From: Cytophagaceae bacterium SCN 52-12
GTDB taxonomy: Bacteria > Bacteroidota > Bacteroidia > Cytophagales > Spirosomataceae
NCBI GenBank assembly: GCA_001724175.1
Contig: MEDT01000039.1
Span: 28,007 to 92,006 of the forward strand
Reading direction: 5' to 3'
DNA: 64,000 nucleotides
How positions within the stretch are numbered: the stretch's first letter is position 1; every line of letters starts with the position of its first letter. The notes under the pieces are model-generated. The model was not told the DNA's origin and did no database searches. It saw only the letters and a program-made list of their open reading frames with translations. The position numbers were made by a program, and so were the translations under genes. Below, piece after piece: positions 1 through 64,000 of the stretch.

Positions 1-1
1 G

Positions 2-922
2 GGCTCATGGCTGAGCTACGGACTGGGTTCCGACAATGAAAATCTCCCCCATTTTATGGTCATGATCTCGAAAGGCGTATCGGATCAGCCCCTTAGTACG
101 GCTGCCTGGGCAAACGGGTTTTTACCCTCGCACCACCAGGGCGTTCAGTTCCGGGCCGGTAAGGACCCTGTGCTTTACCTGCGAAACCCTTATGGCGTTC
201 ATAAGGAAGACCGGCGAAGGGCGCTGGATCGTATCAAAGAGCTGAATGAGCACCAGTTTACGCTGTGGGGCGACCCGGAAATCCAGTCCAGGATCAATCA
301 ATACGAAATGGCCTATAAGATGCAGACCTCTGTTCCCGAGGCAGTGGATGTATCCAAAGAGCCGGATTATATTTACAGGATGTACGGCGAGGATGCGCGC
401 ATACCCGGCACCTTTGCCGCCAACTGCCTGCTTGCGCGCCGGATGGTCGAGCGTGACGTCAAGTTTATCCAGCTCTACCATATGGGCTGGGACCAGCATG
501 GCGATCTGCCCAAAAATATTAAAAAGCAGGCCAGGGATGTAGACCAGGCGTCGGCGGCGCTGGTCATGGATCTCAAGCAAAGAGGGCTCCTGGAAGATAC
601 GCTGGTGGTATGGGGCGGTGAATTTGGCCGCACCAGCTTCTCCCAGGGTAAGCTCACCAGCGACAACTACGGACGCGACCATCATCCGGGATGTTTTACG
701 ATGTGGATGGCCGGAGGCGGGACCAGGCCGGGGTTGGTTCATGGTGAGACCGACGAGTTCAGCTACAATGTGGTCAGGGACGGAGTCCATGTGCACGATT
801 TCCAGGCTACGCTGCTGCATCTTTTCGGGCTGGATCATGAGCGGCTGGTTTTCAAGCACCAGGGACGCCGGTACCGGCTGACCGACGTTCATGGTCATGT
901 CGTCAAAGCGCTCCTTGCCTGA
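2..922 (+). CDS. DUF1501 domain-containing protein, 5'-truncated by window edge
   Basis: The reading frame is open from base 2, so the gene begins before the window; the first internal ATG (base 56) is not the real start. The visible 306 residues match the C-terminal half of DUF1501 (PF07394), an alkaline-phosphatase/sulfatase-fold family usually exported by the Tat route. Seen in the sequence: GSWLSYGLGSDNENLP at the edge, the GWDQHGDLP segment, WGGEFGRTSFSQG, and DHHPGCFTMWMAGGG, which carries the conserved His pair of the family. In environmental Bacteroidota such genes normally follow a DUF1549/DUF1553 cytochrome-like gene, which would lie outside the window. The substrate is unknown. A weak terminator-like hairpin follows the stop. 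Confidence 0.88.
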   Translation, partial: GSWLSYGLGSDNENLPHFMVMISKGVSDQPLSTAAWANGFLPSHHQGVQFRAGKDPVLYLRNPYGVHKEDRRRALDRIKELNEHQFTLWGDPEIQSRINQYEMAYKMQTSVPEAVDVSKEPDYIYRMYGEDARIPGTFAANCLLARRMVERDVKFIQLYHMGWDQHGDLPKNIKKQARDVDQASAALVMDLKQRGLLEDTLVVWGGEFGRTSFSQGKLTSDNYGRDHHPGCFTMWMAGGGTRPGLVHGETDEFSYNVVRDGVHVHDFQATLLHLFGLDHERLVFKHQGRRYRLTDVHGHVVKALLA

Positions 923-929
923 ACGGAAA

Positions 930-958
930 CTGCCGCATTAAAGGCAGGATCGGTTTTT
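930..958 (+). terminator. Possible intrinsic terminator after the DUF1501 gene
   Basis: A 5-bp stem (CTGCC at 930-934, GGCAG at 943-947) with an 8-base loop starts 8 bases after the stop codon and is followed at 953-957 by a run of five T. The stem is short, so termination strength is uncertain. The rest of 923-1126 holds no gene. Confidence 0.4.
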
Positions 959-1043
959 GGAGCAGGCCGGGGAATCGTCCGTTACCGGACAAAATACTGT
1001 TCGGAATCGCACAGCCTTCTCCCTATGTTCAGAATGTAGCAAA

Positions 1044-1069
1044 TTGATAATCAAAAGGATATAGGTTTG
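1044..1069 (+). promoter_or_regulatory. Candidate Bacteroidota promoter for the ABC ATPase gene
   Basis: TAGGTTTG at 1062-1069 fits the Bacteroidota -7 consensus TAnnTTTG, and a TTG at 1044-1046 lies about where the -33 element is expected, although the spacing is short. It sits 57 bases upstream of the ATG at 1127. This is motif inspection only. Confidence 0.35.
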
Positions 1070-1126
1070 GTATGCTGTTTTCAGAATTTTGCTGCGTTAA
1101 TCTCCCGGAAATTGTAAACCAGAAAG

Positions 1127-1792
1127 ATGATCGAGCTGAAAAAAGTCTCCAAATGGTTCCCTGTCGGCGGCGGCCGGACGTATGTACTCAGGAACATCAA
1201 TCTCGAAGTGAAGCAGGGCGAGTTCCTGTCCATTATGGGGCCTTCCGGTTCGGGGAAATCCACTCTTCTCAATGTAATAGGCATGCTCGACAGGTTCGAG
1301 GAGGGAGAATACTGGTTCAGGGGAGAGGAGGTATCGAAATTAAAGGAAAAGCAGATATCCGCGCTGTATAAGCAGTATATCGGTTTTGTTTTCCAGGCTT
1401 ACCACCTCATCGACGAGCTGACGGTCTACGAAAACATCGAGACGCCGCTGCTGTACAAGGACGTTAAATCTTCGGAACGCAAGGCCATTGTAAGCGATAT
1501 GCTCGATCGCTTCAATATTGTAGGAAAGAAAGACCTTTTCCCGACCCAGCTGTCAGGAGGCCAGCAGCAGCTGGTCGGCATCGCCCGTGCGCTGGCGGCA
1601 AGCCCCGGCCTCATACTGGCCGACGAGCCCACCGGGAATCTCAATTCCAAACAGGGAGAGGAGATCATGGAGATCTTTAAGCAGCTCAACAGTGAGGGTG
1701 TCACCATCATACAGGTAACGCATTCGGAGAAGAATGCCGCCTATGGCGACCGGGTCATTCACTTGCTGGACGGCTGGATCGTGGAACCGTAA
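1127..1792 (+). CDS. ABC transporter ATP-binding protein (MacB/LolD-like)
   Basis: This 221-residue nucleotide-binding subunit is of the MacB/LolD/FtsE class and would power a membrane permease. Visible motifs are Walker [10 protein letters not shown] (about residues 38-46), Q-loop FVFQAY (about 88-92), signature LSGGQQQ (about 142-148), Walker B LILADE (about 162-167) and the switch His in VTHS (about 199). The position just after the signature, normally Arg in LSGGQQQRVAIARA, is Leu here ([14 protein letters not shown]), which is unusual. No permease gene lies next to it: downstream is a convergent antitoxin gene and then a gene for a membrane-anchored unknown protein. It may be an orphan subunit or the remainder of a disrupted operon. 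Confidence 0.9.
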
Positions 1793-1800
1793 CGATTCTT

Positions 1801-2115
1801 TTATTGCCCTACATGGAAGTTTATATCGGATAGCTCAACCTGTAGTTTTACTTTTGCTTTTAGCGCTGTGAATACTCTCAAAAGGGTGTTCATGGTCACG
1901 TTGCCGGCGTTGCTCTCAATTCTTGAAATCTGCGCTTTCTGTACGCCGATAAGCTTGCCCAACTCCTCCTGCGTCAGATTGCGTTCTTGACGGGTTTGTT
2001 TAATGGCTTTGCCAATCAGGTCCATTTGAAGCTGGTATTCAAAACGGTCCCGATCGGGTGTCCCGATTTTCCCGATGAGTTCGTCTTTTACTTCGTCAAA
2101 TGTGTATATTTTCAT
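1801..2115 (-). CDS. higA: HigA-like antitoxin (XRE-family helix-turn-helix)
   Basis: A 104-residue protein with an XRE/Cro-type HTH at about residues 35-88 (AIKQTRQERNLTQEELG, then VQKAQISRIE). The arrangement of an N-terminal extension with GTPDRDRFE followed by the HTH is typical of Bacteroidota HigA antitoxins, which bind and neutralise the HigB RNase and repress their own operon. Its start codon overlaps the stop of the upstream reading frame (ATGA at 2112-2115), as expected for a translationally coupled toxin-antitoxin pair. The toxin frame upstream is only a C-terminal remnant, so this antitoxin appears to be an orphan. It is convergent with the ABC gene, 8 bases apart. Confidence 0.85.
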   Translation of the reverse strand: MKIYTFDEVKDELIGKIGTPDRDRFEYQLQMDLIGKAIKQTRQERNLTQEELGKLIGVQKAQISRIESNAGNVTMNTLLRVFTALKAKVKLQVELSDINFHVGQ

Positions 2116-2255
2116 TTGTTTTTGTCTTTTAGCTTCTTGTCGAAATATTTTATTCTGTTTTGAACGGCCTTTTGAATTTCCCGTTCCGGAACTTTACTTC
2201 TTTTTTTGATAAATCCGTGTGTGGAAACTACCAATGTATCTGAGCAATTCCTTAG
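2112..2255 (-). pseudogene. C-terminal remnant of a HigB/RelE-type toxin gene
   Basis: The minus-strand frame ending at the TGA at 2112-2114 reads TLVVSTHGFIKKRSKVP and then EIQKAVQNRIKYFDKK. This matches the C-terminal end of Bacteroidota HigB-like (PF05973) toxins, in which a T/L-HGFxKK...P..EI motif precedes a last helix. Reading upstream, the frame meets a stop at 2256-2258 with no ATG and no RNase core, so about two thirds of a normal ~110-residue toxin is missing. The break falls at about 2230-2240, where the divergent gene starting at 2234 begins. I infer that a deletion or rearrangement removed the toxin's 5' part and left the antitoxin. Confidence 0.72.
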
Positions 2256-2941
2256 TTACAAGCCTTCTGGTATTTTCGCTTCTTGCCATGATAGCGTCGG
2301 GATTTTCACTCAAAAGCCAGTTTGAGGCAATCGACCGTAATGATCCGTACTACGCATTTGAAAAAACACAGCTTGAAAAATTTAACCACGTCAGAGTCCG
2401 CGGCAATTATCATGGATTTACGCTCGTGCAGGAAGGAGCGCACCCGGAGCTATTCGTCTACCCGATGGCAAACGAAGACGGCAGCTCTGTCGTCACCTGG
2501 CGGCTCGATCGCGATACACTGGTTGTCAGCTTCCGTAAGGACGGTCGCCGGGCCCGGTATTTTTCAGGGATCTTTACAGGCGCTCCTAATGTTGTAATAA
2601 AGACGCCTTCGTTAGCAGGCTTTGTTTCAGAAGAGATCCCTGCAACTATCCAGGGATTTAAAACCGATTCCTTCAGTTTAAAGCAACAAGGATTTGGCGT
2701 GCTTTTAAAAGAGAATGATTTTCAGAGCCTTACAGCAGATATACATAAAGGAGGCGAATTAAGTGTTCAATGGAAAAACTCGTTCGGCAATACCGATATT
2801 ACGATTAGAGATTCCAGTGCTTTCAGAGCCGATCGCAACATTTTCAAAGTGCTCCGCTTACACGCCGATAGCTCAGCCCGGCTGGATCTGCCGGGAAGCC
2901 TGTTGGATATGCTTCAGCTCAAACCTGTCTACCTGCCGTAA
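2234..2941 (+). CDS. Membrane-anchored unknown protein (GIN/DUF2807-like beta domain)
   Basis: The preferred start is the ATG at 2234; a GTG at 2219 is possible but adds only five residues. The product is about 235 residues: an uncleaved signal anchor at about residues 5-24 (LVTSLLVFSLLAMIASGF), then a domain rich in alternating polar and hydrophobic strands (VVIKTPSLAGF, TADIHKGGELSVQWKN, VLRLHADSSARLDLPG). This resembles the right-handed beta-helix 'GIN' domain proteins (DUF2807), but no diagnostic motif was found. From memory, relatives in Cytophagales sit beside ABC transporter genes, which fits the nearby ATPase. Its 5' end overlaps the toxin remnant on the other strand, and its 3' end overlaps the end of the convergent gene by 13 bases. 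Confidence 0.62.
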   Translation: MYLSNSLVTSLLVFSLLAMIASGFSLKSQFEAIDRNDPYYAFEKTQLEKFNHVRVRGNYHGFTLVQEGAHPELFVYPMANEDGSSVVTWRLDRDTLVVSFRKDGRRARYFSGIFTGAPNVVIKTPSLAGFVSEEIPATIQGFKTDSFSLKQQGFGVLLKENDFQSLTADIHKGGELSVQWKNSFGNTDITIRDSSAFRADRNIFKVLRLHADSSARLDLPGSLLDMLQLKPVYLP

Positions 2942-4299
2942 CTGACATACAGCCATGCCCCGGCCGTATAGAGGTTTACTTTTCCGAATCCCACTTTCCG
3001 GGTAGGAATCTTAACGAAAGGTTCGACCCCGATCCGCAGACGGCTGGTCAGTTTTCTCTCATATCCCAGCGAAACCTGGGCATGGCTCAGCCAGTACCAG
3101 CCCGTAGATCCTTCCCAGCGATAGCGGCGGATCTGCGGGTCGGGGCGTTCATAGTTATACTCATATTTTTCACGCTGCATCTGGTAATTGGTAATTCCCG
3201 CCGTGACATACCATGCAGCGTTTGACTTTTTGCCCCACATGTATTTCAGGTTGAGCGGTATCTCGACCATGTTGCAGGTTGCGTCTATGCTTTCCGGCAG
3301 AACGGGCTGGGTCCAGTATGCCGGCCAGGTATAATCGCCGTTAAGCGCGGTGTATTTTTTGCTGCTCCTGACATACCCGGTCTGGATCCAGAAATGATCC
3401 AGTATCTGGTAATCGATATGGGCTGCCAGGCCCGGGACCGGCGCGGCAAAATCGGGCACTTTAACCGCGCTGAAATCGGGGCCTGCCGCTAAGCGCACCG
3501 CCCACCGGCGCTGGTTTTTCAGGGCAGCAGGTATTTCTGCCTCGTGTCCGGCTTCAACCGGCTTTATCTCTAAAACCGGCTCAGACAGCAAAGACAGCCT
3601 GGGAGATAGTGGGTCAAGCCAGGCAAGAGGAGGTGCGGAGAACCGGTCCGGAGTCCTGGCATCCAGGCTTTCCGCTTCGTCATCCGAATTTTCCATCCTG
3701 TCCGTGACGGCGCTGCCCGATGGCAGGCGATCGACCTGCGCCACGGTAGGCGGTTGTTCGGTACCGGGCAGAAAATAGGTCCCGTCAGCCCTGTTTGTAT
3801 CTCTCATGGCAGGTTTAACAGGCTCTCCGCCAGCCTTATTATCCTGACGGGACCGTCTCTTTGGTGAGCCCGGGGCCGGGCCGGGCGGCGCAGAAAGCCG
3901 GGTTTGTTCTGCCGGTGAAACCCGGGCTACGCCCTCCGACGGAACTGCAGGGGCGGCAGGTTTTAGCTTATCTGCCGGTATTTTCTGCGTTCCGACCGGG
4001 GTCTGAGATTGCGGAAAAGAGGCCTGAGGCTGTGAAAAATAAGATTCCTTCTTTCTGAAGAGAGATTCTTTCTCCCTGGAGACCGTCAGATACAGGAGAA
4101 CGCACAGCGACAGAATTGCGCCTGCCGTGATAAGCCACCCTTTCCGGAGCAGCTTTTGCCACCAGAACACCTTCTTCCCGTCCGCCTGATCCAGGCGGTC
4201 CCGGAGCTTTTCCCAGTTACGGGATTCAAAAGCTGGATTCTGTTCTTCAGACAACTTTCTGAAGAATGCATCCAGTTTATCATCTGGCCATTCTTGCAT
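2929..4299 (-). CDS. Dma-like anti-sigma factor: one inner-membrane helix, Pro-rich linker, C-terminal outer-membrane barrel-like domain
   Basis: A 456-residue protein in three parts. Residues 1-45 are a charged cytoplasmic segment (DDKLDAFFRKLSEEQNPAF, then NWEKLRDRLD) of the type that begins Bacteroidota proteins annotated 'outer membrane beta-barrel protein' next to ECF sigma genes. Residues about 55-73 form one transmembrane helix (WLITAGAILSLCVLLYL). Residues about 80-260 are a Pro/Ser/charged low-complexity linker. Residues about 264-456 contain amphipathic strands with aromatic girdles (WIQTGYVRSSKKY, PLNLKYMWGKK, WYVTAGITNY, AQVSLGYERKL), as in an 8-stranded barrel. Its start lies inside the 3' end of the ECF sigma gene (20-bp overlap), so the two are translationally coupled. 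The architecture matches the dual membrane-spanning anti-sigma (Dma) proteins reported in Bacteroides. Membrane topology here is inferred. Confidence 0.75.
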   Translation of the reverse strand: MQEWPDDKLDAFFRKLSEEQNPAFESRNWEKLRDRLDQADGKKVFWWQKLLRKGWLITAGAILSLCVLLYLTVSREKESLFRKKESYFSQPQASFPQSQTPVGTQKIPADKLKPAAPAVPSEGVARVSPAEQTRLSAPPGPAPGSPKRRSRQDNKAGGEPVKPAMRDTNRADGTYFLPGTEQPPTVAQVDRLPSGSAVTDRMENSDDEAESLDARTPDRFSAPPLAWLDPLSPRLSLLSEPVLEIKPVEAGHEAEIPAALKNQRRWAVRLAAGPDFSAVKVPDFAAPVPGLAAHIDYQILDHFWIQTGYVRSSKKYTALNGDYTWPAYWTQPVLPESIDATCNMVEIPLNLKYMWGKKSNAAWYVTAGITNYQMQREKYEYNYERPDPQIRRYRWEGSTGWYWLSHAQVSLGYERKLTSRLRIGVEPFVKIPTRKVGFGKVNLYTAGAWLYVSYGR

Positions 4300-4846
4300 A
4301 GTCGTCTGCGCTTAATCTTGATAACATTATTCTCAACTTTTCCCGGGCTCTGGAGAGGTTTGATTTGGAGGTGCCGATACTGATCTGCAGCTTTTCTGCA
4401 ATTTCCTCATGGCTGTACCCGTCGATAACTGCCATGCTGAAGACGATTCGATAAACCGGTGACAGCCTGCCGATCAACCCTACAATATCGTGATACGACA
4501 ATTCCGTCAGCGCGGTTTCCTCGACAGGAGCATCCCTGTCTTCTACAGCCTCAAGCTCGAACCGGTGCGAGTGGCGCCTGTAGTGGTCCAAAGCGGTATT
4601 GACCATAATTCTGCATAGCCAGGTTTTGAACGGACGGTCCGGATCATAAGTCCCGATCTTGGTAAAGACTTTGAAGAAACCGTCGTTCAGGACTTCAGCA
4701 GCTTCGTTTCTGTTCTGAACATAGCGTAAACATACAGACATGGCATACCCGTAGAACATCTTGTAAAGACGCTCCTGGCTACGGCGGTTTTTTTGCAAAC
4801 AGCCCTCCAGCAATTCAGACAATACGGCGGAGTTGTATGCTGACAT
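4280..4846 (-). CDS. ECF (group 4) RNA polymerase sigma factor
   Basis: A 188-residue sigma factor. Region 2 spans about residues 20-90 (ERLYKMFYGYAMSVCLRYVQ, then NDGFFKVFTKIGTYDP and FKTWLCRIMVNTALDHYRR). Region 4 spans about residues 125-180 (LSPVYRIVFSMAVIDGYSHE, then EIAEKLQISIGTSKSNLSRA). The SPVYR...GYSHEEIAEKL...GTSKS pattern is that of the Bacteroidota ECF class paired with one-helix membrane anti-sigmas, not the FecI class. It is the first gene of a two-gene operon with the overlapping Dma-like gene downstream. It would direct RNA polymerase to an unknown regulon when the partner is inactivated. The 83 bases upstream, to the lipoprotein gene, hold no obvious gene. Confidence 0.92.
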   Translation of the reverse strand: MSAYNSAVLSELLEGCLQKNRRSQERLYKMFYGYAMSVCLRYVQNRNEAAEVLNDGFFKVFTKIGTYDPDRPFKTWLCRIMVNTALDHYRRHSHRFELEAVEDRDAPVEETALTELSYHDIVGLIGRLSPVYRIVFSMAVIDGYSHEEIAEKLQISIGTSKSNLSRAREKLRIMLSRLSADDYARMAR

Positions 4847-4929
4847 ATCGGGGCAATAATTGCGTGATCAGGGGTATGTCGTACAGGGTACTTTCAACAC
4901 TCTTTTTAATGTTTGGGATAACAGGGTTT

Positions 4930-5763
4930 TTACATGGGGGCCTCCTGCATTTCTTTTTGTGCAACAGGCCATCTTCCGGCGACAGGGACACTCACACCTT
5001 TGGTAGATCCTCTGGTTTCGCCATCGGCGCCGAAATAATAAAGCGGCCACCCTTTATAGGTAAGCTGCTTACGGCTATATACATCGATTATCTTAAAAAG
5101 ATTTTTATCCAGCGAGGAAGGAATCTCATCGGCTTCCACCGTATAGATCGGCCAGGTGCCGTCGTTGGAAAAATCTTCTCTTGTAAAATTGTTCTTTTCC
5201 TTGCGGTCATTCTGGAATGTGTAAAGCGTGCGGCCCTCCCCATCCACAAAATACTGCGTTTCGCCGGTACCTTCGGTGTAGTCGCTTTTGTAGGATTTCC
5301 CGTCGTTGCCTACCAGCTGGCCGGCGGCAACCATCAGGGTATAGCCAGGTTTGGCGACAAACCAGATGTTGTTGACATTTTCACCTTTCACCTCTCCGGG
5401 GGCTTCGTCATTATTAAAATAGTAAAGCGGCCATCCCTTATAAGTGGTCTGCTTTGTTCCGTCATCACGTGTTATCGTGGTAAAATCTGAGGCATCAAGT
5501 CCATCGCCGGGCAGAAGCGTGCCTTTCTTTAGGAAGACCGGCCAGTTGTTGAGACATCCGCCTGTACACTTCGAATCTCCGCTCACATCCCGGGCAAAGA
5601 AATACAGGGTCATTCCGTCCTTGTCGGCAAGCACTTTTCCGAGCGCGGTATCAAAAAGTCTGATGTCGGGCTGAACCTCCGGTTCTTCGTCACGACATCC
5701 GGCCAGGAGAAGCACAAAAGCGGCAGCTCCCGTAAAAAGCTTTAAGTGTGGTTTGATTTTCAT
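4930..5763 (-). CDS. Lipoprotein with PF03640-type 'secreted repeats'
   Basis: The start is set at the ATG at 5763, which gives a clean signal peptide (LKLFTGAAAFVLLLAGC) with the lipobox LAGC; the longer frame to 5850 would bury it. The mature N-terminus CRDEEPEVQPD is acidic, like the Bacteroidota lipoprotein export signal, so surface exposure is likely. The body holds four imperfect repeats of the Lipoprotein_15 / 'secreted repeat of unknown function' family (GMTLYFFARD...CTGGCLNNWPVF, GWPLYYFNND, GRTLYTFQND, GWPLYYFGAD). The function is unknown; the family is often annotated near redox proteins. It is upstream of, and in the same direction as, the ECF sigma gene, but separated by 83 bases, so operon membership is open. 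Confidence 0.8.
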   Translation of the reverse strand: MKIKPHLKLFTGAAAFVLLLAGCRDEEPEVQPDIRLFDTALGKVLADKDGMTLYFFARDVSGDSKCTGGCLNNWPVFLKKGTLLPGDGLDASDFTTITRDDGTKQTTYKGWPLYYFNNDEAPGEVKGENVNNIWFVAKPGYTLMVAAGQLVGNDGKSYKSDYTEGTGETQYFVDGEGRTLYTFQNDRKEKNNFTREDFSNDGTWPIYTVEADEIPSSLDKNLFKIIDVYSRKQLTYKGWPLYYFGADGETRGSTKGVSVPVAGRWPVAQKEMQEAPM

Positions 5764-5855
5764 AACAAGCCAGGTTAAAAACGACCATTTATACCGCTGA
5801 TACGTTGAATGGTATGTCCGGGTTGCCTGGACGAGAGAATTAATTCGCATAAACC

Positions 5856-6080
5856 ATGCCGTTACAATATCTTGCTGACTACGATGGTAAGCGTACCGCT
5901 GTAGTGATCCCTATCAAGGAATGGGAAAAACTGGTTAAGAAGCATTCAGACCTTGAAGCGCTGGACCTGCCTGCTGCGGAAGGTAGGCGTGTTCCGCTTA
6001 TGAAAGAGTTTGCAGGTACTCTTTCTAAGGAACAAGGAGATGCCCTTCTCAAATACGTGGAACAAGCAGCTTCTCATTGA
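5856..6080 (+). CDS. Small antitoxin-like protein (Phd/PIN-partner type), probably C-terminally altered
   Basis: A 74-residue protein opening with MPLQYLADYDGKRTAVVIPI and then EWEKLV, a pattern shared by small Bacteroidota proteins encoded before PIN-domain toxins. It then runs through an acidic middle to EFAGTLSKEQGDALLKYVEQ. Relatives end with a basic tail before an overlapping toxin gene; here the last residues (AASH) run into sequence that on the opposite strand encodes a c-type cytochrome fragment, and no toxin follows. It therefore looks like an antitoxin whose toxin partner was deleted. Whether it is expressed cannot be told. Confidence 0.6.
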   Translation: MPLQYLADYDGKRTAVVIPIKEWEKLVKKHSDLEALDLPAAEGRRVPLMKEFAGTLSKEQGDALLKYVEQAASH

Positions 6081-6243
6081 AGCTATGGCAGCCCTTACAT
6101 TGGTTGAGGTTGGGTACCAGGAATTTGTGTTTGTATTTCTTGCCATCCAGGTACGTATACGATACATCGACGGTTTCCCCGGCTACCTCCAGGCGGGCGT
6201 CTTTCTGATCTTTGTCCCAAACAAGCCGATCGCTTTCAAAATA
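6049..6243 (-). pseudogene. Fragment of a diheme c-type cytochrome gene
   Basis: On the minus strand, the frame between stops at 6244-6246 and 6049-6051 reads YFESDRLVWDKDQKDARLEV, later KFLVPNLNQCKGCHSFNEKL, and then stops. CKGCH (6085-6099) is a heme c attachment motif, and the surrounding 'hxVPNxNQCKxCH' context is that of SO2930-type diheme cytochromes. There is no start codon or signal peptide, and the second heme site is missing, so it is an internal fragment. Its downstream edge coincides with the altered tail of the antitoxin-like gene on the plus strand, which marks a recombination or deletion junction at about 6060-6070. Confidence 0.62.
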
Positions 6244-6258
6244 TTAAGAAAATTTTGA

Positions 6259-6427
6259 ATCGTACGTTTCCCGGGGTTAAAGTTTATCGCTGCATCCGGC
6301 TCCGGGCTAATGTGTAACGGCACCGTCCCATTTCTCACGGAATTGACAAGACAGATAGTAAAGAGGGCCGCAAACTACCCTTCTATCGGATACCGCGGCC
6401 CGTAACTGACTACCGGAAGCTTTTATG
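6259..6427. other. Intergenic region with a possible terminator
   Basis: No gene is visible. A 7-bp inverted repeat (GGGCCGC at 6365-6371, GCGGCCC at 6395-6401) lies just past the end of the minus-strand EEP gene and is followed on that strand by CTCTTT. It could end transcription of locus 1. The long 23-base loop and weak T tract make it a modest candidate. Confidence 0.35.
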
Positions 6428-7306
6428 TTACTTTTTAACCTCCACGACGGCGATAACGGGGAGATGGTCGGAATAATATCTTCCTTCCTGCTGGTCGGTA
6501 ATGGTGGCGTGCTGCAGCACCCGGACTTTATCGCTCACAAAAATGAAGTCGATTTTTGCCCTGAGGGGCTCTTTTCTTACAAAAAAACCGCTGGAAGTCC
6601 TCACCGGTCCGTAGTGAGGCGTTTCGGAAAGCCCGATCGCATCTTTCAGTATACCGTCCTTTGTTAAATTCTGATAGGTGACCGATTCGGGAGTCGCATT
6701 GAAATCCCCGGTTACGATTACCGCCGGCTGTCCCGTATGCCGCAAGGTATGCCGCCGGATCTGCTCAAGGATCACTTTGGCGCTTTCCTGCCTGGCGATT
6801 TCACCTCTGTGATCTAAATGGGTGTTGAAGAAGAAAAACGTCTTTTTCGCGGTTTTGTCTTTGAGCTTGCACCACGAAGCGGTCCGGGGATAGAAAGCAT
6901 CCCAGCTTTTGCTTTCCTTTACGTCGGGTGTTTCCGACATCCAGAACGTACCCGACCCCTCGAGGGTAAAGCGGCTTTTCCTGTAAAAGACAGCGGTATA
7001 TTCGCCGCTGGGGCCCTCCACCCTCGGCACCCCGTACCAGGCAAATTCCGGGAGCATTTTTTCGAGGTCGGCCAGCTGCGCGGGCTGCACTTCCTGTAAG
7101 CCGACAACGTCGGCACGATGATACCGTATCAGCGCCGCTACGTTTTCTTTGCGGTACTCCCACCCGTTTATGCTATCGATGGTATTCTTATACCTGATGT
7201 TGTAGCTCATCACACGCATCTCCTGCGCAAACAAACCTTCCGGCAGAAGAAAAATGAGCGCAATAGCCGGAAGAATGGAGGTAAATAATTTTGATAAAGA
7301 TTTCAT
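6428..7306 (-). CDS. Endonuclease/exonuclease/phosphatase (EEP) family secreted hydrolase
   Basis: A 292-residue exported phosphohydrolase with a signal peptide (LFTSILPAIALIFLLPEGLFA). The metal and catalytic residues of the DNase I-like/EEP fold are all present: Asn36 in MSYNIR, Glu72 in LQEV, His163 in NTHLDH, Asp201/Asn203 in TGDFNATPES, Asp253 in KIDFIF and Asp280-His281 in SDHLP. Members exported within SusCD loci usually act on sugar phosphates or phosphodiesters rather than DNA. It is the last gene of locus 1, 67 bases after a calcineurin-like phosphoesterase gene. I infer a periplasmic role in stripping phosphate from the imported glycan. A sphingomyelinase-like role cannot be excluded. 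Confidence 0.9.
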   Translation of the reverse strand: MKSLSKLFTSILPAIALIFLLPEGLFAQEMRVMSYNIRYKNTIDSINGWEYRKENVAALIRYHRADVVGLQEVQPAQLADLEKMLPEFAWYGVPRVEGPSGEYTAVFYRKSRFTLEGSGTFWMSETPDVKESKSWDAFYPRTASWCKLKDKTAKKTFFFFNTHLDHRGEIARQESAKVILEQIRRHTLRHTGQPAVIVTGDFNATPESVTYQNLTKDGILKDAIGLSETPHYGPVRTSSGFFVRKEPLRAKIDFIFVSDKVRVLQHATITDQQEGRYYSDHLPVIAVVEVKK

Positions 7307-7373
7307 GTATTGGTTTTTTAGTTATCAATATGGTAAAAGTCCAGCAGGGACAAGCTACCATTGATTCTGATTT

Positions 7374-8369
7374 TCACGGCTTTTTCTTCGCCCGCTCTTC
7401 ACTCTGTTTGATAAAATCCACTCCTTCCAGCACAAACTTCGAGCTGTCTTCTTTGGTTTTCCGGTAATAGGGCGAATACATGGAGGCAGCTACGGTACCC
7501 TTGTCGATATCAAAGTCCAGCAGGCGGATATAGCCCCCGCCCAGGTCGTCATTCTGGTAATTCTGAAGGATCTGGTATACTTTATTCCCCGCTTCTCCGT
7601 CGTCGACTTTTAAAGCCGAGCTCATGACATGCCCGCTGAGTACAAACCTGATGTTCGGATGCTTTTTAACGAGGCTGCCGAATACGACCTGCGGGCTGAA
7701 ATCGCCGTAGCCGGCGTTCCGGTCGGCGATTTCTCCCCGCGGCGTCAGGTGATAGTGTGTGAGTATGATGACGTTGTAGTTGAAATATTCCCTGATAATG
7801 TCGCCAGCCCAGTTAACAGGCCCCATACGCGGGCAAAATTCCAGCACCATGACGAGCCAGTTGGTATCGCCGACCCGGAAAGTATAATAAGCGTTGTCGC
7901 TCTTCCCTTCCTCGTAGCGGCCCCGCTGGTGCGTAAAGCGGCTTACGGGGAAATAGGAGTTGAACTTGTAGGTTTTTCTCAGGTTCTGGTTTACGTTGCC
8001 CGGCGCCGCGCTTCCGCTCAGGAAGCCCACCGCTTCGGTGTCGTGGTTGCCCAGGGCGATGGCATAGGGTATGTGATGCTTGTCCAGCATGTCAAAACCC
8101 CGGCTTGCCACTTCCCATTGGCCGTAATTGTCAAAATTCACCACATCTCCCACGTGCAGGAGCATAGGCATGTTGAGAGAATCTTTTTTGTCGATAAGCC
8201 ATTGGATGCGGCTGTAGAACATCTCATGATTGGCGGTTACCTCGGTTTGCGTATCGGGAAATACGGGCAGCGTGAATTTCTGGGCTACCCCGCTGCTGCA
8301 AGCCGCCAGGCAGGCTAAAACCGACAGTACGGCCGGTTTCAGGATTTTGTTTTCAGGCAAAAGTTTCAT
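7374..8369 (-). CDS. Secreted calcineurin-like metallophosphoesterase
   Basis: A 331-residue protein with a signal sequence and possible lipobox (LAAC, Cys24). Metallophosphoesterase motifs appear in order: the first motif is PDTQ (about 38-41) in place of the usual D-x-H, then LHVGDVVNFDN, ALGNHD (about 105-110), THYHLTPRG and LSGHVMSS. The D-x-Q form of motif 1 is also found in related Bacteroidota proteins. It probably removes phosphate from an extracellular or periplasmic organic phosphate. It lies between the GH99-like gene and the EEP gene of locus 1; the gap upstream carries two related hairpins that may separate it from the preceding genes. Confidence 0.87.
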   Translation of the reverse strand: MKLLPENKILKPAVLSVLACLAACSSGVAQKFTLPVFPDTQTEVTANHEMFYSRIQWLIDKKDSLNMPMLLHVGDVVNFDNYGQWEVASRGFDMLDKHHIPYAIALGNHDTEAVGFLSGSAAPGNVNQNLRKTYKFNSYFPVSRFTHQRGRYEEGKSDNAYYTFRVGDTNWLVMVLEFCPRMGPVNWAGDIIREYFNYNVIILTHYHLTPRGEIADRNAGYGDFSPQVVFGSLVKKHPNIRFVLSGHVMSSALKVDDGEAGNKVYQILQNYQNDDLGGGYIRLLDFDIDKGTVAASMYSPYYRKTKEDSSKFVLEGVDFIKQSEERAKKKP

Positions 8370-8412
8370 TATTTAAATTTTACAAAATAAAGATTCGAAA
8401 AATAATCTTACC

Positions 8413-8436
8413 GTGGTCTGTGTCCTCACAGACCAC
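8413..8436. repeat. Perfect 10-bp stem / 4-base loop hairpin
   Basis: GTGGTCTGTG (8413-8422) and CACAGACCAC (8427-8436) pair perfectly around TCCT. It lies in the gap between the GH99-like and phosphoesterase genes. On the minus strand it is followed by GGTAAGATTATTTTT, so partial termination or mRNA end protection is possible. Confidence 0.6.
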
Positions 8437-8462
8437 GACTACTGCCTCCTGTTGCTTTAATT

Positions 8463-8486
8463 CCGGTCTGTGGAGACACAGATCGG
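8463..8486 (-). terminator. Imperfect hairpin directly after the GH99-like gene
   Basis: The plus strand reads CCGGTCTGTG, GAGA, then CACAGATCGG: an imperfect 10-bp stem with a 4-base loop, beginning 3 bases beyond the stop of the minus-strand gene. It repeats the core GTCTGTG/CACAGA of the hairpin at 8413-8436, so the two look like copies of one element. No strong T run follows. Confidence 0.4.
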
Positions 8487-8488
8487 GG

Positions 8489-9592
8489 TTATTTCTTTCC
8501 AATCACTTCTTTTACCGCTTTCAAGTATTTCGCTTCCGGGTCTCCCTTGGTAGGCACCAGGTACCCGCCTTCGCCCAATTCGTTCCAGGCGTACAGGAGA
8601 ACGATCCGTTCGCGGGTGGTTTCTTCGGGGTGCTCGTCCATCCAGGTGATGGCTTTCTTCAGGAAGTCTTTGAATTGATCTACAGTGCGTTCGGGAAAAT
8701 ACCAGCCGGGTTTCTGGTTCAGCCCCGATGCACCCTCCCACGGGCGCTTGTCCCAGCCGACGGTTACTTCAGGAATATAGGGCTTTTCCCCGGAACCCGA
8801 CCAGTTTTTAAGATGGGCCGCCACCAGTTCTGAATAAGGATGTGCTTCTGAACCCGCCGCGTATCCCGGGATGATGTTGTAGTGCGTCCGGTGCGTAAAT
8901 CCTTTGGGTGAAGCCGAACCGCACCCCGCAATGGCGATGCCGTCGATGCCGCCGGCTCTGGCGGCCTGCTGCATCCTGGCGAGTCCTTCCTCATCGATCC
9001 CTTTTGAGTCAAAAAGCACTACCAGGGGCTTTCCTTCGACGGTAATATGCTGAGGGTCATTGAAATAGGGGAGCCAGTATTTGACGGCCTCTCCCCAGTT
9101 TTCAGGCCCGATAATCTCCGATCCGGTATGGTTTGCCACGAGAAGGCCGAACTTGATACGATGCTTGTTCCTGGCCTTCATGTAAAGGTTGAGGCTGGTA
9201 TGATGGGGGAGCGCCCCGATCGCTTCCGGGTTGATCGTGCCTTTATTGTCCCTCCAGTACCAGCAGAAAAGGAAAAAGCTGATGCCGTTATCAGCTGCGA
9301 GATCTATCTGCTTTTCCATAATTTCCAGGTCATCGTCGCGCCAGCCCCATACCGGCTCCCTTTCGGAGAATTCTTCGACGAACCTGCGGGTCAGGTGGGT
9401 AGGGGCATTTTTAGCCCAGGGCTCGTCGGGATTATCCGCATGCCTGTTCCGGCCTGCCCACCCGTCAAAATAATAAGCGCCGATCTCGACCTGCTTTTTG
9501 TCCGGAGCAGGCTGACCCAGGGAAGAAGGCATGTAACATGCCTGTATCGCAAGGGCGATCAGCCCTGCCGGAATTGATTTATACTTCAGCAT
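8489..9592 (-). CDS. GH99-like / WbsX-family (PF14307) glycan-active enzyme
   Basis: A 367-residue secreted protein, possibly a lipoprotein (AIQAC at residue 19). It shows the pattern of the GH99-like 'WbsX' family: EIGAYYFDGWAG near the N-terminus, FVEEFSEREPVWGWRDDDLE, ADNGISFFLFCWYW, VGWDKRPW, and a C-terminal LLYAWNELGEGGYLVPT. GH99 proper contains endo-alpha-mannosidases and endo-mannanases that use neighbouring-group catalysis; WbsX-type relatives are less well characterised. With SusCD and two phosphoesterases in the same operon, a mannan-like or phosphorylated glycan is a reasonable target, but this is inference. It begins 4 bases after the DUF1735/DUF5627-like gene ends. Confidence 0.82.
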   Translation of the reverse strand: MLKYKSIPAGLIALAIQACYMPSSLGQPAPDKKQVEIGAYYFDGWAGRNRHADNPDEPWAKNAPTHLTRRFVEEFSEREPVWGWRDDDLEIMEKQIDLAADNGISFFLFCWYWRDNKGTINPEAIGALPHHTSLNLYMKARNKHRIKFGLLVANHTGSEIIGPENWGEAVKYWLPYFNDPQHITVEGKPLVVLFDSKGIDEEGLARMQQAARAGGIDGIAIAGCGSASPKGFTHRTHYNIIPGYAAGSEAHPYSELVAAHLKNWSGSGEKPYIPEVTVGWDKRPWEGASGLNQKPGWYFPERTVDQFKDFLKKAITWMDEHPEETTRERIVLLYAWNELGEGGYLVPTKGDPEAKYLKAVKEVIGKK

Positions 9593-9596
9593 GTGC

Positions 9597-10613
9597 TTAT
9601 TGCGAAATAACTGGTTGGTACACTTCCATTATCACACCTCTGTCGCGAACGACCAGCGTGTCGGTGGCGGAGTAGGTGTTTTTCCCGTCCGAGAATTCGT
9701 AGCTGATATGGATCGCATCGCGTTTTTTGTTTCCCCATTCGTCGGCATCGCTGAGGAACTTCCCGGTCCCTTTGATTTCATAGGGAAAATCCTTCCCGCT
9801 GTTTACGGTACAGTTTTCGCCCGAGAAGGTAAGCAGGAGGTTCAGCGGACCCGTTACGATCGCGGAACGAAGGACGCCCGTTGCCGACACCTGGTTCTTG
9901 CTGGTAGTGGTCAGCTTCCATACCTCGTCTGAGGTAATATAGGGCTGCCTGTATGCTGTGGTCTCGGCGACTTGGCCCGTAGAATCTTTCAGTGTGCTCC
10001 TGCCCCTGTGGAAGTAGTTGCCGTGGTAAGGATTGACGTACCTGATGGCGAACATCGTGAAGTCCTTCGGAACGGCCTGCCAATGGGAAGTAATCCTGGG
10101 ATCGGGCGACGGCAATGCCGGATTGCCTCTCAGCACGCTGTCGAGATTGGTTACCTGGCTGATCCTGATGGGCACCACATAGGAGAGCCCTATGGCCAGC
10201 GTATCGTCGAAAAATGCGTCTTTCAGCTGTACCTCGATACTTCCGCTGACTTTTCCTGCCGGGATGACGATCTGGTCGGGGGAGCTTAGCGTATAATATT
10301 CCTGGGGCAGCGGACGTATCGGCGTCTGGGTAGATGCAAACAGCGCCTTTTCACACAGGCTGTTGTCTACCTGTATTTTGAAAATACGGTCCATGGTATT
10401 TTCGTAAACCCCTCCCATCGTGGTGGAAATGAGAAATTTATGATCGTTGTCGTTGGTGTTGTCATAAATGTCTTTTCCAAGCACCAGGGTCCGCACCGGG
10501 TACTGATAGGGGAAATAGCCGGTAGTGTAATCGAAATCGGGGAATTCGATTTCCTGGTTTTTACAAGCCGCCAAGGCTGTGAGCAGCATCAGCGCAAATG
10601 TTGTTTTCTTCAT
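9597..10613 (-). CDS. Surface lipoprotein, DUF1735/DUF5627-like (glycan binding)
   Basis: A 338-residue lipoprotein (signal LMLLTALAAC; mature CKNQEIEFPDFDY). The N-terminal part (about 25-170) resembles DUF1735 (VDNSLCEKALF, PLPQEYYTLSSPDQIVIPAG, SYVVPIRIS), a BACON/Ig-like domain. The rest resembles the DUF5627-type lipocalin-like domain (VNPYHGNYFHRG, YEFSDGKNTYSATDTLVVRD). Such proteins accompany SusD in many Bacteroidota loci and are thought to help hold glycan at the cell surface. It lies between the second SusD gene and the GH99-like gene. A dispersed inverted repeat fills the 173 bases upstream. Confidence 0.8.
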   Translation of the reverse strand: MKKTTFALMLLTALAACKNQEIEFPDFDYTTGYFPYQYPVRTLVLGKDIYDNTNDNDHKFLISTTMGGVYENTMDRIFKIQVDNSLCEKALFASTQTPIRPLPQEYYTLSSPDQIVIPAGKVSGSIEVQLKDAFFDDTLAIGLSYVVPIRISQVTNLDSVLRGNPALPSPDPRITSHWQAVPKDFTMFAIRYVNPYHGNYFHRGRSTLKDSTGQVAETTAYRQPYITSDEVWKLTTTSKNQVSATGVLRSAIVTGPLNLLLTFSGENCTVNSGKDFPYEIKGTGKFLSDADEWGNKKRDAIHISYEFSDGKNTYSATDTLVVRDRGVIMEVYQPVISQ

Positions 10614-10627
10614 CTGTATAAAAAGGT

Positions 10628-10775
10628 TATCAGCTTTCAGAAGTCAGCAATCAGCTCTTTGTCCCTGAGCCTGTCGAAGGGTTCATCGACGGCGGGCGGC
10701 GTACCGCGGGGCCGCCCAGGCTTTGTGCGCGATCTACTGCGCGGCTGATAGCTGATTCCTGACTGCTCATTGCTA
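10628..10775. repeat. Dispersed intergenic inverted repeat, copy 1
   Basis: Between the second SusD gene and the DUF1735/DUF5627-like gene. The left arm holds TCAGAAGTCAG (10637-10647). The right arm holds GCTGATAGCTGA (10744-10755) followed by TTCCTGACTGCTCATTGCT, roughly complementary to the left arm. The interior carries the quasi-palindrome CCCTGAGCCTGTCGAAGGG (10663-10681), a word common in bacterial intergenic repeats, and a GC-rich hairpin. Related copies lie at 26862-26917, 42611-42716, 44476-44550 and 59222-59395. Confidence 0.6.
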
Positions 10776-10786
10776 TTTCAAAAGAG

Positions 10787-12550
10787 TTACCAGCCTTTGT
10801 TCTGCACTAAGGCGTTGTATTTGACCACTTCTGTTTCCGGTACCGGGCCGTAATGCATGTATTCGTTGCTGAAGGCGCGCGGCTCTACGTCAACAACCGT
10901 CATCACGGAACCATTGATATTGATCCCCTTCGCGGGCTCGGTAAGATTTTCCTTCCAGCGTCGGAGGTCCCAGAAGCGGAAACCTTCAAAGCACAGCTCC
11001 AGGCGTCTTTCATTACGGATTACCTTACGCATGTCTTCTTTCGTAACGACGGAGGCGAGGTAGGCGTCGGGCTGCGGGATGCCCGCCCGCTTGCGCAGGG
11101 CTTCTATGACATTGCGCGCCGAAAAGCCGGCTGCTCCCGTACCATCGGGCCCCCAGGCTTCGTTGGCAGCTTCTGCGTAAATGAGAAACAGCTCGGTGTA
11201 GCGCATGTGTACTTCGTAGTGCTTTTGGGTAGTAGACGAGACCGGGTTGAGGTTGACCTCCTCTACGAGCAGCTTTTTAAGATAATAGCCGGTACGGGTC
11301 GAGCTCTCGATGGAGTCCTTGGCATTGACGCCTCCGCCGCGGCCGGTAAGAAGCGGTTTTCCTGAGAATGTGTTCCCGTTATAGGCAATGTAAAGCTGGA
11401 GGCGCGGGTCGCGGTTGGCATAGGGCGCCGACGGGTCGTAGTTGCTTGCCGGGTCAGTGATCGGGTATCCGTTTGCCGCCGGGAAGGCATCCACCAGGTT
11501 CTGGGTGGGATTTACATTGCCCCGGCCAAACAGCGAGGGCGGGAAGTTGGCCTGCTCGCGTGTGTTGGAGTTGGCTACCGATCTTCGCCACAGGATCTCT
11601 TTCTGGTCGATCGGCGAACCGGCCGAAACGTTCAGGGCATCCACCAGCGATTTCAGGTAAAAACGGTGTCCGGCAGGATCGATACCGGCAATTCCGCCGA
11701 TGGTGTTGAGCACCTCTCCTGCAAAACCTGCCGTCTTTTCCCAGAGCGCCGTATTCCCGCTGTTGAATGCCGGGCTGGCTTCCAGCAGGGCCACCCGGGC
11801 TTTCAGAGCCTTTGCCATCCTGGCGCTGATCCGCTGGTTGAGCTCATTGCCGAAAATAATATTGTAGTTGACCACCGACACGTTCTGATATCCCGGAGGC
11901 AGCTGGCCGGGGTCCGATATATTCCTGTAATCGTTCATGGTAAGGTATTCCAGCGACCGGTCGATATCGGAGTAAATCTGCGCGACGGATTGGGCGAAAG
12001 TAGCCCTGGGAATATTGAAGTCGGCGTTTACGTCAAGGAAACGGTCGATGACCGGGATCCCGAGCATCTGTCCGTCGGCCCCGGGGCCTGCCGTCGTGAC
12101 CAGCAGGTGATACTGGAACAAGGCGCGCAGCGCATAAGCCTCTCCTTTGAAGCGCTGGGTGTACATCCATTGCAGTTCGGGGATGGATTGCTTCCAGTTT
12201 ACCTCGTCTACCATATCGAGAAACTGGTTGATGCTCTGGATCGCTGCGATACAGTTTTCCCATTGGCTGACAGGGTTGAAAATGGCCGACCATTGGCCGG
12301 TAGCCATCCGCAGGTAGTTGTTCAGCTTATCGTTGCTGACCGCGTCGTCGGTGGCTACGTCGTTAAAGCTGAGGGAGTTGGTAGGGATTTTCGTATAAGC
12401 CGCTATGAGTACGCCCTCGGCAAAAGAAGGGTTTTCATGAACACGATCGATCGTGGCATGATTGTCATCTACCGGGTCGAGCACGCCGCATGCCGACAGG
12501 TAAACGGTAAGCAGCAATGGCAGGCCGTAAGTCTTTATTGATTGTAACAT
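10787..12550 (-). CDS. SusD/RagB family lipoprotein (second pair of locus 1)
   Basis: A 587-residue SusD-like surface lipoprotein with lipobox LSAC (signal LPLLLTVYLSAC). Typical SusD parts are visible: TPR-like helices in the N-terminal half (QWMYTQRFKGEAYALRALFQ), a central variable glycan-binding region, and the C-terminal RagB block (RYTELFLIYAEAANEA, RNERRLELCFEGFRFWDLRR). SusD caps the SusC barrel and binds the glycan before import. It follows its SusC gene by 16 bases and precedes the DUF1735/DUF5627-like gene. Confidence 0.95.
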   Translation of the reverse strand: MLQSIKTYGLPLLLTVYLSACGVLDPVDDNHATIDRVHENPSFAEGVLIAAYTKIPTNSLSFNDVATDDAVSNDKLNNYLRMATGQWSAIFNPVSQWENCIAAIQSINQFLDMVDEVNWKQSIPELQWMYTQRFKGEAYALRALFQYHLLVTTAGPGADGQMLGIPVIDRFLDVNADFNIPRATFAQSVAQIYSDIDRSLEYLTMNDYRNISDPGQLPPGYQNVSVVNYNIIFGNELNQRISARMAKALKARVALLEASPAFNSGNTALWEKTAGFAGEVLNTIGGIAGIDPAGHRFYLKSLVDALNVSAGSPIDQKEILWRRSVANSNTREQANFPPSLFGRGNVNPTQNLVDAFPAANGYPITDPASNYDPSAPYANRDPRLQLYIAYNGNTFSGKPLLTGRGGGVNAKDSIESSTRTGYYLKKLLVEEVNLNPVSSTTQKHYEVHMRYTELFLIYAEAANEAWGPDGTGAAGFSARNVIEALRKRAGIPQPDAYLASVVTKEDMRKVIRNERRLELCFEGFRFWDLRRWKENLTEPAKGININGSVMTVVDVEPRAFSNEYMHYGPVPETEVVKYNALVQNKGW

Positions 12551-12566
12551 ATTTCTTGTCTTAAAA

Positions 12567-15557
12567 TTAGAACCATGCGTTTAACCCGATGGAAAATGAC
12601 CTGTACTGAGGCTCAATTCCTATGTTCCGCTCCATGATACGACGGTTTTTGGAAATGGTCATCAGGTTGGAAGCGTCTGCAAAGACAGACAGCTGCTTCA
12701 TCGTGAGCTTGTTTGACGTCATCGGGATATCATACGTAAGCTGCACCCTGTCGACCTTAAAATAATTGCCGGAATACAGCCAGAAGGTGGAGCTCCTGTA
12801 ATTGTTGGTATTGGCGATGGAGCTCAGGCGCGGGTAGGTGGCGGTCGCTTTCGTAGCCTCGGTCCACCTGTTCAGTACAAACGAGGAGTATTTGTCGTCT
12901 GCGTCCACCCAGTAGTAATCCCCTTCCAGCATGCCGTCTGCGCCCGATCTCCCGTTGCCGCGGGCAAACAGCGTCAGGTTCTTGTAGGATACCTTGAGAT
13001 TCAGGCCGTACGAAAACGGTGATTGCCACCGGCCGATATACTTTTCGTCGTTGGCGTCTATTATCCCGTCATTGTTCTGGTCGACATACCTGATATCACC
13101 GGGCTTCACCGTTCCGAAAGCCTGCACGGCATGGCTGGCAATATCTGCCTGGCTGGAGAAAAAGCCGTCGGCGATAAGGCCGTAGCGGGCGTCTACCGGT
13201 CTGCCGGTGCGGTACCGGTAGCCATCGGCATAAATCTCATCCCTCTTTTTCACTTTCGACGTGGCGTAAAGCGCGTTGGCGCCGACCGCTACATGAAAGG
13301 CCCCGATATTCCGCTGATAGGAAAGCCCCAGCTCAGCTCCCTTGTAGGCATTTTTGCCGAAGTTCTGGAAAGGGATGTAGTTGGTGAAGTAGCTTGGGAA
13401 GATCGTTTGCGGACGCGTGATCAGGTCGGAATAAGTGCTTGCAAAGACGTTGGCGTCGATGAAAAGCTGGCGGTCGAACCATACGCTCTCGATCCCGAAA
13501 TTGACCTCCCGCCTTTTCTCGAAAGAGAGGCGCGGGTTACCGCTGTTGGCCGGCAAAGTCCCTGATCTGGACCTTGTTCCTTCGTACCAGGAATAAGAGC
13601 CCGAGGTGCCGTAGCGGTCGTCATAGTAATAAAAGCCCGAGATACCGGCATCCGAGTTCATTTCTCCGGCCGAAAGGCGCAGCTTCAGGAAGTCCACGGC
13701 CGTTGCGGAAGCCATGAAGTCTTCCGCGCTCACTACCCAGGCTACGCCGAGGGAAGGAGAGAAGGCCGTCCGGTTGCCGGGCGGGAGCTTCACGGAATTG
13801 ACATAGGCGCCACTGAAGTCAACGAGGTATTTGTTCTGATAACCGTAGGTAAGCCTGAGCCCGAGGTTCGCGTTTTTGTTGCCCTGGAGGCTTTCCTGGG
13901 CCTTGTCGTGGGCCATGAACCCGAGCAGGGAGCCCGAAACCGTGTGTACTTCGTTGAAGGTACGGTTGTAGTCAAGCAGGCCGTAAAAACCGATCCGTCT
14001 CCTGTAGGAGGCATTTCCTACGTTCTGGGTGCCCGAACGTACATCTTCGCCGAATTGCTTCAGGCTGACTATACGGTCCTGCGTCTCGTCCCATGTGGGC
14101 TCATATACGGAATACTGGTTGCTGATATACTGGTCGTACAGGGTGAAGTAATCGAAGCTGAAGTTCGTATGGAAGGCCAGGCCCTGCACAGACCTGCCCA
14201 GGTCGAAATCGATACGGTTGTTGAAAGAAAAAGTACGCTGTACGCGTTCGTTCGTTCCGCCCGACCAGGCATTGGCGATGGGGTTGGTCTGGTAGCTGGT
14301 GGTACCGCCCAGCAGGTACATCCCGTTGATATCGTTTTTCCGCTGCATCAGCACGGGGTTTTCCCGATCCATCAAAGAAATGGGCAGCAGGGGAGAAAAC
14401 AGGTTAGGCCGCAGGGAGTCGGCAGCGGCCCAGTAGTCGCCGCGCGGACCGTTGCTGTTGTTCAGCACAACAACCGCATCCAGGGCGCTTTTGATCCAGG
14501 AGTTGACCTTGAGGTCGACGTTGCCTCTGATATTGAAGACGTTGGATTTAGCTCCTTTCCCTTCGCCGAAATTGTAAAGGCTCCCGGTCTGGCTCCATCC
14601 TATGTTGGAATAATAGGTAGCAACGCTGTTTCCGCCGGAGAAATCGACCGTGGCCCTCGAAAACGGTTTCTGTGACCGCAGGTACTCGCTCGAGTAGTAA
14701 TCGATGCTGGGGTAGCGGTATGGATTCCCGTTACGGTATTTCTGGATCAGCTCCGAAGAATACTGGACGCCGAGGCCGTCATTGAGCCGGGCCTCGTTGT
14801 AAAGCTGCATATAGTCGGCGGAAGAGAGGTACTCCGGGAGCTCGGTCGGCCGGGAGATACCGTAAAACGCCTGGGCATTGATCTGCCTTTTGTAGGCTTC
14901 CCCCCGTTTTGTTGTGACCAGGACTACTCCGTTTACGGCGTCGTTACCGTACAATATGGCGGAGTTGATGTCCTTCAGCACCGATATCTGCTCGACTTCG
15001 GCGAGGTTGAGCGTGCTGATGTCGCGCGGAAGGCCGTCGACGATAAACAGCGCATTTCCGATCCCGCGGATATTGGAGCTGCCCAGCATACCCGGCAGCA
15101 TCCCGGTCAGCGCTGAAGCGAGGGTCTGGGTGTTGTCGTACCTTCTGAGCTGAGAGGGGTTCAGCACGCTGACCGCATTGACCAGCCCGGCTTTCTTTGT
15201 CGTGCCGAAGGCGACCCGCACCTTGTCTTTTTCTCCCGACAGGAAAGATGCTTTTTTCAGGATGAGCGTCTGGCCCACGCCGTATTCTCCGGCTTCGAAC
15301 ACTGCCGGCTCGTAGCCGGGAGCTTCGATCAGCAGGTTTCCGATCACGGATGCAGAGAAGGAAAACTCTCCCGCCTTGCCGGATTTTACCACGTCTACCC
15401 CTTCATTGGCGTAAATCAGCGCCCCTTCCACAGGCCTGCCGTTTTCATCGTTTACTGCAGCCTGCAGCCGGGGTGCGGGCTGCTGAGCCGGCGACAGCAA
15501 AGGCCAAAACAACAGCATACAACCTGCAAGGGCTGTTATATATCTATGTATTTTCAT
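12567..15557 (-). CDS. SusC/RagA family TonB-dependent transporter without STN domain (second pair of locus 1)
   Basis: A 996-residue outer-membrane transporter, shorter than the other three SusC proteins here. After the signal peptide comes a carboxypeptidase-D-like domain (AAVNDENGRPVEGALIYANE), then a plug with SALTGMLPGMLG, IRGIGNALFIVDGLPRD and AILYGNDAVNGVVLVTTKRG, and a 22-strand barrel region ending in aromatic-terminated SIGLNAWF. It lacks the N-terminal STN signalling domain, so it should not signal directly to FecR. It follows SusD 1 by 54 bases and forms a tandem SusCD with 10787-12550. Confidence 0.95.
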   Translation of the reverse strand: MKIHRYITALAGCMLLFWPLLSPAQQPAPRLQAAVNDENGRPVEGALIYANEGVDVVKSGKAGEFSFSASVIGNLLIEAPGYEPAVFEAGEYGVGQTLILKKASFLSGEKDKVRVAFGTTKKAGLVNAVSVLNPSQLRRYDNTQTLASALTGMLPGMLGSSNIRGIGNALFIVDGLPRDISTLNLAEVEQISVLKDINSAILYGNDAVNGVVLVTTKRGEAYKRQINAQAFYGISRPTELPEYLSSADYMQLYNEARLNDGLGVQYSSELIQKYRNGNPYRYPSIDYYSSEYLRSQKPFSRATVDFSGGNSVATYYSNIGWSQTGSLYNFGEGKGAKSNVFNIRGNVDLKVNSWIKSALDAVVVLNNSNGPRGDYWAAADSLRPNLFSPLLPISLMDRENPVLMQRKNDINGMYLLGGTTSYQTNPIANAWSGGTNERVQRTFSFNNRIDFDLGRSVQGLAFHTNFSFDYFTLYDQYISNQYSVYEPTWDETQDRIVSLKQFGEDVRSGTQNVGNASYRRRIGFYGLLDYNRTFNEVHTVSGSLLGFMAHDKAQESLQGNKNANLGLRLTYGYQNKYLVDFSGAYVNSVKLPPGNRTAFSPSLGVAWVVSAEDFMASATAVDFLKLRLSAGEMNSDAGISGFYYYDDRYGTSGSYSWYEGTRSRSGTLPANSGNPRLSFEKRREVNFGIESVWFDRQLFIDANVFASTYSDLITRPQTIFPSYFTNYIPFQNFGKNAYKGAELGLSYQRNIGAFHVAVGANALYATSKVKKRDEIYADGYRYRTGRPVDARYGLIADGFFSSQADIASHAVQAFGTVKPGDIRYVDQNNDGIIDANDEKYIGRWQSPFSYGLNLKVSYKNLTLFARGNGRSGADGMLEGDYYWVDADDKYSSFVLNRWTEATKATATYPRLSSIANTNNYRSSTFWLYSGNYFKVDRVQLTYDIPMTSNKLTMKQLSVFADASNLMTISKNRRIMERNIGIEPQYRSFSIGLNAWF

Positions 15558-15611
15558 GTATTTCAGAAAAGATTTTAGCTATGAGTAATTAGCCGTTTTA
15601 TTCAAAACTTC

Positions 15612-17459
15612 CTACCAGCCCGGATTCTGTGAGAACCCTTCGTATAGCCTGGTATCTCCCAATTGGAAAGGCAGCCAGTTATGCCGTTTTTCAAAAACAC
15701 GCTGTACGACTACCCTTTCGCGGAGGTTAATGGGCTTGCCGTCGCTGCCGAGGTCAAAATCAATAGCTGTTTTGTCGATATATTCGGCATTGCCCGCAAT
15801 ATTCCAGCGACGCAGGTCGAAAAACCGGTGTCCTTCGAAGGCAAATTCTACCGCGCGCTCACGGATGATCTGTTTCATAAATGCATCTTTGGAAGCGGTG
15901 TACCTGGCCGGGAGAGCAGGCAGCTGGGCGCGGGTCCGGATGATGTTGACGGCATCGATTGCGGTCAGGGCGCTGCCTGCTGCCGTCGACGTCGGTGATC
16001 CGTACCCGTGAAGCACGGCTTCGGCATAGATCAGGTATACATCGGCCAGCCGCATGATAGGATGATAGGACTGGAAATTACTCCAGCGGTTATCCCAGGG
16101 GTTATTTCCCTTGGGCGTCCATTTCCGGTAAAAGTAGCCGGTAACGCTTCCGGCAACGCCAGCGCTGGCAGGTGTGCCGTTGCGGTGCCTGCCCGAGTTG
16201 GACAATTGGGCAAATTCATTTTCCTTAGCTGCCGCCGCCACTGCGTTGTCGACCAGCCGCACCCCTTCGTAGACGATATCGACATAAAACCTGGGCTCCC
16301 GGCCTGTCCAGGGCTGGTTGGGATCATAGCCCGATTCGGGGTCGTCTATGGGCAGGCCGTTCGCCATACCATAGTTTTTAATGAAGTTATGCGTGGGTAC
16401 TTCCACGCGGTTGTTGCCGGCGCCGAACTGGACCGGGTTGGTGGTCCGGTTGGTTGTAAAGCGCACAAAGCTCGGTATGATCACGGTCGGGTTCATAATG
16501 ACTTCGGTCCCGCCCGAACGTTCGCGGTTACCCGGCGACCATACCCAGAAATTGTCTGTCCAGGTATCCCAGCTCTGAAGCTTGTAAGCGCCCGACTCAT
16601 TGCAGATTTTGATCACTTCGGCTGCTACGTCGGCCGCCTGCTTCGCGAGCTCGGTATCGTAGGCGTTGTTGCCTGTCGACGACTCGTTCATCATCGGGCT
16701 TGCGGCGTACAGCAGGTTGCGGGCCAGCATCGAAAGCGCGTGGATTTTAGTAATGCGCTGCGAGTTATTGCCCAATGTAGCCTGGCCGACGGTCGTGTCA
16801 TCCCATTTGAGCGGGAGCAGGGCAGCGGCGGCGCGGAAGTCTTCCGCTACTTTCAATGCTGTTTCACGGTAGGTCATGCGCGGCAGCTTCAGTTCCTCTG
16901 ACGACGACAGCACTTCGTTTATATAAGGTAATCCGCCATACCAGCGCATCAGTTCAAAGTGGAAGTAGGCCCTGAAAAACAGGCATTGACCTTCGATCAC
17001 GCTGCGGGCTTCCGGGGTGGCGTTTGCCAGCAGCTCGAGCTTGCTCAGACCGAGGTTGGCCTTGCGGATGGCGTACCAGGCAAATGGCCATACGCGCATC
17101 CGGGTGAGGTTGCCGCTATAATCCATCCGGGGACTGGCCGCATACAGGAAGGTAGTCTGGTTCCAGTAGTTGCCGTCGTCCCAGGGAAGGGGTACATTGC
17201 ACAGCACTTCGTCGGAGGCGCTGAAGTTGTAATACTGGTTTCCGCCCAATACCTTGTGGATGTCTACGATACAATCGTACATCTCTTCGACGAATCCCTG
17301 GAAGCTTACAAAGCTGCCGAAAACGTCGGTATCGGTAATGCTCGCTTCGGGAGCCTTGTCCAGATAGTCCTCGCAGCTGCCGAAAAGAAAACCGGCGAGC
17401 ACCATCGGCACGATCAGGCGCCATCTGTTTTTATGAATTGTATTTTTTATGATTCGCAT
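15612..17459 (-). CDS. SusD/RagB family lipoprotein (first pair of locus 1)
   Basis: A 615-residue SusD-like lipoprotein with lipobox FGSC (signal IVPMVLAGFLFGSC, mature CEDYLDKAPEASITDTDVF). The RagB N-terminal helices (VIEGQCLFFRAYFHFELMRW, YGGLPYINEVL) and C-terminal block (MRLADVYLIYAEAVLHGYG, RERAVEFAFEGHRFFDLRR) are clear. It is predicted to be surface exposed, in complex with the SusC encoded 3 bases upstream. Confidence 0.95.
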   Translation of the reverse strand: MRIIKNTIHKNRWRLIVPMVLAGFLFGSCEDYLDKAPEASITDTDVFGSFVSFQGFVEEMYDCIVDIHKVLGGNQYYNFSASDEVLCNVPLPWDDGNYWNQTTFLYAASPRMDYSGNLTRMRVWPFAWYAIRKANLGLSKLELLANATPEARSVIEGQCLFFRAYFHFELMRWYGGLPYINEVLSSSEELKLPRMTYRETALKVAEDFRAAAALLPLKWDDTTVGQATLGNNSQRITKIHALSMLARNLLYAASPMMNESSTGNNAYDTELAKQAADVAAEVIKICNESGAYKLQSWDTWTDNFWVWSPGNRERSGGTEVIMNPTVIIPSFVRFTTNRTTNPVQFGAGNNRVEVPTHNFIKNYGMANGLPIDDPESGYDPNQPWTGREPRFYVDIVYEGVRLVDNAVAAAAKENEFAQLSNSGRHRNGTPASAGVAGSVTGYFYRKWTPKGNNPWDNRWSNFQSYHPIMRLADVYLIYAEAVLHGYGSPTSTAAGSALTAIDAVNIIRTRAQLPALPARYTASKDAFMKQIIRERAVEFAFEGHRFFDLRRWNIAGNAEYIDKTAIDFDLGSDGKPINLRERVVVQRVFEKRHNWLPFQLGDTRLYEGFSQNPGW

Positions 17460-17462
17460 ACC

Positions 17463-20400
17463 TCAAAAAGTTAAATCGATACCGATGTTGACCCGTTTTG
17501 GCGTGGGATAGGCGCCTGCGCTTGCATCGCCGCCCGACATGGCTGCTTCCCGGTCGTCCGGAAGCCGCGACCAGAACCACAGGTTGTTCCCGTTTACAAA
17601 CAGGCGGAGATTGGATAAGCCGAGCCGGCTCAGGACAGGCTTCTGGAATGTATAGGCAACTTCCGCTGTTTTCAGGCGCAGGTACGAGCCGTCATATATG
17701 AAATAATCGCCGATAAACTGCCCCTGCGATTTCCAGCGCGGGATAAACGAGCTGGCATCCTGGTTGTCCTTAGACCAGTAGTCCCTCACGTGCGCGAACA
17801 GGGTATTCTGGTACATGTAAAAGTTATTGAGAGGGATGTTTCTCGACACGTTGTTGACGCCGTAAAACTGGAGCGTCACGCTGAAGCCCTTGTAATCCCC
17901 GCCGATACTGGCGTTGTAGCTGTTCATCGGGACTTCCGAATAGCCGAAGGGAACCGTATCGTCATTCCCGGTAATGACCCCGTCGCCGTTGAAGTCTGCG
18001 ATATTGTAGTAGCCCGGCAGCTTGGAAAGATCGTTGGTTTGCTGCGGTGTGCTGGCAAACACTTCATCCCAGTTGTTGTAGAAGCCGGTGCGTACCTGCG
18101 ACCTTATCTGGCCGATCTGGTAGCCGGCCTGCTTCAGGTAGGCTGCCTGCAGCACGGGATCGTCGCGGTTGATGATCTTGTTTTCGGTATGTGTCAGGGA
18201 GAACATGCTCCACAGGTGCAGCCCGTTGGAAAAGCCTTTGTTCAGCCTCAGCTCCAGCTCATAGCCCTTCGATTTGACCTGTCCCAGGTTGGCCGACGGA
18301 GGCGTGGCTCCGAAATAGGGCGGGATCGCACGCGAGGTGCCGTCTATGATGATATCGGTCCTGTTTTCGGTAAAATAGTCGAAATTAATGGATACCAGGT
18401 CTTTAAATAGGCCGATTTCGGCGCCGTAGTTCGTTTTCCTGGCTTTTTCCCACCGGATATTCGGGTTCCCGACGATTTGCTCCTTGTAAAAATTATAGGG
18501 GCTCCTTTCGTTCGGGTTGGCATTCAGCAGGGCGGAATTGATACCCTGGCCGCCATACTGATACTGCGACTGGTAGGCCCAGCGGGCCCCGCCGGCATCG
18601 TCGCCCACGACCCCGGAGCTGTAGCGGAATTTCAGGCGGTTCATCCATTCCACGTCGAAAAATTTCTCATTGGAAGCATACCAGCCGGCCGCAAAGGAAG
18701 GGAAGAAGTCGAACCGGTAGCCGGGGCCGAATTTTTCGGAGCCGTTATAGGCGCCGTTGAACTCGAAAAGGTACCGGGTATCGTAGTCGTAGGTGGTTCT
18801 GAATACCCAATCTTCGCGATAGCTCGGGAACATGCTTCCGCGCGCGAACTGCTCTCTTTTGAAGAGGGCCATGGCTCCTACGTGGTGTACGCCGAAGTCG
18901 CGCGTATAGTTGATCTGGTGCTGGTGCATCAGCCTTCTCAGGGTGGCGGAGGCTGACGTTTCTTCGGCATTGATCGTCCAGGGGTTCACCACCCAATCGA
19001 ACGCGTTCGCCGCCGTTACGGGAGTCGTTTCCGTATATTCGCCGGGGTCCTGGTCGCCTCCCGTATAGCGGGAGGGATACACGATTTTACCGAGAAGGTT
19101 TCCTTCCGGTCTCACGTGGTTCTGATCGGAGATCCCGCCCAGGGTCTGCATCCCGTTATCATAAAACAACGAGCCGGTGTAGCTCAGGCCCTTGGTGATA
19201 AAATCCAGCTTCTGCTCGAGCGAGAAGTCTGCCCTGAGCTCCACGTTGCGCTGCTGCCATACGCCCGTGTTGTAGATGAGGGCAACCGGGTTTTGCAGCG
19301 CTTCGGGAGGCAGCGCGTAGCTTTGCCCCCAGCTTCCGTCGGGATATTGCGGCAGGATGACGTCCGGGGGAAAGCGGTAGGCCGCAGCCCATGCGAGCAG
19401 GTTGTTGCCGGAGCTGGCGTTGTTATAGGAGTAGTTCGTGCTTTTCTGGCTGAACAAACCGGCGAGGTTAACCCTCAGGTTGGTGGTTTTGGTCAGCTTG
19501 AAATCGAGATTGCTCCTGAAATTGAAGCGGTTGAAACCATAGCTCGGATCGTAGCCTTTGTGGTTGTCGTATTTGCGGAACATATCCCCTTCGTTGAGGT
19601 ACGACAGGGAGCCGAAGTACTTGACAAAGCTGGTTCCTCCTGAAACATTCAGGTTGGCCCGCTGGGACCACGACACATCCCTGAACATCGCCTTCTCCCA
19701 ATCGACATTCGGATAAAGCATGGCGTCTGTGGCCGACTGGGGCTTTTTATAACGCAGCGCCACTTCATAAGGGACATAATCGCCCCATGAAACCGGGCTG
19801 ATAGGGCCCTCCCTCTCGATCATCTCGTTCCTGACCATGATCGCTTCATACGAATCCAGCTTTTCGGGCAGCCTCGATACCGACAATGCGGTAGCGCTGT
19901 AGTTGAAAGACAGCTGGGGCTTAGACTCGGACCCTCTTTTCGTTGTGATGAGAATAACTCCGTTCGCACCCTTTACCCCGAAGACGGCAGTAGCCGAGGC
20001 ATCTTTCAGCACGGAGATCGTTTCCACCTCGCTGACGTCTACATTGCTCATATCACGCTCTACGCCGTCGATCAGGATGAGCGGCTGGCCGCCGTTCCAG
20101 GTATTGCGCCCGCGGATGAAGATGGAGGTAGCATTACCGCCGGTCAGCGTACCGCCGGGCTCCCCGCTGGAGGTGATGGTGGTAAGGCCGGGCAGTTGGC
20201 CGGTGAGCGCCTGTTTCAGATCGGTTACGTTGCCGGCCCGTTTGAGGTCTTCCTGGTTGGCCTGTACGATCGATCCCACCACGCTCTGCTTTCGCTGCGT
20301 ACCGAAGCCCACGACGACTACTTCATCCAGTATTTTTTCATCTACTTTCAGGGAGACTTTGACCGAGGCCTGGTTTCCGACGACAACCTCCTGTGAAAGG

Positions 20401-20984
20401 TAGCCCACGAACGAAAACACCAGGACGGCGTCCCTATCGGGAACGCTGATGGTGAATTTGCCGGTTACATCGGTCGTCGTTCCCTGCTGCGTGCCTTTCA
20501 GCAGCACGCTGACACCCGGCAGACCTTCGCCGGTCTCGTCTGTGACGGTACCCTGGATCCTGATGTCGGCAGGCTCCAGGGATAATCCGTCCGGTTCCGC
20601 AGAAACCTGCCCGGTCTCGGGCTCGCTCGGGGTGAGCACCACCTGGTTCCCGATAAGCCGGTACTTGATATGAAGGGGTGTGAGCAGCTGTTCCAGCACA
20701 TCCGAAAGCTTGTCATTCCGGTAGTCTACCGTGGCCCGCAGCTCTTCCGAAATAAGCCTTGTCCGGTAAGTAAACTTGACATTAGCCTGCCGTTCTATGC
20801 GAACGAGTATCTCCGCCACCTTCCGGTTGTCCAGCTGGAGGTTTATCCTGCGGTTAAGCAGGTCCTGGGCGTCCGCTTCCCTTGCCAGCGACATCCCGGC
20901 GAAGGAAATGGCCATGAAAACCTGTATCAGGGATACTTTCATGAGGCTACATAAGATTTTTTGGAAATCTGAATCTTTTTTCAT
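17463..20984 (-). CDS. SusC/RagA family TonB-dependent transporter with STN domain (first pair of locus 1)
   Basis: A 1173-residue outer-membrane transporter. After the signal region come an STN domain (about residues 45-125: RINLQLDNRKVAEILVRIE, then NVKFTYRTRLISEELRATVD), a carboxypeptidase-D-like domain (about 148-230: IQGTVTDETGEGLPGVSVLL, VLVFSFVGYLSQEVVVG), the TonB-box-like DEVVVVGFGTQRK, a plug (LTGQLPGLTTITSSGEPGG, ATAVFGVKGANGVILITTKR) and a large barrel ending in VNIGIDLTF. The STN domain lets the transporter signal to the FecR encoded just upstream, so this pair is probably the sensory one of locus 1. Confidence 0.96.
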   Translation of the reverse strand: MKKDSDFQKILCSLMKVSLIQVFMAISFAGMSLAREADAQDLLNRRINLQLDNRKVAEILVRIERQANVKFTYRTRLISEELRATVDYRNDKLSDVLEQLLTPLHIKYRLIGNQVVLTPSEPETGQVSAEPDGLSLEPADIRIQGTVTDETGEGLPGVSVLLKGTQQGTTTDVTGKFTISVPDRDAVLVFSFVGYLSQEVVVGNQASVKVSLKVDEKILDEVVVVGFGTQRKQSVVGSIVQANQEDLKRAGNVTDLKQALTGQLPGLTTITSSGEPGGTLTGGNATSIFIRGRNTWNGGQPLILIDGVERDMSNVDVSEVETISVLKDASATAVFGVKGANGVILITTKRGSESKPQLSFNYSATALSVSRLPEKLDSYEAIMVRNEMIEREGPISPVSWGDYVPYEVALRYKKPQSATDAMLYPNVDWEKAMFRDVSWSQRANLNVSGGTSFVKYFGSLSYLNEGDMFRKYDNHKGYDPSYGFNRFNFRSNLDFKLTKTTNLRVNLAGLFSQKSTNYSYNNASSGNNLLAWAAAYRFPPDVILPQYPDGSWGQSYALPPEALQNPVALIYNTGVWQQRNVELRADFSLEQKLDFITKGLSYTGSLFYDNGMQTLGGISDQNHVRPEGNLLGKIVYPSRYTGGDQDPGEYTETTPVTAANAFDWVVNPWTINAEETSASATLRRLMHQHQINYTRDFGVHHVGAMALFKREQFARGSMFPSYREDWVFRTTYDYDTRYLFEFNGAYNGSEKFGPGYRFDFFPSFAAGWYASNEKFFDVEWMNRLKFRYSSGVVGDDAGGARWAYQSQYQYGGQGINSALLNANPNERSPYNFYKEQIVGNPNIRWEKARKTNYGAEIGLFKDLVSINFDYFTENRTDIIIDGTSRAIPPYFGATPPSANLGQVKSKGYELELRLNKGFSNGLHLWSMFSLTHTENKIINRDDPVLQAAYLKQAGYQIGQIRSQVRTGFYNNWDEVFASTPQQTNDLSKLPGYYNIADFNGDGVITGNDDTVPFGYSEVPMNSYNASIGGDYKGFSVTLQFYGVNNVSRNIPLNNFYMYQNTLFAHVRDYWSKDNQDASSFIPRWKSQGQFIGDYFIYDGSYLRLKTAEVAYTFQKPVLSRLGLSNLRLFVNGNNLWFWSRLPDDREAAMSGGDASAGAYPTPKRVNIGIDLTF

Positions 20985-21081
20985 TGATTTGATCAGTTCT
21001 TGTTTTTCAGCAAAAGCAATAACTATCCCTTTATCCTAATTGACGGATATTATTATACGTTATCAAGTAAAGGGTACGAAG

Positions 21082-21107
21082 CCGGGAAACGCTGCAACCG
21101 TTCCCGG
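21082..21107. promoter_or_regulatory. Hairpin in the FecR-SusC gap of locus 1
   Basis: CCGGGAA (21082-21088) pairs with TTCCCGG (21101-21107) around a 12-base loop, within the 221-base gap (20985-21205) between FecR and SusC on the minus strand. No T tract follows it on the minus strand. It may mark a leader or processing site separating low-level regulator expression from high-level transporter expression. Nothing else recognisable lies in the gap. Confidence 0.35.
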
Positions 21108-21205
21108 TTTCATCATAATTAAGTAATCTGTTTATATCATCGGCAGTTGAATTAGGTTTAAGTTCAAGTTGAGATCAAGTTCATTTGGTCGGCAGGCTGC
21201 TCCGC

Positions 21206-22315
21206 TCACTGGCATTTCTTCCCGCTGACGACGATTTGCGCGTCTACCACTTTATAGGATGCATCGATGGCTTCGCAAAGGACGTCGAGCTTTTCGAAAA
21301 GGCTTACATCGTCATCCAGCGTACTGGTGAGCCGGCAATCGGAGAGCAGTTCCTGGTCAAACAGTATTTCAGTATCGTATACTTTTTCCAACGCCCTGAA
21401 AATATCGGAAACGGGTGCATTCTGGAAAGCGAATTGCTGAAGCTCTTCCGTAGAAAGGACCGGAACCGGTTCGGGTACCAGCGTCCTGGTGAACTTTTCG
21501 ACTCTTTTGGAGTAGTCTACCTGCTGGTTGGCGCGCAGGATCAGCCCCTGTGATTCTGGATCTTCCTGCGGGTTTTTGGGAGCCGCGAAGACCGATACCT
21601 TCCCGGTTCTCACGACTACCGTCACATTGTCGCTTCCTTTCCTGGCCCTGATGTTGAAAGAAGTTCCCAGGACTTTGGTGATCAGCCCGTTGGAATACAC
21701 CAGGAAGGGCCTTTCCGTATCTCTGGTGACTTCGAAAAAGGCTTCCCCGATGAGCTGTACATTTCTTGTAGCGCCCGAAAAATTCCGGTTGCTATACCTG
21801 ATGGTGCCGTTTGGCTGCAAGGTTACGCGGCTGCTGTCGGGCAATATAATGACGCTGGCAGCGGCGGTATTGTTCGTGATCTGCTCCAGCTCCGAATCGG
21901 GAAGGATATCGAGGCTGTCGGGGGTAAAGAAGGACAAGGAAGGATTATGGCTGCGCGAGCCGTTTTCTAAAGTAAAAAGAAGGTACCCGGCCCCGATTGC
22001 CGCAACAACGGCAGCGGCCGCTTTAGCCCAGGAGCGCTGCCACCATTTGAGATGCTTTTTCCCCGACGCGATAGATTTTTGAAGGTTTGCCCATATTTCT
22101 TCTGTATCTCCCTGGTTAACAGCTGTTTGGGAGGCCGTAGCGAGATTTTGCACGGTTTGTATTGCACGACGGACTACCGGGCGCTGGTAAGGAAAAGTCT
22201 CCTGGAAATCATTCCAGTACTGATCACTTTGCGGGCCGGGAGACAATACCCATTTGACAAAATGTTCATCCTGAGCGAAATCTTCAAAACTATAGGCGGC
22301 GTATTTTTCAAACAT
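21206..22315 (-). CDS. FecR-family anti-sigma factor (locus 1)
   Basis: A 369-residue single-pass inner-membrane protein. A cytoplasmic N-terminal sigma-binding region is followed by a helix at about 97-114 (AAAAVVAAIGAGYLLF), a FecR domain at about 145-250 (LPDSSRVTLQPNGTIRYSNR, VQLIGEAFFEVTRDTERPF, TKVLGTSFNIRA, RTGKVSVFA) and a C-terminal DUF4974 domain at about 297-366 (FQNAPVSDIFRALEKVYDTE). It is expected to hold the FecI-type sigma factor inactive until the STN domain of SusC signals. It lies between FecI (171-base gap) and SusC (221-base gap). Confidence 0.94.
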   Translation of the reverse strand: MFEKYAAYSFEDFAQDEHFVKWVLSPGPQSDQYWNDFQETFPYQRPVVRRAIQTVQNLATASQTAVNQGDTEEIWANLQKSIASGKKHLKWWQRSWAKAAAAVVAAIGAGYLLFTLENGSRSHNPSLSFFTPDSLDILPDSELEQITNNTAAASVIILPDSSRVTLQPNGTIRYSNRNFSGATRNVQLIGEAFFEVTRDTERPFLVYSNGLITKVLGTSFNIRARKGSDNVTVVVRTGKVSVFAAPKNPQEDPESQGLILRANQQVDYSKRVEKFTRTLVPEPVPVLSTEELQQFAFQNAPVSDIFRALEKVYDTEILFDQELLSDCRLTSTLDDDVSLFEKLDVLCEAIDASYKVVDAQIVVSGKKCQ

Positions 22316-22412
22316 CTGTTTCCAGGGTAACTTCTAACCCCTAAATGAAAGAAAGCTATCCTTGTACTCACTCAAAAAAAGAAAAAGTTATTTTTTTTAT
22401 AAAAAACATTAA

Positions 22413-22483
22413 GGTATTAAGGGCATTAAGCCCCTCATTAACTATCCTGTAGCAGCGGCCGCTTAACTCCTTAATGGTTACTC
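22413..22483. repeat. ATTAAGG-type repeat region in a FecI-FecR gap
   Basis: The gap between sigma and FecR contains CATTAAGGTATTAAGGGCAT (from 22408), and further right CTTAACTCCTTAATGG, an inverted version of the same word. A similar A/T-rich repeat with CCTTAATTCCTTAATGG occurs in the equivalent gap of locus 2 (37647-37715). Such words are frequent in Bacteroidota intergenic DNA; a regulatory role is unproven. Confidence 0.4.
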
Positions 22484-22486
22484 TTT

Positions 22487-23071
22487 TTATCCGAAAATTT
22501 TAATCAGGGAGAGGATAAGGCCCCCGGCGATTTCAAAGTGGTTCCTGAGGTGCACGATCGCGCGGTGCAGGAGATTGCGGACAGACTGGTTGTTCATCTG
22601 CATGACAGACGAGATCTCTTCAAGGCTGAAGGAATGAAAATACCGCAGCTGTATGGCTTCCTGCTGGCGTTTCGGCAGCCTGTCGATGGCTTGCTTGAGC
22701 TGCGACAGCTGGCCGGAGCGGGTTTCCTGTTCTATAAGCTCCTGCTCCCGGGAAGCGTCCGCCAGGAGCTCGTCAATCCTGAAGCCCTGCTCGTAAGGCG
22801 ATGGATCCGTCGACGTCCGGACGATCCGGTTCCGTAAAGAACGGAACAAATAATATTTAATGGAATCTGTTTCCGACAGCTTCTCCCGATGCAGCCAGAT
22901 ATGAAGGAACAGGTCGTGGATGCTGTCTTTGATCAACTGCCGGTTTGACGTGATCCGGTAGCCATAGCTCAGCAATTCGGCAATGTGCATCCTGTAAATG
23001 CTGCCAAATGCCTGGCTGTCCCCTTCGCGGAACCTGTTCCATAAATGAAGATCTGACGATGGAAAATCCAT
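22487..23071 (-). CDS. FecI-type ECF sigma factor (locus 1)
   Basis: The ATG at 23071 is preferred over an upstream TTG at 23122, giving about 194 residues. Region 2 (LWNRFREGDSQAFGSIYRMH, IKDSIHDLFLHIWLHREKL, SIKYYLFRSLRNRIVR) and region 4 (IDRLPKRQQEAIQLRYFHSF, SLEEISSVMQMNNQSVRNLL) match the 'Bacteroides expansion' family of FecI-like sigma factors. It would transcribe the SusCD operon downstream when released by FecR. It is divergent from the YncE-like gene, with 285 bases between the two starts. Confidence 0.93.
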   Translation of the reverse strand: MDFPSSDLHLWNRFREGDSQAFGSIYRMHIAELLSYGYRITSNRQLIKDSIHDLFLHIWLHREKLSETDSIKYYLFRSLRNRIVRTSTDPSPYEQGFRIDELLADASREQELIEQETRSGQLSQLKQAIDRLPKRQQEAIQLRYFHSFSLEEISSVMQMNNQSVRNLLHRAIVHLRNHFEIAGGLILSLIKIFG

Positions 23072-23122
23072 AGTGTGGAAACGATTCGGGTCCAAACTTA
23101 CAAAGTCCGGCGATTCGGGCAA

Positions 23123-23356
23123 TACTATCTCGCGTTAAACAATTATTAATATAAGTTTGAAGTCATTCATTTTTACCCGGCGCCGGATATTTATTTACTG
23201 GATCCGCCCGGAAAGATTTTCCGGATTTATAAGATTCATTTGGGGTAGACGCCGTTTCATGCTACTTGTCAGGTAGTGGAGCACGCGCAGGTCCGGGCCG
23301 TTACGGAACAGGGCCGCCTGCTGCTCCGGGTTTTCATTACTTTATAAAACATCAGC
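23123..23356. promoter_or_regulatory. Divergent intergenic region with promoter-like motif and hairpins
   Basis: The region contains TAAGTTTG (23152-23159, plus strand), a match to the Bacteroidota -7 consensus TAnnTTTG. It also holds a 7-bp stem hairpin (CCGGAAA at 23208-23214, TTTCCGG at 23218-23224) and, nearer the YncE gene, a GC-rich imperfect hairpin around 23286-23328. No riboswitch consensus was recognised. The promoter would serve the YncE/TonB-receptor pair, with a leader of about 200 bases. Confidence 0.35.
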
Positions 23357-24403
23357 ATGCATAAGATCGTATTAACATCGTTGTGGATTGCGGCAGGACT
23401 GGCTGCCAACGCGCAGCAAAAGCAGCCGGCTGCCTACCAGGTCGGGGCGGTTCAGAAAATCAATTCCGAAGTTTACCAGCTGGTGCATAATCCTGCCGAC
23501 GGGAACATCTACGTGGCGGGCCCTAAAGCAGGCTTTAACAGGCAGGTTGACAATTTTGTATTCGTGCTCCGGGGTAGCGATCTCAAGGTGATCGACTCTA
23601 TCAATGTAGGTAAAAACCTGCCTTTCGGGATTGCGCTCAACAATAAAACCCAGACGCTTTATGTAGGGCATTCGATTCAGAACTCCGTAAGCGCCATAGA
23701 GCTGAAAACGAAAAAGCAAACGATCATCGCAGGCGCAAAGGAGAAGGGCAAAATCAGGGAGATCGTGGTGGACGAGGCTAAAAACCTTGTCTATGTCTCC
23801 GACCACGGGAATCCTTCGGTCTGGGTGATCGACGGGAAAACCAACACGTTCGTGCAGGCGATAGATCAGCCGGGCGCGTACCTGATCGGACTTAATGTCG
23901 ACCCCGTGCGCGGACGCGTATATGCGACGGACGGCAACACTATGGAAGGCAATATCCTGGTATTCGATTCGGAAAAACGCGAGCTGGTCGGCAAGTACAG
24001 GACCTGGTCTTACTGTCCGCTCAACATCGCGGTCGACTATCGTAATAACCGGCTTTTTGTCAGCCAGTCGAACGACAACAATGTGACGGTTGTGGACGGC
24101 GCTACCGGGGAGATCATCAACAAGGTTTATCTGGGCTACGATGCATCTCCCATCGGGCTGGTTTTTGACGAGGAAAGGAACGTGTTGTATACCGCCAACC
24201 GTAACAAAAAGGAAGTAGCGGTGGTAGATGCGGACAATTTCAAGGTCAGAGAGCGGATACCTACCGGCGGACTGCCCAATACGATCAGCCTCGACAAGGC
24301 TACCGGGCTGATTTATGTCACCAACAAAAATGCGGGTCGCGGCAAGACCGGGGAAGTGCTGGAAAATGCGAACACGGTGATCAAGATTTCCCGGATCGAT
24401 TAA
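23357..24403 (+). CDS. YncE-family periplasmic beta-propeller protein
   Basis: A 348-residue exported protein (signal MHKIVLTSLWIAAGLAANAQ). Repeated YncE/cytochrome cd1-type blades can be followed: VYQLVHNPADGNIYVAGPKA, NKTQTLYVGHSIQNSVSAIE, EAKNLVYVSDHGNPSVWVID, VRGRVYATDGN, YRNNRLFVSQSNDNNVTVVD, EERNVLYTANRNKKEVAVVD and GLIYVTNKNAGR, making seven blades. The stop is immediately followed by the ATG of a TonB-dependent receptor gene (24401-24406), so the two are coupled. I infer a ligand-handling partner for that receptor, much as DUF4374 propellers partner a receptor in the next locus. The ligand is unknown. Confidence 0.88.
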   Translation: MHKIVLTSLWIAAGLAANAQQKQPAAYQVGAVQKINSEVYQLVHNPADGNIYVAGPKAGFNRQVDNFVFVLRGSDLKVIDSINVGKNLPFGIALNNKTQTLYVGHSIQNSVSAIELKTKKQTIIAGAKEKGKIREIVVDEAKNLVYVSDHGNPSVWVIDGKTNTFVQAIDQPGAYLIGLNVDPVRGRVYATDGNTMEGNILVFDSEKRELVGKYRTWSYCPLNIAVDYRNNRLFVSQSNDNNVTVVDGATGEIINKVYLGYDASPIGLVFDEERNVLYTANRNKKEVAVVDADNFKVRERIPTGGLPNTISLDKATGLIYVTNKNAGRGKTGEVLENANTVIKISRID

Positions 24404-26770
24404 ATGAAACCGCTTTTCCGCATCGGGGTTTTGATCCTGATCTCTTTCCGGCTGGCAGGCCAGTCGGCGCTTGTCGAGGGCAGGGTGGCAGACAAGGGCA
24501 GCGGCCAGGCGCTGATCGGGGCGGTTGTAACAGCCCTCAGCCTGCCCGATTCGGCTGTAGTGCGGCAGACCACTACGACAGCGACCGGTAAATTCGGCCT
24601 GCTGGTGCCCCACGGAGGCCGGTATGCGCTGCAGGTAACATATGTCGGGTACGAAACGGCTTTCCTGCCCGCTGTACGGGTAAATAAGGAGCTGCTTATC
24701 CAGGCCGGCGACCTGATGCTGAAGGAGGATGCCGTTTTGCTCGGGGCAGTCTCGGTTTCCGGGAAGCGGGCGGCGATCAGCCAGGGAGTAGACAGGATGT
24801 CTGTCGATGTTTCAGGCAGCGCGATCGCGGAAGGCAACAATGTGCTGGAGCTTCTCGAGCGGACGCCCGGTATCAGCATGCAGGGCGAAGGCAGCTTTGC
24901 GGTAAACGGCAGAGAAGGCGCGAAAGTAATGCTTGACGGACGGACGACCTACCTCTCCGGCCCGCAGCTGGCGCTGCTTCTCAAAGGGATGCAGGCCAGG
25001 GATGTCGGCAAGATCGAAATCATGAGCAGCCCGTCGGCCCGCCAGGATGCCGAAGGCAGCGGAGGCCTCATCAATATCATCACGAAAAAGAACAGGAGAT
25101 CGTCGGGATGGAGCGGCGATGTTTTCAGCCGGGGGACGCTCGGGCGGAGGCCTCAATACGCTGCCGGCGGTGGGCTCAGCTACAAAACCGAAAAGCTGAA
25201 TGTATTCCTGAATGCCAGTCACGGGTACGATGAAAGCCGGGCGAGCAGCTATAACGAGCGGATTTTCACCGACAGCGAAAACGGGCTTTTGTCTACGCGC
25301 CAGCATGACGCCAGCCGGACAGATCCCGGGAGGAACTATGCCGTGCGGGGAGGCTTCGAATTCACTCCCGATACAAGCAGCGTGGCCGGTTTTTCGGCCA
25401 ACTGGATCAAAGGGCGCTATCTCAGCTTTTCAGATTCGGAGCTCGGGTTTTATGACCGCCGGCAAACGCTGCTCAGGCAGACAAAGACCCGCAGCGATTT
25501 CGATGAAATCTACAATAACCTCACCTACTCCCTCTATTATAACAGGCGTTTCAGAGGAGAAGGTCATGAGCTGAAAATCGCCGTTGACTATGCCCCGCAC
25601 GGGAACGCGTATGACAACGGGTTCTATACGAGGTATTTTGATGAAAGGGGAAACGTCAGCCGCATGCCGTCCGCGCGGAGGAACGTCCAGGACCTGGGCA
25701 ACACTACCTACGCCGCCGGCATAGATTATGTCCTGCCGGCAGGAAAAGATTCCAAAATCGAGGTGGGTTGGAAAGGAACCTACCTCTGCATCGACAACAG
25801 CGTCGGGAATGATACGCTCCGGGACGATACGGAATGGATGCGGGACAACGCTACCTCCAACGCTTTCCGGTACGGCCAGCACCTGCAGGCGGGATACCTG
25901 ATCTACAGCTCGAAGTTTAAAAAGCTTTCGTACCAGGCGGGCCTCAGGGGAGAGTATACCGGGACCCTGGCCGACCAGGTAACCCTGCACGAGCGGGTGA
26001 AACGTCATTACTTCGACCTTTTTCCCAACCTTTACCTGAACTATCCGCTTTCGGACAGGCATCATGCCAGGCTGGCCTACAGCCGGAGGATCGCGCGTCC
26101 GGGAGATCACGACGTCAACATTTTCAGGGGGTATGAAGATCCTTTCAATTACTGGGAAGGGAACGCCTTTTTACGGCCGTCCAAAACCCATGTCCTGGAG
26201 CTGGGTCATGCTTTTGATAACCAATTGTTTACGACCGTATCCTATAACCGGGGGACCGACGTGATCATGCACATCGCGCGGATAGGAGAGCAGCCGGGGG
26301 AAACGCTCACCCGGCCTGAAAATGTGGGGACTTTTGCAAACTACGGGCTTAGCATCATGTATAATACTTCTTTTAATTCCTGGTGGGATGTTTCCAGCTA
26401 CCTCAACGGGTTTCGAAACGAATACCGGGGCAGCTTTGGAGAGGTGCCGCTTGACAACAGCGCCAACAGCTGGTCGGCCAACACGCGGCACAGCCTGCGC
26501 CTGTCGGAAGCTTTCCAGCTGGAAGGGGTCGGCTACTATCGCTCCGGGACGGCATCAGGCGTGATGACGACGGCGCCTGCATACGGGCTCGACGTCAGCG
26601 TCAGCCGGTCGCTGGCGGAGAAGAAGCTGATGATCAGGCTGGCCGGTACGGGAATCATCCGGAACGGGAAGCCCGAAACAAGCGCTTTGTACGGGAATTT
26701 GCGAAGTTTCGGGTACGCCCGGCCCGATAACCGCAAAGTGACGCTGTCGCTGAGCTACAGGTTTGAATGA
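24404..26770 (+). CDS. TonB-dependent receptor, outer-membrane beta-barrel family (PF14905)
   Basis: A 788-residue outer-membrane receptor. After the signal peptide comes a carboxypeptidase-like regulatory domain (VEGRVADKGSGQALIGAVVT, GRYALQVTYVGYET), then a plug (VLELLERTPGISMQGEG, VNGREGAKVMLDGRTTYLSG, KIEIMSSPSARQDAEGSGGL) and a long barrel of the OMP_b-brl_3 type ending in VTLSLSYRFE. Family members take up unknown small ligands or peptides. It is translationally adjacent to the YncE-like propeller gene. A strong hairpin follows the stop, so the L,D-transpeptidase genes downstream are probably a separate unit. Confidence 0.92.
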   Translation: MKPLFRIGVLILISFRLAGQSALVEGRVADKGSGQALIGAVVTALSLPDSAVVRQTTTTATGKFGLLVPHGGRYALQVTYVGYETAFLPAVRVNKELLIQAGDLMLKEDAVLLGAVSVSGKRAAISQGVDRMSVDVSGSAIAEGNNVLELLERTPGISMQGEGSFAVNGREGAKVMLDGRTTYLSGPQLALLLKGMQARDVGKIEIMSSPSARQDAEGSGGLINIITKKNRRSSGWSGDVFSRGTLGRRPQYAAGGGLSYKTEKLNVFLNASHGYDESRASSYNERIFTDSENGLLSTRQHDASRTDPGRNYAVRGGFEFTPDTSSVAGFSANWIKGRYLSFSDSELGFYDRRQTLLRQTKTRSDFDEIYNNLTYSLYYNRRFRGEGHELKIAVDYAPHGNAYDNGFYTRYFDERGNVSRMPSARRNVQDLGNTTYAAGIDYVLPAGKDSKIEVGWKGTYLCIDNSVGNDTLRDDTEWMRDNATSNAFRYGQHLQAGYLIYSSKFKKLSYQAGLRGEYTGTLADQVTLHERVKRHYFDLFPNLYLNYPLSDRHHARLAYSRRIARPGDHDVNIFRGYEDPFNYWEGNAFLRPSKTHVLELGHAFDNQLFTTVSYNRGTDVIMHIARIGEQPGETLTRPENVGTFANYGLSIMYNTSFNSWWDVSSYLNGFRNEYRGSFGEVPLDNSANSWSANTRHSLRLSEAFQLEGVGYYRSGTASGVMTTAPAYGLDVSVSRSLAEKKLMIRLAGTGIIRNGKPETSALYGNLRSFGYARPDNRKVTLSLSYRFE

Positions 26771-26799
26771 ACCGGCTGCCCGCCTCGCAGCCGGTTCTT
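26771..26799 (+). terminator. Terminator hairpin after the TonB receptor gene
   Basis: A 9-bp stem (ACCGGCTGC at 26771-26779, GCAGCCGGT at 26787-26795) begins right after the stop codon and is followed by TCTTG. The stem is strong but the T tract is poor. Confidence 0.55.
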
Positions 26800-26861
26800 G
26801 AAAGCGGAAGATTTGCACTGCAGATGTACGCATTCCGGACCGGCGGGCGTTAATGAAGGAA

Positions 26862-26917
26862 TAAGCCGGTGATAACGCCGGCTGATAGCTGACAGCCGAT
26901 GGCTGATCGCTTTTTAT
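26862..26917. repeat. Dispersed intergenic repeat, copy 2 (short)
   Basis: It contains GCTGATAGCTGA (26881-26892), identical to the right arm of copy 1, followed by CAGCCGATGGCTGATCGC and a run of T. A small hairpin (GCCGG/CCGGC) precedes it. It lies just upstream of the first L,D-transpeptidase gene. Confidence 0.5.
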
Positions 26918-26930
26918 ACGGATTATACGG

Positions 26931-27647
26931 ATGAAAGTAAAAGCAAATTGCTTCGGCTGGCTCCTGTTCGGGTTCCTGTTGTTTGGCTGGTCCCGGGAAC
27001 CGTCCGGAGAGCAGGCGCCGCCGGGAAGCCTCCGGATCGAAAACCCGGTTGAGGAATGGCAGGCTTTATACGATTCGCTCGGGCTTGGTGCAAAGGGATT
27101 GTCGCAGAAAGCCTTCGAGCTGGCATGGACGGGGTTCAGTGAACTGAAGTACAGCAGGCCCTACCTGGCTATTGCCGACTTTACACAATCGTCAGGGAAA
27201 AAGCGGCTGTATGTGCTGGATATGGTAAAAAAGGAGCTGGTCATCCAGACGCTCGTAGCGCACGGGCGCAACTCGGGGGAGGAATATGCCAGCCGTTTTT
27301 CGAACCGGGAAGGATCCTACCAGTCCAGCCTCGGCTTCTACAGGACTGCGGGTACCTACCAGGGAAAACACGGGCTGTCGCTGCGGCTCGAAGGCGTGGA
27401 GCCGGGGATCAACGACCAGGCTGCGAGAAGGGCTATCGTCATGCATGGCGCCGAATATGTAAGCGAAAAGTTTATCCGGCTGACGGGAAGGCTGGGGAGA
27501 AGCCAGGGCTGCCCCGCCATACCCGTAGAAGAGCACAGGAAGCTGATAGGGCTTCTGAAAGAGGGGAGCGGATTGTTTATTTATGCCGACAGCGATAAAT
27601 ATTTGGCAGATTCGCCTTTATTGAGTAAGCTTAGGCCAAGCGTTTAA
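26931..27647 (+). CDS. Murein L,D-transpeptidase catalytic domain protein (YkuD_2 type)
   Basis: A 238-residue exported protein with N-terminal hydrophobic signal (CFGWLLFGFLLFGW). The catalytic domain shows YLAIADFTQSSGKKRLYVLD, VAHGRNSGEEYASRFSN, SSLGFYRT, the histidine motif VMHGAEYVS (His172) and the nucleophile motif GRSQGCPAIP (Cys194). This is the PF13645-type family common in Bacteroidota. Such enzymes form or edit 3-3 cross-links or attach proteins to peptidoglycan. It is followed after 20 bases by a second, larger L,D-transpeptidase gene. Confidence 0.88.
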   Translation: MKVKANCFGWLLFGFLLFGWSREPSGEQAPPGSLRIENPVEEWQALYDSLGLGAKGLSQKAFELAWTGFSELKYSRPYLAIADFTQSSGKKRLYVLDMVKKELVIQTLVAHGRNSGEEYASRFSNREGSYQSSLGFYRTAGTYQGKHGLSLRLEGVEPGINDQAARRAIVMHGAEYVSEKFIRLTGRLGRSQGCPAIPVEEHRKLIGLLKEGSGLFIYADSDKYLADSPLLSKLRPSV

Positions 27648-27667
27648 ACCCCGTTTACAGGCCACCG

Positions 27668-29281
27668 ATGATGCGTACCCTTACTTTGGTCGTTTTCCTG
27701 GCGACAGCTTTTCTTGTATGGAACTGTGCTCAAAAGAAGAAGCCGGCTTTTGAGATAGCCGGACTGGACACGACGATTACAGCCAAAAATTCTTTCAGTG
27801 AGCTGTTCCTCGATTCGGCCGCTCTTACCCGCTTTACAGAGGGGCGGGCGCTGCACGACAGTCTCGCCGCGCGTATGCGCAGCTTCTACAACAGCCGGAA
27901 TTACCAGTTTGCGTGGTTTTTCCCGACCGGTATGGCCGATTATGTGCGTACGTTTCTCAATATGCAGAACCAGTACCTCTATTATTCAGGCGACAGCACT
28001 ATCTATCTTTCCGGGCTGGAGGCGCGTATCGATTCGCTTGCCGCCAGGACGGATATCAATCCCGCCGACAGCCTGATCCGCGATACGGAGCTTTTGCTTA
28101 CCTACCAGTTTTTTCGCTATGCCTATTACGCCTATTCGGGCGACCGGCGCGTAAGCCTGCGCGACCTGGGGTGGTTCATACCCCGTAAAAAGCTGGACCT
28201 GGTACCGTTCCTCGATTCGCTGGTTGCCAATAAAGGGAGGCGGGTGGAGGAATATGAGCCGGTGAACCCCCAGTATAACAGGCTGAAGAATTTCCTGCTG
28301 CGTTTTTACGAGCTGGACAATGAAGCGCAGTGGACTGATCTGGTGCCGGGAAAAAAAGTATACAGGGAAGGAGATTCGGATGAGATCGTCAGGGAAGTAA
28401 GAAAGAGATTGTCGATGCTGGGCTACGGGGCTGAAGGGGAGGCAGACAGCCTGGCTACCGTTACGCCTGCGCTGACGGCCTCGGTAAAGGACTTCCAGGC
28501 GCATTACGGACTGCCGGGGGACGGACAGCTGAACGCCGCTTTTTTCCGGGAGCTGAATGTGCCTCCCCGGCAGCGGATCAGGCAGATACTGATCAATATG
28601 GAACGTATGCGCTGGATGCCCGAAAACCCGGATACGGATTACCTGCTGGTCAATATTCCCGAATTCCGCCTGCATGTATATGAGAAAGGAAAGCCTGCTT
28701 TCAGGATGAACGTGGTAGTAGGCTCAGCCGCGCACAATACGGTCGTGTTTTCGGACGTGGTAAGCCAGATCGTGTTCAGCCCGTACTGGAATGTGCCGGC
28801 CAGCATCCTTAACAACGAAATCCGCCCGGCGCTGGCGAAGAATCCCAACTACCTTGCACGCCACAATATGGAATGGCACGGATCGTCGGTACGGCAGAAG
28901 CCTGGGCCGCGCAATTCCCTGGGGCTCGTCAAGTTCCTTTTTCCCAACAGCTATAATATTTACCTTCACGATACGCCTTCCAAACAGCTGTTCGACGAGT
29001 CGAAACGTGCGTTCAGCCACGGGTGCATCCGGGTTTCGGAGCCGCAGAAGCTGGCCGAATTCCTGCTGCGCAAGGATTCCACCTGGACCACCGAAAAAAT
29101 CGTAGCCGCCATGCATGCAGGCAAGGAGCGGGCGGTACGATTGAAACCCCATGAGCAGGTACCGGTCGTGATCGGGTACTTTACAGCATGGGTGGGAAGC
29201 GACGGGAAGCTCAATTTCCGGAACGACGTGTATGGTCACGACCGGAAGATGGAGGCGCGGTATTTCGGAAGTGAAAAATAA
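27668..29281 (+). CDS. L,D-transpeptidase, YcbB/LdtD-like
   Basis: A 537-residue protein with an N-terminal signal, possibly lipidated (FLVWNC; the lipobox is weak). The N-terminal half is a scaffold domain with AFFYNSRNYQFAW-type features (RSFYNSRNYQFAWF). A peptidoglycan-binding domain lies at about 235-300 (EIVREVRKRLSMLGYG, VKDFQAHYGLPGDGQL). The catalytic domain includes DYLLVNIPEFRLHVYEKGKP, MNVVVGSAAHNTVVFSD, YWNVPASI and SHGCIRVSEP with Cys453. The order matches YcbB/LdtD, which makes 3-3 cross-links in the periplasm. It ends 13 bases before the stop of the convergent PepSY gene. Confidence 0.92.
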   Translation: MMRTLTLVVFLATAFLVWNCAQKKKPAFEIAGLDTTITAKNSFSELFLDSAALTRFTEGRALHDSLAARMRSFYNSRNYQFAWFFPTGMADYVRTFLNMQNQYLYYSGDSTIYLSGLEARIDSLAARTDINPADSLIRDTELLLTYQFFRYAYYAYSGDRRVSLRDLGWFIPRKKLDLVPFLDSLVANKGRRVEEYEPVNPQYNRLKNFLLRFYELDNEAQWTDLVPGKKVYREGDSDEIVREVRKRLSMLGYGAEGEADSLATVTPALTASVKDFQAHYGLPGDGQLNAAFFRELNVPPRQRIRQILINMERMRWMPENPDTDYLLVNIPEFRLHVYEKGKPAFRMNVVVGSAAHNTVVFSDVVSQIVFSPYWNVPASILNNEIRPALAKNPNYLARHNMEWHGSSVRQKPGPRNSLGLVKFLFPNSYNIYLHDTPSKQLFDESKRAFSHGCIRVSEPQKLAEFLLRKDSTWTTEKIVAAMHAGKERAVRLKPHEQVPVVIGYFTAWVGSDGKLNFRNDVYGHDRKMEARYFGSEK

Positions 29282-29294
29282 ATAAACGGCTGCT

Positions 29295-30449
29295 TCAGGC
29301 CGGGCCCGGTATCGGGACCCTCCCGGCGCTGCTGCGCCGCTTTCCGGGCTTTTTCTTTCTTTTTCCCAGCCAGACCAGAAACCCGGTAAAAGGCAGGCTC
29401 GCCGAAATCAGGCTGGCCAGGAAGTAAAGAATTTTAGTCGGCATGCCCATTACCAGCCCGGTATGGATCCCGTAGTTGGCGCGCATGATCCAGTCGGCGG
29501 CCTTTTCCTCGCTCATGGGTTTTTCGGTCCTCCCTACCGGCGTGAGCGTCTGCAAGTCGAAGTAGATATAGCGCCAGGAGCCGTGGTGCATGTCCGTGCA
29601 GGTGTAAAGCGGCTCGTTAGGATCGTCCGGGTAGCCTATGATGACGGCTTCCTTGTTATGCATCGCGTATTCTTTCCTGACCTTATGCCAGACCTGATCG
29701 GTTTTAGCCATCATTTCCGCCTCTTCCATTGACACCGGGGCTTTTTCCTCCTTAGGCATATTCCTGCGTTCCTTCCGCGCCTTGTTGTCGCCGCCCGCAA
29801 GCCAGTAGACGCTGCTGCGGGCCCAGGTGAAGCTCATTACAAGACCGGAAATAGCCATGATCAGCGCAAAGATCAGGCTGTAGAAGCCCAGCACGTTATG
29901 CAGGTCGTAGTTAACCCGTTTGAAGCCGGCTTTCCATTTGATCCGGAAGCTTTTCTCGCGGCTTACCCTTGTCCACTTTTTAGGCCACCACAGGATGAGC
30001 CCCGAGATCAGCAGCAGGAAAAATATAAACGTTGCCCACCCGACAATGGGCCGGCCGATCTTATTGGGAAGCCAAAGATGGCGGTGACCTTCGTCGATGA
30101 AGTGAAAAAAGTCTTCGTGATCGACCAGCGCGAGCATTTCGGCGGTGTAAGGGTTTACATACAATACCGAATCCGAATTCAGGTTTATTTTTACGGATTT
30201 GTCAAGCCCGTAATACCAGGCGCTGTTGATTTCCAGCCCGGGTACGAATTCTTTTACCGCCTTGAAAATGGCGGAAGGAGGGAGCTGTTCTTCGCTGGTA
30301 CGCGGCTCGACCGTACGCCACGGATGGAAAAAGTCGGAAAGCTCCTCCTGGAATACCAGTATGCAGCCCGTAATGCTCAGGATGAAAACGACTATGCCGG
30401 AGGCAAGACCCAGCCAGAGATGGAGCCAGGCGTTGATTTTGCTGAACAT
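29295..30449 (-). CDS. xusC: PepSY-associated inner-membrane protein, XusC-like
   Basis: A 384-residue PepSY_TM protein (PF03929). It has an N-terminal helix with conserved His (KINAWLHLWLGLASGIVVFI), a periplasmic PepSY stretch, the motif HRHLWLPNKIGRPIVGWATF at the start of helix 2, KRVNYDLHNVLGFYSLIF for helix 3, a second periplasmic loop, NYGIHTGLVMG and a final helix (LISASLPFTGFLVWLGKRKK). Relatives act in the inner membrane in ferric-siderophore use, probably reducing iron or helping transport. As the last gene after TonB receptor and DUF4374 genes it matches XusC of Bacteroides. The assignment rests on order and architecture, not on sequence comparison. Confidence 0.85.
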   Translation of the reverse strand: MFSKINAWLHLWLGLASGIVVFILSITGCILVFQEELSDFFHPWRTVEPRTSEEQLPPSAIFKAVKEFVPGLEINSAWYYGLDKSVKINLNSDSVLYVNPYTAEMLALVDHEDFFHFIDEGHRHLWLPNKIGRPIVGWATFIFFLLLISGLILWWPKKWTRVSREKSFRIKWKAGFKRVNYDLHNVLGFYSLIFALIMAISGLVMSFTWARSSVYWLAGGDNKARKERRNMPKEEKAPVSMEEAEMMAKTDQVWHKVRKEYAMHNKEAVIIGYPDDPNEPLYTCTDMHHGSWRYIYFDLQTLTPVGRTEKPMSEEKAADWIMRANYGIHTGLVMGMPTKILYFLASLISASLPFTGFLVWLGKRKKKPGKRRSSAGRVPIPGPA

Positions 30450-30470
30450 AGAAATTGGTTAAGAGTAGTT

Positions 30471-30494
30471 CGCCCGTGTGCAGGCACACGGGCG
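30471..30494. promoter_or_regulatory. Perfect 10-bp hairpin between xusB-like and xusC-like genes
   Basis: CGCCCGTGTG (30471-30480) and CACACGGGCG (30485-30494) pair perfectly around CAGG, in the 63-base gap between the DUF4374 stop and the PepSY start (minus strand). With no T tract after it on the minus strand, it looks like an mRNA-stabilising or processing element that lowers expression of the inner-membrane gene relative to the lipoprotein. Confidence 0.55.
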
Positions 30495-30512
30495 AATTGC
30501 GTATGAAGATTT

Positions 30513-31736
30513 TTATTCGTTGAGCTTGAAGAGCGTCGGCGTATTGTTGCTGCCTCCTTCCACCTTCAGACCCCGTTGGAAAGTGTTTTTAGCGCCGTCG
30601 TATTCCCAGACATAGATCGCGTCGGCAGTGGGATCGTTCACCGCGATGTAGGCTTTTCCTTCATGGACAACGGCCGAGCGTGAGTTCAGCACAAGCGGCA
30701 GGTCGAGCTTGCGGACCACCTGCTGGGTATTGACATCTACGACCAGGTATTCCCACATGGACGCATACCACCAGTCGTTCCATTCCTTAACGTTGGTTTC
30801 GGCGTCGTGGGCGCTGATCACGATCGCCTTCCCGTCGCCGAGATAGGCCACGCCCAGCTGCTTGTCGCCGTTCCTGATAGCCGATACGTTAAAGAAATAG
30901 CCGGGGTCGATCTCGAAACTGCCGTCTTTTACCCGGAAAAAGCCGGTCGGCATGTCAGGTTTGTTAGCGCCCAGGGCAATCGGGTGCGTCAGGATATAGG
31001 TGTTGCCGTTTTCGGTAAACTGGCTGAAATACCCGTTGCGAAGCGCGCCGATAGGCGCCGATCTGCCGTCTTTGCTGGTGACCTTCAGGTTGGTCAGGCT
31101 GGGGAAATCCATTACGGCCAGGTAGGAAGAGTCGTAATGCACCTTTGTCGCTTCGTTGTAGAGCCCGTAGCCGATCAGGAGCTTGTTGCCTTTCGGAATG
31201 GCCGAGAAGATCCTCCTGCTATGGTCCGCCGGGATCCCGGTTTTTTCAAATTCCCCGCTTTTGACCAGGGTCATGGTGGCGGTGTTGACGATGGCGTACA
31301 GGTTGGAGCTCCTGGGGCCGAACATGACCTGGTTGTCGTCCAGCCATACATGCCATCCGAGGTACGGGCTGGGGAATTCCGTGAAGACGATTTCCGAGAC
31401 GGTCGTCAATATGTCATTTTCAAACCGGTATTTGCCGAATTTGCCGGCATTGGGGTTCAGGTGGTAGAAATCGCGCCCTTTCTGGATGATGTTTTCCTCC
31501 CAGGTGAAGATATTCGTCACGTCGGTCCCTTTCCCGACCGGCGATATGACGCCCTCGGTAAGGGAACCGGCCCCTAACAGGTAGTTATTGCCGTTGTCGG
31601 CTGTGAATATGATCGCATATTCTCCGGGGGTTTCGGGGGTGGGAGTCTCCCCGTTGTCGTCGTCTTTGCATGAAGCAAGTCCTGCGAGAGATACGATACC
31701 AAGGAACAGCAGCCCTTTTTTAAATGAATTGTACAT
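30513..31736 (-). CDS. xusB: DUF4374 surface lipoprotein, XusB-like
   Basis: A 407-residue lipoprotein with lipobox LASC. The mature N-terminus CKDDDNGE is acidic and fits the Bacteroidota lipoprotein export signal, so surface exposure is expected. DUF4374 is a beta-propeller; the repeat-like stretches YAIIFTADNGNNYLLGAG, PYLGWHVWLDDNQVMFG, LGVAYLGDGKAIVIS and EGKAYIAVNDPTADAIYVWE are visible. XusB of Bacteroides binds ferric enterobactin-type siderophores and hands them to XusA. The gene sits 15 bases after the TonB receptor gene and before the PepSY gene, the same order as xusABC. The ligand here is unknown. Confidence 0.86.
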   Translation of the reverse strand: MYNSFKKGLLFLGIVSLAGLASCKDDDNGETPTPETPGEYAIIFTADNGNNYLLGAGSLTEGVISPVGKGTDVTNIFTWEENIIQKGRDFYHLNPNAGKFGKYRFENDILTTVSEIVFTEFPSPYLGWHVWLDDNQVMFGPRSSNLYAIVNTATMTLVKSGEFEKTGIPADHSRRIFSAIPKGNKLLIGYGLYNEATKVHYDSSYLAVMDFPSLTNLKVTSKDGRSAPIGALRNGYFSQFTENGNTYILTHPIALGANKPDMPTGFFRVKDGSFEIDPGYFFNVSAIRNGDKQLGVAYLGDGKAIVISAHDAETNVKEWNDWWYASMWEYLVVDVNTQQVVRKLDLPLVLNSRSAVVHEGKAYIAVNDPTADAIYVWEYDGAKNTFQRGLKVEGGSNNTPTLFKLNE

Positions 31737-31751
31737 GGTTTTTATGGTGAT

Positions 31752-34172
31752 TTAATAATTATACAAACTGTAGGAAGAAAGCACATACCGGAGCTTGACG
31801 AGGAATGCGCGCCCGGGTTTCTGGAGCTTGAAATTGTCGTAGGCGATCTGGTCGGTGAGGTTACGGCTCTCCAAGGTGACGTTATAGCGGCCCGACCGGA
31901 AAGAGTAGGTGAGGGCTGCATTGTGAATGAGCTGCATCGGGATATAATCTTTGGTCGATTTGTTGCCGAGCTTTGACCAGCTGAGCGAATAGCTGTTGAT
32001 GTATTGCGTATACCAGTTGAATTGTATCCTGGAGCCTTTTCCCAGCAGGTCGCTTTTTCCTATGTTGAAATCGGCGCTTCCATAAAGCCAGGGCTGGTTG
32101 GGAATGCGGCTTTTGTAGGTGATCTTTTCGCGGTTGGTGCCCCTCACATACCGTTCACGATCGACGGCGTTCTGGTAGCTCATGTTGACGGAGAAGCTGA
32201 GCAGCCGGAAATATTCGTAGCGGAGGTCGGCTTCGAAGCCGTCGATCTTAATCCCGCCGGCGTTATAGTACATGGAGAAATCGCCGCCCGTTGCCCAGCT
32301 GACCGCCGGCATGGAGTAGATGTAATCTTTGGTATTCCGGTAAAAGCCCGTTGCTTCCGCCGAAACGTAGTGGTTGCCGAAACGGCCGATATAGAAAAGG
32401 CCCAGGTTATAGTTGTCGCTGTTTTCAGGCTTCAGGTTGGGGTTGCCCATTACTTCCTCGGCGTTGCCGTACAGCTCGATCAGGCCCGGGAGTCTCAATG
32501 CATACTCGTAAGAGGCCTTGAGGCCGAAATTTTCGTTAAACTTAAAGCGCGAGGCAGCCCCGTATCCCCAGTAGCGGGAGTTCTGGGCAGAGGTGCTGCT
32601 GTCTGCAGCGATGACTTTCCCCGAAAAGTTGAAGTTCTTTACGAAGAAGCTGTTTGACAGCCTTGCGTCAAAATATTCGTGCTGGTAGGTAAGCCCCAGT
32701 ATTTTTTTATTCAGCCTGTTCGACCGGTCGTAGGAATGGTTGTAAGGGTCGATCTCGTTGTAGCTTTCCCGGTAGGAGCTGTTAAAGCTGTAGTTGGCGT
32801 TGAGCATGTGGTGCGCGCCCAGCGCGTAGTTTACGTTCGTTTGCGCCAGCGCGTTGCCCCCGGTCAGATGGGTAATGGATTTCTTGTCGCTCAGCTCGCC
32901 GCCGGTCTGGTTGACGCGGTCGGGCAGGCCGTTCCATTGATACCAGGTGCGGGAGCTGGTGTCGGTTACCACCGTTTTGTCGTTCGAGATATTGGCGAAA
33001 GCCCTTAGGGACAGTCCTTTCACAAAAAGATCATCCTTCCGGTACCGCAGCGAGGGAACGGTATTGTGGCTTCGGTTCGTCATCTCGCCGATCACCTTTT
33101 CCTGGGTAGCGCCGGTCTGCCGCTCCTTAAAGGTATTGGTGTGGGTCAGGCCTATGACGAGCACATCCGTCCACTTTTTGTTGGAAACACCCACCTCGAT
33201 CTGCCCCATGTACGATTCGTAGCCGTCGTGGAAACGCCTCAGCTTGTCTTTGACCACGAATTTGCCGTCTTCGATCACTTCGAGCTTTACGTTCGCCCTG
33301 GGATTATTCCGCATGAAATAGTTGTTGTCGGAATAGTTGTAATACGAGCTTACGTTGACTGTGATGCCGGATTTGGGTGCGGTGTAGCCTCCCGAAACGG
33401 CCGCCCTGTGCGTATTGAAGGAGCCGAATGAGTAGCTGGCGTCGAGCCTGTTGCCCCCTTTGCCCTTCGTAATGATATTGACTGCCCCGCCGAGTGCGTC
33501 GCTGCCCAGGTAGGCCGGCACGACCCCTTTGTAAACCTCGATCCGCTCGGCGAGGTTTACCGGGATATTGTTGAGCGACATCCCGCCGCCGAACGACTCC
33601 ATAGGGACGCCGTCAATGAAAAATTTGATATGGTTGCCTGAAAGCCCGTTGATGGAAAACCGGAAGTCGGAGCCAAGCCCGCCGGCCTCCTGGATCCGTA
33701 CGCCGCTCATCCTGTTGAGCACCTGGTTGAGATCGGAAGTAGTGTTGGCGAACGCCCGGGTATCGATGGCGTTGACATGATAGGCGCTTTCCCGTATCTG
33801 CCGGGTTTCGCTTTTCCCGAAAACACGTACCTCTTTAAGATCCTGCGGGATTTCCCGAAGGACGATATCAACTTCCATATCCTCCCCGTTTATGATAACC
33901 ACGGTCTTGCGCTGGCTTTCAAAGCCGACCGAGGTAAAGTCTATTTCGTAAGTGCCGGCCTGCAGGCCGTTCAGGACGTAGCTGCCGTCGGGCCCGGAAT
34001 GCACGCCTTTGAGTGAGTTGAGCACCCGGACGGCAACTCCCGGGATGCCTTCCCGGCGGGCGTCCCTGATGGTTCCGGAAACTGACGACTGCGATAAGGC
34101 GGCGCCGGGAGCGAAGAAAAGCAGGAAGAGAGATAGCCGGTAAACGGTAATAATTCGTAAGGGACTGTTCAT
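31752..34172 (-). CDS. xusA: TonB-dependent receptor, XusA-like
   Basis: An 806-residue outer-membrane receptor. The signal peptide (LSLFLLFFAPGAALSQ) is followed by a carboxypeptidase-D-like domain (VSGTIRDARREGIPGVAVRV, GTYEIDFTSVGFESQ), a plug (LNQVLNRMSGVRIQEAGGLG, IKFFIDGVPMESFGGG, RIEVYKGVVPAYLGSDALGG) and a 22-strand barrel with NPNLKPENSDNYNLG, of the FepA/siderophore-receptor type and clearly not SusC. It lacks an STN domain, so it probably does not itself signal to the upstream anti-sigma. Its position before DUF4374 and PepSY genes supports a ferric-siderophore or related metal-chelate function. Confidence 0.9.
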   Translation of the reverse strand: MNSPLRIITVYRLSLFLLFFAPGAALSQSSVSGTIRDARREGIPGVAVRVLNSLKGVHSGPDGSYVLNGLQAGTYEIDFTSVGFESQRKTVVIINGEDMEVDIVLREIPQDLKEVRVFGKSETRQIRESAYHVNAIDTRAFANTTSDLNQVLNRMSGVRIQEAGGLGSDFRFSINGLSGNHIKFFIDGVPMESFGGGMSLNNIPVNLAERIEVYKGVVPAYLGSDALGGAVNIITKGKGGNRLDASYSFGSFNTHRAAVSGGYTAPKSGITVNVSSYYNYSDNNYFMRNNPRANVKLEVIEDGKFVVKDKLRRFHDGYESYMGQIEVGVSNKKWTDVLVIGLTHTNTFKERQTGATQEKVIGEMTNRSHNTVPSLRYRKDDLFVKGLSLRAFANISNDKTVVTDTSSRTWYQWNGLPDRVNQTGGELSDKKSITHLTGGNALAQTNVNYALGAHHMLNANYSFNSSYRESYNEIDPYNHSYDRSNRLNKKILGLTYQHEYFDARLSNSFFVKNFNFSGKVIAADSSTSAQNSRYWGYGAASRFKFNENFGLKASYEYALRLPGLIELYGNAEEVMGNPNLKPENSDNYNLGLFYIGRFGNHYVSAEATGFYRNTKDYIYSMPAVSWATGGDFSMYYNAGGIKIDGFEADLRYEYFRLLSFSVNMSYQNAVDRERYVRGTNREKITYKSRIPNQPWLYGSADFNIGKSDLLGKGSRIQFNWYTQYINSYSLSWSKLGNKSTKDYIPMQLIHNAALTYSFRSGRYNVTLESRNLTDQIAYDNFKLQKPGRAFLVKLRYVLSSYSLYNY

Positions 34173-34280
34173 AGCATCAAAGCGGTATTTAAAATACCTG
34201 CCTTTGAGATAGTAGCATGAACCGGGTTTTACCGAAACCGTTAGGAGAAAAAAATTAAATAAATCTAAATAAAAGGGCTG

Positions 34281-35501
34281 TCACATTTTGTCCATCCGGA
34301 GGATATAATCGGTGGAGCCGGTAAACTGCATTCCTTTTCGCAGGGAATGGGTGACGGGATCGAATATCCAGACGAAACAGCCGTCGGTATCGGAGTTGAC
34401 GGTGATGTATACCTTCCCTTCTTCAACGAGCACGCATTGCCGGGATGAGCCTTTGTCGAGCGGGAGATCGAGCCTGGAGGTTGTCCCGGAATGAAGATCT
34501 ACCAGGAAGAAGCTGAAATGAGGTGTTTTGTAGTGATCGGAAAGTCCTTTGTAAAGGTCTTTTCTTTCGGAGCGGACGATGGCCTTCCCATTGCCGATAT
34601 ACCAGCATCCGTAGGCGTGGTTGCCAATCGGGGAAGCGGATATGTTCAGGAAATAGTCCGGGTCGGGTTTTTCTTCGCCGGCAGGAATTTTAAAGATAGC
34701 GGTAGGTTTTCCCGGATGGTTCCCGGCGATGATCCCCGGGCAGGCTATGAAGTAAAAATCGCCGTTCTCGTCGGTAAAGCTGTACGATTCCTTCGTATTG
34801 ACCCCGCCCGGATAGGTAGACCGGGTGTCCTTGTAGCGGGCCAGCGATTTCATGCCTGGAAACGAGAGCACATCTACATGCATGGTGTCGCTGGTAGTAT
34901 ACCGGCCGGGACCCGGGGAGAAATGATAAGTGTAGCCTATCGATATTTTTTCATCCGTAAGCCTGACAAAGCCGACAGAGATCCAGTTAAAGGGCTTCGA
35001 GGGAGGCGGAATATCTACAATTCCCTGCTCTGCGCTCATAAGGTCTGTATTGATCCTGGCGTAACGCGTAACATCGTTGCCGGTGTCGTACCCGATCAGG
35101 AGGAGCGAATCTTCGGATAGCCACGTGAGGTTTTCGACTAGGGCAATACCGGTGAGACCGACCGAGCCGACCTCCGAAAAAGAGCCGTTGCGGATCGCGC
35201 ATTTGAGGAAACGGGATGTCTTCGGATCGACATAATAGTAATAGCCTTTCCGGGGGACGAGGTCATAAAAGTGCCGGGCCGGGATTGGCCGGATACCCTG
35301 CCGGCCGGCGTCGATCACTCCTGTTTCGATCGAATCCGACTGGACCAGGCATTCTGACCCGTCTTTGACCATCAGGTGAAAACTGTATTTCCCGAACGAA
35401 GACTCGCCGGCGGTCTTCCGGCAGGCCAGGCACGAATACCCGATCACGGCCACTACGACATACCAGAGACATTGACGAAGAGTATGAAAATCGCGCTTCA
35501 A
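34281..35501 (-). CDS. Second DUF4374-type lipoprotein of the xus-like operon
   Basis: A 406-residue lipoprotein with lipobox CLAC (VVAVIGYSCLAC). It resembles the DUF4374 protein at 30513-31736 in order of motifs: opening beta segment, ENLTWLSEDSLLLIGYD, a TAIFKI/PDPDYFLNISA block (compare IDPGYFFNVSA), WYIGNGKAIVRS (compare YLGDGKAIVIS), LVDLHSGTTSRLDLPLDKGS and EEGKVYITVNSDTDGCFVWI. The mature end CRKTAGES is basic and lacks the acidic export signal seen in its paralogue, so it may stay on the periplasmic side. It lies between the anti-sigma-like gene and the TonB receptor gene (108-base gap). A two-propeller arrangement is not part of xusABC as I know it. Confidence 0.78.
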   Translation of the reverse strand: MKRDFHTLRQCLWYVVVAVIGYSCLACRKTAGESSFGKYSFHLMVKDGSECLVQSDSIETGVIDAGRQGIRPIPARHFYDLVPRKGYYYYVDPKTSRFLKCAIRNGSFSEVGSVGLTGIALVENLTWLSEDSLLLIGYDTGNDVTRYARINTDLMSAEQGIVDIPPPSKPFNWISVGFVRLTDEKISIGYTYHFSPGPGRYTTSDTMHVDVLSFPGMKSLARYKDTRSTYPGGVNTKESYSFTDENGDFYFIACPGIIAGNHPGKPTAIFKIPAGEEKPDPDYFLNISASPIGNHAYGCWYIGNGKAIVRSERKDLYKGLSDHYKTPHFSFFLVDLHSGTTSRLDLPLDKGSSRQCVLVEEGKVYITVNSDTDGCFVWIFDPVTHSLRKGMQFTGSTDYILRMDKM

Positions 35502-35505
35502 AAAG

Positions 35506-36171
35506 TCAGATTTTGAACAGGGTGACCAATTGTTTCTGAATGAAAGAAGGCAGCGTATTCAGCTGGTCTTCCTCTACGACTATCAGTTCGGTTTTTTCGG
35601 TGTTGTCATAGTAGCTGAACGCAATATAGTTTGCCCCGCTTTTAAGGCTGACAACCGTTTCCGGGGATTCTCCTTTCGGGCATTCGCCTACAATTTTGAG
35701 CGTAACGTCTTCAGCGGGCACAAACGACAGCGTGCCGCAAAGCTCCATCGTTTCCCCCAGCGGATCAATGCGGACATTGCTTCCCGGGGCCAGCGACAGG
35801 CGATAAGAATCAGCGTTGACGTCCCGGTTGCTGACTTCCGACAGGTTGCTGACCACTATTACCGGGTTCCCGTCAGCCGTGCTTTCTCCCGATCCCCAGC
35901 GCCAGGCTAACACGACCACGGCCAGGCAGGCGGCAGCTGCCGGGAAGAGGCGGAGCAAGGTGCGGGAGGAGCTTTTGAATATACTTTTTCGCGCGGTTGG
36001 CGCGATCTCTTCCCATATTTTTTCCCTGATTTCCTCCCTCTGCTCCGGGTGGGGGAATTCCGGCGCCTCCTCAAAGCTGTCTCCGAAAAGCCACGCCTCG
36101 ACAAGAGCCCGCTCTTCTGCTGAGCACCGGCCGAGATGGTATTTTTCGATAAGCTCCTGAGACACTTTCAT
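35506..36171 (-). CDS. Atypical single-pass anti-sigma-like protein (FecR position, no clear FecR domain)
   Basis: The ATG at 36171 (MKVSQELIEKYHLGRCSAEE) is chosen; the longer frame to 36297 would run into the sigma gene. The product is about 221 residues. The N-terminus (YHLGRCSAEERALVEAWLFG) is the typical sigma-binding opening of Bacteroidota FecR proteins (YxxGxxSxEExxxVExW). One helix lies at about 91-108 (LFPAAAACLAVVVLAW). The periplasmic part (about 110 residues) has neither the G-E-A-F-F-x-V FecR core nor DUF4974, so it is a shortened or divergent sensor. It follows the ECF sigma gene and should control it. How it senses the receptor is unclear. Confidence 0.75.
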   Translation of the reverse strand: MKVSQELIEKYHLGRCSAEERALVEAWLFGDSFEEAPEFPHPEQREEIREKIWEEIAPTARKSIFKSSSRTLLRLFPAAAACLAVVVLAWRWGSGESTADGNPVIVVSNLSEVSNRDVNADSYRLSLAPGSNVRIDPLGETMELCGTLSFVPAEDVTLKIVGECPKGESPETVVSLKSGANYIAFSYYDNTEKTELIVVEEDQLNTLPSFIQKQLVTLFKI

Positions 36172-36259
36172 GAGGGCAACTGTATACGCCTGCTGTAAAA
36201 TATGTGCATCTATTGTAAAAGTAGCATAAAAGGAGAAATACCGAAGCCGGGGGCTGAAA

Positions 36260-36799
36260 TTAACTGAGATATTCCCTGAGACGGATGCGGAGCGCATGGA
36301 GCGCCCGGGCTACATGGTATTCGACGGCACGCTCCGTGATGGAAAGCATATTGGCAATTTCTTTATTGGTAAACCCCTCTTCGCGGCTTAGCCTGAAGAC
36401 CCGCTGACATTTTTCAGGAAGATTTTCCACCAGCAGGTTGACTCTCGAGCGGAGGTTATTGTACATAATCTCGCTTTCGGTGTTATGTGTGTGCCCCGGC
36501 TGGCCTGCTGCTGCTTTCTCGAGATGCTCCTTACGCAGCTGGACGTTCCGGATATGTTCGAAAACTTTGAATTTGGCAGCCCTGGCAAGGTATTTTTCGG
36601 GCGCCGTATTGATTTCCAGCGAATCCCTTCTTTCCCAGAGCGACCGGAAAATGTCCTGGACCATCCCCTGGGCGACCTCCTGCTGACGGATATGGGTGTA
36701 GCAAATAGCATACACCTTCTCCCAATAGCGCTCGTAAAGCGCCTTGAAGCTTTCTTCGTTTATGATAAGCGGGCCGGGATCGGGTATTTCTTCAGCCAT
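36260..36799 (-). CDS. FecI-type ECF sigma factor of the xus-like operon
   Basis: A 179-residue sigma factor: region 2 (FKALYERYWEKVYAICYTHI, GMVQDIFRSLWERRDSLE, EKYLARAAKFKVFEHIR) and region 4 (VENLPEKCQRVFRLSREEGF, TNKEIANMLSITERAVEYHV, ARALHALRIRLREYL). It is the first gene of the minus-strand operon that runs through two DUF4374 genes, the TonB receptor and the PepSY gene, and would activate it. It is divergent from the locus-2 sigma gene, with a 217-base gap. Confidence 0.93.
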   Translation of the reverse strand: MAEEIPDPGPLIINEESFKALYERYWEKVYAICYTHIRQQEVAQGMVQDIFRSLWERRDSLEINTAPEKYLARAAKFKVFEHIRNVQLRKEHLEKAAAGQPGHTHNTESEIMYNNLRSRVNLLVENLPEKCQRVFRLSREEGFTNKEIANMLSITERAVEYHVARALHALRIRLREYLS

Positions 36800-36896
36800 T
36801 GTACTTCTTACGGGATTGAAAGCCGCAAAGTACGTATCTAATTAGATTAATTACAAATAATATCGTGCAGATCAATTTTGTCCGGGTCCGCGACAC

Positions 36897-36945
36897 GGTT
36901 CAGGAGCTCTTATCCGGTATCCTGAACCCGCTTTTATTTTATTGC
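36897..36945 (+). terminator. Terminator-like hairpin between two divergent sigma genes
   Basis: A perfect 9-bp stem (GGTTCAGGA at 36897-36905, TCCTGAACC at 36920-36928) is followed on the plus strand by CGCTTTTATTTTATT, a good U tract. No plus-strand gene precedes it within the intergenic region (36800-37016), so it either ends a short unannotated transcript or attenuates the leader of the sigma gene at 37017. Confidence 0.5.
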
Positions 36946-37016
36946 GAGTAGATATTTTTCGCTTGTTCCTTATGATTCCATAACATTCCGGGTATACGAC
37001 CGGTATCGACAGGCCA

Positions 37017-37619
37017 ATGGCAGGGTACAAATACGACATACATGCCGCCTCCAGGGATCGCTCGCTGTGGAACCGCCTGATTGAGGGAAACAAATCTGCC
37101 CTCGGGGAGCTGTTTGACTGCTACGCGACGGATCTTTTCGCCTATGGCTTCCGTATTTGTAATGAGAGAGAGCTGGTAAAAGATATCGTCCAGGATGTTT
37201 TCGTGGAGCTATGGGCCCGCCATCCGAGGCTGTCTCCCGACGTCAAGGTAAAATTTTACCTCTACAAGTGTGTCCGGAATGCGTTGAGCGGACACCGGGA
37301 AAGGAGCAATACCGTCTCTCTCGACTTCCCTGACGAGCTGTTGCTTGCCGGCAGCGAGCCCTCGGCAGAAGCCGTCCTTGTCGACCAGGAAAACACATCG
37401 CTCGAAAAGCAGCAACTGAACAGGGTCATCAGCCGGCTGTCGGAAAGGGAAAGAGAAGTCATTACGTTGAAATATTACTCCGGCCTGAAGCTGAAAGACA
37501 TCGCGGCTTTGCTGGAGCTCCGCGAGCAAACGGTTGCCAATACGCTGCAGAATGCGCTTACCAAGCTGCGGAAGTACCTGGTCATCGGGTTCATATGGGT
37601 CCTCCAGGTCTTTTTTTGA
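37017..37619 (+). CDS. FecI-type ECF sigma factor (locus 2)
   Basis: A 200-residue sigma factor: region 2 (LWNRLIEGNKSALGELFDCY, VKDIVQDVFVELWARHPRLS, VKFYLYKCVRNALSGHRE) and region 4 (ISRLSEREREVITLKYYSGL, KLKDIAALLELREQTVANTL), plus a hydrophobic C-terminal tail (VIGFIWVLQVFF) shared with many FecI-like factors of this group. It heads the plus-strand FecI-FecR-SusC-SusD operon. Confidence 0.94.
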   Translation: MAGYKYDIHAASRDRSLWNRLIEGNKSALGELFDCYATDLFAYGFRICNERELVKDIVQDVFVELWARHPRLSPDVKVKFYLYKCVRNALSGHRERSNTVSLDFPDELLLAGSEPSAEAVLVDQENTSLEKQQLNRVISRLSEREREVITLKYYSGLKLKDIAALLELREQTVANTLQNALTKLRKYLVIGFIWVLQVFF

Positions 37620-37646
37620 AATGAAACATAATCATGGAAAAGTCAG

Positions 37647-37715
37647 GCTGCCCACCTTAATTCCTTATCAGGCTGCCACCTTAATTCCTTAATGGTTTAA
37701 ATAAGTTAACCATTT
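37647..37715. repeat. Direct repeat in the FecI-FecR gap of locus 2
   Basis: Two copies of a word close to GCTGCC(C)ACCTTAATTCCTTA follow each other, the second ending in ATGGTTTAAATAAG and TTAACCATTTAATG. It resembles the ATTAAGG-type sequence in the same position of locus 1. The rest of 37620-37855 is A/T-rich and holds no gene. Confidence 0.5.
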
Positions 37716-37855
37716 AATGTATCGTACTTCTTCGCAGGAGTCTGCTGCCCTGGCTTCTTAACGGGTTTAAAATAAATATTTATTTTTTTTGGTAGTAAAG
37801 TACAATAGTTCCTCTCTGGTTTTATAAAGAGCATTTTCATCTTTGGACCTGGTAA

Positions 37856-38953
37856 ATGGAGAACTATTTGTATTACACGCCGGAAGAATTTGCCCAGGAC
37901 GACCTGTTTATACGATGGGTGAGGGAAGCCGACCTGGAAACTGAAAAATTCTGGCAGAGCTGGCTCGAGACCTATCCTTTTAAAAGAGCGGATGTGGAAG
38001 CTGCCCGGCAATTGATCCTGATATCCTCGCAGCTGCCGGAGGCCCAGCTGACGCCTTCCGAAACGGCCGAGATGAAAAGAAAGGTTTTTAGTAGGATCTC
38101 TGACCGCGAGCGCAGGAAATTCTCCGACCCGGTCTTTTTTGGTCGCTATTATGCAGCCGCCGCCTCCGTTCTCCTTTTGCTGCTGGCAGGCTGGTACTGG
38201 AATTTCCGGAATCAGGATGTCAGCATTCCGCCTGACGGCACGCCGTTCCTGACCGATAAAGCATCCACTATTTTCAGGAACAACGAAAGCGAGCCGAGAT
38301 GGATAGAGCTGCCCGACGGCAGCTCGGTGATTCTGGGAGAAGGAAGCCTGATCAGCCTGCCGGTCGCCTATGGCGAGAAAACCAGGGACGTATATCTTAC
38401 GGGGGAGGCCTTTTTCGAGGTAGTCAAAAATCCGGCCGTACCGTTTCTTGTGCATGCGCAGGAGATCGTGACCAAGGTCCTGGGCACCAGCTTTCACGTA
38501 AGGGCCTTCCCGGATCAGAACGATACGAGGGTGCTCGTCAAAACGGGTAAAGTTTCCGTTTATGACCTACGGAAATCTGCCGGGCAAGACGGGATAGCCG
38601 GTCCGGCGGATCTTGTCCTGGAAGCAGACCAGGAGGGGGTTTATGATAAAAAGGCGGCGGCGCTGCGGTTCCTTCCCCGGGCAGACCGCGAGTCGCAGCA
38701 GCTGCCTCCTATCATGGAGATCTCATTCGAATACGATGAAACACCGGTAGGCAGGGTGTTTGAGGAGCTCGAAAAAGCCTATCATGTTGAGATCGTGTAC
38801 GATAAGGAAGCAATAGGCAATTGCCCGGTTACCGCATCATTCGGAGATGAGCCTTTCCACGAGAAGCTCAGACTGATCTGCATCGCGATCGGGGCCAGGC
38901 ACGAAATGATCAACGGCGAGATCAGGGTTACCGGAAAAGGATGTTCACTTTAA
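37856..38953 (+). CDS. FecR-family anti-sigma factor (locus 2)
   Basis: A 365-residue single-pass protein. A cytoplasmic N-terminal region (YTPEEFAQDDLFIRWVREAD) is followed by a helix at about 98-116 (YYAAAASVLLLLLAGWYW), a FecR domain (ELPDGSSVILGEGSLISLPV, VYLTGEAFFEVVKNPAVPFL, TKVLGTSFHVRAF, VKTGKVSVYDL) and a DUF4974 domain (ISFEYDETPVGRVFEELEKA). Its opening is very like that of the locus-1 FecR (EDFAQDEHFVKWV), suggesting a shared ancestor. It should hold the sigma factor encoded at 37017 until the SusC STN domain signals. Confidence 0.95.
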   Translation: MENYLYYTPEEFAQDDLFIRWVREADLETEKFWQSWLETYPFKRADVEAARQLILISSQLPEAQLTPSETAEMKRKVFSRISDRERRKFSDPVFFGRYYAAAASVLLLLLAGWYWNFRNQDVSIPPDGTPFLTDKASTIFRNNESEPRWIELPDGSSVILGEGSLISLPVAYGEKTRDVYLTGEAFFEVVKNPAVPFLVHAQEIVTKVLGTSFHVRAFPDQNDTRVLVKTGKVSVYDLRKSAGQDGIAGPADLVLEADQEGVYDKKAAALRFLPRADRESQQLPPIMEISFEYDETPVGRVFEELEKAYHVEIVYDKEAIGNCPVTASFGDEPFHEKLRLICIAIGARHEMINGEIRVTGKGCSL

Positions 38954-38995
38954 ATACTCAACCTACCGATTTATGAAATAACAGCTATCAGGAAA

Positions 38996-39060
38996 AGACC
39001 GTAGAAGGTGTCGCTTCCACGGTCTGTAATCTCCCTCGGATCCTGGCAGACGAGAGGGAG
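38996..39060 (+). promoter_or_regulatory. Two tandem hairpins in the FecR-SusC gap of locus 2
   Basis: The first stem is AGACCGT (38996-39002) with ACGGTCT (39019-39025), with extra GAAG/CTTC pairing inside. The second is CTCCCTC (39031-39037) with GAGGGAG (39054-39060). Both lie between the regulator and the SusC start at 39099, with no T tract. The position matches the hairpin at 21082-21107 in locus 1. Partial attenuation or 5'-end stabilisation of the susCD transcript is a plausible role. Confidence 0.5.
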
Positions 39061-39098
39061 GTCATTGTCAAAATTTCTGGATTTTAACATTCTAAAGT

Positions 39099-42000
39099 AT
39101 GAAAGAAAACCTTAGGTTCCAAAAACTAGTTTGGACGAGTATGAAATTGACTTTGTACCAGTTTGTTGTAGTGGTGGTTTTTACGGGGATGGCTTCCGCC
39201 GTAACGACGAGCGGGCAGGATCTGCTCAGCAAAGAAATCACGATACAAAGCGACGGGCAAAATCTCAAAAGCATACTGAAGAGCATTGAAAAGCAATCGG
39301 GTGTTCGGTTTGTCTACAGCTCGCACCTGATCGATACCGGGAAAAGCGTGCACCTGAGCGTCCGGAATATCCCGCTGAGCCAGGCGCTCGACCGCCTTTT
39401 CAACCCGCTGCAGATGCGGTACCAGGTTTCGGGAAAGCAGATCGTAATAGAATCTGCAGGTAATGCCGGACCAGAGAACGCAGGGAAAGACGTCAGCGAG
39501 GGCTACAGCACGGGGCAGGAGGCGGATCAGCAGGTAAAAGGCAAAGTGACCGACGAGCGCGGCGAAGCGCTGCCGGGCGTTAATATCCTGGTAAAAGGGA
39601 CCAGGGAGGGAACGGTGACCCAGGCCGACGGCACTTTTGAGCTCAGGGTGGCCTCGCCGGATGAGGTCCTGATTTTTTCATTTGTCGGCTACCTCTCAAA
39701 AGAGATCGCTGTCGGGAATCAGAAGCTATTGGAAGTATCGCTGGAGGTCGATCAGAAAGCGCTGGAAGAGGTGGTCGTAGTAGGCTACGGCACACAGAAG
39801 AAAGTAAACCTTACCGGGAGCATTGCCACGATCAACGCCGCAGAGCTGACCGCGGTACCCATGCCGTCGCTGGCGCAGTCGATGATGGGCAGAGCTGCCG
39901 GCGTGTTTATCAAGAACGGCAACGGGCAGCCGGGTCAGAACAAAACCACCTTTAACATACGCGGTTTCGGTACGCCGCTGATCATCATCGACGGCCTGCC
40001 TGCCTCGGAGAATGATTTTAACCAGATCGATCCGAATGAGATTGAAAGCTTCAGCATCCTGAAGGACGCTGCTTCAGCAGCTGTTTACGGCGCCCGGGCC
40101 GGGAATGGCGTGATACTCGTCACGACCAAGAAAGGAAGCACGTCGGCTCCCCAGATTACCTACAACGCCAACCAGGGCGCGCAGTTTTTTGCCGTTATGC
40201 CGGAGTTCGTGTCTTCAGCAGATTATGCCAGGATGGAAAATATGGCCCGCTACAACGAGGGGCTGGCTCCTATCTGGACCAACGAGCAGATCCAGAAGCT
40301 GTCCGACGGATCGGACCCGCTCCGGTATGCCAACACCAACTGGTGGAACGAAACGCTCCGAAGATTCGCTCCCCTGATGCAACACAACGTGAATGTGCGC
40401 GGCGGGACGGAAGGCGTGAAATATTTCGTCTCGGGCGGGTACCAGTCGCAGCGGGGCATGGAACGATCCGGCGATACGAGGAGCGACCGCTATAACCTGC
40501 GTTCAAGCATCGACGTGTCGGTTACGAAAAAGCTGCAGATGAATGTCAACCTGTCGCTGATCTACCAGGATTACCTGGGGTCGGTCTTCCAGATGGAGCG
40601 GGGCACGCTCGCCGGCATCATGACGCGTATCTACCGGGCGCGCCCGTTTTTTCCGGCCCGGTATCCCGATCCTACCAAACTGCCTGCCGTCGGGGGAGCT
40701 GACGATGCGCCGAATATCTATACGGAAATCGATAACGTGGGCTATAAAAAATGGAACAAGCTCACGGGCGACGCCAAGGTCACCTTTTCCTATGAGCTGC
40801 CTTTCGGGATCCAGGCGCGCGCCAATTACCGCTTCTACCGGCTGACCGATCAATATAAGGAAAAGCAGAAGAAAACACCGACCTATAACTACGATCCCGA
40901 CACCGATGCGTACACGTTTGTACGGTATATTTTCGATCCGTCCGTGCTGTATGAAAAGCGATCGGTGATCAACAACTTTGATCAGCAGTATTTCCTGACC
41001 TGGAACAAAACGTTCGGCCGGCACTATGTGGATGCATTGGTGGTACATGAAGTGCTTTCCAATAACGAAGACTGGATCGAAGCGTCGAGACGGCGGTACG
41101 ATTTTGATGTGGACTATCTTTTCGCAGGCCCCGACCTGGACAAAGACAACAACGGAAGGGCTTTTGAAGGCGGGCGAAAGGGATGGGTGGCCCGGGTCAA
41201 CTACGATTACCAGGGGAAATACCTTCTCGAAGTCAACTCCAGGCTCGATGCATCGCCCAGGTTCCCGAAAGGGAGCCGCTGGGGGTTCTTCCCTTCCGCT
41301 TCTGTAGGATGGCGGATCTCGGAAGAGGATTTTATGAAGAACAGCCTGCCGTTTCTCAATAATCTCAAGTTAAGGGCCTCCTACGGGAAGCTGGGATACG
41401 ACAACATCGGCAATTTCCAGTACCTGCAGACCTATTCCATCACTTCCACCCATATTTTCGACGGGATAACAAATACCATCGAGAAGGGGATCCGGGCCGA
41501 TGCGCTGGCCAATACCACGATTACCTGGGAGAAAATGACCACCTCCAACGTAGGACTGGATTTCGGTCTCTGGCAAAACAGGCTGGAAGGGTCGCTCGAT
41601 TATTTTTACCGCCGCAGGACCGACGTGCTGGGCGCCCGTATCCAATCGATCCCCAATGTGATCGGGGCGAATATGCCGCAGGTCAACTATGCGGAATACG
41701 ATAACCGCGGCTGGGAGCTGAGCCTTAACCACCGGAACCAGGCGGCAGGTCTCAGCTACAGCATCGGGGGAAACGTTTCCTGGAACCGTGAAAAGGCGCT
41801 GCTGATCGACCAGAACGAATTTGCCAGCCAGGAGGCCCGGCGTAAGGGGAACCGTATCGGCCAGTGGACCGACATCGTGTGGGGCAAGATGTCGGACGGG
41901 CTCTTCCAGACAAAGGAAGAGATAGAGGAATGGCCCGACCAGGACGGGAGGAATAACGCCACCATACTGCCCGGCGATGTGAAGCTGATCGACTACAACG

Positions 42001-42584
42001 GCGACGGCAGGATTACCGCCGAGGATGAGGTGATCATCGGACGGGGAACTTTCCCGAAGCTGACCTACGGCATCAATCTTTCGGTTAGCTGGAAAGGAAT
42101 CGACCTGGGCATGCTGTGGCAGGGAGCGGGCTTGTTTGACTTCAACCTGAGAAACTCTCCCGATCTCACCTTGCCGCTGTATGCGGGCAACACGCCTACC
42201 ACCGCCATGCTGAAGGATTCTTACATACCGGTAACAGGCGCTGAAAACCAATGGCTGCCTGCCAATACCGGCGCGCGCTGGCCGCGCTACCGTACCGACA
42301 ACTACAACCGGAGCCATAACAGCTTTGCATTCAGTGATTTCTGGTTGATCAACGGTTCTTATGTCCGGTTGAAAACGCTGGAGCTCGGGTATACGCTCCC
42401 GTCGGGCCTCGCCAAAAAGCTGATGCTTGACCGGTGCAGGATCTACGTTTCAGGATCGAACCTGCTCACCTTTTCAAAGCTGGATTTTCTTGATCCGGAA
42501 GCGGATACGAGCCCGGCAAGAACGTTCGGCGATTATTACCCGCCGGTAGGGAGCTACAATGTGGGCTTGTTACTTCAGTTCTGA
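39099..42584 (+). CDS. SusC/RagA family TonB-dependent transporter with STN domain (locus 2)
   Basis: A 1161-residue transporter. It has a signal region (LYQFVVVVVFTGMASA), STN domain at about 45-120 (ITIQSDGQNLKSILKSIEKQ, SGVRFVYSSHLIDTGKSVHL), carboxypeptidase-D-like domain (VKGKVTDERGEALPGVNILV, VLIFSFVGYLSKEIAVGNQ), TonB-box-like EEVVVVGYGTQKKVNLTGS, plug (SLAQSMMGRAAGVFIKNGNG, LIIIDGLPASENDFNQID, ASAAVYGARAGNGVILVTTK) and a barrel ending in SYNVGLLLQF. It imports oligosaccharide together with the SusD encoded after it, and should signal to the FecR at 37856. Confidence 0.97.
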   Translation: MKENLRFQKLVWTSMKLTLYQFVVVVVFTGMASAVTTSGQDLLSKEITIQSDGQNLKSILKSIEKQSGVRFVYSSHLIDTGKSVHLSVRNIPLSQALDRLFNPLQMRYQVSGKQIVIESAGNAGPENAGKDVSEGYSTGQEADQQVKGKVTDERGEALPGVNILVKGTREGTVTQADGTFELRVASPDEVLIFSFVGYLSKEIAVGNQKLLEVSLEVDQKALEEVVVVGYGTQKKVNLTGSIATINAAELTAVPMPSLAQSMMGRAAGVFIKNGNGQPGQNKTTFNIRGFGTPLIIIDGLPASENDFNQIDPNEIESFSILKDAASAAVYGARAGNGVILVTTKKGSTSAPQITYNANQGAQFFAVMPEFVSSADYARMENMARYNEGLAPIWTNEQIQKLSDGSDPLRYANTNWWNETLRRFAPLMQHNVNVRGGTEGVKYFVSGGYQSQRGMERSGDTRSDRYNLRSSIDVSVTKKLQMNVNLSLIYQDYLGSVFQMERGTLAGIMTRIYRARPFFPARYPDPTKLPAVGGADDAPNIYTEIDNVGYKKWNKLTGDAKVTFSYELPFGIQARANYRFYRLTDQYKEKQKKTPTYNYDPDTDAYTFVRYIFDPSVLYEKRSVINNFDQQYFLTWNKTFGRHYVDALVVHEVLSNNEDWIEASRRRYDFDVDYLFAGPDLDKDNNGRAFEGGRKGWVARVNYDYQGKYLLEVNSRLDASPRFPKGSRWGFFPSASVGWRISEEDFMKNSLPFLNNLKLRASYGKLGYDNIGNFQYLQTYSITSTHIFDGITNTIEKGIRADALANTTITWEKMTTSNVGLDFGLWQNRLEGSLDYFYRRRTDVLGARIQSIPNVIGANMPQVNYAEYDNRGWELSLNHRNQAAGLSYSIGGNVSWNREKALLIDQNEFASQEARRKGNRIGQWTDIVWGKMSDGLFQTKEEIEEWPDQDGRNNATILPGDVKLIDYNGDGRITAEDEVIIGRGTFPKLTYGINLSVSWKGIDLGMLWQGAGLFDFNLRNSPDLTLPLYAGNTPTTAMLKDSYIPVTGAENQWLPANTGARWPRYRTDNYNRSHNSFAFSDFWLINGSYVRLKTLELGYTLPSGLAKKLMLDRCRIYVSGSNLLTFSKLDFLDPEADTSPARTFGDYYPPVGSYNVGLLLQF

Positions 42585-42610
42585 TCTCCAAATCTTTGAG
42601 CAGTCGAAGT

Positions 42611-42716
42611 CGGATATCAGAAGTCAGAAATCAGCCGGGCCGCGCAGGCCGACCGATGATAAACTGCTAAGCTCACGCCGAAGCCCAGGCAACTAACACC
42701 TGACAGCCAATAGCTA
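42611..42716. repeat. Dispersed intergenic repeat, copy 3
   Basis: It lies between SusC and SusD of locus 2. It contains TCAGAAGTCAG (42617-42627), identical to copy 1, and near the right end ACCTGACAGCCAATAGCTAA, which is roughly complementary to the arms of the other copies. The interior is GC-rich and not coding. Confidence 0.55.
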
Positions 42717-42729
42717 AAACCTTATATAG

Positions 42730-44475
42730 ATGAAAAAGAATATCGCATATATATTACTGATGACCAGCGCGATGCTTGTCCCTTCCTGTACGGAGGTGCT
42801 CGACCGGCAGCCGCTCGACAAAATTTCGGAAAACAACGTCTGGCAGGACGAAAGCATGATCCGGGCCTATGTCACCAACCTGTACAGCCGGTTCCCGTTC
42901 AACGCTTTCGAAATTTCCAACTGGTACAATATCACCGACGAGGGAACCACCTCTACCGGGAACAATATTAACGGCACCAACGGCTCAGTAAGCAGAAGCT
43001 CGGAGCTGAACCCGTTCTGGGACTACGCTTACATCCGGGATTGCAACCTGTTCCTGGAAAGGATCGGGGCCACACCCCTGCAGGATGAGTCCAGGCGCCA
43101 GCTGGAAGGCGAAGTGCGGTTTATAAGGGCGTACCTGTATTTCGAGATGCAAAAGCGCTATGGCGGCGTTCCCCTCGTAGACATTGTGCTCGACCCTTTC
43201 AGCGAGATCGACCGGAAGTACACCGCCCGGTCGGGCGAGGAGGCGGTAGCTCAGTTCATAGGCACGGAGCTTGATGCGGCCATTGCCCTGCTGTCTGACA
43301 ACCCGCTGCCCAAAGGAAGGGTGAACAGGTGGACTGCCCTGGCGCTGAAAGCGCGGGCCTCCCTCTGGTCGGCGTCCATCGCCAGGTACGGGGAAAGGGC
43401 CCAGGACGGGCTTACCGGGATCCCTGCCGACCAGGCCGCCGCATTCTACGGGAAAGCTTCCCAGGCGGCGACGCAGATCATCGAGTCGGGAGTCTATACG
43501 CTTTACAACAAAATCCCGGGCGACAAATCGGAGAACTACCGGAAGCTTTTCCTGGATGAGAACAACCCGGAGGTCATATTTGAAAAGCCCTATGACGGCG
43601 TCAATATCGCCCATTCCTGGGATGGATGGCACGTTCCGCCGCAATGGGCTGCCCTGAGAGGAGGAACGGGAAACCCCACGCTGGATTTCGTGATGGGCTT
43701 CGAGAACATAGACGGCAGCACGGACCAGCCCGGTTTTGGACCGCCCTATGCGCTTTATGATAACGGCAGGGGGCCTTTTGCCAATAAAGATCCGAGGCTG
43801 TTCGCTACCGTATTTTTCCAGGGAGATTCCTGGGCCGGGGGAACTACCCAGACGTATGAAGGCCTGGACCCCAGCCCTGCGCCGTCTCCGGCGCAGATCA
43901 TACGCAATCCCAATACGTCGTATGAGCAGACTCCTGCTGTCGGGCCCGACTCGCGGAACATCGCCAAGGACGATTTGAGCACAAATTCCGGCTTCCTGAT
44001 CAAGAAATACATCGACGACGGCGCAACGAGGATCCCGGAGGGGCAGAGCAAAACCAATTGGATTACCTTCCGGCTTGCCGAAATGTACCTCACGAAGGCG
44101 GAAGCGGAATTCGAGCTGGGCAACAAGGCGAAGGCGGCGGAAGCGCTCAACATGACGCGCGAACGGGCCGGCATCAGCCTGACAACCGAAGCCGGCATCA
44201 GCCTGGAAAAGATACGCACGGAAAGGAGGTCGGAGCTGGCGTTTGAGGGCCACCGTTTTTGGGACCTGAGAAGATGGCGTATTGCGCACCAGGTGCTGAA
44301 CCGCCGGTTCCAGGGGCTTCAGATCATCCTGCATTACCCTACGCGGAAGTATTACTTCATACCTTTTGACTGTGAGTCGTTCACCCGCGTGTTCAGGCAG
44401 GAGCATTACTACAACCCGATCACGACGGCCCGGATAGACAATAATCCCGACCTGGTTGAAAACCCTTTATATTAA
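42730..44475 (+). CDS. SusD/RagB family lipoprotein (locus 2)
   Basis: A 581-residue SusD-like lipoprotein with lipobox VPSC (mature CTEVLDRQPLDKISENNVWQ). RagB features are the N-terminal helices (LEGEVRFIRAYLYFEMQKRY, GGVPLVDIVLDPF) and the C-terminal block (FRLAEMYLTKAEAEFELGNK, TERRSELAFEGHRFWDLRRW). It is predicted on the cell surface, in complex with the upstream SusC. The 145-base gap to SusC carries a dispersed repeat, unusually long for a susC-susD junction. Confidence 0.96.
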   Translation: MKKNIAYILLMTSAMLVPSCTEVLDRQPLDKISENNVWQDESMIRAYVTNLYSRFPFNAFEISNWYNITDEGTTSTGNNINGTNGSVSRSSELNPFWDYAYIRDCNLFLERIGATPLQDESRRQLEGEVRFIRAYLYFEMQKRYGGVPLVDIVLDPFSEIDRKYTARSGEEAVAQFIGTELDAAIALLSDNPLPKGRVNRWTALALKARASLWSASIARYGERAQDGLTGIPADQAAAFYGKASQAATQIIESGVYTLYNKIPGDKSENYRKLFLDENNPEVIFEKPYDGVNIAHSWDGWHVPPQWAALRGGTGNPTLDFVMGFENIDGSTDQPGFGPPYALYDNGRGPFANKDPRLFATVFFQGDSWAGGTTQTYEGLDPSPAPSPAQIIRNPNTSYEQTPAVGPDSRNIAKDDLSTNSGFLIKKYIDDGATRIPEGQSKTNWITFRLAEMYLTKAEAEFELGNKAKAAEALNMTRERAGISLTTEAGISLEKIRTERRSELAFEGHRFWDLRRWRIAHQVLNRRFQGLQIILHYPTRKYYFIPFDCESFTRVFRQEHYYNPITTARIDNNPDLVENPLY

Positions 44476-44550
44476 ATTCAGCGATCAGATTTGAATAAAA
44501 TCCGCCTGCTACGCAGCTGACTTCTGATTTCTGATAGCCGATAACTTTTT
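44476..44550. repeat. Dispersed intergenic repeat, copy 4
   Basis: It lies between SusD and the DUF3823 gene. It contains CTGACTTCTGA (44517-44527), the reverse complement of the TCAGAAGTCAG word of copies 1 and 3, followed by TTTCTGATAGCCGATAAC. It is therefore the same family in the opposite orientation. Confidence 0.55.
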
Positions 44551-44556
44551 ATACAA

Positions 44557-45234
44557 ATGAAAACATTACAAAAGATCAAATACATCACCGTATGCATGCT
44601 GGTACTGGCGGCAGGGTGTACGAACACGATTACGGAATTCGGCTTCGACGGTGAAATTTCGGGCCTTCTCAAAGACCGGGATGGCAACCGCCTGTCAGGC
44701 GATATTACCAGCAATAGCCTGATCGTGAGGCTTAAAGGTGAAAGTGATGTGGTGACAACCGACGTCCGTATCAACGGAGACGGCTCCTTCCGCAACACGA
44801 AGCTCTACCCGCAGCGATATAAAATGTGGGTTGTCGGGCCGGTTTTCTGGAACCAGGACACCTTGAACGTCGATCTCGGATCAGGGAAACGTTTCGAGCA
44901 GGACGTCCTGGTAACGCCGTTCCTGAGCATGGACGCCCCGGTCGCGGGAAGCGTCACGGCATCGAGTATCGAGATCAGCTACCGGATCAGCGGGAACGAC
45001 GGGAAAACCGTTGCCGCGAGGGAATTGTATTGCAGCACAAACCCTTACCCGACTACCAATACCGGGTCGGGGCCCTTTTATGAAACCAGGAAAATCACGC
45101 TGAGCGGCGATTCCGGTAAGGTCACGGTTTCGGGCCTGGCCTCCAAAACAAAATATTATATACGTACGGGAGCGCAGGCTACCGGGAGCAACCTTTATAA
45201 CCTGAGCGACCAGATCGTCGTGACCACCAATTAA
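44557..45234 (+). CDS. DUF3823 domain lipoprotein (locus 2)
   Basis: A 225-residue lipoprotein (signal ITVCMLVLAAGC, lipobox AAGC). The N-terminal DUF3823 carboxypeptidase-regulatory-like domain (FDGEISGLLKDRDGNRLSGD, RINGDGSFRNTKLYPQRYKM) is followed by an Ig/Fn-like segment (ASSIEISYRISGNDGKTVAA, VSGLASKTKYYIRTGA). DUF3823 proteins are regularly encoded after SusD and probably bind glycan at the surface. The next gene starts 34 bases downstream, so they share a transcript. Confidence 0.85.
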   Translation: MKTLQKIKYITVCMLVLAAGCTNTITEFGFDGEISGLLKDRDGNRLSGDITSNSLIVRLKGESDVVTTDVRINGDGSFRNTKLYPQRYKMWVVGPVFWNQDTLNVDLGSGKRFEQDVLVTPFLSMDAPVAGSVTASSIEISYRISGNDGKTVAARELYCSTNPYPTTNTGSGPFYETRKITLSGDSGKVTVSGLASKTKYYIRTGAQATGSNLYNLSDQIVVTTN

Positions 45235-45268
45235 CGAATAAGAGAAGGCTATTTTATCCACCTACCTT

Positions 45269-46606
45269 ATGAGAGCGTATTTACTTTTGATCTTAGTTGG
45301 TATTTTGCCGGTCGTGGCCGCGGCACAGGAAAAACCTGCTGTGATTGTCCTGACGGACATCGGCGGCGACAGCGATGACGAGCAAAGCCTGGTCCGGCTG
45401 CTGCTCTATTCCGACCAGCTGGACCTGAAAGCGCTTTGCGCCACCAGCCGGCTGGGACACGGGCATGATACCAAACCTGAGCTTATTCTTAACCAGGTCA
45501 AAGCGTACGGAAAAATTTATCCCAATCTCCAGCTCCATTCCGGGGGATATCCCAAACCGGAGTACCTGGAGTCGGTTATAAAGGACGGCCAGGGAGATCC
45601 GGCGAGCTTGGGGGAGGGGTTTGATACCGAGGCCTCCGCCTTCATTTTTGAAACCATCGACAAAGCCGATCATCCTGTGCACGTCATCATATGGGGCGGG
45701 CAGCGGGAGTTGGCGCAGGCGCTCTGGAAGGCCCGGAAGGTGAAGTCGAAGGAAGAGCTGGCGTCGTTCTGCAAGAAAATCCAGGTTCATGCGATCGGCG
45801 ACCAGGACCGGCACCGGGAATGGATTATGAATGACTTCAGGGACATCCGGTATATTGCCGCCGGGTTTATTTTCCCCGGCAATTTCGGGCTCCGGCAGGT
45901 AGCTACATTCAGGGGGATGTATATGACCGGGGACGTGAGCATGCAGGACCGGCAATGGGTGGAGGCCCATGTACACGGCCACGGGCCTTTGAGCGAATGC
46001 TACCCGCTCGACGGGCATGGCACCGACGGAATGAAGGAAGGCGACAGCCCTTCTTTTCTCGGTCTTCTTGCGAATGGGCTCAACATGCCTGAAAAGCCCG
46101 AATGGGGTGGCTGGGGCGGACGTTTTCGCCTGCTCAGCGGGAACCTGTACATCGATGCGCATGATTTCCTGGACGGCACGTTGAACGAACGGCATACTGT
46201 GTCGCGCTGGAGACCGGCCTTTCAGAACGCATTCAGGGCCCGCCTGGACTGGTGCACAAGCCCCTATGCGGAAGCCAATCATGCTCCCGAGGTAACGGTA
46301 AACGGGCTTCCGGGTACAGCCCCGCTCGAAGTCCGGGCCAAACCCGGTGAGACGCTCCGGTTTGACGCTTCCCCAACCACGGACCCGGACCGGGATGAGC
46401 TGTCTTTCCGCTGGTTTTGGTATGACGAACTGAGCGGCGGAGGCAGCTGCATCCCGCTTAAAACCTCCTCCGGGGGTAAAAAGTGTTCGGTCAGGCTTCC
46501 CGGCCGGGTGCCCGGCGACACGGTGCATCTAATCCTGGAGGTGACCGATACCGGAACACCCGTGCTTACTTCCTATAGGCGTATTGTCATCCATACAGGG
46601 CAATGA
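45269..46606 (+). CDS. DUF1593 protein (nucleoside-hydrolase-like fold)
   Basis: A 445-residue secreted protein (signal LLLILVGILPVVAAAQ). The N-terminal two thirds is DUF1593, related to inosine/uridine nucleoside hydrolases: VIVLTDIGGDSDDEQSLVRL holds the Asp cluster at about residues 30-37 expected to bind Ca2+, and VHVIIWGGQRELAQAL, LDGHGTDGMKEGDSPSFLGL and WGGWGGRF follow. The C-terminal ~100 residues form an Ig-like domain (PLEVRAKPGETLRFDASPTT, VRLPGRVPGDTVHLILEVTD). The natural substrate is not established; an N- or O-glycosidic ribose-like or uronate substrate is possible. Its stop overlaps the start of the next gene (ATGA at 46603-46606). Confidence 0.88.
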   Translation: MRAYLLLILVGILPVVAAAQEKPAVIVLTDIGGDSDDEQSLVRLLLYSDQLDLKALCATSRLGHGHDTKPELILNQVKAYGKIYPNLQLHSGGYPKPEYLESVIKDGQGDPASLGEGFDTEASAFIFETIDKADHPVHVIIWGGQRELAQALWKARKVKSKEELASFCKKIQVHAIGDQDRHREWIMNDFRDIRYIAAGFIFPGNFGLRQVATFRGMYMTGDVSMQDRQWVEAHVHGHGPLSECYPLDGHGTDGMKEGDSPSFLGLLANGLNMPEKPEWGGWGGRFRLLSGNLYIDAHDFLDGTLNERHTVSRWRPAFQNAFRARLDWCTSPYAEANHAPEVTVNGLPGTAPLEVRAKPGETLRFDASPTTDPDRDELSFRWFWYDELSGGGSCIPLKTSSGGKKCSVRLPGRVPGDTVHLILEVTDTGTPVLTSYRRIVIHTGQ

Positions 46607-47943
46607 GCATGCGATATGTTTTCTGGATCCCCTTTCTCTTCTGGTTCCCTGCATGCAGCCCGTCCGGGCCGGAGGCGCCCGAAGCTGTGGCTTTCGATAC
46701 GATCTGGACCTCGCCGGTCCGCCCGGACAAACATTATCCCAACCATTTTTCGAATGAAGAGGGGCAATACGTATATGTTCTCAACAAGACCGCCTGGGCT
46801 TATTTTGTTTGTGAATATCCTGAAAAGGTGCTGGAGAATGCAGAGAAACACGGAGCCAACGTCATACGGGTATGCCTGGAAGGGGCGCCCTACCCGGCAG
46901 ACCTGGGGTACGACCTCTGGCCCTGGGGCGGCACCCGGGAAGCGCCCGACTATACGACGTTCAACGAACTCTATTGGGACGAAGTGGAAAGGAGGATACG
47001 GATCGCCGGCGAGAAGGGGATCGGGATCGATCTTGTCCTGTATTTCACGATGAAGCCGGAACCTGAGCACATCGCAGGACAGAAACCCTATTGGGACCGC
47101 GCTATCAGTCGCCTGTCGCGGTACAGCAACCTGCTCACGTGGGAGATCATGAACGAATACGTTAAAAACGAAGCGTTTCAGGATTCGGCAGGGCGTTATT
47201 TCAGTAAGAATGACCCTTTCAGGCACCCGGTATGCTCCTCGGACGGCACTACCGACGACGCGCTATGGCCCGAAAAAGACTGGATGGACCTGGCGATAGT
47301 CCATACCTGTACCGGCAACCAGGAAAACTACGATCTCCAGTCATGGTACCTCGGGATCGCGCAGAATACAGGGCGATACGGGAAGCCCGCCTTCAACAAC
47401 GAAACGGGGCGGGAGAAACGGCACCGGAACGACGATCCCGTGCATCGCCGGAAGCAAGGTTGGCTGTTTGCCAATTCCGGCGCCTACTGGACCTGGCATT
47501 CCTGGGACGGCTGCGAAGGGATCAACGATACGACCTATGTGATGGAGGGTTGGCAATATTTACCGGTTATGAAGGAATATTACAGCCATATCCCTTTCTG
47601 GAGGCTCTTTCCCAACCAGACGGTAGCGCAGGTGAAGGGAGAAGGCCTGGTCCAGACGACCCTTGCCGCCCCTTCCCGGGAAATCAGCGTAGCCTATTGC
47701 TGCACGCGGGAAACCGGCAGGAGCGTGACCGGCAGCGTGCTGGATCTACGCCTCGATAACGGGCTATACGACATCACTTTTTACAATCCGGCCACGATGG
47801 AATCCCTGGGCAAGGTGACGCACAGGTCCCAAACGCTGAGAACAGCGGTCCCGGTCAGCATCCCCGATTTTACGGACGACTTGCTGATCGAGATCCGGGA
47901 AGCCTCGAAAATGGAAAAGACGGTGATAAAAGGGACCGAATAG
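46603..47943 (+). CDS. GH5/clan-A-like lipoprotein, putative glycoside hydrolase (locus 2)
   Basis: A 446-residue lipoprotein with lipobox FPAC. The core reads like a (beta/alpha)8 barrel of the GH-A clan: YVYVLNKTAWAYFVC, HGANVIRVCLEGAPYPADLG, EKGIGIDLVLYFT, then LTWEIMNEY with Glu185 as candidate acid/base, and KPAFNNETGREK with Glu267 as candidate nucleophile, followed by GAYWTWHSWDGC. A C-terminal beta domain (about 350-446) resembles those of GH5-like and DUF4038-type proteins. I cannot place it in a numbered family. It overlaps the DUF1593 gene by 4 bases and ends 26 bases before the convergent M14 gene, so it is the last gene of locus 2. Confidence 0.72.
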   Translation: MSMRYVFWIPFLFWFPACSPSGPEAPEAVAFDTIWTSPVRPDKHYPNHFSNEEGQYVYVLNKTAWAYFVCEYPEKVLENAEKHGANVIRVCLEGAPYPADLGYDLWPWGGTREAPDYTTFNELYWDEVERRIRIAGEKGIGIDLVLYFTMKPEPEHIAGQKPYWDRAISRLSRYSNLLTWEIMNEYVKNEAFQDSAGRYFSKNDPFRHPVCSSDGTTDDALWPEKDWMDLAIVHTCTGNQENYDLQSWYLGIAQNTGRYGKPAFNNETGREKRHRNDDPVHRRKQGWLFANSGAYWTWHSWDGCEGINDTTYVMEGWQYLPVMKEYYSHIPFWRLFPNQTVAQVKGEGLVQTTLAAPSREISVAYCCTRETGRSVTGSVLDLRLDNGLYDITFYNPATMESLGKVTHRSQTLRTAVPVSIPDFTDDLLIEIREASKMEKTVIKGTE

Positions 47944-47969
47944 ACTTTTGCGCTGCTTATCTGACGAGG

Positions 47970-49205
47970 TTATTTCAACGGCTTTTCCCAGTTGGCGCGC
48001 CCGCCTGTTGTCAGGAGGAATTTCATGGCTTCCCGGTGGGCGGTCAGCTGCGCATTCAAAAGCATTTCGGGCGTATGAACGGCCGGCTCCTTATAAACAT
48101 TCGTGCCTGTGTATACATGGCTTGCCGATTCGATGACCACGCTCAGCGCGCCGCAGTGAAGATTCAGCGCTGTATCGAAATTATAGGCAGAGGGCTTTAT
48201 CCCTGACGAATTGGTCTCGCGGGCAAGGTCTTTTGTACCTTGCAGCCCTTCAAGAGTAAGCGCTCCGAGTACCTGTGCGTAAAGAGAATCGAAAACCGGG
48301 CGCAGGATTTCCTCTGCGAAGGGCCGATGCATTTGCATATAATAATCGTTGCGGGCGACGCCGGTATGCATGTTAAGCACGAGGTCCGGCTTTTCCCGTT
48401 CGGCAAGGTCGAAGATGGCGCGGGTTTCGGGTTGTGGCTTTCCGAAGAAGTCATCGTGCATGATGTTGACCCCGGCGTCATTGGGGTATCCGCCGGGAAA
48501 GCCGAACTTCGAAAAGTCCATAGGGATGAATTCTTTGACATCGGGCCAGCCTATAATCGTACCGTCCTGGTTGCCGCCCGTATTTAAGTACTCGTGCACC
48601 AGGTAGGCTTCGGGGCTGTCGCCCCTGTTGAACCCCATCCGGACAGGGACCCTTGCCCGGCCGTCCGGGTTGACGAGGGGGATTATAACAATCCTGTCGA
48701 GCGAGTCCGGCATGGCATGGATGGCGGGCCATTTCTTCTTGTTGAGATCGGCTCCCGTCTCGAATACCGAAAGCAGGTTGATCATCCCCATAATCGGCTC
48801 CAGCTCGAATCCATGAACGCCCGACAGGGCGAACATTACGGTTTTGTCATAGTCCGGTCCCCGGTAGGCACGGATGTTCCGGACGCCCCGCGAGCCTGAA
48901 AAAGTGGTCGTCCCCTTCCCGTTACGGGCTTGCCCATAGAATACGCCCATGATGGGGCGTCCTCCGGCCGACTTGCCGATCACTTCCACCCGGCCTCTTT
49001 TTATTTTTTTATGGAGAAATTCGGATACTTCATCCACCGTAGCCACCCAGAAAGGAGGAACGTCATCAGCCTCCCGGAGATAACCTTCCGGGAAAGTATA
49101 GGTGCCGGCTTTCTGGCTGATCACAGGCGCCTGCAGACAGGAAAGGAAGACAGCGGAGAGTATCATCCTCCAGCCTGTTTTGCTGCACGATAGCAGATTG
49201 TTCAT
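47970..49205 (-). CDS. M14-family zinc carboxypeptidase-like peptidase
   Basis: A 411-residue exported protein. After a signal region (MILSAVFLSCLQAPVISQ) the M14 fold is recognisable: SAGGRPIMGVFYG, the Zn motif HxxE in LSGVHGFELEP (His131, Glu134), IIPLVNPDGRARVPVRMGFN, LVLNMHTGVARND with the third Zn ligand, and the catalytic Glu in LSVVIESASH. Peptidases of this kind in glycan loci may trim peptide from glycopeptide or peptidoglycan substrates. It is the distal gene of the minus-strand set that begins at 58116, although 90 bases separate it from the isomerase-like gene. Confidence 0.87.
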   Translation of the reverse strand: MNNLLSCSKTGWRMILSAVFLSCLQAPVISQKAGTYTFPEGYLREADDVPPFWVATVDEVSEFLHKKIKRGRVEVIGKSAGGRPIMGVFYGQARNGKGTTTFSGSRGVRNIRAYRGPDYDKTVMFALSGVHGFELEPIMGMINLLSVFETGADLNKKKWPAIHAMPDSLDRIVIIPLVNPDGRARVPVRMGFNRGDSPEAYLVHEYLNTGGNQDGTIIGWPDVKEFIPMDFSKFGFPGGYPNDAGVNIMHDDFFGKPQPETRAIFDLAEREKPDLVLNMHTGVARNDYYMQMHRPFAEEILRPVFDSLYAQVLGALTLEGLQGTKDLARETNSSGIKPSAYNFDTALNLHCGALSVVIESASHVYTGTNVYKEPAVHTPEMLLNAQLTAHREAMKFLLTTGGRANWEKPLK

Positions 49206-49295
49206 GGCTCTCTCGTTTGAATAAAATTGGTCATTAACGGTATCCGGAAATCCTCGTGAAAACGATCAGGACCGAAACAGCGTAAAGAACTGCTG

Positions 49296-50249
49296 TCAGG
49301 CCTTTTGCCATAATTCTCTTATTTTTTCCAGGTCGCGGCGCATAGCGTCAAATACGGTTTGTCGATCGAGCGTAATGTTTTTATGGCCGTGCTCTGCGCC
49401 GCCCAGCGGGTATTCATAATGCAAGGATACCGGCACCCGGAGATTGTAATCTTTGAGGAGCCGGAAAAACGAGAGGAAATCGACCATTCCTTCCCCGATC
49501 GGGCAATCGGACACTTTCCATTTTCCGTCAGTCTTTTCCCACCTGAAATCTTTCAGGGCAAGGGTCGCGATTTTATCCCGGACAAGCTTCAGCCCGTTTG
49601 CCCACGACAGGCCGCCTTCCACAACGGCATGCCTGATGTCGTACTGCAGTCCGAAATCCTGCTTCTCTACGTCCTTTACCAGCTGGAAAAGCTCCCAGAC
49701 CGAAGCGCCGATATAGTTGCCGGCGTGATTCTGATAGCAGCCGGTGATGCCCAGCTTCCTGTTCAGGGCGGCCAGCTGCCCGACGCGCTGCCGGTAGTAG
49801 TCGACCGATTCCGGCATGGTTTTGTCTTTCAGGTAATGAAAGTAGTTCATCCGGTAGAACCTGAAGCCTGATCTTGCCGCGGTTTCCAGCACGCTCCTGT
49901 CCGTCGGGTTGTCTGCGTCGAGTACCGAGCAGGTCATCATCAGGGGACTGAGCCCCGCTTTTTTAAAGGCTTCTGCCGCCTGCGGCAGAAGCTCCCCGGC
50001 CCGGTCGGGCTCCACGTGCCCGTTGGGACGTACGGAAAGGTCGACCCCGTCGAAGCCCATATCCGCGGCCGCCTGCGCCATATCGGCCAGGCCGAGGAAC
50101 TGGAGATGTTTTGAAAAAATGCTGACATTCAGCGCATGGTCTTTGCTGCCTGTAGCGGCGGCGTGAGCGCTTGCAGGTATTGCCAATCCCGCGCCGAAGA
50201 GGGCGGTGTTTTTCAGGAATTGGCGGCGGCGGATCGTATGCAGCGGCAT
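49296..50249 (-). CDS. Tat-exported sugar phosphate isomerase/epimerase-like TIM barrel
   Basis: A 317-residue protein with a twin-arginine signal (RRRQFLKNTALFGAGLAIPA). The barrel is of the xylose-isomerase-like/AP endonuclease 2 type (PF01261): DMAQAAADMGFDGVDLSVRP, FRFYRMNYFHYL, LGITGCYQNHAGNYIGASVW, FGLQYDIRHAVVEGG, IATLALKDFRWEK and VPVSLHYEYPLGGAEHGHKN, which supply likely metal-binding His, Asp and Glu residues. Family members isomerise or epimerise free sugars. Export suggests action on sugars in the periplasm. It lies between the two-module hydrolase gene and the peptidase gene. Confidence 0.87.
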   Translation of the reverse strand: MPLHTIRRRQFLKNTALFGAGLAIPASAHAAATGSKDHALNVSIFSKHLQFLGLADMAQAAADMGFDGVDLSVRPNGHVEPDRAGELLPQAAEAFKKAGLSPLMMTCSVLDADNPTDRSVLETAARSGFRFYRMNYFHYLKDKTMPESVDYYRQRVGQLAALNRKLGITGCYQNHAGNYIGASVWELFQLVKDVEKQDFGLQYDIRHAVVEGGLSWANGLKLVRDKIATLALKDFRWEKTDGKWKVSDCPIGEGMVDFLSFFRLLKDYNLRVPVSLHYEYPLGGAEHGHKNITLDRQTVFDAMRRDLEKIRELWQKA

Positions 50250-50327
50250 AAACGGGAAGTTTAAATGTCAGGTCTTTTTTTACGCAGGTTTGCTGTCAGG
50301 GCCGGGAAAAGGCGGTATTACGACGCG

Positions 50328-52733
50328 TCACGGCCAGTTGAGATGCTTGTGCAGGAACCGGAAGACCCCTTCGTTACGGGAAGCGTGCCCGCCGTTGAAG
50401 AATTCGATATCGGTTCTTTCCTCATACCCGAACTGGTCGTAGAGGTGGCTTACCTTGGCGTATTCATATGCCACCCACTCGTCGGGCTGAACGGTGTCAT
50501 GACGCCCTCTTTCCACCATAAAAGGCCGCGGGAAGATCAGGTAGGCCATTTCGGCGTAGCTGAAGGTGCTCCCCATGTTGAAGTAGGGCATCTCCCATTC
50601 GATCGAATTCATAAAGCTCCTGGGAAAATGCGTATCGACCACCTTCCGGCTCCAGTCGCCGAAGTCGCCGGAGCATATCGAGAGGCAATACCCTTCCAGG
50701 ATAGACGGGATCCGCATTGCCATTTCACCGCCGTAGCTTTTACCGTAAAATGCGATCCTGTTTTTATCCACGCAGGAAAGCGATTGCAGCCAGTTCAGTA
50801 TCTGGGCATGCTGGGAAAGCACGAACGAGAACAGCGTTTTTTTGATGCCGTTCCCTTTCCGGCTCAGCCAGCGGTAGCGGTCTTCACCGTTGTACAGGCC
50901 ATAGGGGACAAACACGATAAAGCCCTTGTCGGCCAGCCGCGCGCCGATATCGTAGTAGCTGGTGTTGCCTTCTATGATTGTAGACGGAACGCCGTTCCTT
51001 CCATGCTGAAGGACTACGACCGGCCTTGCGGGCCCTTGCCCGATATCTTTCGGGAGAAGGAGGACGCCGGCTGCCGAAAAACCCTCATAGACGTCGAGCA
51101 CTACTTCGTAGCCTGTCCAGAGCTTTTCGTCGTAGATCTTCCTGGACCTGGGCGCCGGGGCCACCAGCGGGTCTTCAAACTCGCCGATGATCTCTTTTGA
51201 AAAGTATTCCCGGTAGGGGACCAGCTTTTCCTCGAAAGGCGCGGGATCCAGGTAAGGGTGATAGCTTTTGGTGCTCCATTGCTTATTAGCCCATTCCGGC
51301 ATTATTTTGTGAAGGAAGAACCGGTTCCTCTCGTAGTCGGATACCCGCAGCGCCCATTGCACGTGGTCGGTGAGCTCCCTGAGCTGCCTGACCTGGCGGT
51401 CTTCGGGGTCAAACGATTTCCGGCGATCGGAAGGCATGGATCCGGAGGCTTTTTCCAGCCGGCGGACCCCCAGGTAGCCGGCAAAATGCCCGAGCGCTTC
51501 CGCGGAGCCGAACTCCACCGGTTTGTTTTGAGGGCCCGCTACCAGCGTCCGCTTCTGAAACCCTGTCTTTACCAACTGTCCGATCCGGTCAAACTCCTTC
51601 TTAACCCCGGCATAGGCAGGGGTAGACAGGAGCCCCTTGTAGCCGGAATACCGGTACAGCCTCGAAGAATCGGGCCTGGGGCCGTCCCAGATCTCAGGAA
51701 TGGAGCTATATTCGACCACCAGGGCGTTGGGAGCCGCAAGGCCGGCAATTTCCGCATCGCCGAATTCACTCACAAGTCCCCATACGTTCCGGTAGATGGG
51801 TTCTTCCCAGGCGCGTTCCCTGTCGCTGAAATAGCCGCTTACCAGGGCGGCGTCGATCCTCGGGTCGATAGCGGCCGAGTAAAAGGCGATGAGGCCTCCT
51901 TCGAGGTATCCCGCCACGCCGATTTTCCGGGGCTCGCCGTGAAACTGTTTGAACCAATCGACGGCAGCCAGGACTTTTTCGATCTCGTAGCCGATCAGGT
52001 GCCTGCCCATATGGAAGGCCTGCCGGTAAATCCATTCGCGTCTCGACTGCCGGTAATCCTGGTCGGCAAGCACCATTTTCCGGTCGATCAGAACCGGTAT
52101 CAGCACTTCAAAGCCGTTTTCCGCGAGCGTTCTCGCAAACTGGGATGTCGGGGCGATTCCCGGCGCAAGTCCCAGGAGCTGCTCGGGCGTCTGGTCTGCG
52201 TCGGGAAGCGCGATAACAGAGGCCGCCGGCCGTCCCGATTTGGGCTGAACAAGCAGTCCTTCACCGTAAACCCTTTCCAGCACCGGCCAGCGTACCTGGA
52301 ACACCCTGTATGCCGGGGTTTCGGCGATCAGCACCGAGTCTCCGGCCACAGCATATTTTTCCAGGTAAACCGGCTTGCTCCAGGCAGGCAGCGCAGGATT
52401 ATAGTTCGGGGCGCCGCTACCTTCTCTGTCGAGCACTCCTAAATATTTTTTGAACCGCGCCTTGTTTTCTTCGACCGACTGCTGATAGCGCTGACGCGTG
52501 CTGAAATCGCGGTTCCAGTACCGGGAGCGCGTACTTTGCGCTTCCTGTATTTTCCGGTCTGCGAAGGAATGCGCCTGTTCCAGCAGGTGGGCCGACAGGT
52601 TTCCTTCGAAGGTGAGCGGCGATGTTTCAGGCATGCAATCGGGAGCTCCTGTCTTATTTTCCGTTCCCTGGCTTTTGACCGGGTAAATGCTCATCCAGAA
52701 AAAAAGGAACGTTAAAACAGTGCAGGGTTTCAT
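50328..52733 (-). CDS. Large two-module alpha/beta-hydrolase (esterase-like)
   Basis: The ATG at 52733 is preferred because it begins a clean signal peptide (CTVLTFLFFWMSIYPVKSQ); the product is about 801 residues. Both halves look like alpha/beta-hydrolase modules. The first (about 140-400) has YGEGLLVQPKSGRPAASVIA, KIGVAGYLEGGLIAFYSA, with the nucleophile elbow reading GYLEGG so that Ser is replaced. The second (about 520-800) has FSAAGVLLLPKDIGQGPARP, the intact elbow FYGKSYGGEMA (Ser666), ERGRHDTVQPDEW (Asp) and EFFNGGHASRN (His), of the dienelactone-hydrolase/acetyl-xylan-esterase kind. The second module is therefore probably catalytic and the first degenerate. It lies 91 bases after SusD. 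Confidence 0.8.
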   Translation of the reverse strand: MKPCTVLTFLFFWMSIYPVKSQGTENKTGAPDCMPETSPLTFEGNLSAHLLEQAHSFADRKIQEAQSTRSRYWNRDFSTRQRYQQSVEENKARFKKYLGVLDREGSGAPNYNPALPAWSKPVYLEKYAVAGDSVLIAETPAYRVFQVRWPVLERVYGEGLLVQPKSGRPAASVIALPDADQTPEQLLGLAPGIAPTSQFARTLAENGFEVLIPVLIDRKMVLADQDYRQSRREWIYRQAFHMGRHLIGYEIEKVLAAVDWFKQFHGEPRKIGVAGYLEGGLIAFYSAAIDPRIDAALVSGYFSDRERAWEEPIYRNVWGLVSEFGDAEIAGLAAPNALVVEYSSIPEIWDGPRPDSSRLYRYSGYKGLLSTPAYAGVKKEFDRIGQLVKTGFQKRTLVAGPQNKPVEFGSAEALGHFAGYLGVRRLEKASGSMPSDRRKSFDPEDRQVRQLRELTDHVQWALRVSDYERNRFFLHKIMPEWANKQWSTKSYHPYLDPAPFEEKLVPYREYFSKEIIGEFEDPLVAPAPRSRKIYDEKLWTGYEVVLDVYEGFSAAGVLLLPKDIGQGPARPVVVLQHGRNGVPSTIIEGNTSYYDIGARLADKGFIVFVPYGLYNGEDRYRWLSRKGNGIKKTLFSFVLSQHAQILNWLQSLSCVDKNRIAFYGKSYGGEMAMRIPSILEGYCLSICSGDFGDWSRKVVDTHFPRSFMNSIEWEMPYFNMGSTFSYAEMAYLIFPRPFMVERGRHDTVQPDEWVAYEYAKVSHLYDQFGYEERTDIEFFNGGHASRNEGVFRFLHKHLNWP

Positions 52734-52824
52734 AGTCGAATCAAAGTGGGTCAAACGGAGAACAGGCATTTTTATTCAGAATATCGGGATAACGTTTTAG
52801 TGAAACCGGCACCGCCGCGGTCCG

Positions 52825-54615
52825 TCAGGGGATCGTTTCCAGTGGCGGAACATTGTTCTCTGCGCCATCGTAGCCGATGTTCTGGTTGATGCGTCCCAAC
52901 GTATTGGCGGTAATCACATTTTGCGGCACGGGCCATAGCATATGCTGGGGGTTTAAAGTAGCAACATTTCCGAAATATTGAAAGCGGGGTGTCCCATAAA
53001 AATGATTCACCCGCTTGACCCTGTCGTGATACCAGTTTTTGGTGCTCACACCGGAAAGGGAATACCCTTCGCTGCCCAGCTTTGCAAATATGAACGATAC
53101 GCGCACCATTTCGGAGTGCCTGGGCTCTTCCAGGTACAGCTCGCGGGCGCGCTCGTCGAAAATATAGTCGATGGTCACGTCGGCCGCACTGATAAGAGGC
53201 GCTTTAGCGCGCTCCCTGATGAGATTGATATCGGCTGCAGCCAGGCCCGGCTGCCCTTTCCAGTAGTATGCTTCGGCTCTCAGGAGATAGGTTTCCGCCA
53301 GGCGGAAGATGTACCAGTCGGCCTGTCCGCCATGCGGCTGCACCCAGTACGGCGTTCTTGGCGTGGGCGTGAAAGTTTTATAATACGGCCAGCTATACCA
53401 GATTTCGGTCGTGTCGGCCAGGTTGGTTATAAACCTTTTGTTCAGCGGCTCGCCGAAATTCGGGGAATTGGGGTCGGCGGTAAGGATCTCGGAAGTTGTT
53501 GCTCCCATTTCCACCCAGTTGCAGTTGGCCCGGCGCATGTCCGTTGTATTGTCCCACCTGTAGCTTTTTTCATTCCAGAGGCCGTAGATGAAATAGTTGT
53601 TCGTCCGTACGGCCGCGTCCCCGGAGCCGAGCGTGTCCCCGGAAGGAGTGTTCCAGTTGGTGGCCCTGGCGCCGGTAGCGTCGGGAACACGCCAGTAGGA
53701 AGGCCCGAAATGACGCATGGAGAAGGTGCCTCTCAGATCCCACCAGGTCTCGGGAGCCTGGTCGGCCCTGTCTACGGTAGCGTAGATGGTTTCGGTGTTT
53801 TCGGAAGCATTTTTGTTTTCCGCACGGTGGAGGTCCCACATCAGGTTGTAGTAGGGATTGTTGCGGTTGACCCCGAAGCGGTTCTTCATGAGCGAATAAG
53901 GGCCGTCGATCACGGCGGTGGCAGCTTCGATGGCTTTGTCAAAATCGGCGTTGGCCAGGTATATTTTGGCTAAAAGGTGGTTTACCGCACCTTTTGTCAC
54001 GTTTCCGAGACGCGCCGGCATGACAGGAAGCCATTCTGCGGCAAACTCCAGATCCTTCTGAAGCTGGGCCAGGATCGCCCACCTGGAAGTGGATTGATAG
54101 TCCAGCCTGGCTCCGGTGAGCTCCTCGCCCACCCAGGGGATGTCCCCGTAAGAGTTGACCAGGCGGTAGTACCAGTAGGCTCTGAACCAGTAGGCTTCCG
54201 AGAGGATCCTGTTCCTCACCGCCTGGTCGGTCCATTCGATGTCGTCTATCCTGGAAATAATCGTATTGGCATTCTTGATATAGACATAGCCGTTCAGGAA
54301 AAGATTATGGAGCGCTGAACGGCCCCCGACCGTTGAAGGCGTGTTTTTGGTGAAATCGCACTGCTCGAGAGAGCAGGCCAGATCGGTATACATGAAATCG
54401 AGCGCCAGGAAGTGAACGGCCCTGTCGCCGTGGTTGTCGGCGTTCATTTCTTTCCGGCACCTGACGAGCCCCGACTCAAACCCTGCTTCATCTACAAAGA
54501 CGTTTTCAGGAGCGTAGAACGATTTGGGATCCGGCTTCAGCCAGTCCTGGGAGCACGAAGTGCCGACCAGCAGCAGAACTGCTGAAAATAGTTTTGAAAA
54601 ATATGTCTTCTTCAT
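52825..54615 (-). CDS. SusD/RagB family lipoprotein (locus 3)
   Basis: A 596-residue SusD-like lipoprotein with lipobox GTSC (signal LFSAVLLLVGTSC, mature CSQDWLKPDPKSFYAPENVF). The RagB features are RILSEAYWFRAYWYYRLVNS, YGDIPWVGEELTG, IFRLAETYLLRAEAYYWKGQ and DERARELYLEEPRHSEMVRV. The last block is a variant of the usual E-x-x-x-E-x-x-F-E-x-H/x-R-F-x-D motif. It forms the surface lid of the SusC encoded 33 bases upstream. Confidence 0.95.
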   Translation of the reverse strand: MKKTYFSKLFSAVLLLVGTSCSQDWLKPDPKSFYAPENVFVDEAGFESGLVRCRKEMNADNHGDRAVHFLALDFMYTDLACSLEQCDFTKNTPSTVGGRSALHNLFLNGYVYIKNANTIISRIDDIEWTDQAVRNRILSEAYWFRAYWYYRLVNSYGDIPWVGEELTGARLDYQSTSRWAILAQLQKDLEFAAEWLPVMPARLGNVTKGAVNHLLAKIYLANADFDKAIEAATAVIDGPYSLMKNRFGVNRNNPYYNLMWDLHRAENKNASENTETIYATVDRADQAPETWWDLRGTFSMRHFGPSYWRVPDATGARATNWNTPSGDTLGSGDAAVRTNNYFIYGLWNEKSYRWDNTTDMRRANCNWVEMGATTSEILTADPNSPNFGEPLNKRFITNLADTTEIWYSWPYYKTFTPTPRTPYWVQPHGGQADWYIFRLAETYLLRAEAYYWKGQPGLAAADINLIRERAKAPLISAADVTIDYIFDERARELYLEEPRHSEMVRVSFIFAKLGSEGYSLSGVSTKNWYHDRVKRVNHFYGTPRFQYFGNVATLNPQHMLWPVPQNVITANTLGRINQNIGYDGAENNVPPLETIP

Positions 54616-54648
54616 TCGCTTAAGAATTTTCTTAGCCTGACGATAGAT

Positions 54649-57600
54649 TTACAGTGAAATATTTAACCCGAACGTAAAGGTGCGGGGCATCGGGTCCATC
54701 CCTGATTCGGGGTCCCATCCCGGCCATTTCGTAAAGGTTGCCAGGTTCCTGACCGAAGTGAAGACCTGCGTGTGGTTGATACGGTACCGCTGGAGAAAAT
54801 CGGACGGAAGATCATAGGAGAGCGAAACGTCCTGGATCCTTACGAACGATTTCGGTTTATAGACCATGATCCCGCCGCCAAAAGCCGCAAGATAGGTATT
54901 GAGCCTCGGGTACTCGTTGCTGGGCCGGTCTGCGGTCCAGTAGGGTACCGGGCCGTTCCAGCGGTTCCGCCTGTCGTTCTGATCCCAGGCTAAGTTCAGC
55001 CCGTCGCCGTATGCACCCATGTGCCCGAGGTCGGCCCGGACGAACAGGGAGGCTGTAAAGCGCTTCAGGAAGTGGACATCGTTTCGCAGCCCGAGGCGGT
55101 ACCTCGGATTTTCAAACCCGATAAATTGCTTGTCGAGAAGGTCTACGTACCGTTTGTCGCCGTCCACATCGACAGCTTTGAAATCGCCGGGCTGCAGGTT
55201 GTACTCGGCGGCGAGGGCCGCTTCCTCCGTCTGCCAGATCCCTGAAATATCGTAGTCCCAGATCACGTCCAGCGCTTTTCCCGGAAACCACTGGTTTGAA
55301 AAGTCGGGGATCTCGCCGGTGACCTGCTTTCCCAGCAGCGTATAGGTGCCATAGTCGCCGAACAGCTTTTTGATCTTGTTCCGGTTGAGGGAAAAGACAA
55401 AATTTGATTTCCAGAGGACGTCCGGGGTTCTGAGGTTGACGGTATTGACGCTGATTTCCAGTCCGCGGTTGCCGAGCTCTCCCAGGTTGGACATGAGGCT
55501 TGTGAAGCCGGTAATTCTGGGAAGCACCCGGTTCATCAGGAGATCGGTCGTGTTCATGTCGTATGCGTCGGCGGTCACCTCCACCCTGTGATCAAACAGG
55601 GAGATGTCGAGCCCGGCGTTGAGAGAGGTGGTTCTTTCCCATCGCAGCGAACGGTTGGACAGGGTGGTGGTGTAGGTGCCTACCCTGACGCCCGACCCGT
55701 CATACCAGAGGCTTGAATTGACCTGCGCCAGGGCGGAATATATCCCGATGTTCCGGTTCCCGTTCGCTCCCCAGGAAAGCCTCATTTTTAACCTGTTGAC
55801 GGCGTTCGATTTGAAGAAATCCTCCTCGGAGATCACCCAGGCAACTGCTACGGAAGGGAAGGTCGCCCGCGGGTTTTCGGCGCCGAAGGCGGAGTACCCG
55901 TCACGCCGGACCGAAGCGGTCAGCAGGTATTTTGACATCAGCGAGTAGTTGACTCTGGCCATTAAGCCGTCGCCGGTGCTCCTGGAATCGTTATTGAGGA
56001 TGTTGGGGCTGTTGCCGAACTGCAGCCCATGGTAGCTCAGCTCCTGGTTAGGACTGAAGCTCTGGTTGCCCTGGGTCGTTACCCACGACTGGTTGGACTC
56101 GAGGTTGGCGAGCAGCGTCACATCGAGGCTGTGCGCGCCGAGGTCTTTTTTCCACGACAGGATGTTGTCGAGCATCCAGTTCATGCTTGAAGACTCCTCT
56201 CTTTCTCCGGAAGGGGTTTCGTTCGGAAGGCCCCCGAGCTTTTCACTTATTTTTACGAACCGGTAATATTTCCTGGCCTGGTACTGCGGTTGAAAGGAAG
56301 ACTTGAACCGGATCCCGAACGGCAGGCTGATCTCGGCATACAGGTTGGCGAAAAGGCTGTTGGTTTTGTCGAGCAGGTCGGTGCGATGGTAGGCAAGAAG
56401 CGGGTTGTCGGTATGCCCGTGCGGGAGGCGCTTCAGGTTTCCCTTGTCGTCGTACATCTCTGCAAACGGGCTGATCGCGTAGAAGGCGCCCGCCGGGATC
56501 GTACCCTCATTCCGGTCGGTGAACTGAGAATTCATGCCGACATTCAGCCAGTCTGTGATTTTGAAATCGACATTCAGCCTGGACCTGATGCTGGAGAACT
56601 GATCGCCGACCCTGATCCCCTCGATGTTGTTGTAACCGACAGACCAATAGTAGCTTGCCCTCTCGGTACCGCCGCTGACGCTCACGTCGTAATCCTGTCT
56701 TACGCCTTTCCGGAATACTTCGTCGTATATGTCCATAGTTTTCCCGGCAAGGTAGTTATCGCGCTCTTCAGGGAAGAAGCGCAGGCGGGAGAGCCATTCC
56801 AGGGTGTTGTCCTGAAGGGGAGTAGGGCTCATGGCGCGCCACTGATCGATCGGTATATCAGGAGGAAGATTGCCGGGGTTCGAGTAAAAAGCAGGGTTCT
56901 GCGTCGGGTTGATCTGCCTGAGGTGATCCTGCCGGTATTGGATATATTCTTCCGGCCCCAGCCCGCGGCGTTGATTGTAGTTGCCGGTCACGCCGAGCTT
57001 GGTCGAGAAGTTGATGACCGGTTTGCCGTCCCTGCCCTTGTTGGTCGTGATCAGGATCACGCCAGAGGCTCCGTTCGAGCCATACACGGCGGCCGCGCTG
57101 GCATCTTTCAGGATGTCGATGGTCTGGATGTCAGAGGGGTTGATGTCCCGCAGGCTTCCTTTAAAAACCGCGCCGTCGAGAACGATCAGCGGGTTGGTGC
57201 CGGCTGAAAGGGATTTTGGCCCGCGTATTTCCGTAGAGCTTCCGCCGGCGGCATAAGTGCCCTGGTTGGCGTTGAAGCCCGCAACGGTGCCTGTCAGCAT
57301 TTCCGTGACCTGGTTCATGGCCTGGGTTTTGAAGTCATCTCCCTTTACCCGCGTAACAGAGCCGGTAAGGTCGCTTTTTTTCATGGTCCCATACCCGACC
57401 ACGACCAGCTCATCGAGCGTTTTATTATCGGCCACCAGCGAAATATTGAACTCCGTCCGGTTTCCGACCGCCACTTCCTGGCTGACATAGCCTACGAACG
57501 AGAAGATCAGAACGGCATTTTCATCCGGTACATCTATTGTAAAAGAACCTTCCGTATCGGTCGTCGTCCCCTGCTGCGTGCCTTTGACCAGGATGCTCAC

Positions 57601-58116
57601 GCCGGGGAGCGCTTCTCCCTTTTCATCGGAAACGCTACCGCGCACGGTAACGCGCAAAGGTTTCGGCAAGAGCTGCAAGGGAAGCGAGACCGGCTGTGAC
57701 AAGGAAGTTTTTTCAATCCCTGCGGGCGGCGCTATCGGTTCCGGCTGCGGAGCCCGCCGAGGCTCCGGGTCCTTCTTAGGGACAATCAGGTAGGTGTTTT
57801 TGCGGATTTCTACTGCGTGGAGACCGGTTTCGCCGAGAATGGATTCGAGTATCCCGGCTACCTTTCCCGAATGTTTAACCTTGCCGGGGTCCGCTATCAG
57901 GCCCTGCAGCAGGTTGTCGTCAAAAACGATATTGATATTGTGCTTTTCCTGCATATCGAGCAGGATGTCCCTTAACCGGATCGCCGGGTTTCCTTGCTGG
58001 AGGGAAACGTTTGCCTTACTGTAGGCCAGCGCCTGACCGTACAGGATAGGCGGAAATAATGATACCAGCCATATTCCCGAAAGACAAAGGATGGCGTTTC
58101 GTACGAATGCTTTCAT
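54649..58116 (-). CDS. SusC/RagA family TonB-dependent transporter with STN domain (locus 3)
   Basis: An 1155-residue transporter. After the signal region comes an STN domain at about 40-115 (NPAIRLRDILLDMQEKHNIN, IVFDDNLLQGLIADPGKVKH), a Pro-rich linker, a carboxypeptidase-D-like domain (VRGSVSDEKGEALPGVSILV, VLIFSFVGYVSQEVAVGNR), DELVVVGYGTMKKSDLTGS, plug (QVTEMLTGTVAGFNANQGTY, LIVLDGAVFKGSLRDINP, ASAAAVYGSNGASGVILITT) and a barrel ending in TFGLNISL. It would import the glycan of locus 3 and signal to the FecR encoded 44 bases upstream. Confidence 0.97.
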   Translation of the reverse strand: MKAFVRNAILCLSGIWLVSLFPPILYGQALAYSKANVSLQQGNPAIRLRDILLDMQEKHNINIVFDDNLLQGLIADPGKVKHSGKVAGILESILGETGLHAVEIRKNTYLIVPKKDPEPRRAPQPEPIAPPAGIEKTSLSQPVSLPLQLLPKPLRVTVRGSVSDEKGEALPGVSILVKGTQQGTTTDTEGSFTIDVPDENAVLIFSFVGYVSQEVAVGNRTEFNISLVADNKTLDELVVVGYGTMKKSDLTGSVTRVKGDDFKTQAMNQVTEMLTGTVAGFNANQGTYAAGGSSTEIRGPKSLSAGTNPLIVLDGAVFKGSLRDINPSDIQTIDILKDASAAAVYGSNGASGVILITTNKGRDGKPVINFSTKLGVTGNYNQRRGLGPEEYIQYRQDHLRQINPTQNPAFYSNPGNLPPDIPIDQWRAMSPTPLQDNTLEWLSRLRFFPEERDNYLAGKTMDIYDEVFRKGVRQDYDVSVSGGTERASYYWSVGYNNIEGIRVGDQFSSIRSRLNVDFKITDWLNVGMNSQFTDRNEGTIPAGAFYAISPFAEMYDDKGNLKRLPHGHTDNPLLAYHRTDLLDKTNSLFANLYAEISLPFGIRFKSSFQPQYQARKYYRFVKISEKLGGLPNETPSGEREESSSMNWMLDNILSWKKDLGAHSLDVTLLANLESNQSWVTTQGNQSFSPNQELSYHGLQFGNSPNILNNDSRSTGDGLMARVNYSLMSKYLLTASVRRDGYSAFGAENPRATFPSVAVAWVISEEDFFKSNAVNRLKMRLSWGANGNRNIGIYSALAQVNSSLWYDGSGVRVGTYTTTLSNRSLRWERTTSLNAGLDISLFDHRVEVTADAYDMNTTDLLMNRVLPRITGFTSLMSNLGELGNRGLEISVNTVNLRTPDVLWKSNFVFSLNRNKIKKLFGDYGTYTLLGKQVTGEIPDFSNQWFPGKALDVIWDYDISGIWQTEEAALAAEYNLQPGDFKAVDVDGDKRYVDLLDKQFIGFENPRYRLGLRNDVHFLKRFTASLFVRADLGHMGAYGDGLNLAWDQNDRRNRWNGPVPYWTADRPSNEYPRLNTYLAAFGGGIMVYKPKSFVRIQDVSLSYDLPSDFLQRYRINHTQVFTSVRNLATFTKWPGWDPESGMDPMPRTFTFGLNISL

Positions 58117-58160
58117 GCGGATCGATTAATAGTTAAGTTTTTTGTTTAGGCCTGGATTTC

Positions 58161-59159
58161 CTACCAATGGATACTGACTTTGCCGTCATCGAGCTTTTGG
58201 CTCCGGACGCCAAGCAGTTGTGTCAGTATCAGAATCACTTCATCGGCGTTTTCGGCCGGGTAATTTCCCGACAGCGTCCGGGCGGCCAGCGCCGTGTCGG
58301 GAATAACCAGCTCCACTCCGAAGCGCTCCCGGACCTGTCTTGCTATATCAGACAAAGGAGTATGGTTAAACATGAACCGGTGTTCTTTCCAGGCGAGATG
58401 GCCTGCGATCACATCCTCTTCCTGTGTCATTTTGAACATGCCCTGCCGGTCAACGGTCACAATATCGCCGGGCTGTATGGCAACGGGCGGGTGACCGGTC
58501 TTAAGGGAGCGCAGCTCTACCTTTCCTTTGGTGAGGACAACCTTGCTTTCTTCTCTGCGGCTGTATACCACGAATTCCGTTCCCAGTACCCGTATTTCCA
58601 ACTGATCAGGTGTTTTGACCAGGAACGGGCGATCGTCGTGGGTATGAACGACGGAGAACTCGGCTTCTCCCCACAGCTTCGCCTCCCGGTTCGGGTATAA
58701 TCCTGCAAATCGCGGGTACACCAGCCGTGAATCGGCATTCAGGGTCACCCGGCTGCCGTCGGCTAACACGAATGAGCGGGTTTCTCCATAGCCGGAAGAA
58801 TAGGACTTGTAGAAAACGAGCTCACGCTGCCACCAGGCCGTCAGCAGCAGGACCACCGAGGCAGCGATCCACCAGCGCCTCCGGATGCCCTGGTTGTCTG
58901 CAGGGGAGGGGCGAGGCAGCATCTCCCGGGCAGGCTCCGGGTTTTCGTTCAGGCGGACCTGGATAGCCTGCCAGTCGGCCTCCGGGTCGGGCAGCATCTG
59001 CGGGTTGGCCTTTTCCCACTGGTGCAGTACCTCATAGAAAGCTTCCTGGTGAGCGGTATCTTTCAGCCATTCGAGCAGGAACTGCTTTTGGGCCGGGGTG
59101 GCCTTTCCTTCGAAATAGGCCCAGAGTATTTTTTCAAAAACGTTTGCGTCCATCGGCAT
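58161..59159 (-). CDS. FecR-family anti-sigma factor (locus 3)
   Basis: A 332-residue single-pass protein; a second ATG two codons in (59153) is an equally good start. The cytoplasmic part (ILWAYFEGKATPAQKQFLLE, FYEVLHQWEKANP) is followed by a helix at about 93-110 (WWIAASVVLLLTAWW), a FecR domain (FVLADGSRVTLNADSRLVYP, AKLWGEAEFSVVHTHDDRPF, IRVLGTEFVVYSRREESKVV, TKGKVELRSL) and DUF4974 (FMFNHTPLSDIARQVRERFG). The FecR core shows E-F-S-V instead of F-F-E-V. Unusually for this arrangement, its sigma partner is encoded divergently, 337 bases away. Confidence 0.94.
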   Translation of the reverse strand: MPMDANVFEKILWAYFEGKATPAQKQFLLEWLKDTAHQEAFYEVLHQWEKANPQMLPDPEADWQAIQVRLNENPEPAREMLPRPSPADNQGIRRRWWIAASVVLLLTAWWQRELVFYKSYSSGYGETRSFVLADGSRVTLNADSRLVYPRFAGLYPNREAKLWGEAEFSVVHTHDDRPFLVKTPDQLEIRVLGTEFVVYSRREESKVVLTKGKVELRSLKTGHPPVAIQPGDIVTVDRQGMFKMTQEEDVIAGHLAWKEHRFMFNHTPLSDIARQVRERFGVELVIPDTALAARTLSGNYPAENADEVILILTQLLGVRSQKLDDGKVSIHW

Positions 59160-59221
59160 TTAATTTGCTTTTGTATCTAAGATCCGGAAAGCGTGTTTTA
59201 CCCTAATGCCACTCGAAGGTT

Positions 59222-59395
59222 TTAGCTATTAGCTGTCAGGTTGTCAGCTGTTTATTTCATCAGCGGCCTGAGCGGCTCCACCGCGGCGATCCGCCAGGCT
59301 ACGTTGGCTTGTATGCCGCTTATGACTAACCCTTCGACGAGCGTTCGAGAGAGCTCACGACGAAGTCTCAGGGGCCCAATACCTGACAGCTATTT
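59222..59395. repeat. Dispersed intergenic inverted repeat, copy 5 (about 175 bp, MITE-like)
   Basis: It fills half of the 337-base gap (59160-59496) between the divergent FecR and sigma genes. Terminal arms TAGCTGTCAGG (59230-59240) and CCTGACAGCTA (59382-59392) are perfect 11-bp inverted repeats. The interior contains ACCCTTCGACGAGC and CACGACGAAGTCTCAGGGG, a variant of the CCCTGAG...CGAAGGG word of copy 1. No reading frame is present, so it is non-autonomous. The remainder of the gap shows nothing recognisable beyond A/T-rich DNA before the sigma gene. Confidence 0.65.
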
Positions 59396-59496
59396 GATCC
59401 TATTGTTTTTCTGGTAAAATTTAAAATAAAATAGAGAAGCGGGTCAGGGTAAACTGCCGTTTTGGGATCTTACTAGTAAACAGAAGGCCTGCGCCC

Positions 59497-60180
59497 ATGT
59501 CAAAAGAGCTACACCTGTTGGAGGATTTGCCCGATCGTCGACCGGGACCTGAAGGAAAAGGGAACCCGGTACCGGATTCCCCCTCTCCGGCAGACAGGGA
59601 ATTGTTCATAAGAAGGGCATTTACGGAAGACCCTAAAAAGGGCTTTGAGCTGCTGTTCCGCGAATACTATGCACCCCTGTGCAGTCATGCCGTACGTTTT
59701 GTTTACTCCCGGGATATAGCGCGGGACCTGGTGAGCGACCTGTTCTGCGCCTTTTTCCAAAAGGAGCTCTATAAAAGGATCGATTCGTCGTACAGGGCTT
59801 ACCTGTACCGGTGTGTGCGGAATGATTCGCTTAAATACCTGCAGAGGGAGTCGGGGTACCCGGCCGGGCCTGTTCCGGCGGATGCGGATGACGAAACGGC
59901 CGCCGGAGTCTCCACACCCGAAGACCTGCTCCGGTACGAGGAGCTTGCGGCGAAGATCGAAACCGTGATCGGGGCATTGCCGCCGCAAAGCCGGAAGGTT
60001 TTCCTGATGAACCGGTACGAAGGCAAAAAATACCAGCAGATCTCAGCAGAGATGCAGATCTCCCTGAAGACTGTCGAGGCTCATATGAGCAAAGCCCTGG
60101 CTGTACTGCGTAAAACGCTGCAGACAGACTGGCCGGGGATCCTTTTGCTGGTTTTCTTCAATGAAAGCCTGCTAAAATAA
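59497..60180 (+). CDS. ECF sigma factor, divergent from locus 3 FecR
   Basis: A 227-residue FecI-type sigma factor with a charged N-terminal extension of about 40 residues not seen in the other sigma factors here. Region 2 (FELLFREYYAPLCSHAVRFV, RDLVSDLFCAFFQKELYKRI, SYRAYLYRCVRNDSLKYLQ) and region 4 (IGALPPQSRKVFLMNRYEGK, KYQQISAEMQISLKTVEAHM) are complete. It is the likely partner of the FecR at 58161-59159, the only unpaired FecR in the window. Confidence 0.92.
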   Translation: MSKELHLLEDLPDRRPGPEGKGNPVPDSPSPADRELFIRRAFTEDPKKGFELLFREYYAPLCSHAVRFVYSRDIARDLVSDLFCAFFQKELYKRIDSSYRAYLYRCVRNDSLKYLQRESGYPAGPVPADADDETAAGVSTPEDLLRYEELAAKIETVIGALPPQSRKVFLMNRYEGKKYQQISAEMQISLKTVEAHMSKALAVLRKTLQTDWPGILLLVFFNESLLK

Positions 60181-60217
60181 GCGTTGGATTCGTTTCAGAT
60201 GATCTTCTATTATCGCG

Positions 60218-60628
60218 TCAATCGGCGATGAGCTCTTCATAGTGGCTGACCGGCCGGAAGATCCCGCCGCTTTTCCGGTAGTAGTCGTCATCGAGTACAA
60301 ATACGCCTCCTTTTGTTTTTACCCACGACGCATCCGCGTAAGGGTGAAAGGAAGCGAGCTTTGCCCAGTTTTTGTAATACTGGTGCCCGTTAGCTTCCTG
60401 TAAACCCACGGTCATATCAGGGAAAGCGGGTAAACGGGCAGCGACATTTTTATTCCATTCCACAAGGATGGGATTTACCGTCAGATCGGCGCAGAATAAG
60501 TAATTGTATCTAATCGATTCATTATCAGGTATAAAATATCGCAAAGCATTTGTGTTGCTAAGGCCCGTATTCCTGCCTGAGAAACCAGCAAGGGGATCCG
60601 GTAAGGTTCTTTTTGACCTACAATAATG
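60218..60628 (-). pseudogene. C-terminal fragment of an unrecognised protein
   Basis: A 136-codon frame open from 60628 to the stop at 60218, with no ATG at its start (a TTG at 60544 is the first plausible start) and a stop just upstream at 60629-60631. It reads PDPLAGFSGRNTGLSNTNAL, then NYLFCADLTVNPILVEWNKN, and ends with GGVFVLDDDYYRKSGGIFRP. The composition is that of a real folded protein, but I do not recognise the family. With the decayed frames upstream, it is probably the 3' remnant of a larger secreted protein gene. Confidence 0.5.
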
Positions 60629-60838
60629 CTACCAGATTGCCTCAATCGATCGTATCATAGATACGGCCTGATTCGGTCGTATTCTTAAAATTGTACCACC
60701 TAACAAAGACGGGAGAATTCAGGTAGAAAAGTGTATCCTACAATCAGGTCCGTGCACCCATAAGGGGAAGCCTACAGAATCATCAAAGATGATTGCCGGG
60801 AAACCGGCTTTTCTGGGTTACAGGACTTTTGGTGCGCT
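60629..60838 (-). other. Probable decayed coding sequence
   Basis: No intact gene. On the minus strand, short protein-like stretches occur in different frames (AGFPAIIFDDSVGFPLWVHG at about 60760-60820, then VFVRWYNFKNTTESGRIYDT at about 60650-60715), separated by stops. They point in the same direction as the fragment at 60218-60628 and could be parts of the same ancestral gene with frameshifts. Without a database search this remains tentative. Confidence 0.3.
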
Positions 60839-62857
60839 TTATTTTAATCCTTCAAAAATTAATATGCAGGCATTTCCCCGGGTAATGGGTTGGTTCGGAG
60901 TAATTCTGTAGAGATCAAGAATTTGCAGCAATTTCGAATAAGTGAAACTATGAGAGTTTAGAGCTTTTGCCAGCGAAGCTGCAAATTCTTGCGCAGTTAC
61001 CGGGCTCCGTTTTGCTTCCTCTTCATCCGTTGCCTGTAGGACGGCATGCAGGTCTTCTTTCTTTTTATTAAAAATGGATTTAGTCAATGCAATCCATGCG
61101 TCCGCTAAGGACTTTGTGAGCTTTATTTCAGGTTTTGCTTCGTAAGTTATAAAATATCCCTTTGTACCTAGATATTGTATAGCAGGATACCACGCAGAAT
61201 ATTCTCTTCCTTCCACATCGCTAAAAAATGATATCATTATGTGTTGCTCTGCAAGCAAGCGCAGAAGCCGGTCTATATTTATTTTAGCGGGAGGGAGCTG
61301 TTTTTGTTTGGCAAGAACGATCAGATAGCCGGCAGCCTCACAAATACTCATCCAGGTGGGCTCCAGCCTTATGGTTCCCCATCCGATATGTGAGGCTGAT
61401 AGGCAAACGGGAACTATAAGGTTCTCAATGTCCTTTGTAAGAATGGTACCTAAGGCGACCTGGCCAGGGAAAGTCTTATTTTTAAGCATTACCTCCCCTT
61501 CCAGTTTACTTCCCGGCAGCTCACGCAACGTACAGGCATGCGAATCCATAAACCATTCTGTTACGCTAATGCTGTCGCTATGGATGGGAGCTCGTTTTTG
61601 ACCAGGGATGAGAGAAGCATCATGTTGGGTAAAGGTTTTTAGCCCGACAAGCCGTCTGCCTTCTCTTACATAAACTTCGTATGGCATATGGCCGTTGTCT
61701 GCATATTCGTCCTTCGGCAAGCCATACTCTTTCCATTTCTTGCGCTCTTCTTCCGGGACTGACGGATCATTTTGTTTGAAATAAAGCAGCGCGAGCGTGA
61801 CTTCTCGGAATTTTTTTGTAACCTCTTCGCGTTCAGCCCATGTACCTAGTATATATTTATTCTGTTCACCGACGAGCTCGGGGTGATTCCAGCTTGTTTT
61901 GCTGTTGGGGACTTTTAAACCCATACCGTTTACATGGTAAAAATGCTTTTTCAGATATTCCGGATCATATTTTTTGGGTTTTCCGGGGACCATCCTGTTG
62001 GATGGATCATTGGTTAACGTAGTCCTGATATTAAAGGCTTGTATGTTTTCGTCTGCCATCCCCATATCGGGGGAGGCAATGGAGTCAGACCAGGAGCTGT
62101 ATTGAAACAGATTGAGATCCCTTTCTAAGCGAAACTTTTCTTGATTTAAAGCCGGTGGTGGCCAATGGTCTTTCTGCATATAGGTAATCCCGGCGTGAGC
62201 TTCTCCGAATTCTGACCGCGATTCCCGTCCGATGCGCATAGGCGTTCCCGAAATATAGGCAAGGTCTCCCTCGTAAGAGCAGTCGGCGAAAAAGATTCCT
62301 TTGGCAGAGAATTGCGCATCGCCTTTCATTTCGCGAAAAATGACCGTAGTGAGATTACTGCCGCTTTTTTCGACGCGGTATGGATAATATCCCCTCTCTA
62401 CTGTAATACCCGGTTCGGCGGATACCATCATTTCGACAATATGCTTCATTACGTGCGATTCGTATTTGGTTTTTGCAAAACCGGGCAGGCTATCTTCGTA
62501 TTGTTTGGAAGCTTTGCTGTATTTACGCCGGTAGTAGTCGTAAATATTATACCGGAGTTCATCATATAGAGGAGCCCTGGCTCCGTTGTAGAGTGTATCC
62601 ATAGTGCCCAGCCCATTGATGAACATGCCTCCCAGATAAGGAGTATGGTTGACAAGAAGCACTTTAAGGCCTTCCCTGGCTGCACGGATCGAGAGAGCAA
62701 CACCTCCCGGCGTAGCGTCGTAAACTACCACATCGTAAGTTGGACTACCGGTGTCTGCGGATTTTTCCTGCGAATGAAATATTGGTTTTTTCGAGGACCC
62801 GTTTAGGGGAGCAAAAGGGATTATTCCCAGTGTTTTTAATAAGTTGCGTCTGTTCAT
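60839..62857 (-). CDS. Tat-type FAD-dependent oxidoreductase (FAD_oxidored, PF12831)
   Basis: The start is set at the ATG at 62857 (MNRRNLLKTLGIIPFAPLNG, a twin-arginine-like signal); the longer frame to 62905 would overlap the upstream gene. The product is about 672 residues. The dinucleotide-binding segment YDVVVYDATPGGVALSIRAA has DATPGG where the family usually has GGTPAG. Further family features are VLLVNHTPYLGGMFINGLGT, IFFADCSYEGDLAY, RVGRESRSEFGE-type sequence (IGRESRSEFGEAHAG) and LIVPVCLSASHIGWGTIRLE. Exported relatives are encoded in glycan loci and may oxidise sugars. It is clearly lower in GC (about 40-42 % in rows counted) than locus 3. Confidence 0.88.
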   Translation of the reverse strand: MNRRNLLKTLGIIPFAPLNGSSKKPIFHSQEKSADTGSPTYDVVVYDATPGGVALSIRAAREGLKVLLVNHTPYLGGMFINGLGTMDTLYNGARAPLYDELRYNIYDYYRRKYSKASKQYEDSLPGFAKTKYESHVMKHIVEMMVSAEPGITVERGYYPYRVEKSGSNLTTVIFREMKGDAQFSAKGIFFADCSYEGDLAYISGTPMRIGRESRSEFGEAHAGITYMQKDHWPPPALNQEKFRLERDLNLFQYSSWSDSIASPDMGMADENIQAFNIRTTLTNDPSNRMVPGKPKKYDPEYLKKHFYHVNGMGLKVPNSKTSWNHPELVGEQNKYILGTWAEREEVTKKFREVTLALLYFKQNDPSVPEEERKKWKEYGLPKDEYADNGHMPYEVYVREGRRLVGLKTFTQHDASLIPGQKRAPIHSDSISVTEWFMDSHACTLRELPGSKLEGEVMLKNKTFPGQVALGTILTKDIENLIVPVCLSASHIGWGTIRLEPTWMSICEAAGYLIVLAKQKQLPPAKINIDRLLRLLAEQHIMISFFSDVEGREYSAWYPAIQYLGTKGYFITYEAKPEIKLTKSLADAWIALTKSIFNKKKEDLHAVLQATDEEEAKRSPVTAQEFAASLAKALNSHSFTYSKLLQILDLYRITPNQPITRGNACILIFEGLK

Positions 62858-62901
62858 ATATTTTGTGTTCAGGCATTTATCGATAAGGCAAAAAAGGACT
62901 A

Positions 62902-64000
62902 TCACAGTTGATCAGGATCGATCAGTACGTATTTAACAGATCTGCGGTTGTAAGTGTATGTGATGTGTACCAGGCCGTCGGATGACTGTATGATGGCTGG
63001 ATAGGCATAGCCATCGTCAACCACTTCGTTTTCCAGCGTCATTACCGGTTTCCACCCGGCGCCGTCTTCTGATATGGCGAGGTTCAGCAGGTTCCGGCCT
63101 TTAGGTTCCTCTCCCTCCTTAGTGCTATGGTTATAAATCAATAGCTGTCTTCCGTCGTCCAGTGTTACGGCATCTGTACCGGAGTTCGGGTTGGGCAGAT
63201 CGAGAGCGGTCATTGCGCTCCAGGTCTTTCCGGCATCTGCCGACCAGCTTTGGGCAAGCACGTTTTGCCGTGTTCTGCAAATCGCCTGAAGCCTGCCATC
63301 CGTATAGGTTAGCAAACTGGGCTGAATGGCATCGAAAGTTATGCCGTCGTTGATAGGCCTGACTATTTCCCATGTCCTACCGGTGTCTTTACTGATTTCA
63401 AAGTACACGCGCCAGTCCGGGTCCTCTCCTTTTTCTTTCACGTGCTCGATACTGGTGGGACTGATGATTGTGCCATCCTGCAATTGTATTGGTTTGTTTT
63501 TGATGGGGCCCAGCAGATGCCCTATTTCCGGGTGTTGACCCAATTTTTGCGGTTCTGACCAGGTCGCGCCATTATCCGCGGATGTCATGACCATGCCCCA
63601 CCATGTTCTTGGATCGGGCCCCACTTTGTAAAATAACATCAGATTGCCGCCGTCAGGGAAAAAAAGCACCGGGTTCCAGCAAGGATAGCGCAGCGTATCA
63701 TTCTGAACGCCGTTGGCGACTTCCTCCGGCCAGGTCCACTTACCGTTCAGCATCCGTGATACCCGGATACCCACATCCGGATGCTTTTCTTCTGTCCCGG
63801 CAAAGAAGGCTGTCACCAACCCTGCCGGCGTTTCTACTATGGTCGAGGCATGGCATTGGGGAGTAGGCGTGTTATGCATAGGGTAAATTAGTTCCCCTTT
63901 CAGATATGCACCCTCGCCGGGAGAAGCCAGGGCCGGGATGTGGTATTTTCCTGTGATATCATTAAAAACTTTTTTTTTGTCGTTTTGCCGACCGCATCCG
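62902..64000 (-). CDS. Sialidase-type BNR-repeat protein, 5'-truncated by window edge
   Basis: The frame is open to the window edge (reading KKVFNDITGKYHIPALASPG, then GAYLKGELIYPMHNTPTPQC), so the ATG at 63879 is internal. It resembles exo-alpha-sialidase/BNR_2-type (PF13088) proteins: QCHASTIVETPAGLVTAFFA, RYPCWNPVLFFPDGGNLMLF, WWGMVMTSADNGATW, and Asp boxes SADNGATW, SKDTGRTW and SADAGKTW. QLQDGTIISPTSIE and ITYTYNRRSVKYV follow the family pattern. In Bacteroidota many of these act on substrates other than sialic acid, such as rhamnose- or uronate-linked glycans. It lies 44 bases upstream of the FAD oxidoreductase gene and probably shares its operon. Confidence 0.85.
   Translation of the reverse strand, partial: GCGRQNDKKKVFNDITGKYHIPALASPGEGAYLKGELIYPMHNTPTPQCHASTIVETPAGLVTAFFAGTEEKHPDVGIRVSRMLNGKWTWPEEVANGVQNDTLRYPCWNPVLFFPDGGNLMLFYKVGPDPRTWWGMVMTSADNGATWSEPQKLGQHPEIGHLLGPIKNKPIQLQDGTIISPTSIEHVKEKGEDPDWRVYFEISKDTGRTWEIVRPINDGITFDAIQPSLLTYTDGRLQAICRTRQNVLAQSWSADAGKTWSAMTALDLPNPNSGTDAVTLDDGRQLLIYNHSTKEGEEPKGRNLLNLAISEDGAGWKPVMTLENEVVDDGYAYPAIIQSSDGLVHITYTYNRRSVKYVLIDPDQL

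Follow-up and report, generated by a model that had tools for sequence, protein, structure and literature searches.

The closest described counterpart of the import genes reported here is the xylan core cluster (for example, B. xylanisolvens BXY_29250-29300 and B. ovatus BACOVA_03430), which consists of two SusCD pairs, a protein with DUF1735 and DUF5627 domains and a GH10 enzyme (PMC11216935), together with a hybrid two-component regulator. The yeast alpha-mannan PULs of B. thetaiotaomicron contain a GH99 enzyme (BT3862), phosphatase genes and the EEP-type mannosyl-6-phosphatase 4c1r. In the PUSI and PUSII clusters of F. johnsoniae, SusCD adjoins periplasmic phosphodiesterases or a phosphomonoesterase; PUSI has two periplasmic phosphodiesterases, one of them listed as PF00149, and these clusters are induced by phosphate depletion and contain no CAZymes (PMC8115612). 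The present locus has the five surface and transport genes of the xylan core cluster in the same order, but carries WbsX, a metallophosphoesterase (MPE) and an EEP-family phosphatase (a second WbsX in some relatives), under an ECF sigma/FecR pair, where the xylan cluster has GH10 and the hybrid regulator. It shares with the yeast-mannan PULs the combination of a GH99-like enzyme and a phosphatase, and with the PUS clusters, by gene content, the placing of SusCD beside genes of phosphodiesterase and phosphomonoesterase families.

The locus lies in a stretch of 64,000 nucleotides (the window) from the draft genome, 79% complete, of Cytophagaceae bacterium SCN 52-12 (Spirosomataceae). Ten co-directional genes on the minus strand, separated by intergenic gaps of 3–221 bp, are backed by Pfam and NCBIfam profile matches (Table 1); they include two adjacent SusC/SusD pairs, the hallmark of a PUL. 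All the components that a sequence-only reading had recognized in this run are present: the two SusCD pairs, the DUF1735/DUF5627 protein, the GH99-like WbsX and the calcineurin-type and EEP enzymes. Of the span then given, 6428–23071, the start holds, but the end falls about 50 bp inside the sigma factor gene, which extends to 23122 when taken from the first TTG. A scan for promoters and terminators returned counts close to those of shuffled sequence.

Table 1. Genes of the locus, in operon order, with positions in the window
Gene product	Position	Strand	Supporting matches and features
ECF sigma factor	22487..23122	-	PF08281/PF04542, TIGR02985-like
FecR-type anti-sigma factor	21206..22315	-	PF04773, PF16344
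SusC1, TonB-dependent transporter with N-terminal FecR_C/STN-like signalling domain	17463..20984	-	TIGR04056 1.7e-243; PF16344 residues 49-116
SusD1 surface lipoprotein	15612..17459	-	PF07980/PF14322, 3e-47; lipobox FGSC
SusC2, second TonB-dependent transporter	12567..15557	-	TIGR04056 5e-151
SusD2 surface lipoprotein	10787..12550	-	PF07980, 7e-47; lipobox LSAC
DUF1735+DUF5627 surface lipoprotein (SusE position)	9597..10613	-	PF08522 (BT_3987-like N) 9e-21, PF18620 3e-28; lipobox LAAC
WbsX, GH99-like putative glycoside hydrolase, exported	8489..9592	-	PF14307 1.2e-21; predicted fold; E338/E341
MPE, calcineurin-type metallophosphoesterase, exported	7374..8369	-	PF00149 1.4e-8; predicted fold
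EEP-family phosphatase, exported	6428..7306	-	PF03372 1.9e-22; 3g6s/4c1r relatives; own clade

The ten-gene operon is confirmed as real, and its conservation goes beyond chance. A search for the same gene set in other genomes, proposed earlier as a check, found the block from SusC1 to MPE in the same order in seven further Spirosomataceae genomes, including those of Rhabdobacter roseus, Spirosoma terrae, Spirosoma endophyticum, Dyadobacter psychrotolerans and Dyadobacter sp. CY323. Protein identities to the window range overall from 58 to 85% (SusC1 71–84%, SusD1 76–85%, SusC2 66–73%, SusD2 72–78%, DUF5627 protein 63–75%, WbsX 58–76%, MPE 76–80%). The gene at the tail varies. In the window, Rhabdobacter and G174 it is EEP, but the other five of the eight genomes (three Spirosoma-type and two Dyadobacter) have a second WbsX there, about 35–38% identical. 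In both Dyadobacter genomes an EEP belonging to the clade of the window EEP is encoded elsewhere. Copies of the ECF sigma gene, 57–59% identical, stand upstream of the same operon in three relatives.

Lipoboxes are present at the N-termini of SusD1, SusD2 and the DUF5627 protein, whereas the EEP and WbsX sequences from the window begin, as judged by eye, with plain signal peptides. A possible lipobox in the MPE of the window is missing in the MPE orthologues checked, and across EEP, WbsX and the orthologous MPEs a lipobox is mostly absent. These signals suggest that the surface components bind and import the substrate and that WbsX, MPE and EEP most likely sit in the periplasm.

The reading that we prefer, with a probability of roughly 0.4, is that of a substrate-sensing locus of PUL type that would import an oligosaccharide of manno- or rhamno-configuration bearing a phosphodiester, and strip it in the periplasm. 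The two SusCD pairs and the DUF1735-DUF5627 lipoprotein would capture and import the oligosaccharide, with the ECF sigma/FecR pair presumably sensing occupancy by way of the SusC1 N-terminal domain. Of the periplasmic enzymes, WbsX would be a retaining glycosidase of GH99-like type, acting on 1,2-trans sugars with an axial 2-OH (alpha-mannose- or alpha-L-rhamnose-configured), MPE would open the phosphodiester, and EEP, probably acting after it, would remove the phosphomonoester left behind.

The import genes are 39–52% identical to those of GH10-containing homologues of the xylan core cluster in related genomes (SusC1 45–46%, SusD2 51.6%). The GH10 gene was confirmed by Pfam in two of these clusters (L105 and L107), and in L107 a hybrid two-component regulator adjoins. 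The only PDB match of the DUF5627 protein is 3n91 (E 7.9e-60), which is BACOVA_03430 of a xylan PUL. From the shared gene order and these identities, the import module is by descent xylan-type, not mannan-type, although descent from xylan importers does not entail the same substrate. A third version of the cluster is closer to the window than the GH10 clusters (about 50–58%); no recognized enzyme adjoins it in five genomes (L109–L112 and L114), and in the genome of the window itself (L113) a heparinase II/III-like gene does.

That the closest characterized relatives of the transporter take xylan, a non-phosphorylated glycan, counts against our preferred reading, and leads to another: the locus may serve a xylan- or pectin-like plant glycan without phosphate, MPE and EEP acting on a minor decoration or on a bond other than a phosphate ester. 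Agreeing with this are the identity of the import module to the GH10 clusters, the xylan-PUL match of the DUF5627 protein, the placing of WbsX and MPE relatives in Bacteroidales beside GH106, GH127 and GH28 (GH5 and GH3 are further neighbours there), and the non-canonical metal site of MPE described below. However, none of the eight genomes has GH10 or any other xylanase in the operon, and WbsX occupies the position directly downstream in each; MPE and EEP also occur as a pair without any adjacent glycosidase, and the repeated co-occurrence of two phosphoesterase families would be left to be explained. We regard this plant-glycan explanation as rather unlikely. GH127 was also considered as a fixed partner and rejected: it recurs in the Bacteroidales loci but has no match in the genome of the window.

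Single-sequence searches of the PDB (phmmer in the case of WbsX) gave no match for WbsX, GH99 or other, and none for MPE, and structures were therefore predicted for both. The AF2 model of WbsX (pLDDT 89), compared with the PDB by Foldseek, matched GH99 endo-alpha-mannosidases first (MANEA, BtGH99 and BxGH99) and GH71 next, with E about 1e-10, probability 1.00 and TM about 0.55–0.59; identity to the GH99 enzymes is only 14–18%. Four residues of an NExxEG motif (N337, E338, E341 and G342) are invariant across 33 WbsX homologues, and the two glutamates, three residues apart, repeat the spacing of E333 and E336 of BxGH99, the residues named in PDB titles; the match is one of spacing. At E<=1e-3 the sequence matched PF14307 and no GH99 profile, and the GH99 matches of a profile search were weak (E 0.0016–0.03). 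The predicted fold and the glutamate pair thus bear out the label GH99-like given earlier, while by sequence WbsX is not a member of GH99. The mechanism of GH99 proceeds by a 1,2-anhydro-sugar route, suited to alpha-mannosides; by the same geometry, WbsX might also suit alpha-L-rhamnosides.

No characterized PF14307 glycosidase was found in the open literature on WbsX/PF14307 in PULs, which weighs against the preferred reading. PF14307 itself carries a glycosyltransferase name, and most of the distant WbsX homologues (BLAST identity 31–34%) are encoded in runs of genes that have no SusCD match. Together with the changed metal ligands of MPE, this name and this setting would suit a locus in which WbsX, MPE or both are binding proteins or transferases and EEP is the sole conventional enzyme. 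This we consider very unlikely, given the signal peptides, the PUL setting, the invariance of the glutamate pair and that of most MPE ligands over 25 sequences.

MPE belongs to the calcineurin-type family both by Pfam and by predicted fold (AF2 model, pLDDT 89), its nearest folds being Lmo2642, purple acid phosphatases, Rv0805 and GpdQ. The motifs D39xQ41 (within PDxQ), G74D75, GNHD107-110, H205 and GH246-247 do not vary among 25 homologues with identities as low as 27%. The canonical ligand set (DxH, GD, GNHD, H and GHxH) is incomplete in all 25 sequences: glutamine replaces histidine in motif I, and the final histidine is missing, GH being followed by another residue. Because two canonical metal-site histidines are missing, phosphoesterase chemistry is not assured, a further point against the preferred reading; to judge from its motifs, MPE is a distinct subclass of the family with putative chemistry.

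The active-site motifs of EEP (SYNIR, GLQEV, NTHLDH, GDFN and SDH) are intact, both in the sequence and in an alignment to 3g6s, which with the mannosyl-6-phosphatase 4c1r is its closest PDB entry. In a tree of 19 rows EEP falls in a clade of seven members with support of 100/99, so far only from Spirosomataceae genomes; since the PDB rows are long-branched, only the clade is secure and not its deeper placement. EEP is 37.5% identical to 4c1r, compared with 43–48% for seven of the eight ordinary EEPs of the family compared. Identities and tree together argue against orthology to 4c1r, and the case for phosphomannan built on that orthology is rejected.

In a locus for yeast-type phosphomannan, MPE would split Man-1-P-6-Man, EEP would be a mannose-6-phosphatase and WbsX an endo-alpha-mannanase. 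The fold predicted for WbsX, nearest to GH99 endo-alpha-mannosidases, and the relationship of EEP to 4c1r speak for such a locus. The divergence of EEP from the 4c1r lineage and the xylan-type transporter speak against it, and neither GH92 nor GH76, which the yeast-mannan PULs contain, has a match in the 79%-complete draft genome. The sequence-only reading had already noted both families as absent from the window, where neither is assigned to any scanned protein. A phosphomannan locus appears most improbable. Because GH92 and GH76 are lacking from the draft genome and the partners in relatives are of rhamnosidase type, the mannan part of the proposed substrate is weak.

The interpretation given by the sequence-only reading is partly supported, namely in its phosphate part. 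MPE orthologues (52–80% identical) adjoin at least five types of SusD that are mutually <40% identical: the tandem type of the window, L058/L060, L059, L061–L065 with L072, and L124/L133/L134. The trio of MPE, WbsX and EEP recurs in four transporter or gene backgrounds: that of the window, that of L060 (Dyadobacter), that of L063 (Parabacteroides) and that of L068 (a Prolixibacteraceae MAG). Among the 14 MPE-clade loci in a family of 223 genomes, EEP directly adjoins MPE in six and WbsX is nearby in ten; the adjacency of MPE and EEP is far above chance (binomial about 1e-13 to 1e-15), a figure that is a rough guide only, since it counts related loci as independent. Both phosphoesterases therefore do go together with WbsX, and enzyme families and repeated pairing make it fair to infer a phosphate-bearing substrate. 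Our preferred reading draws on the same four backgrounds and on the intact EEP motifs with 4c1r as a characterized relative; against it stands the fact that five of the eight operons are without EEP.

The loci L124 (Rhabdobacter), L133 and L134, in which SusCD and MPE stand with EEP and no adjacent recognized glycosidase, are consistent with that reading but also with scavenging of organophosphorus as in PUSI. Here the locus would serve phosphorus supply by taking up phosphodiesters, for example head groups of sphingolipids or other lipids, from which WbsX would trim the sugar. We think this unlikely: the local ECF sigma/FecR pair suggests sensing of a substrate and not control by the Pho regulon, and none of the eight operons of the window type lacks WbsX.

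Were the phosphodiester-glycan reading true, xylan-type import machinery would have been re-purposed, PF14307 proteins of PULs would gain a first activity, and PULs of carbon type would be linked to PusCD systems of phosphorus type. Bacteroidota would then possess a set of enzymes for glycans that bear phosphate, and would reuse it with any SusCD importer available. A stronger form, which we hold to be doubtful, is that WbsX, MPE and EEP are a portable periplasmic module that has moved between unrelated SusCD importers and dismantles undescribed phosphodiester-linked glycans of manno- or rhamno-configuration; the PF14307 proteins of PULs would then be a new GH family, and this subclass of MPE would be a sugar-phosphodiesterase of a new kind, its metal site being non-canonical. 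The EEPs in the Parabacteroides and Prolixibacteraceae loci are only 40% identical to that of the window.

The three minimal loci in the Table (L124 in Rhabdobacter, L133 and L134) pair a metallophosphoesterase (MPE) with EEP-family phosphatases, and no glycosidase was recognised beside them. In the Parabacteroides locus (L063), neither of the two large proteins that separate MPE from the GH99-like putative glycoside hydrolase WbsX has a Pfam match.

The genome that contains the window also carries, at L113, another tandem SusCD-DUF5627 set, which shares 50–57% identity with that of the main locus and is followed by a heparinase II/III-like protein; its SusC1 homologue is apparently split across two frames. 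No enzymes were recognised adjoining the L113-type set in relatives.

Between WbsX and MPE of the main locus, two GGTCTGTGNNGACACAGACC-type palindromes stand about 50 bp apart. A search of both strands of the whole genome, allowing up to two mismatches, gave 29 matches (palindromic sites being partly counted twice) versus one for the reversed control, and several of these form close pairs. The pair is a REP/REPIN-like dispersed element.

Features of the window and of the compared loci
Feature	Position	Content or setting
Minimal locus	L124:2-7826	SusC-SusD-MPE, one/two EEP genes
Minimal locus	L133:2897-11835	SusC-SusD-MPE, one/two EEP genes
Minimal locus	L134:5626-14705	SusC-SusD-MPE, one/two EEP genes
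Two large proteins	L063:11040-15775	715 and 849 aa; between MPE and WbsX
Tandem SusCD-DUF5627 set	L113 (G000:C108) 191-13338	
GGTCTGTGNNGACACAGACC-type palindrome pair	window 8410-8491	opposite orientation
L,D-transpeptidase genes	window 26931-29281	YkuD_2, YkuD in succession
PepSY/DUF4374 set	window 29295-35501	PepSY protein, two DUF4374 proteins, TonB receptor
Second PUL	window 37856-47943	FecR, SusC, SusD, 225-aa unknown, Sde182 nucleoside-hydrolase-like protein, apiosidase-like protein
Third PUL	window 47970-59159	M14 peptidase, xylose-isomerase-like TIM barrel, DLH-type esterase, SusD

The SusD of the second PUL has 35–38% identity to the MPE-associated SusD group of L061–L065 and L072. 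That of the third PUL is 81% identical to a SusD of Dyadobacter sp. CY323 (L117), which has a member of the main-locus EEP clade a few kb away. The set with the PepSY protein resembles an iron-uptake set.
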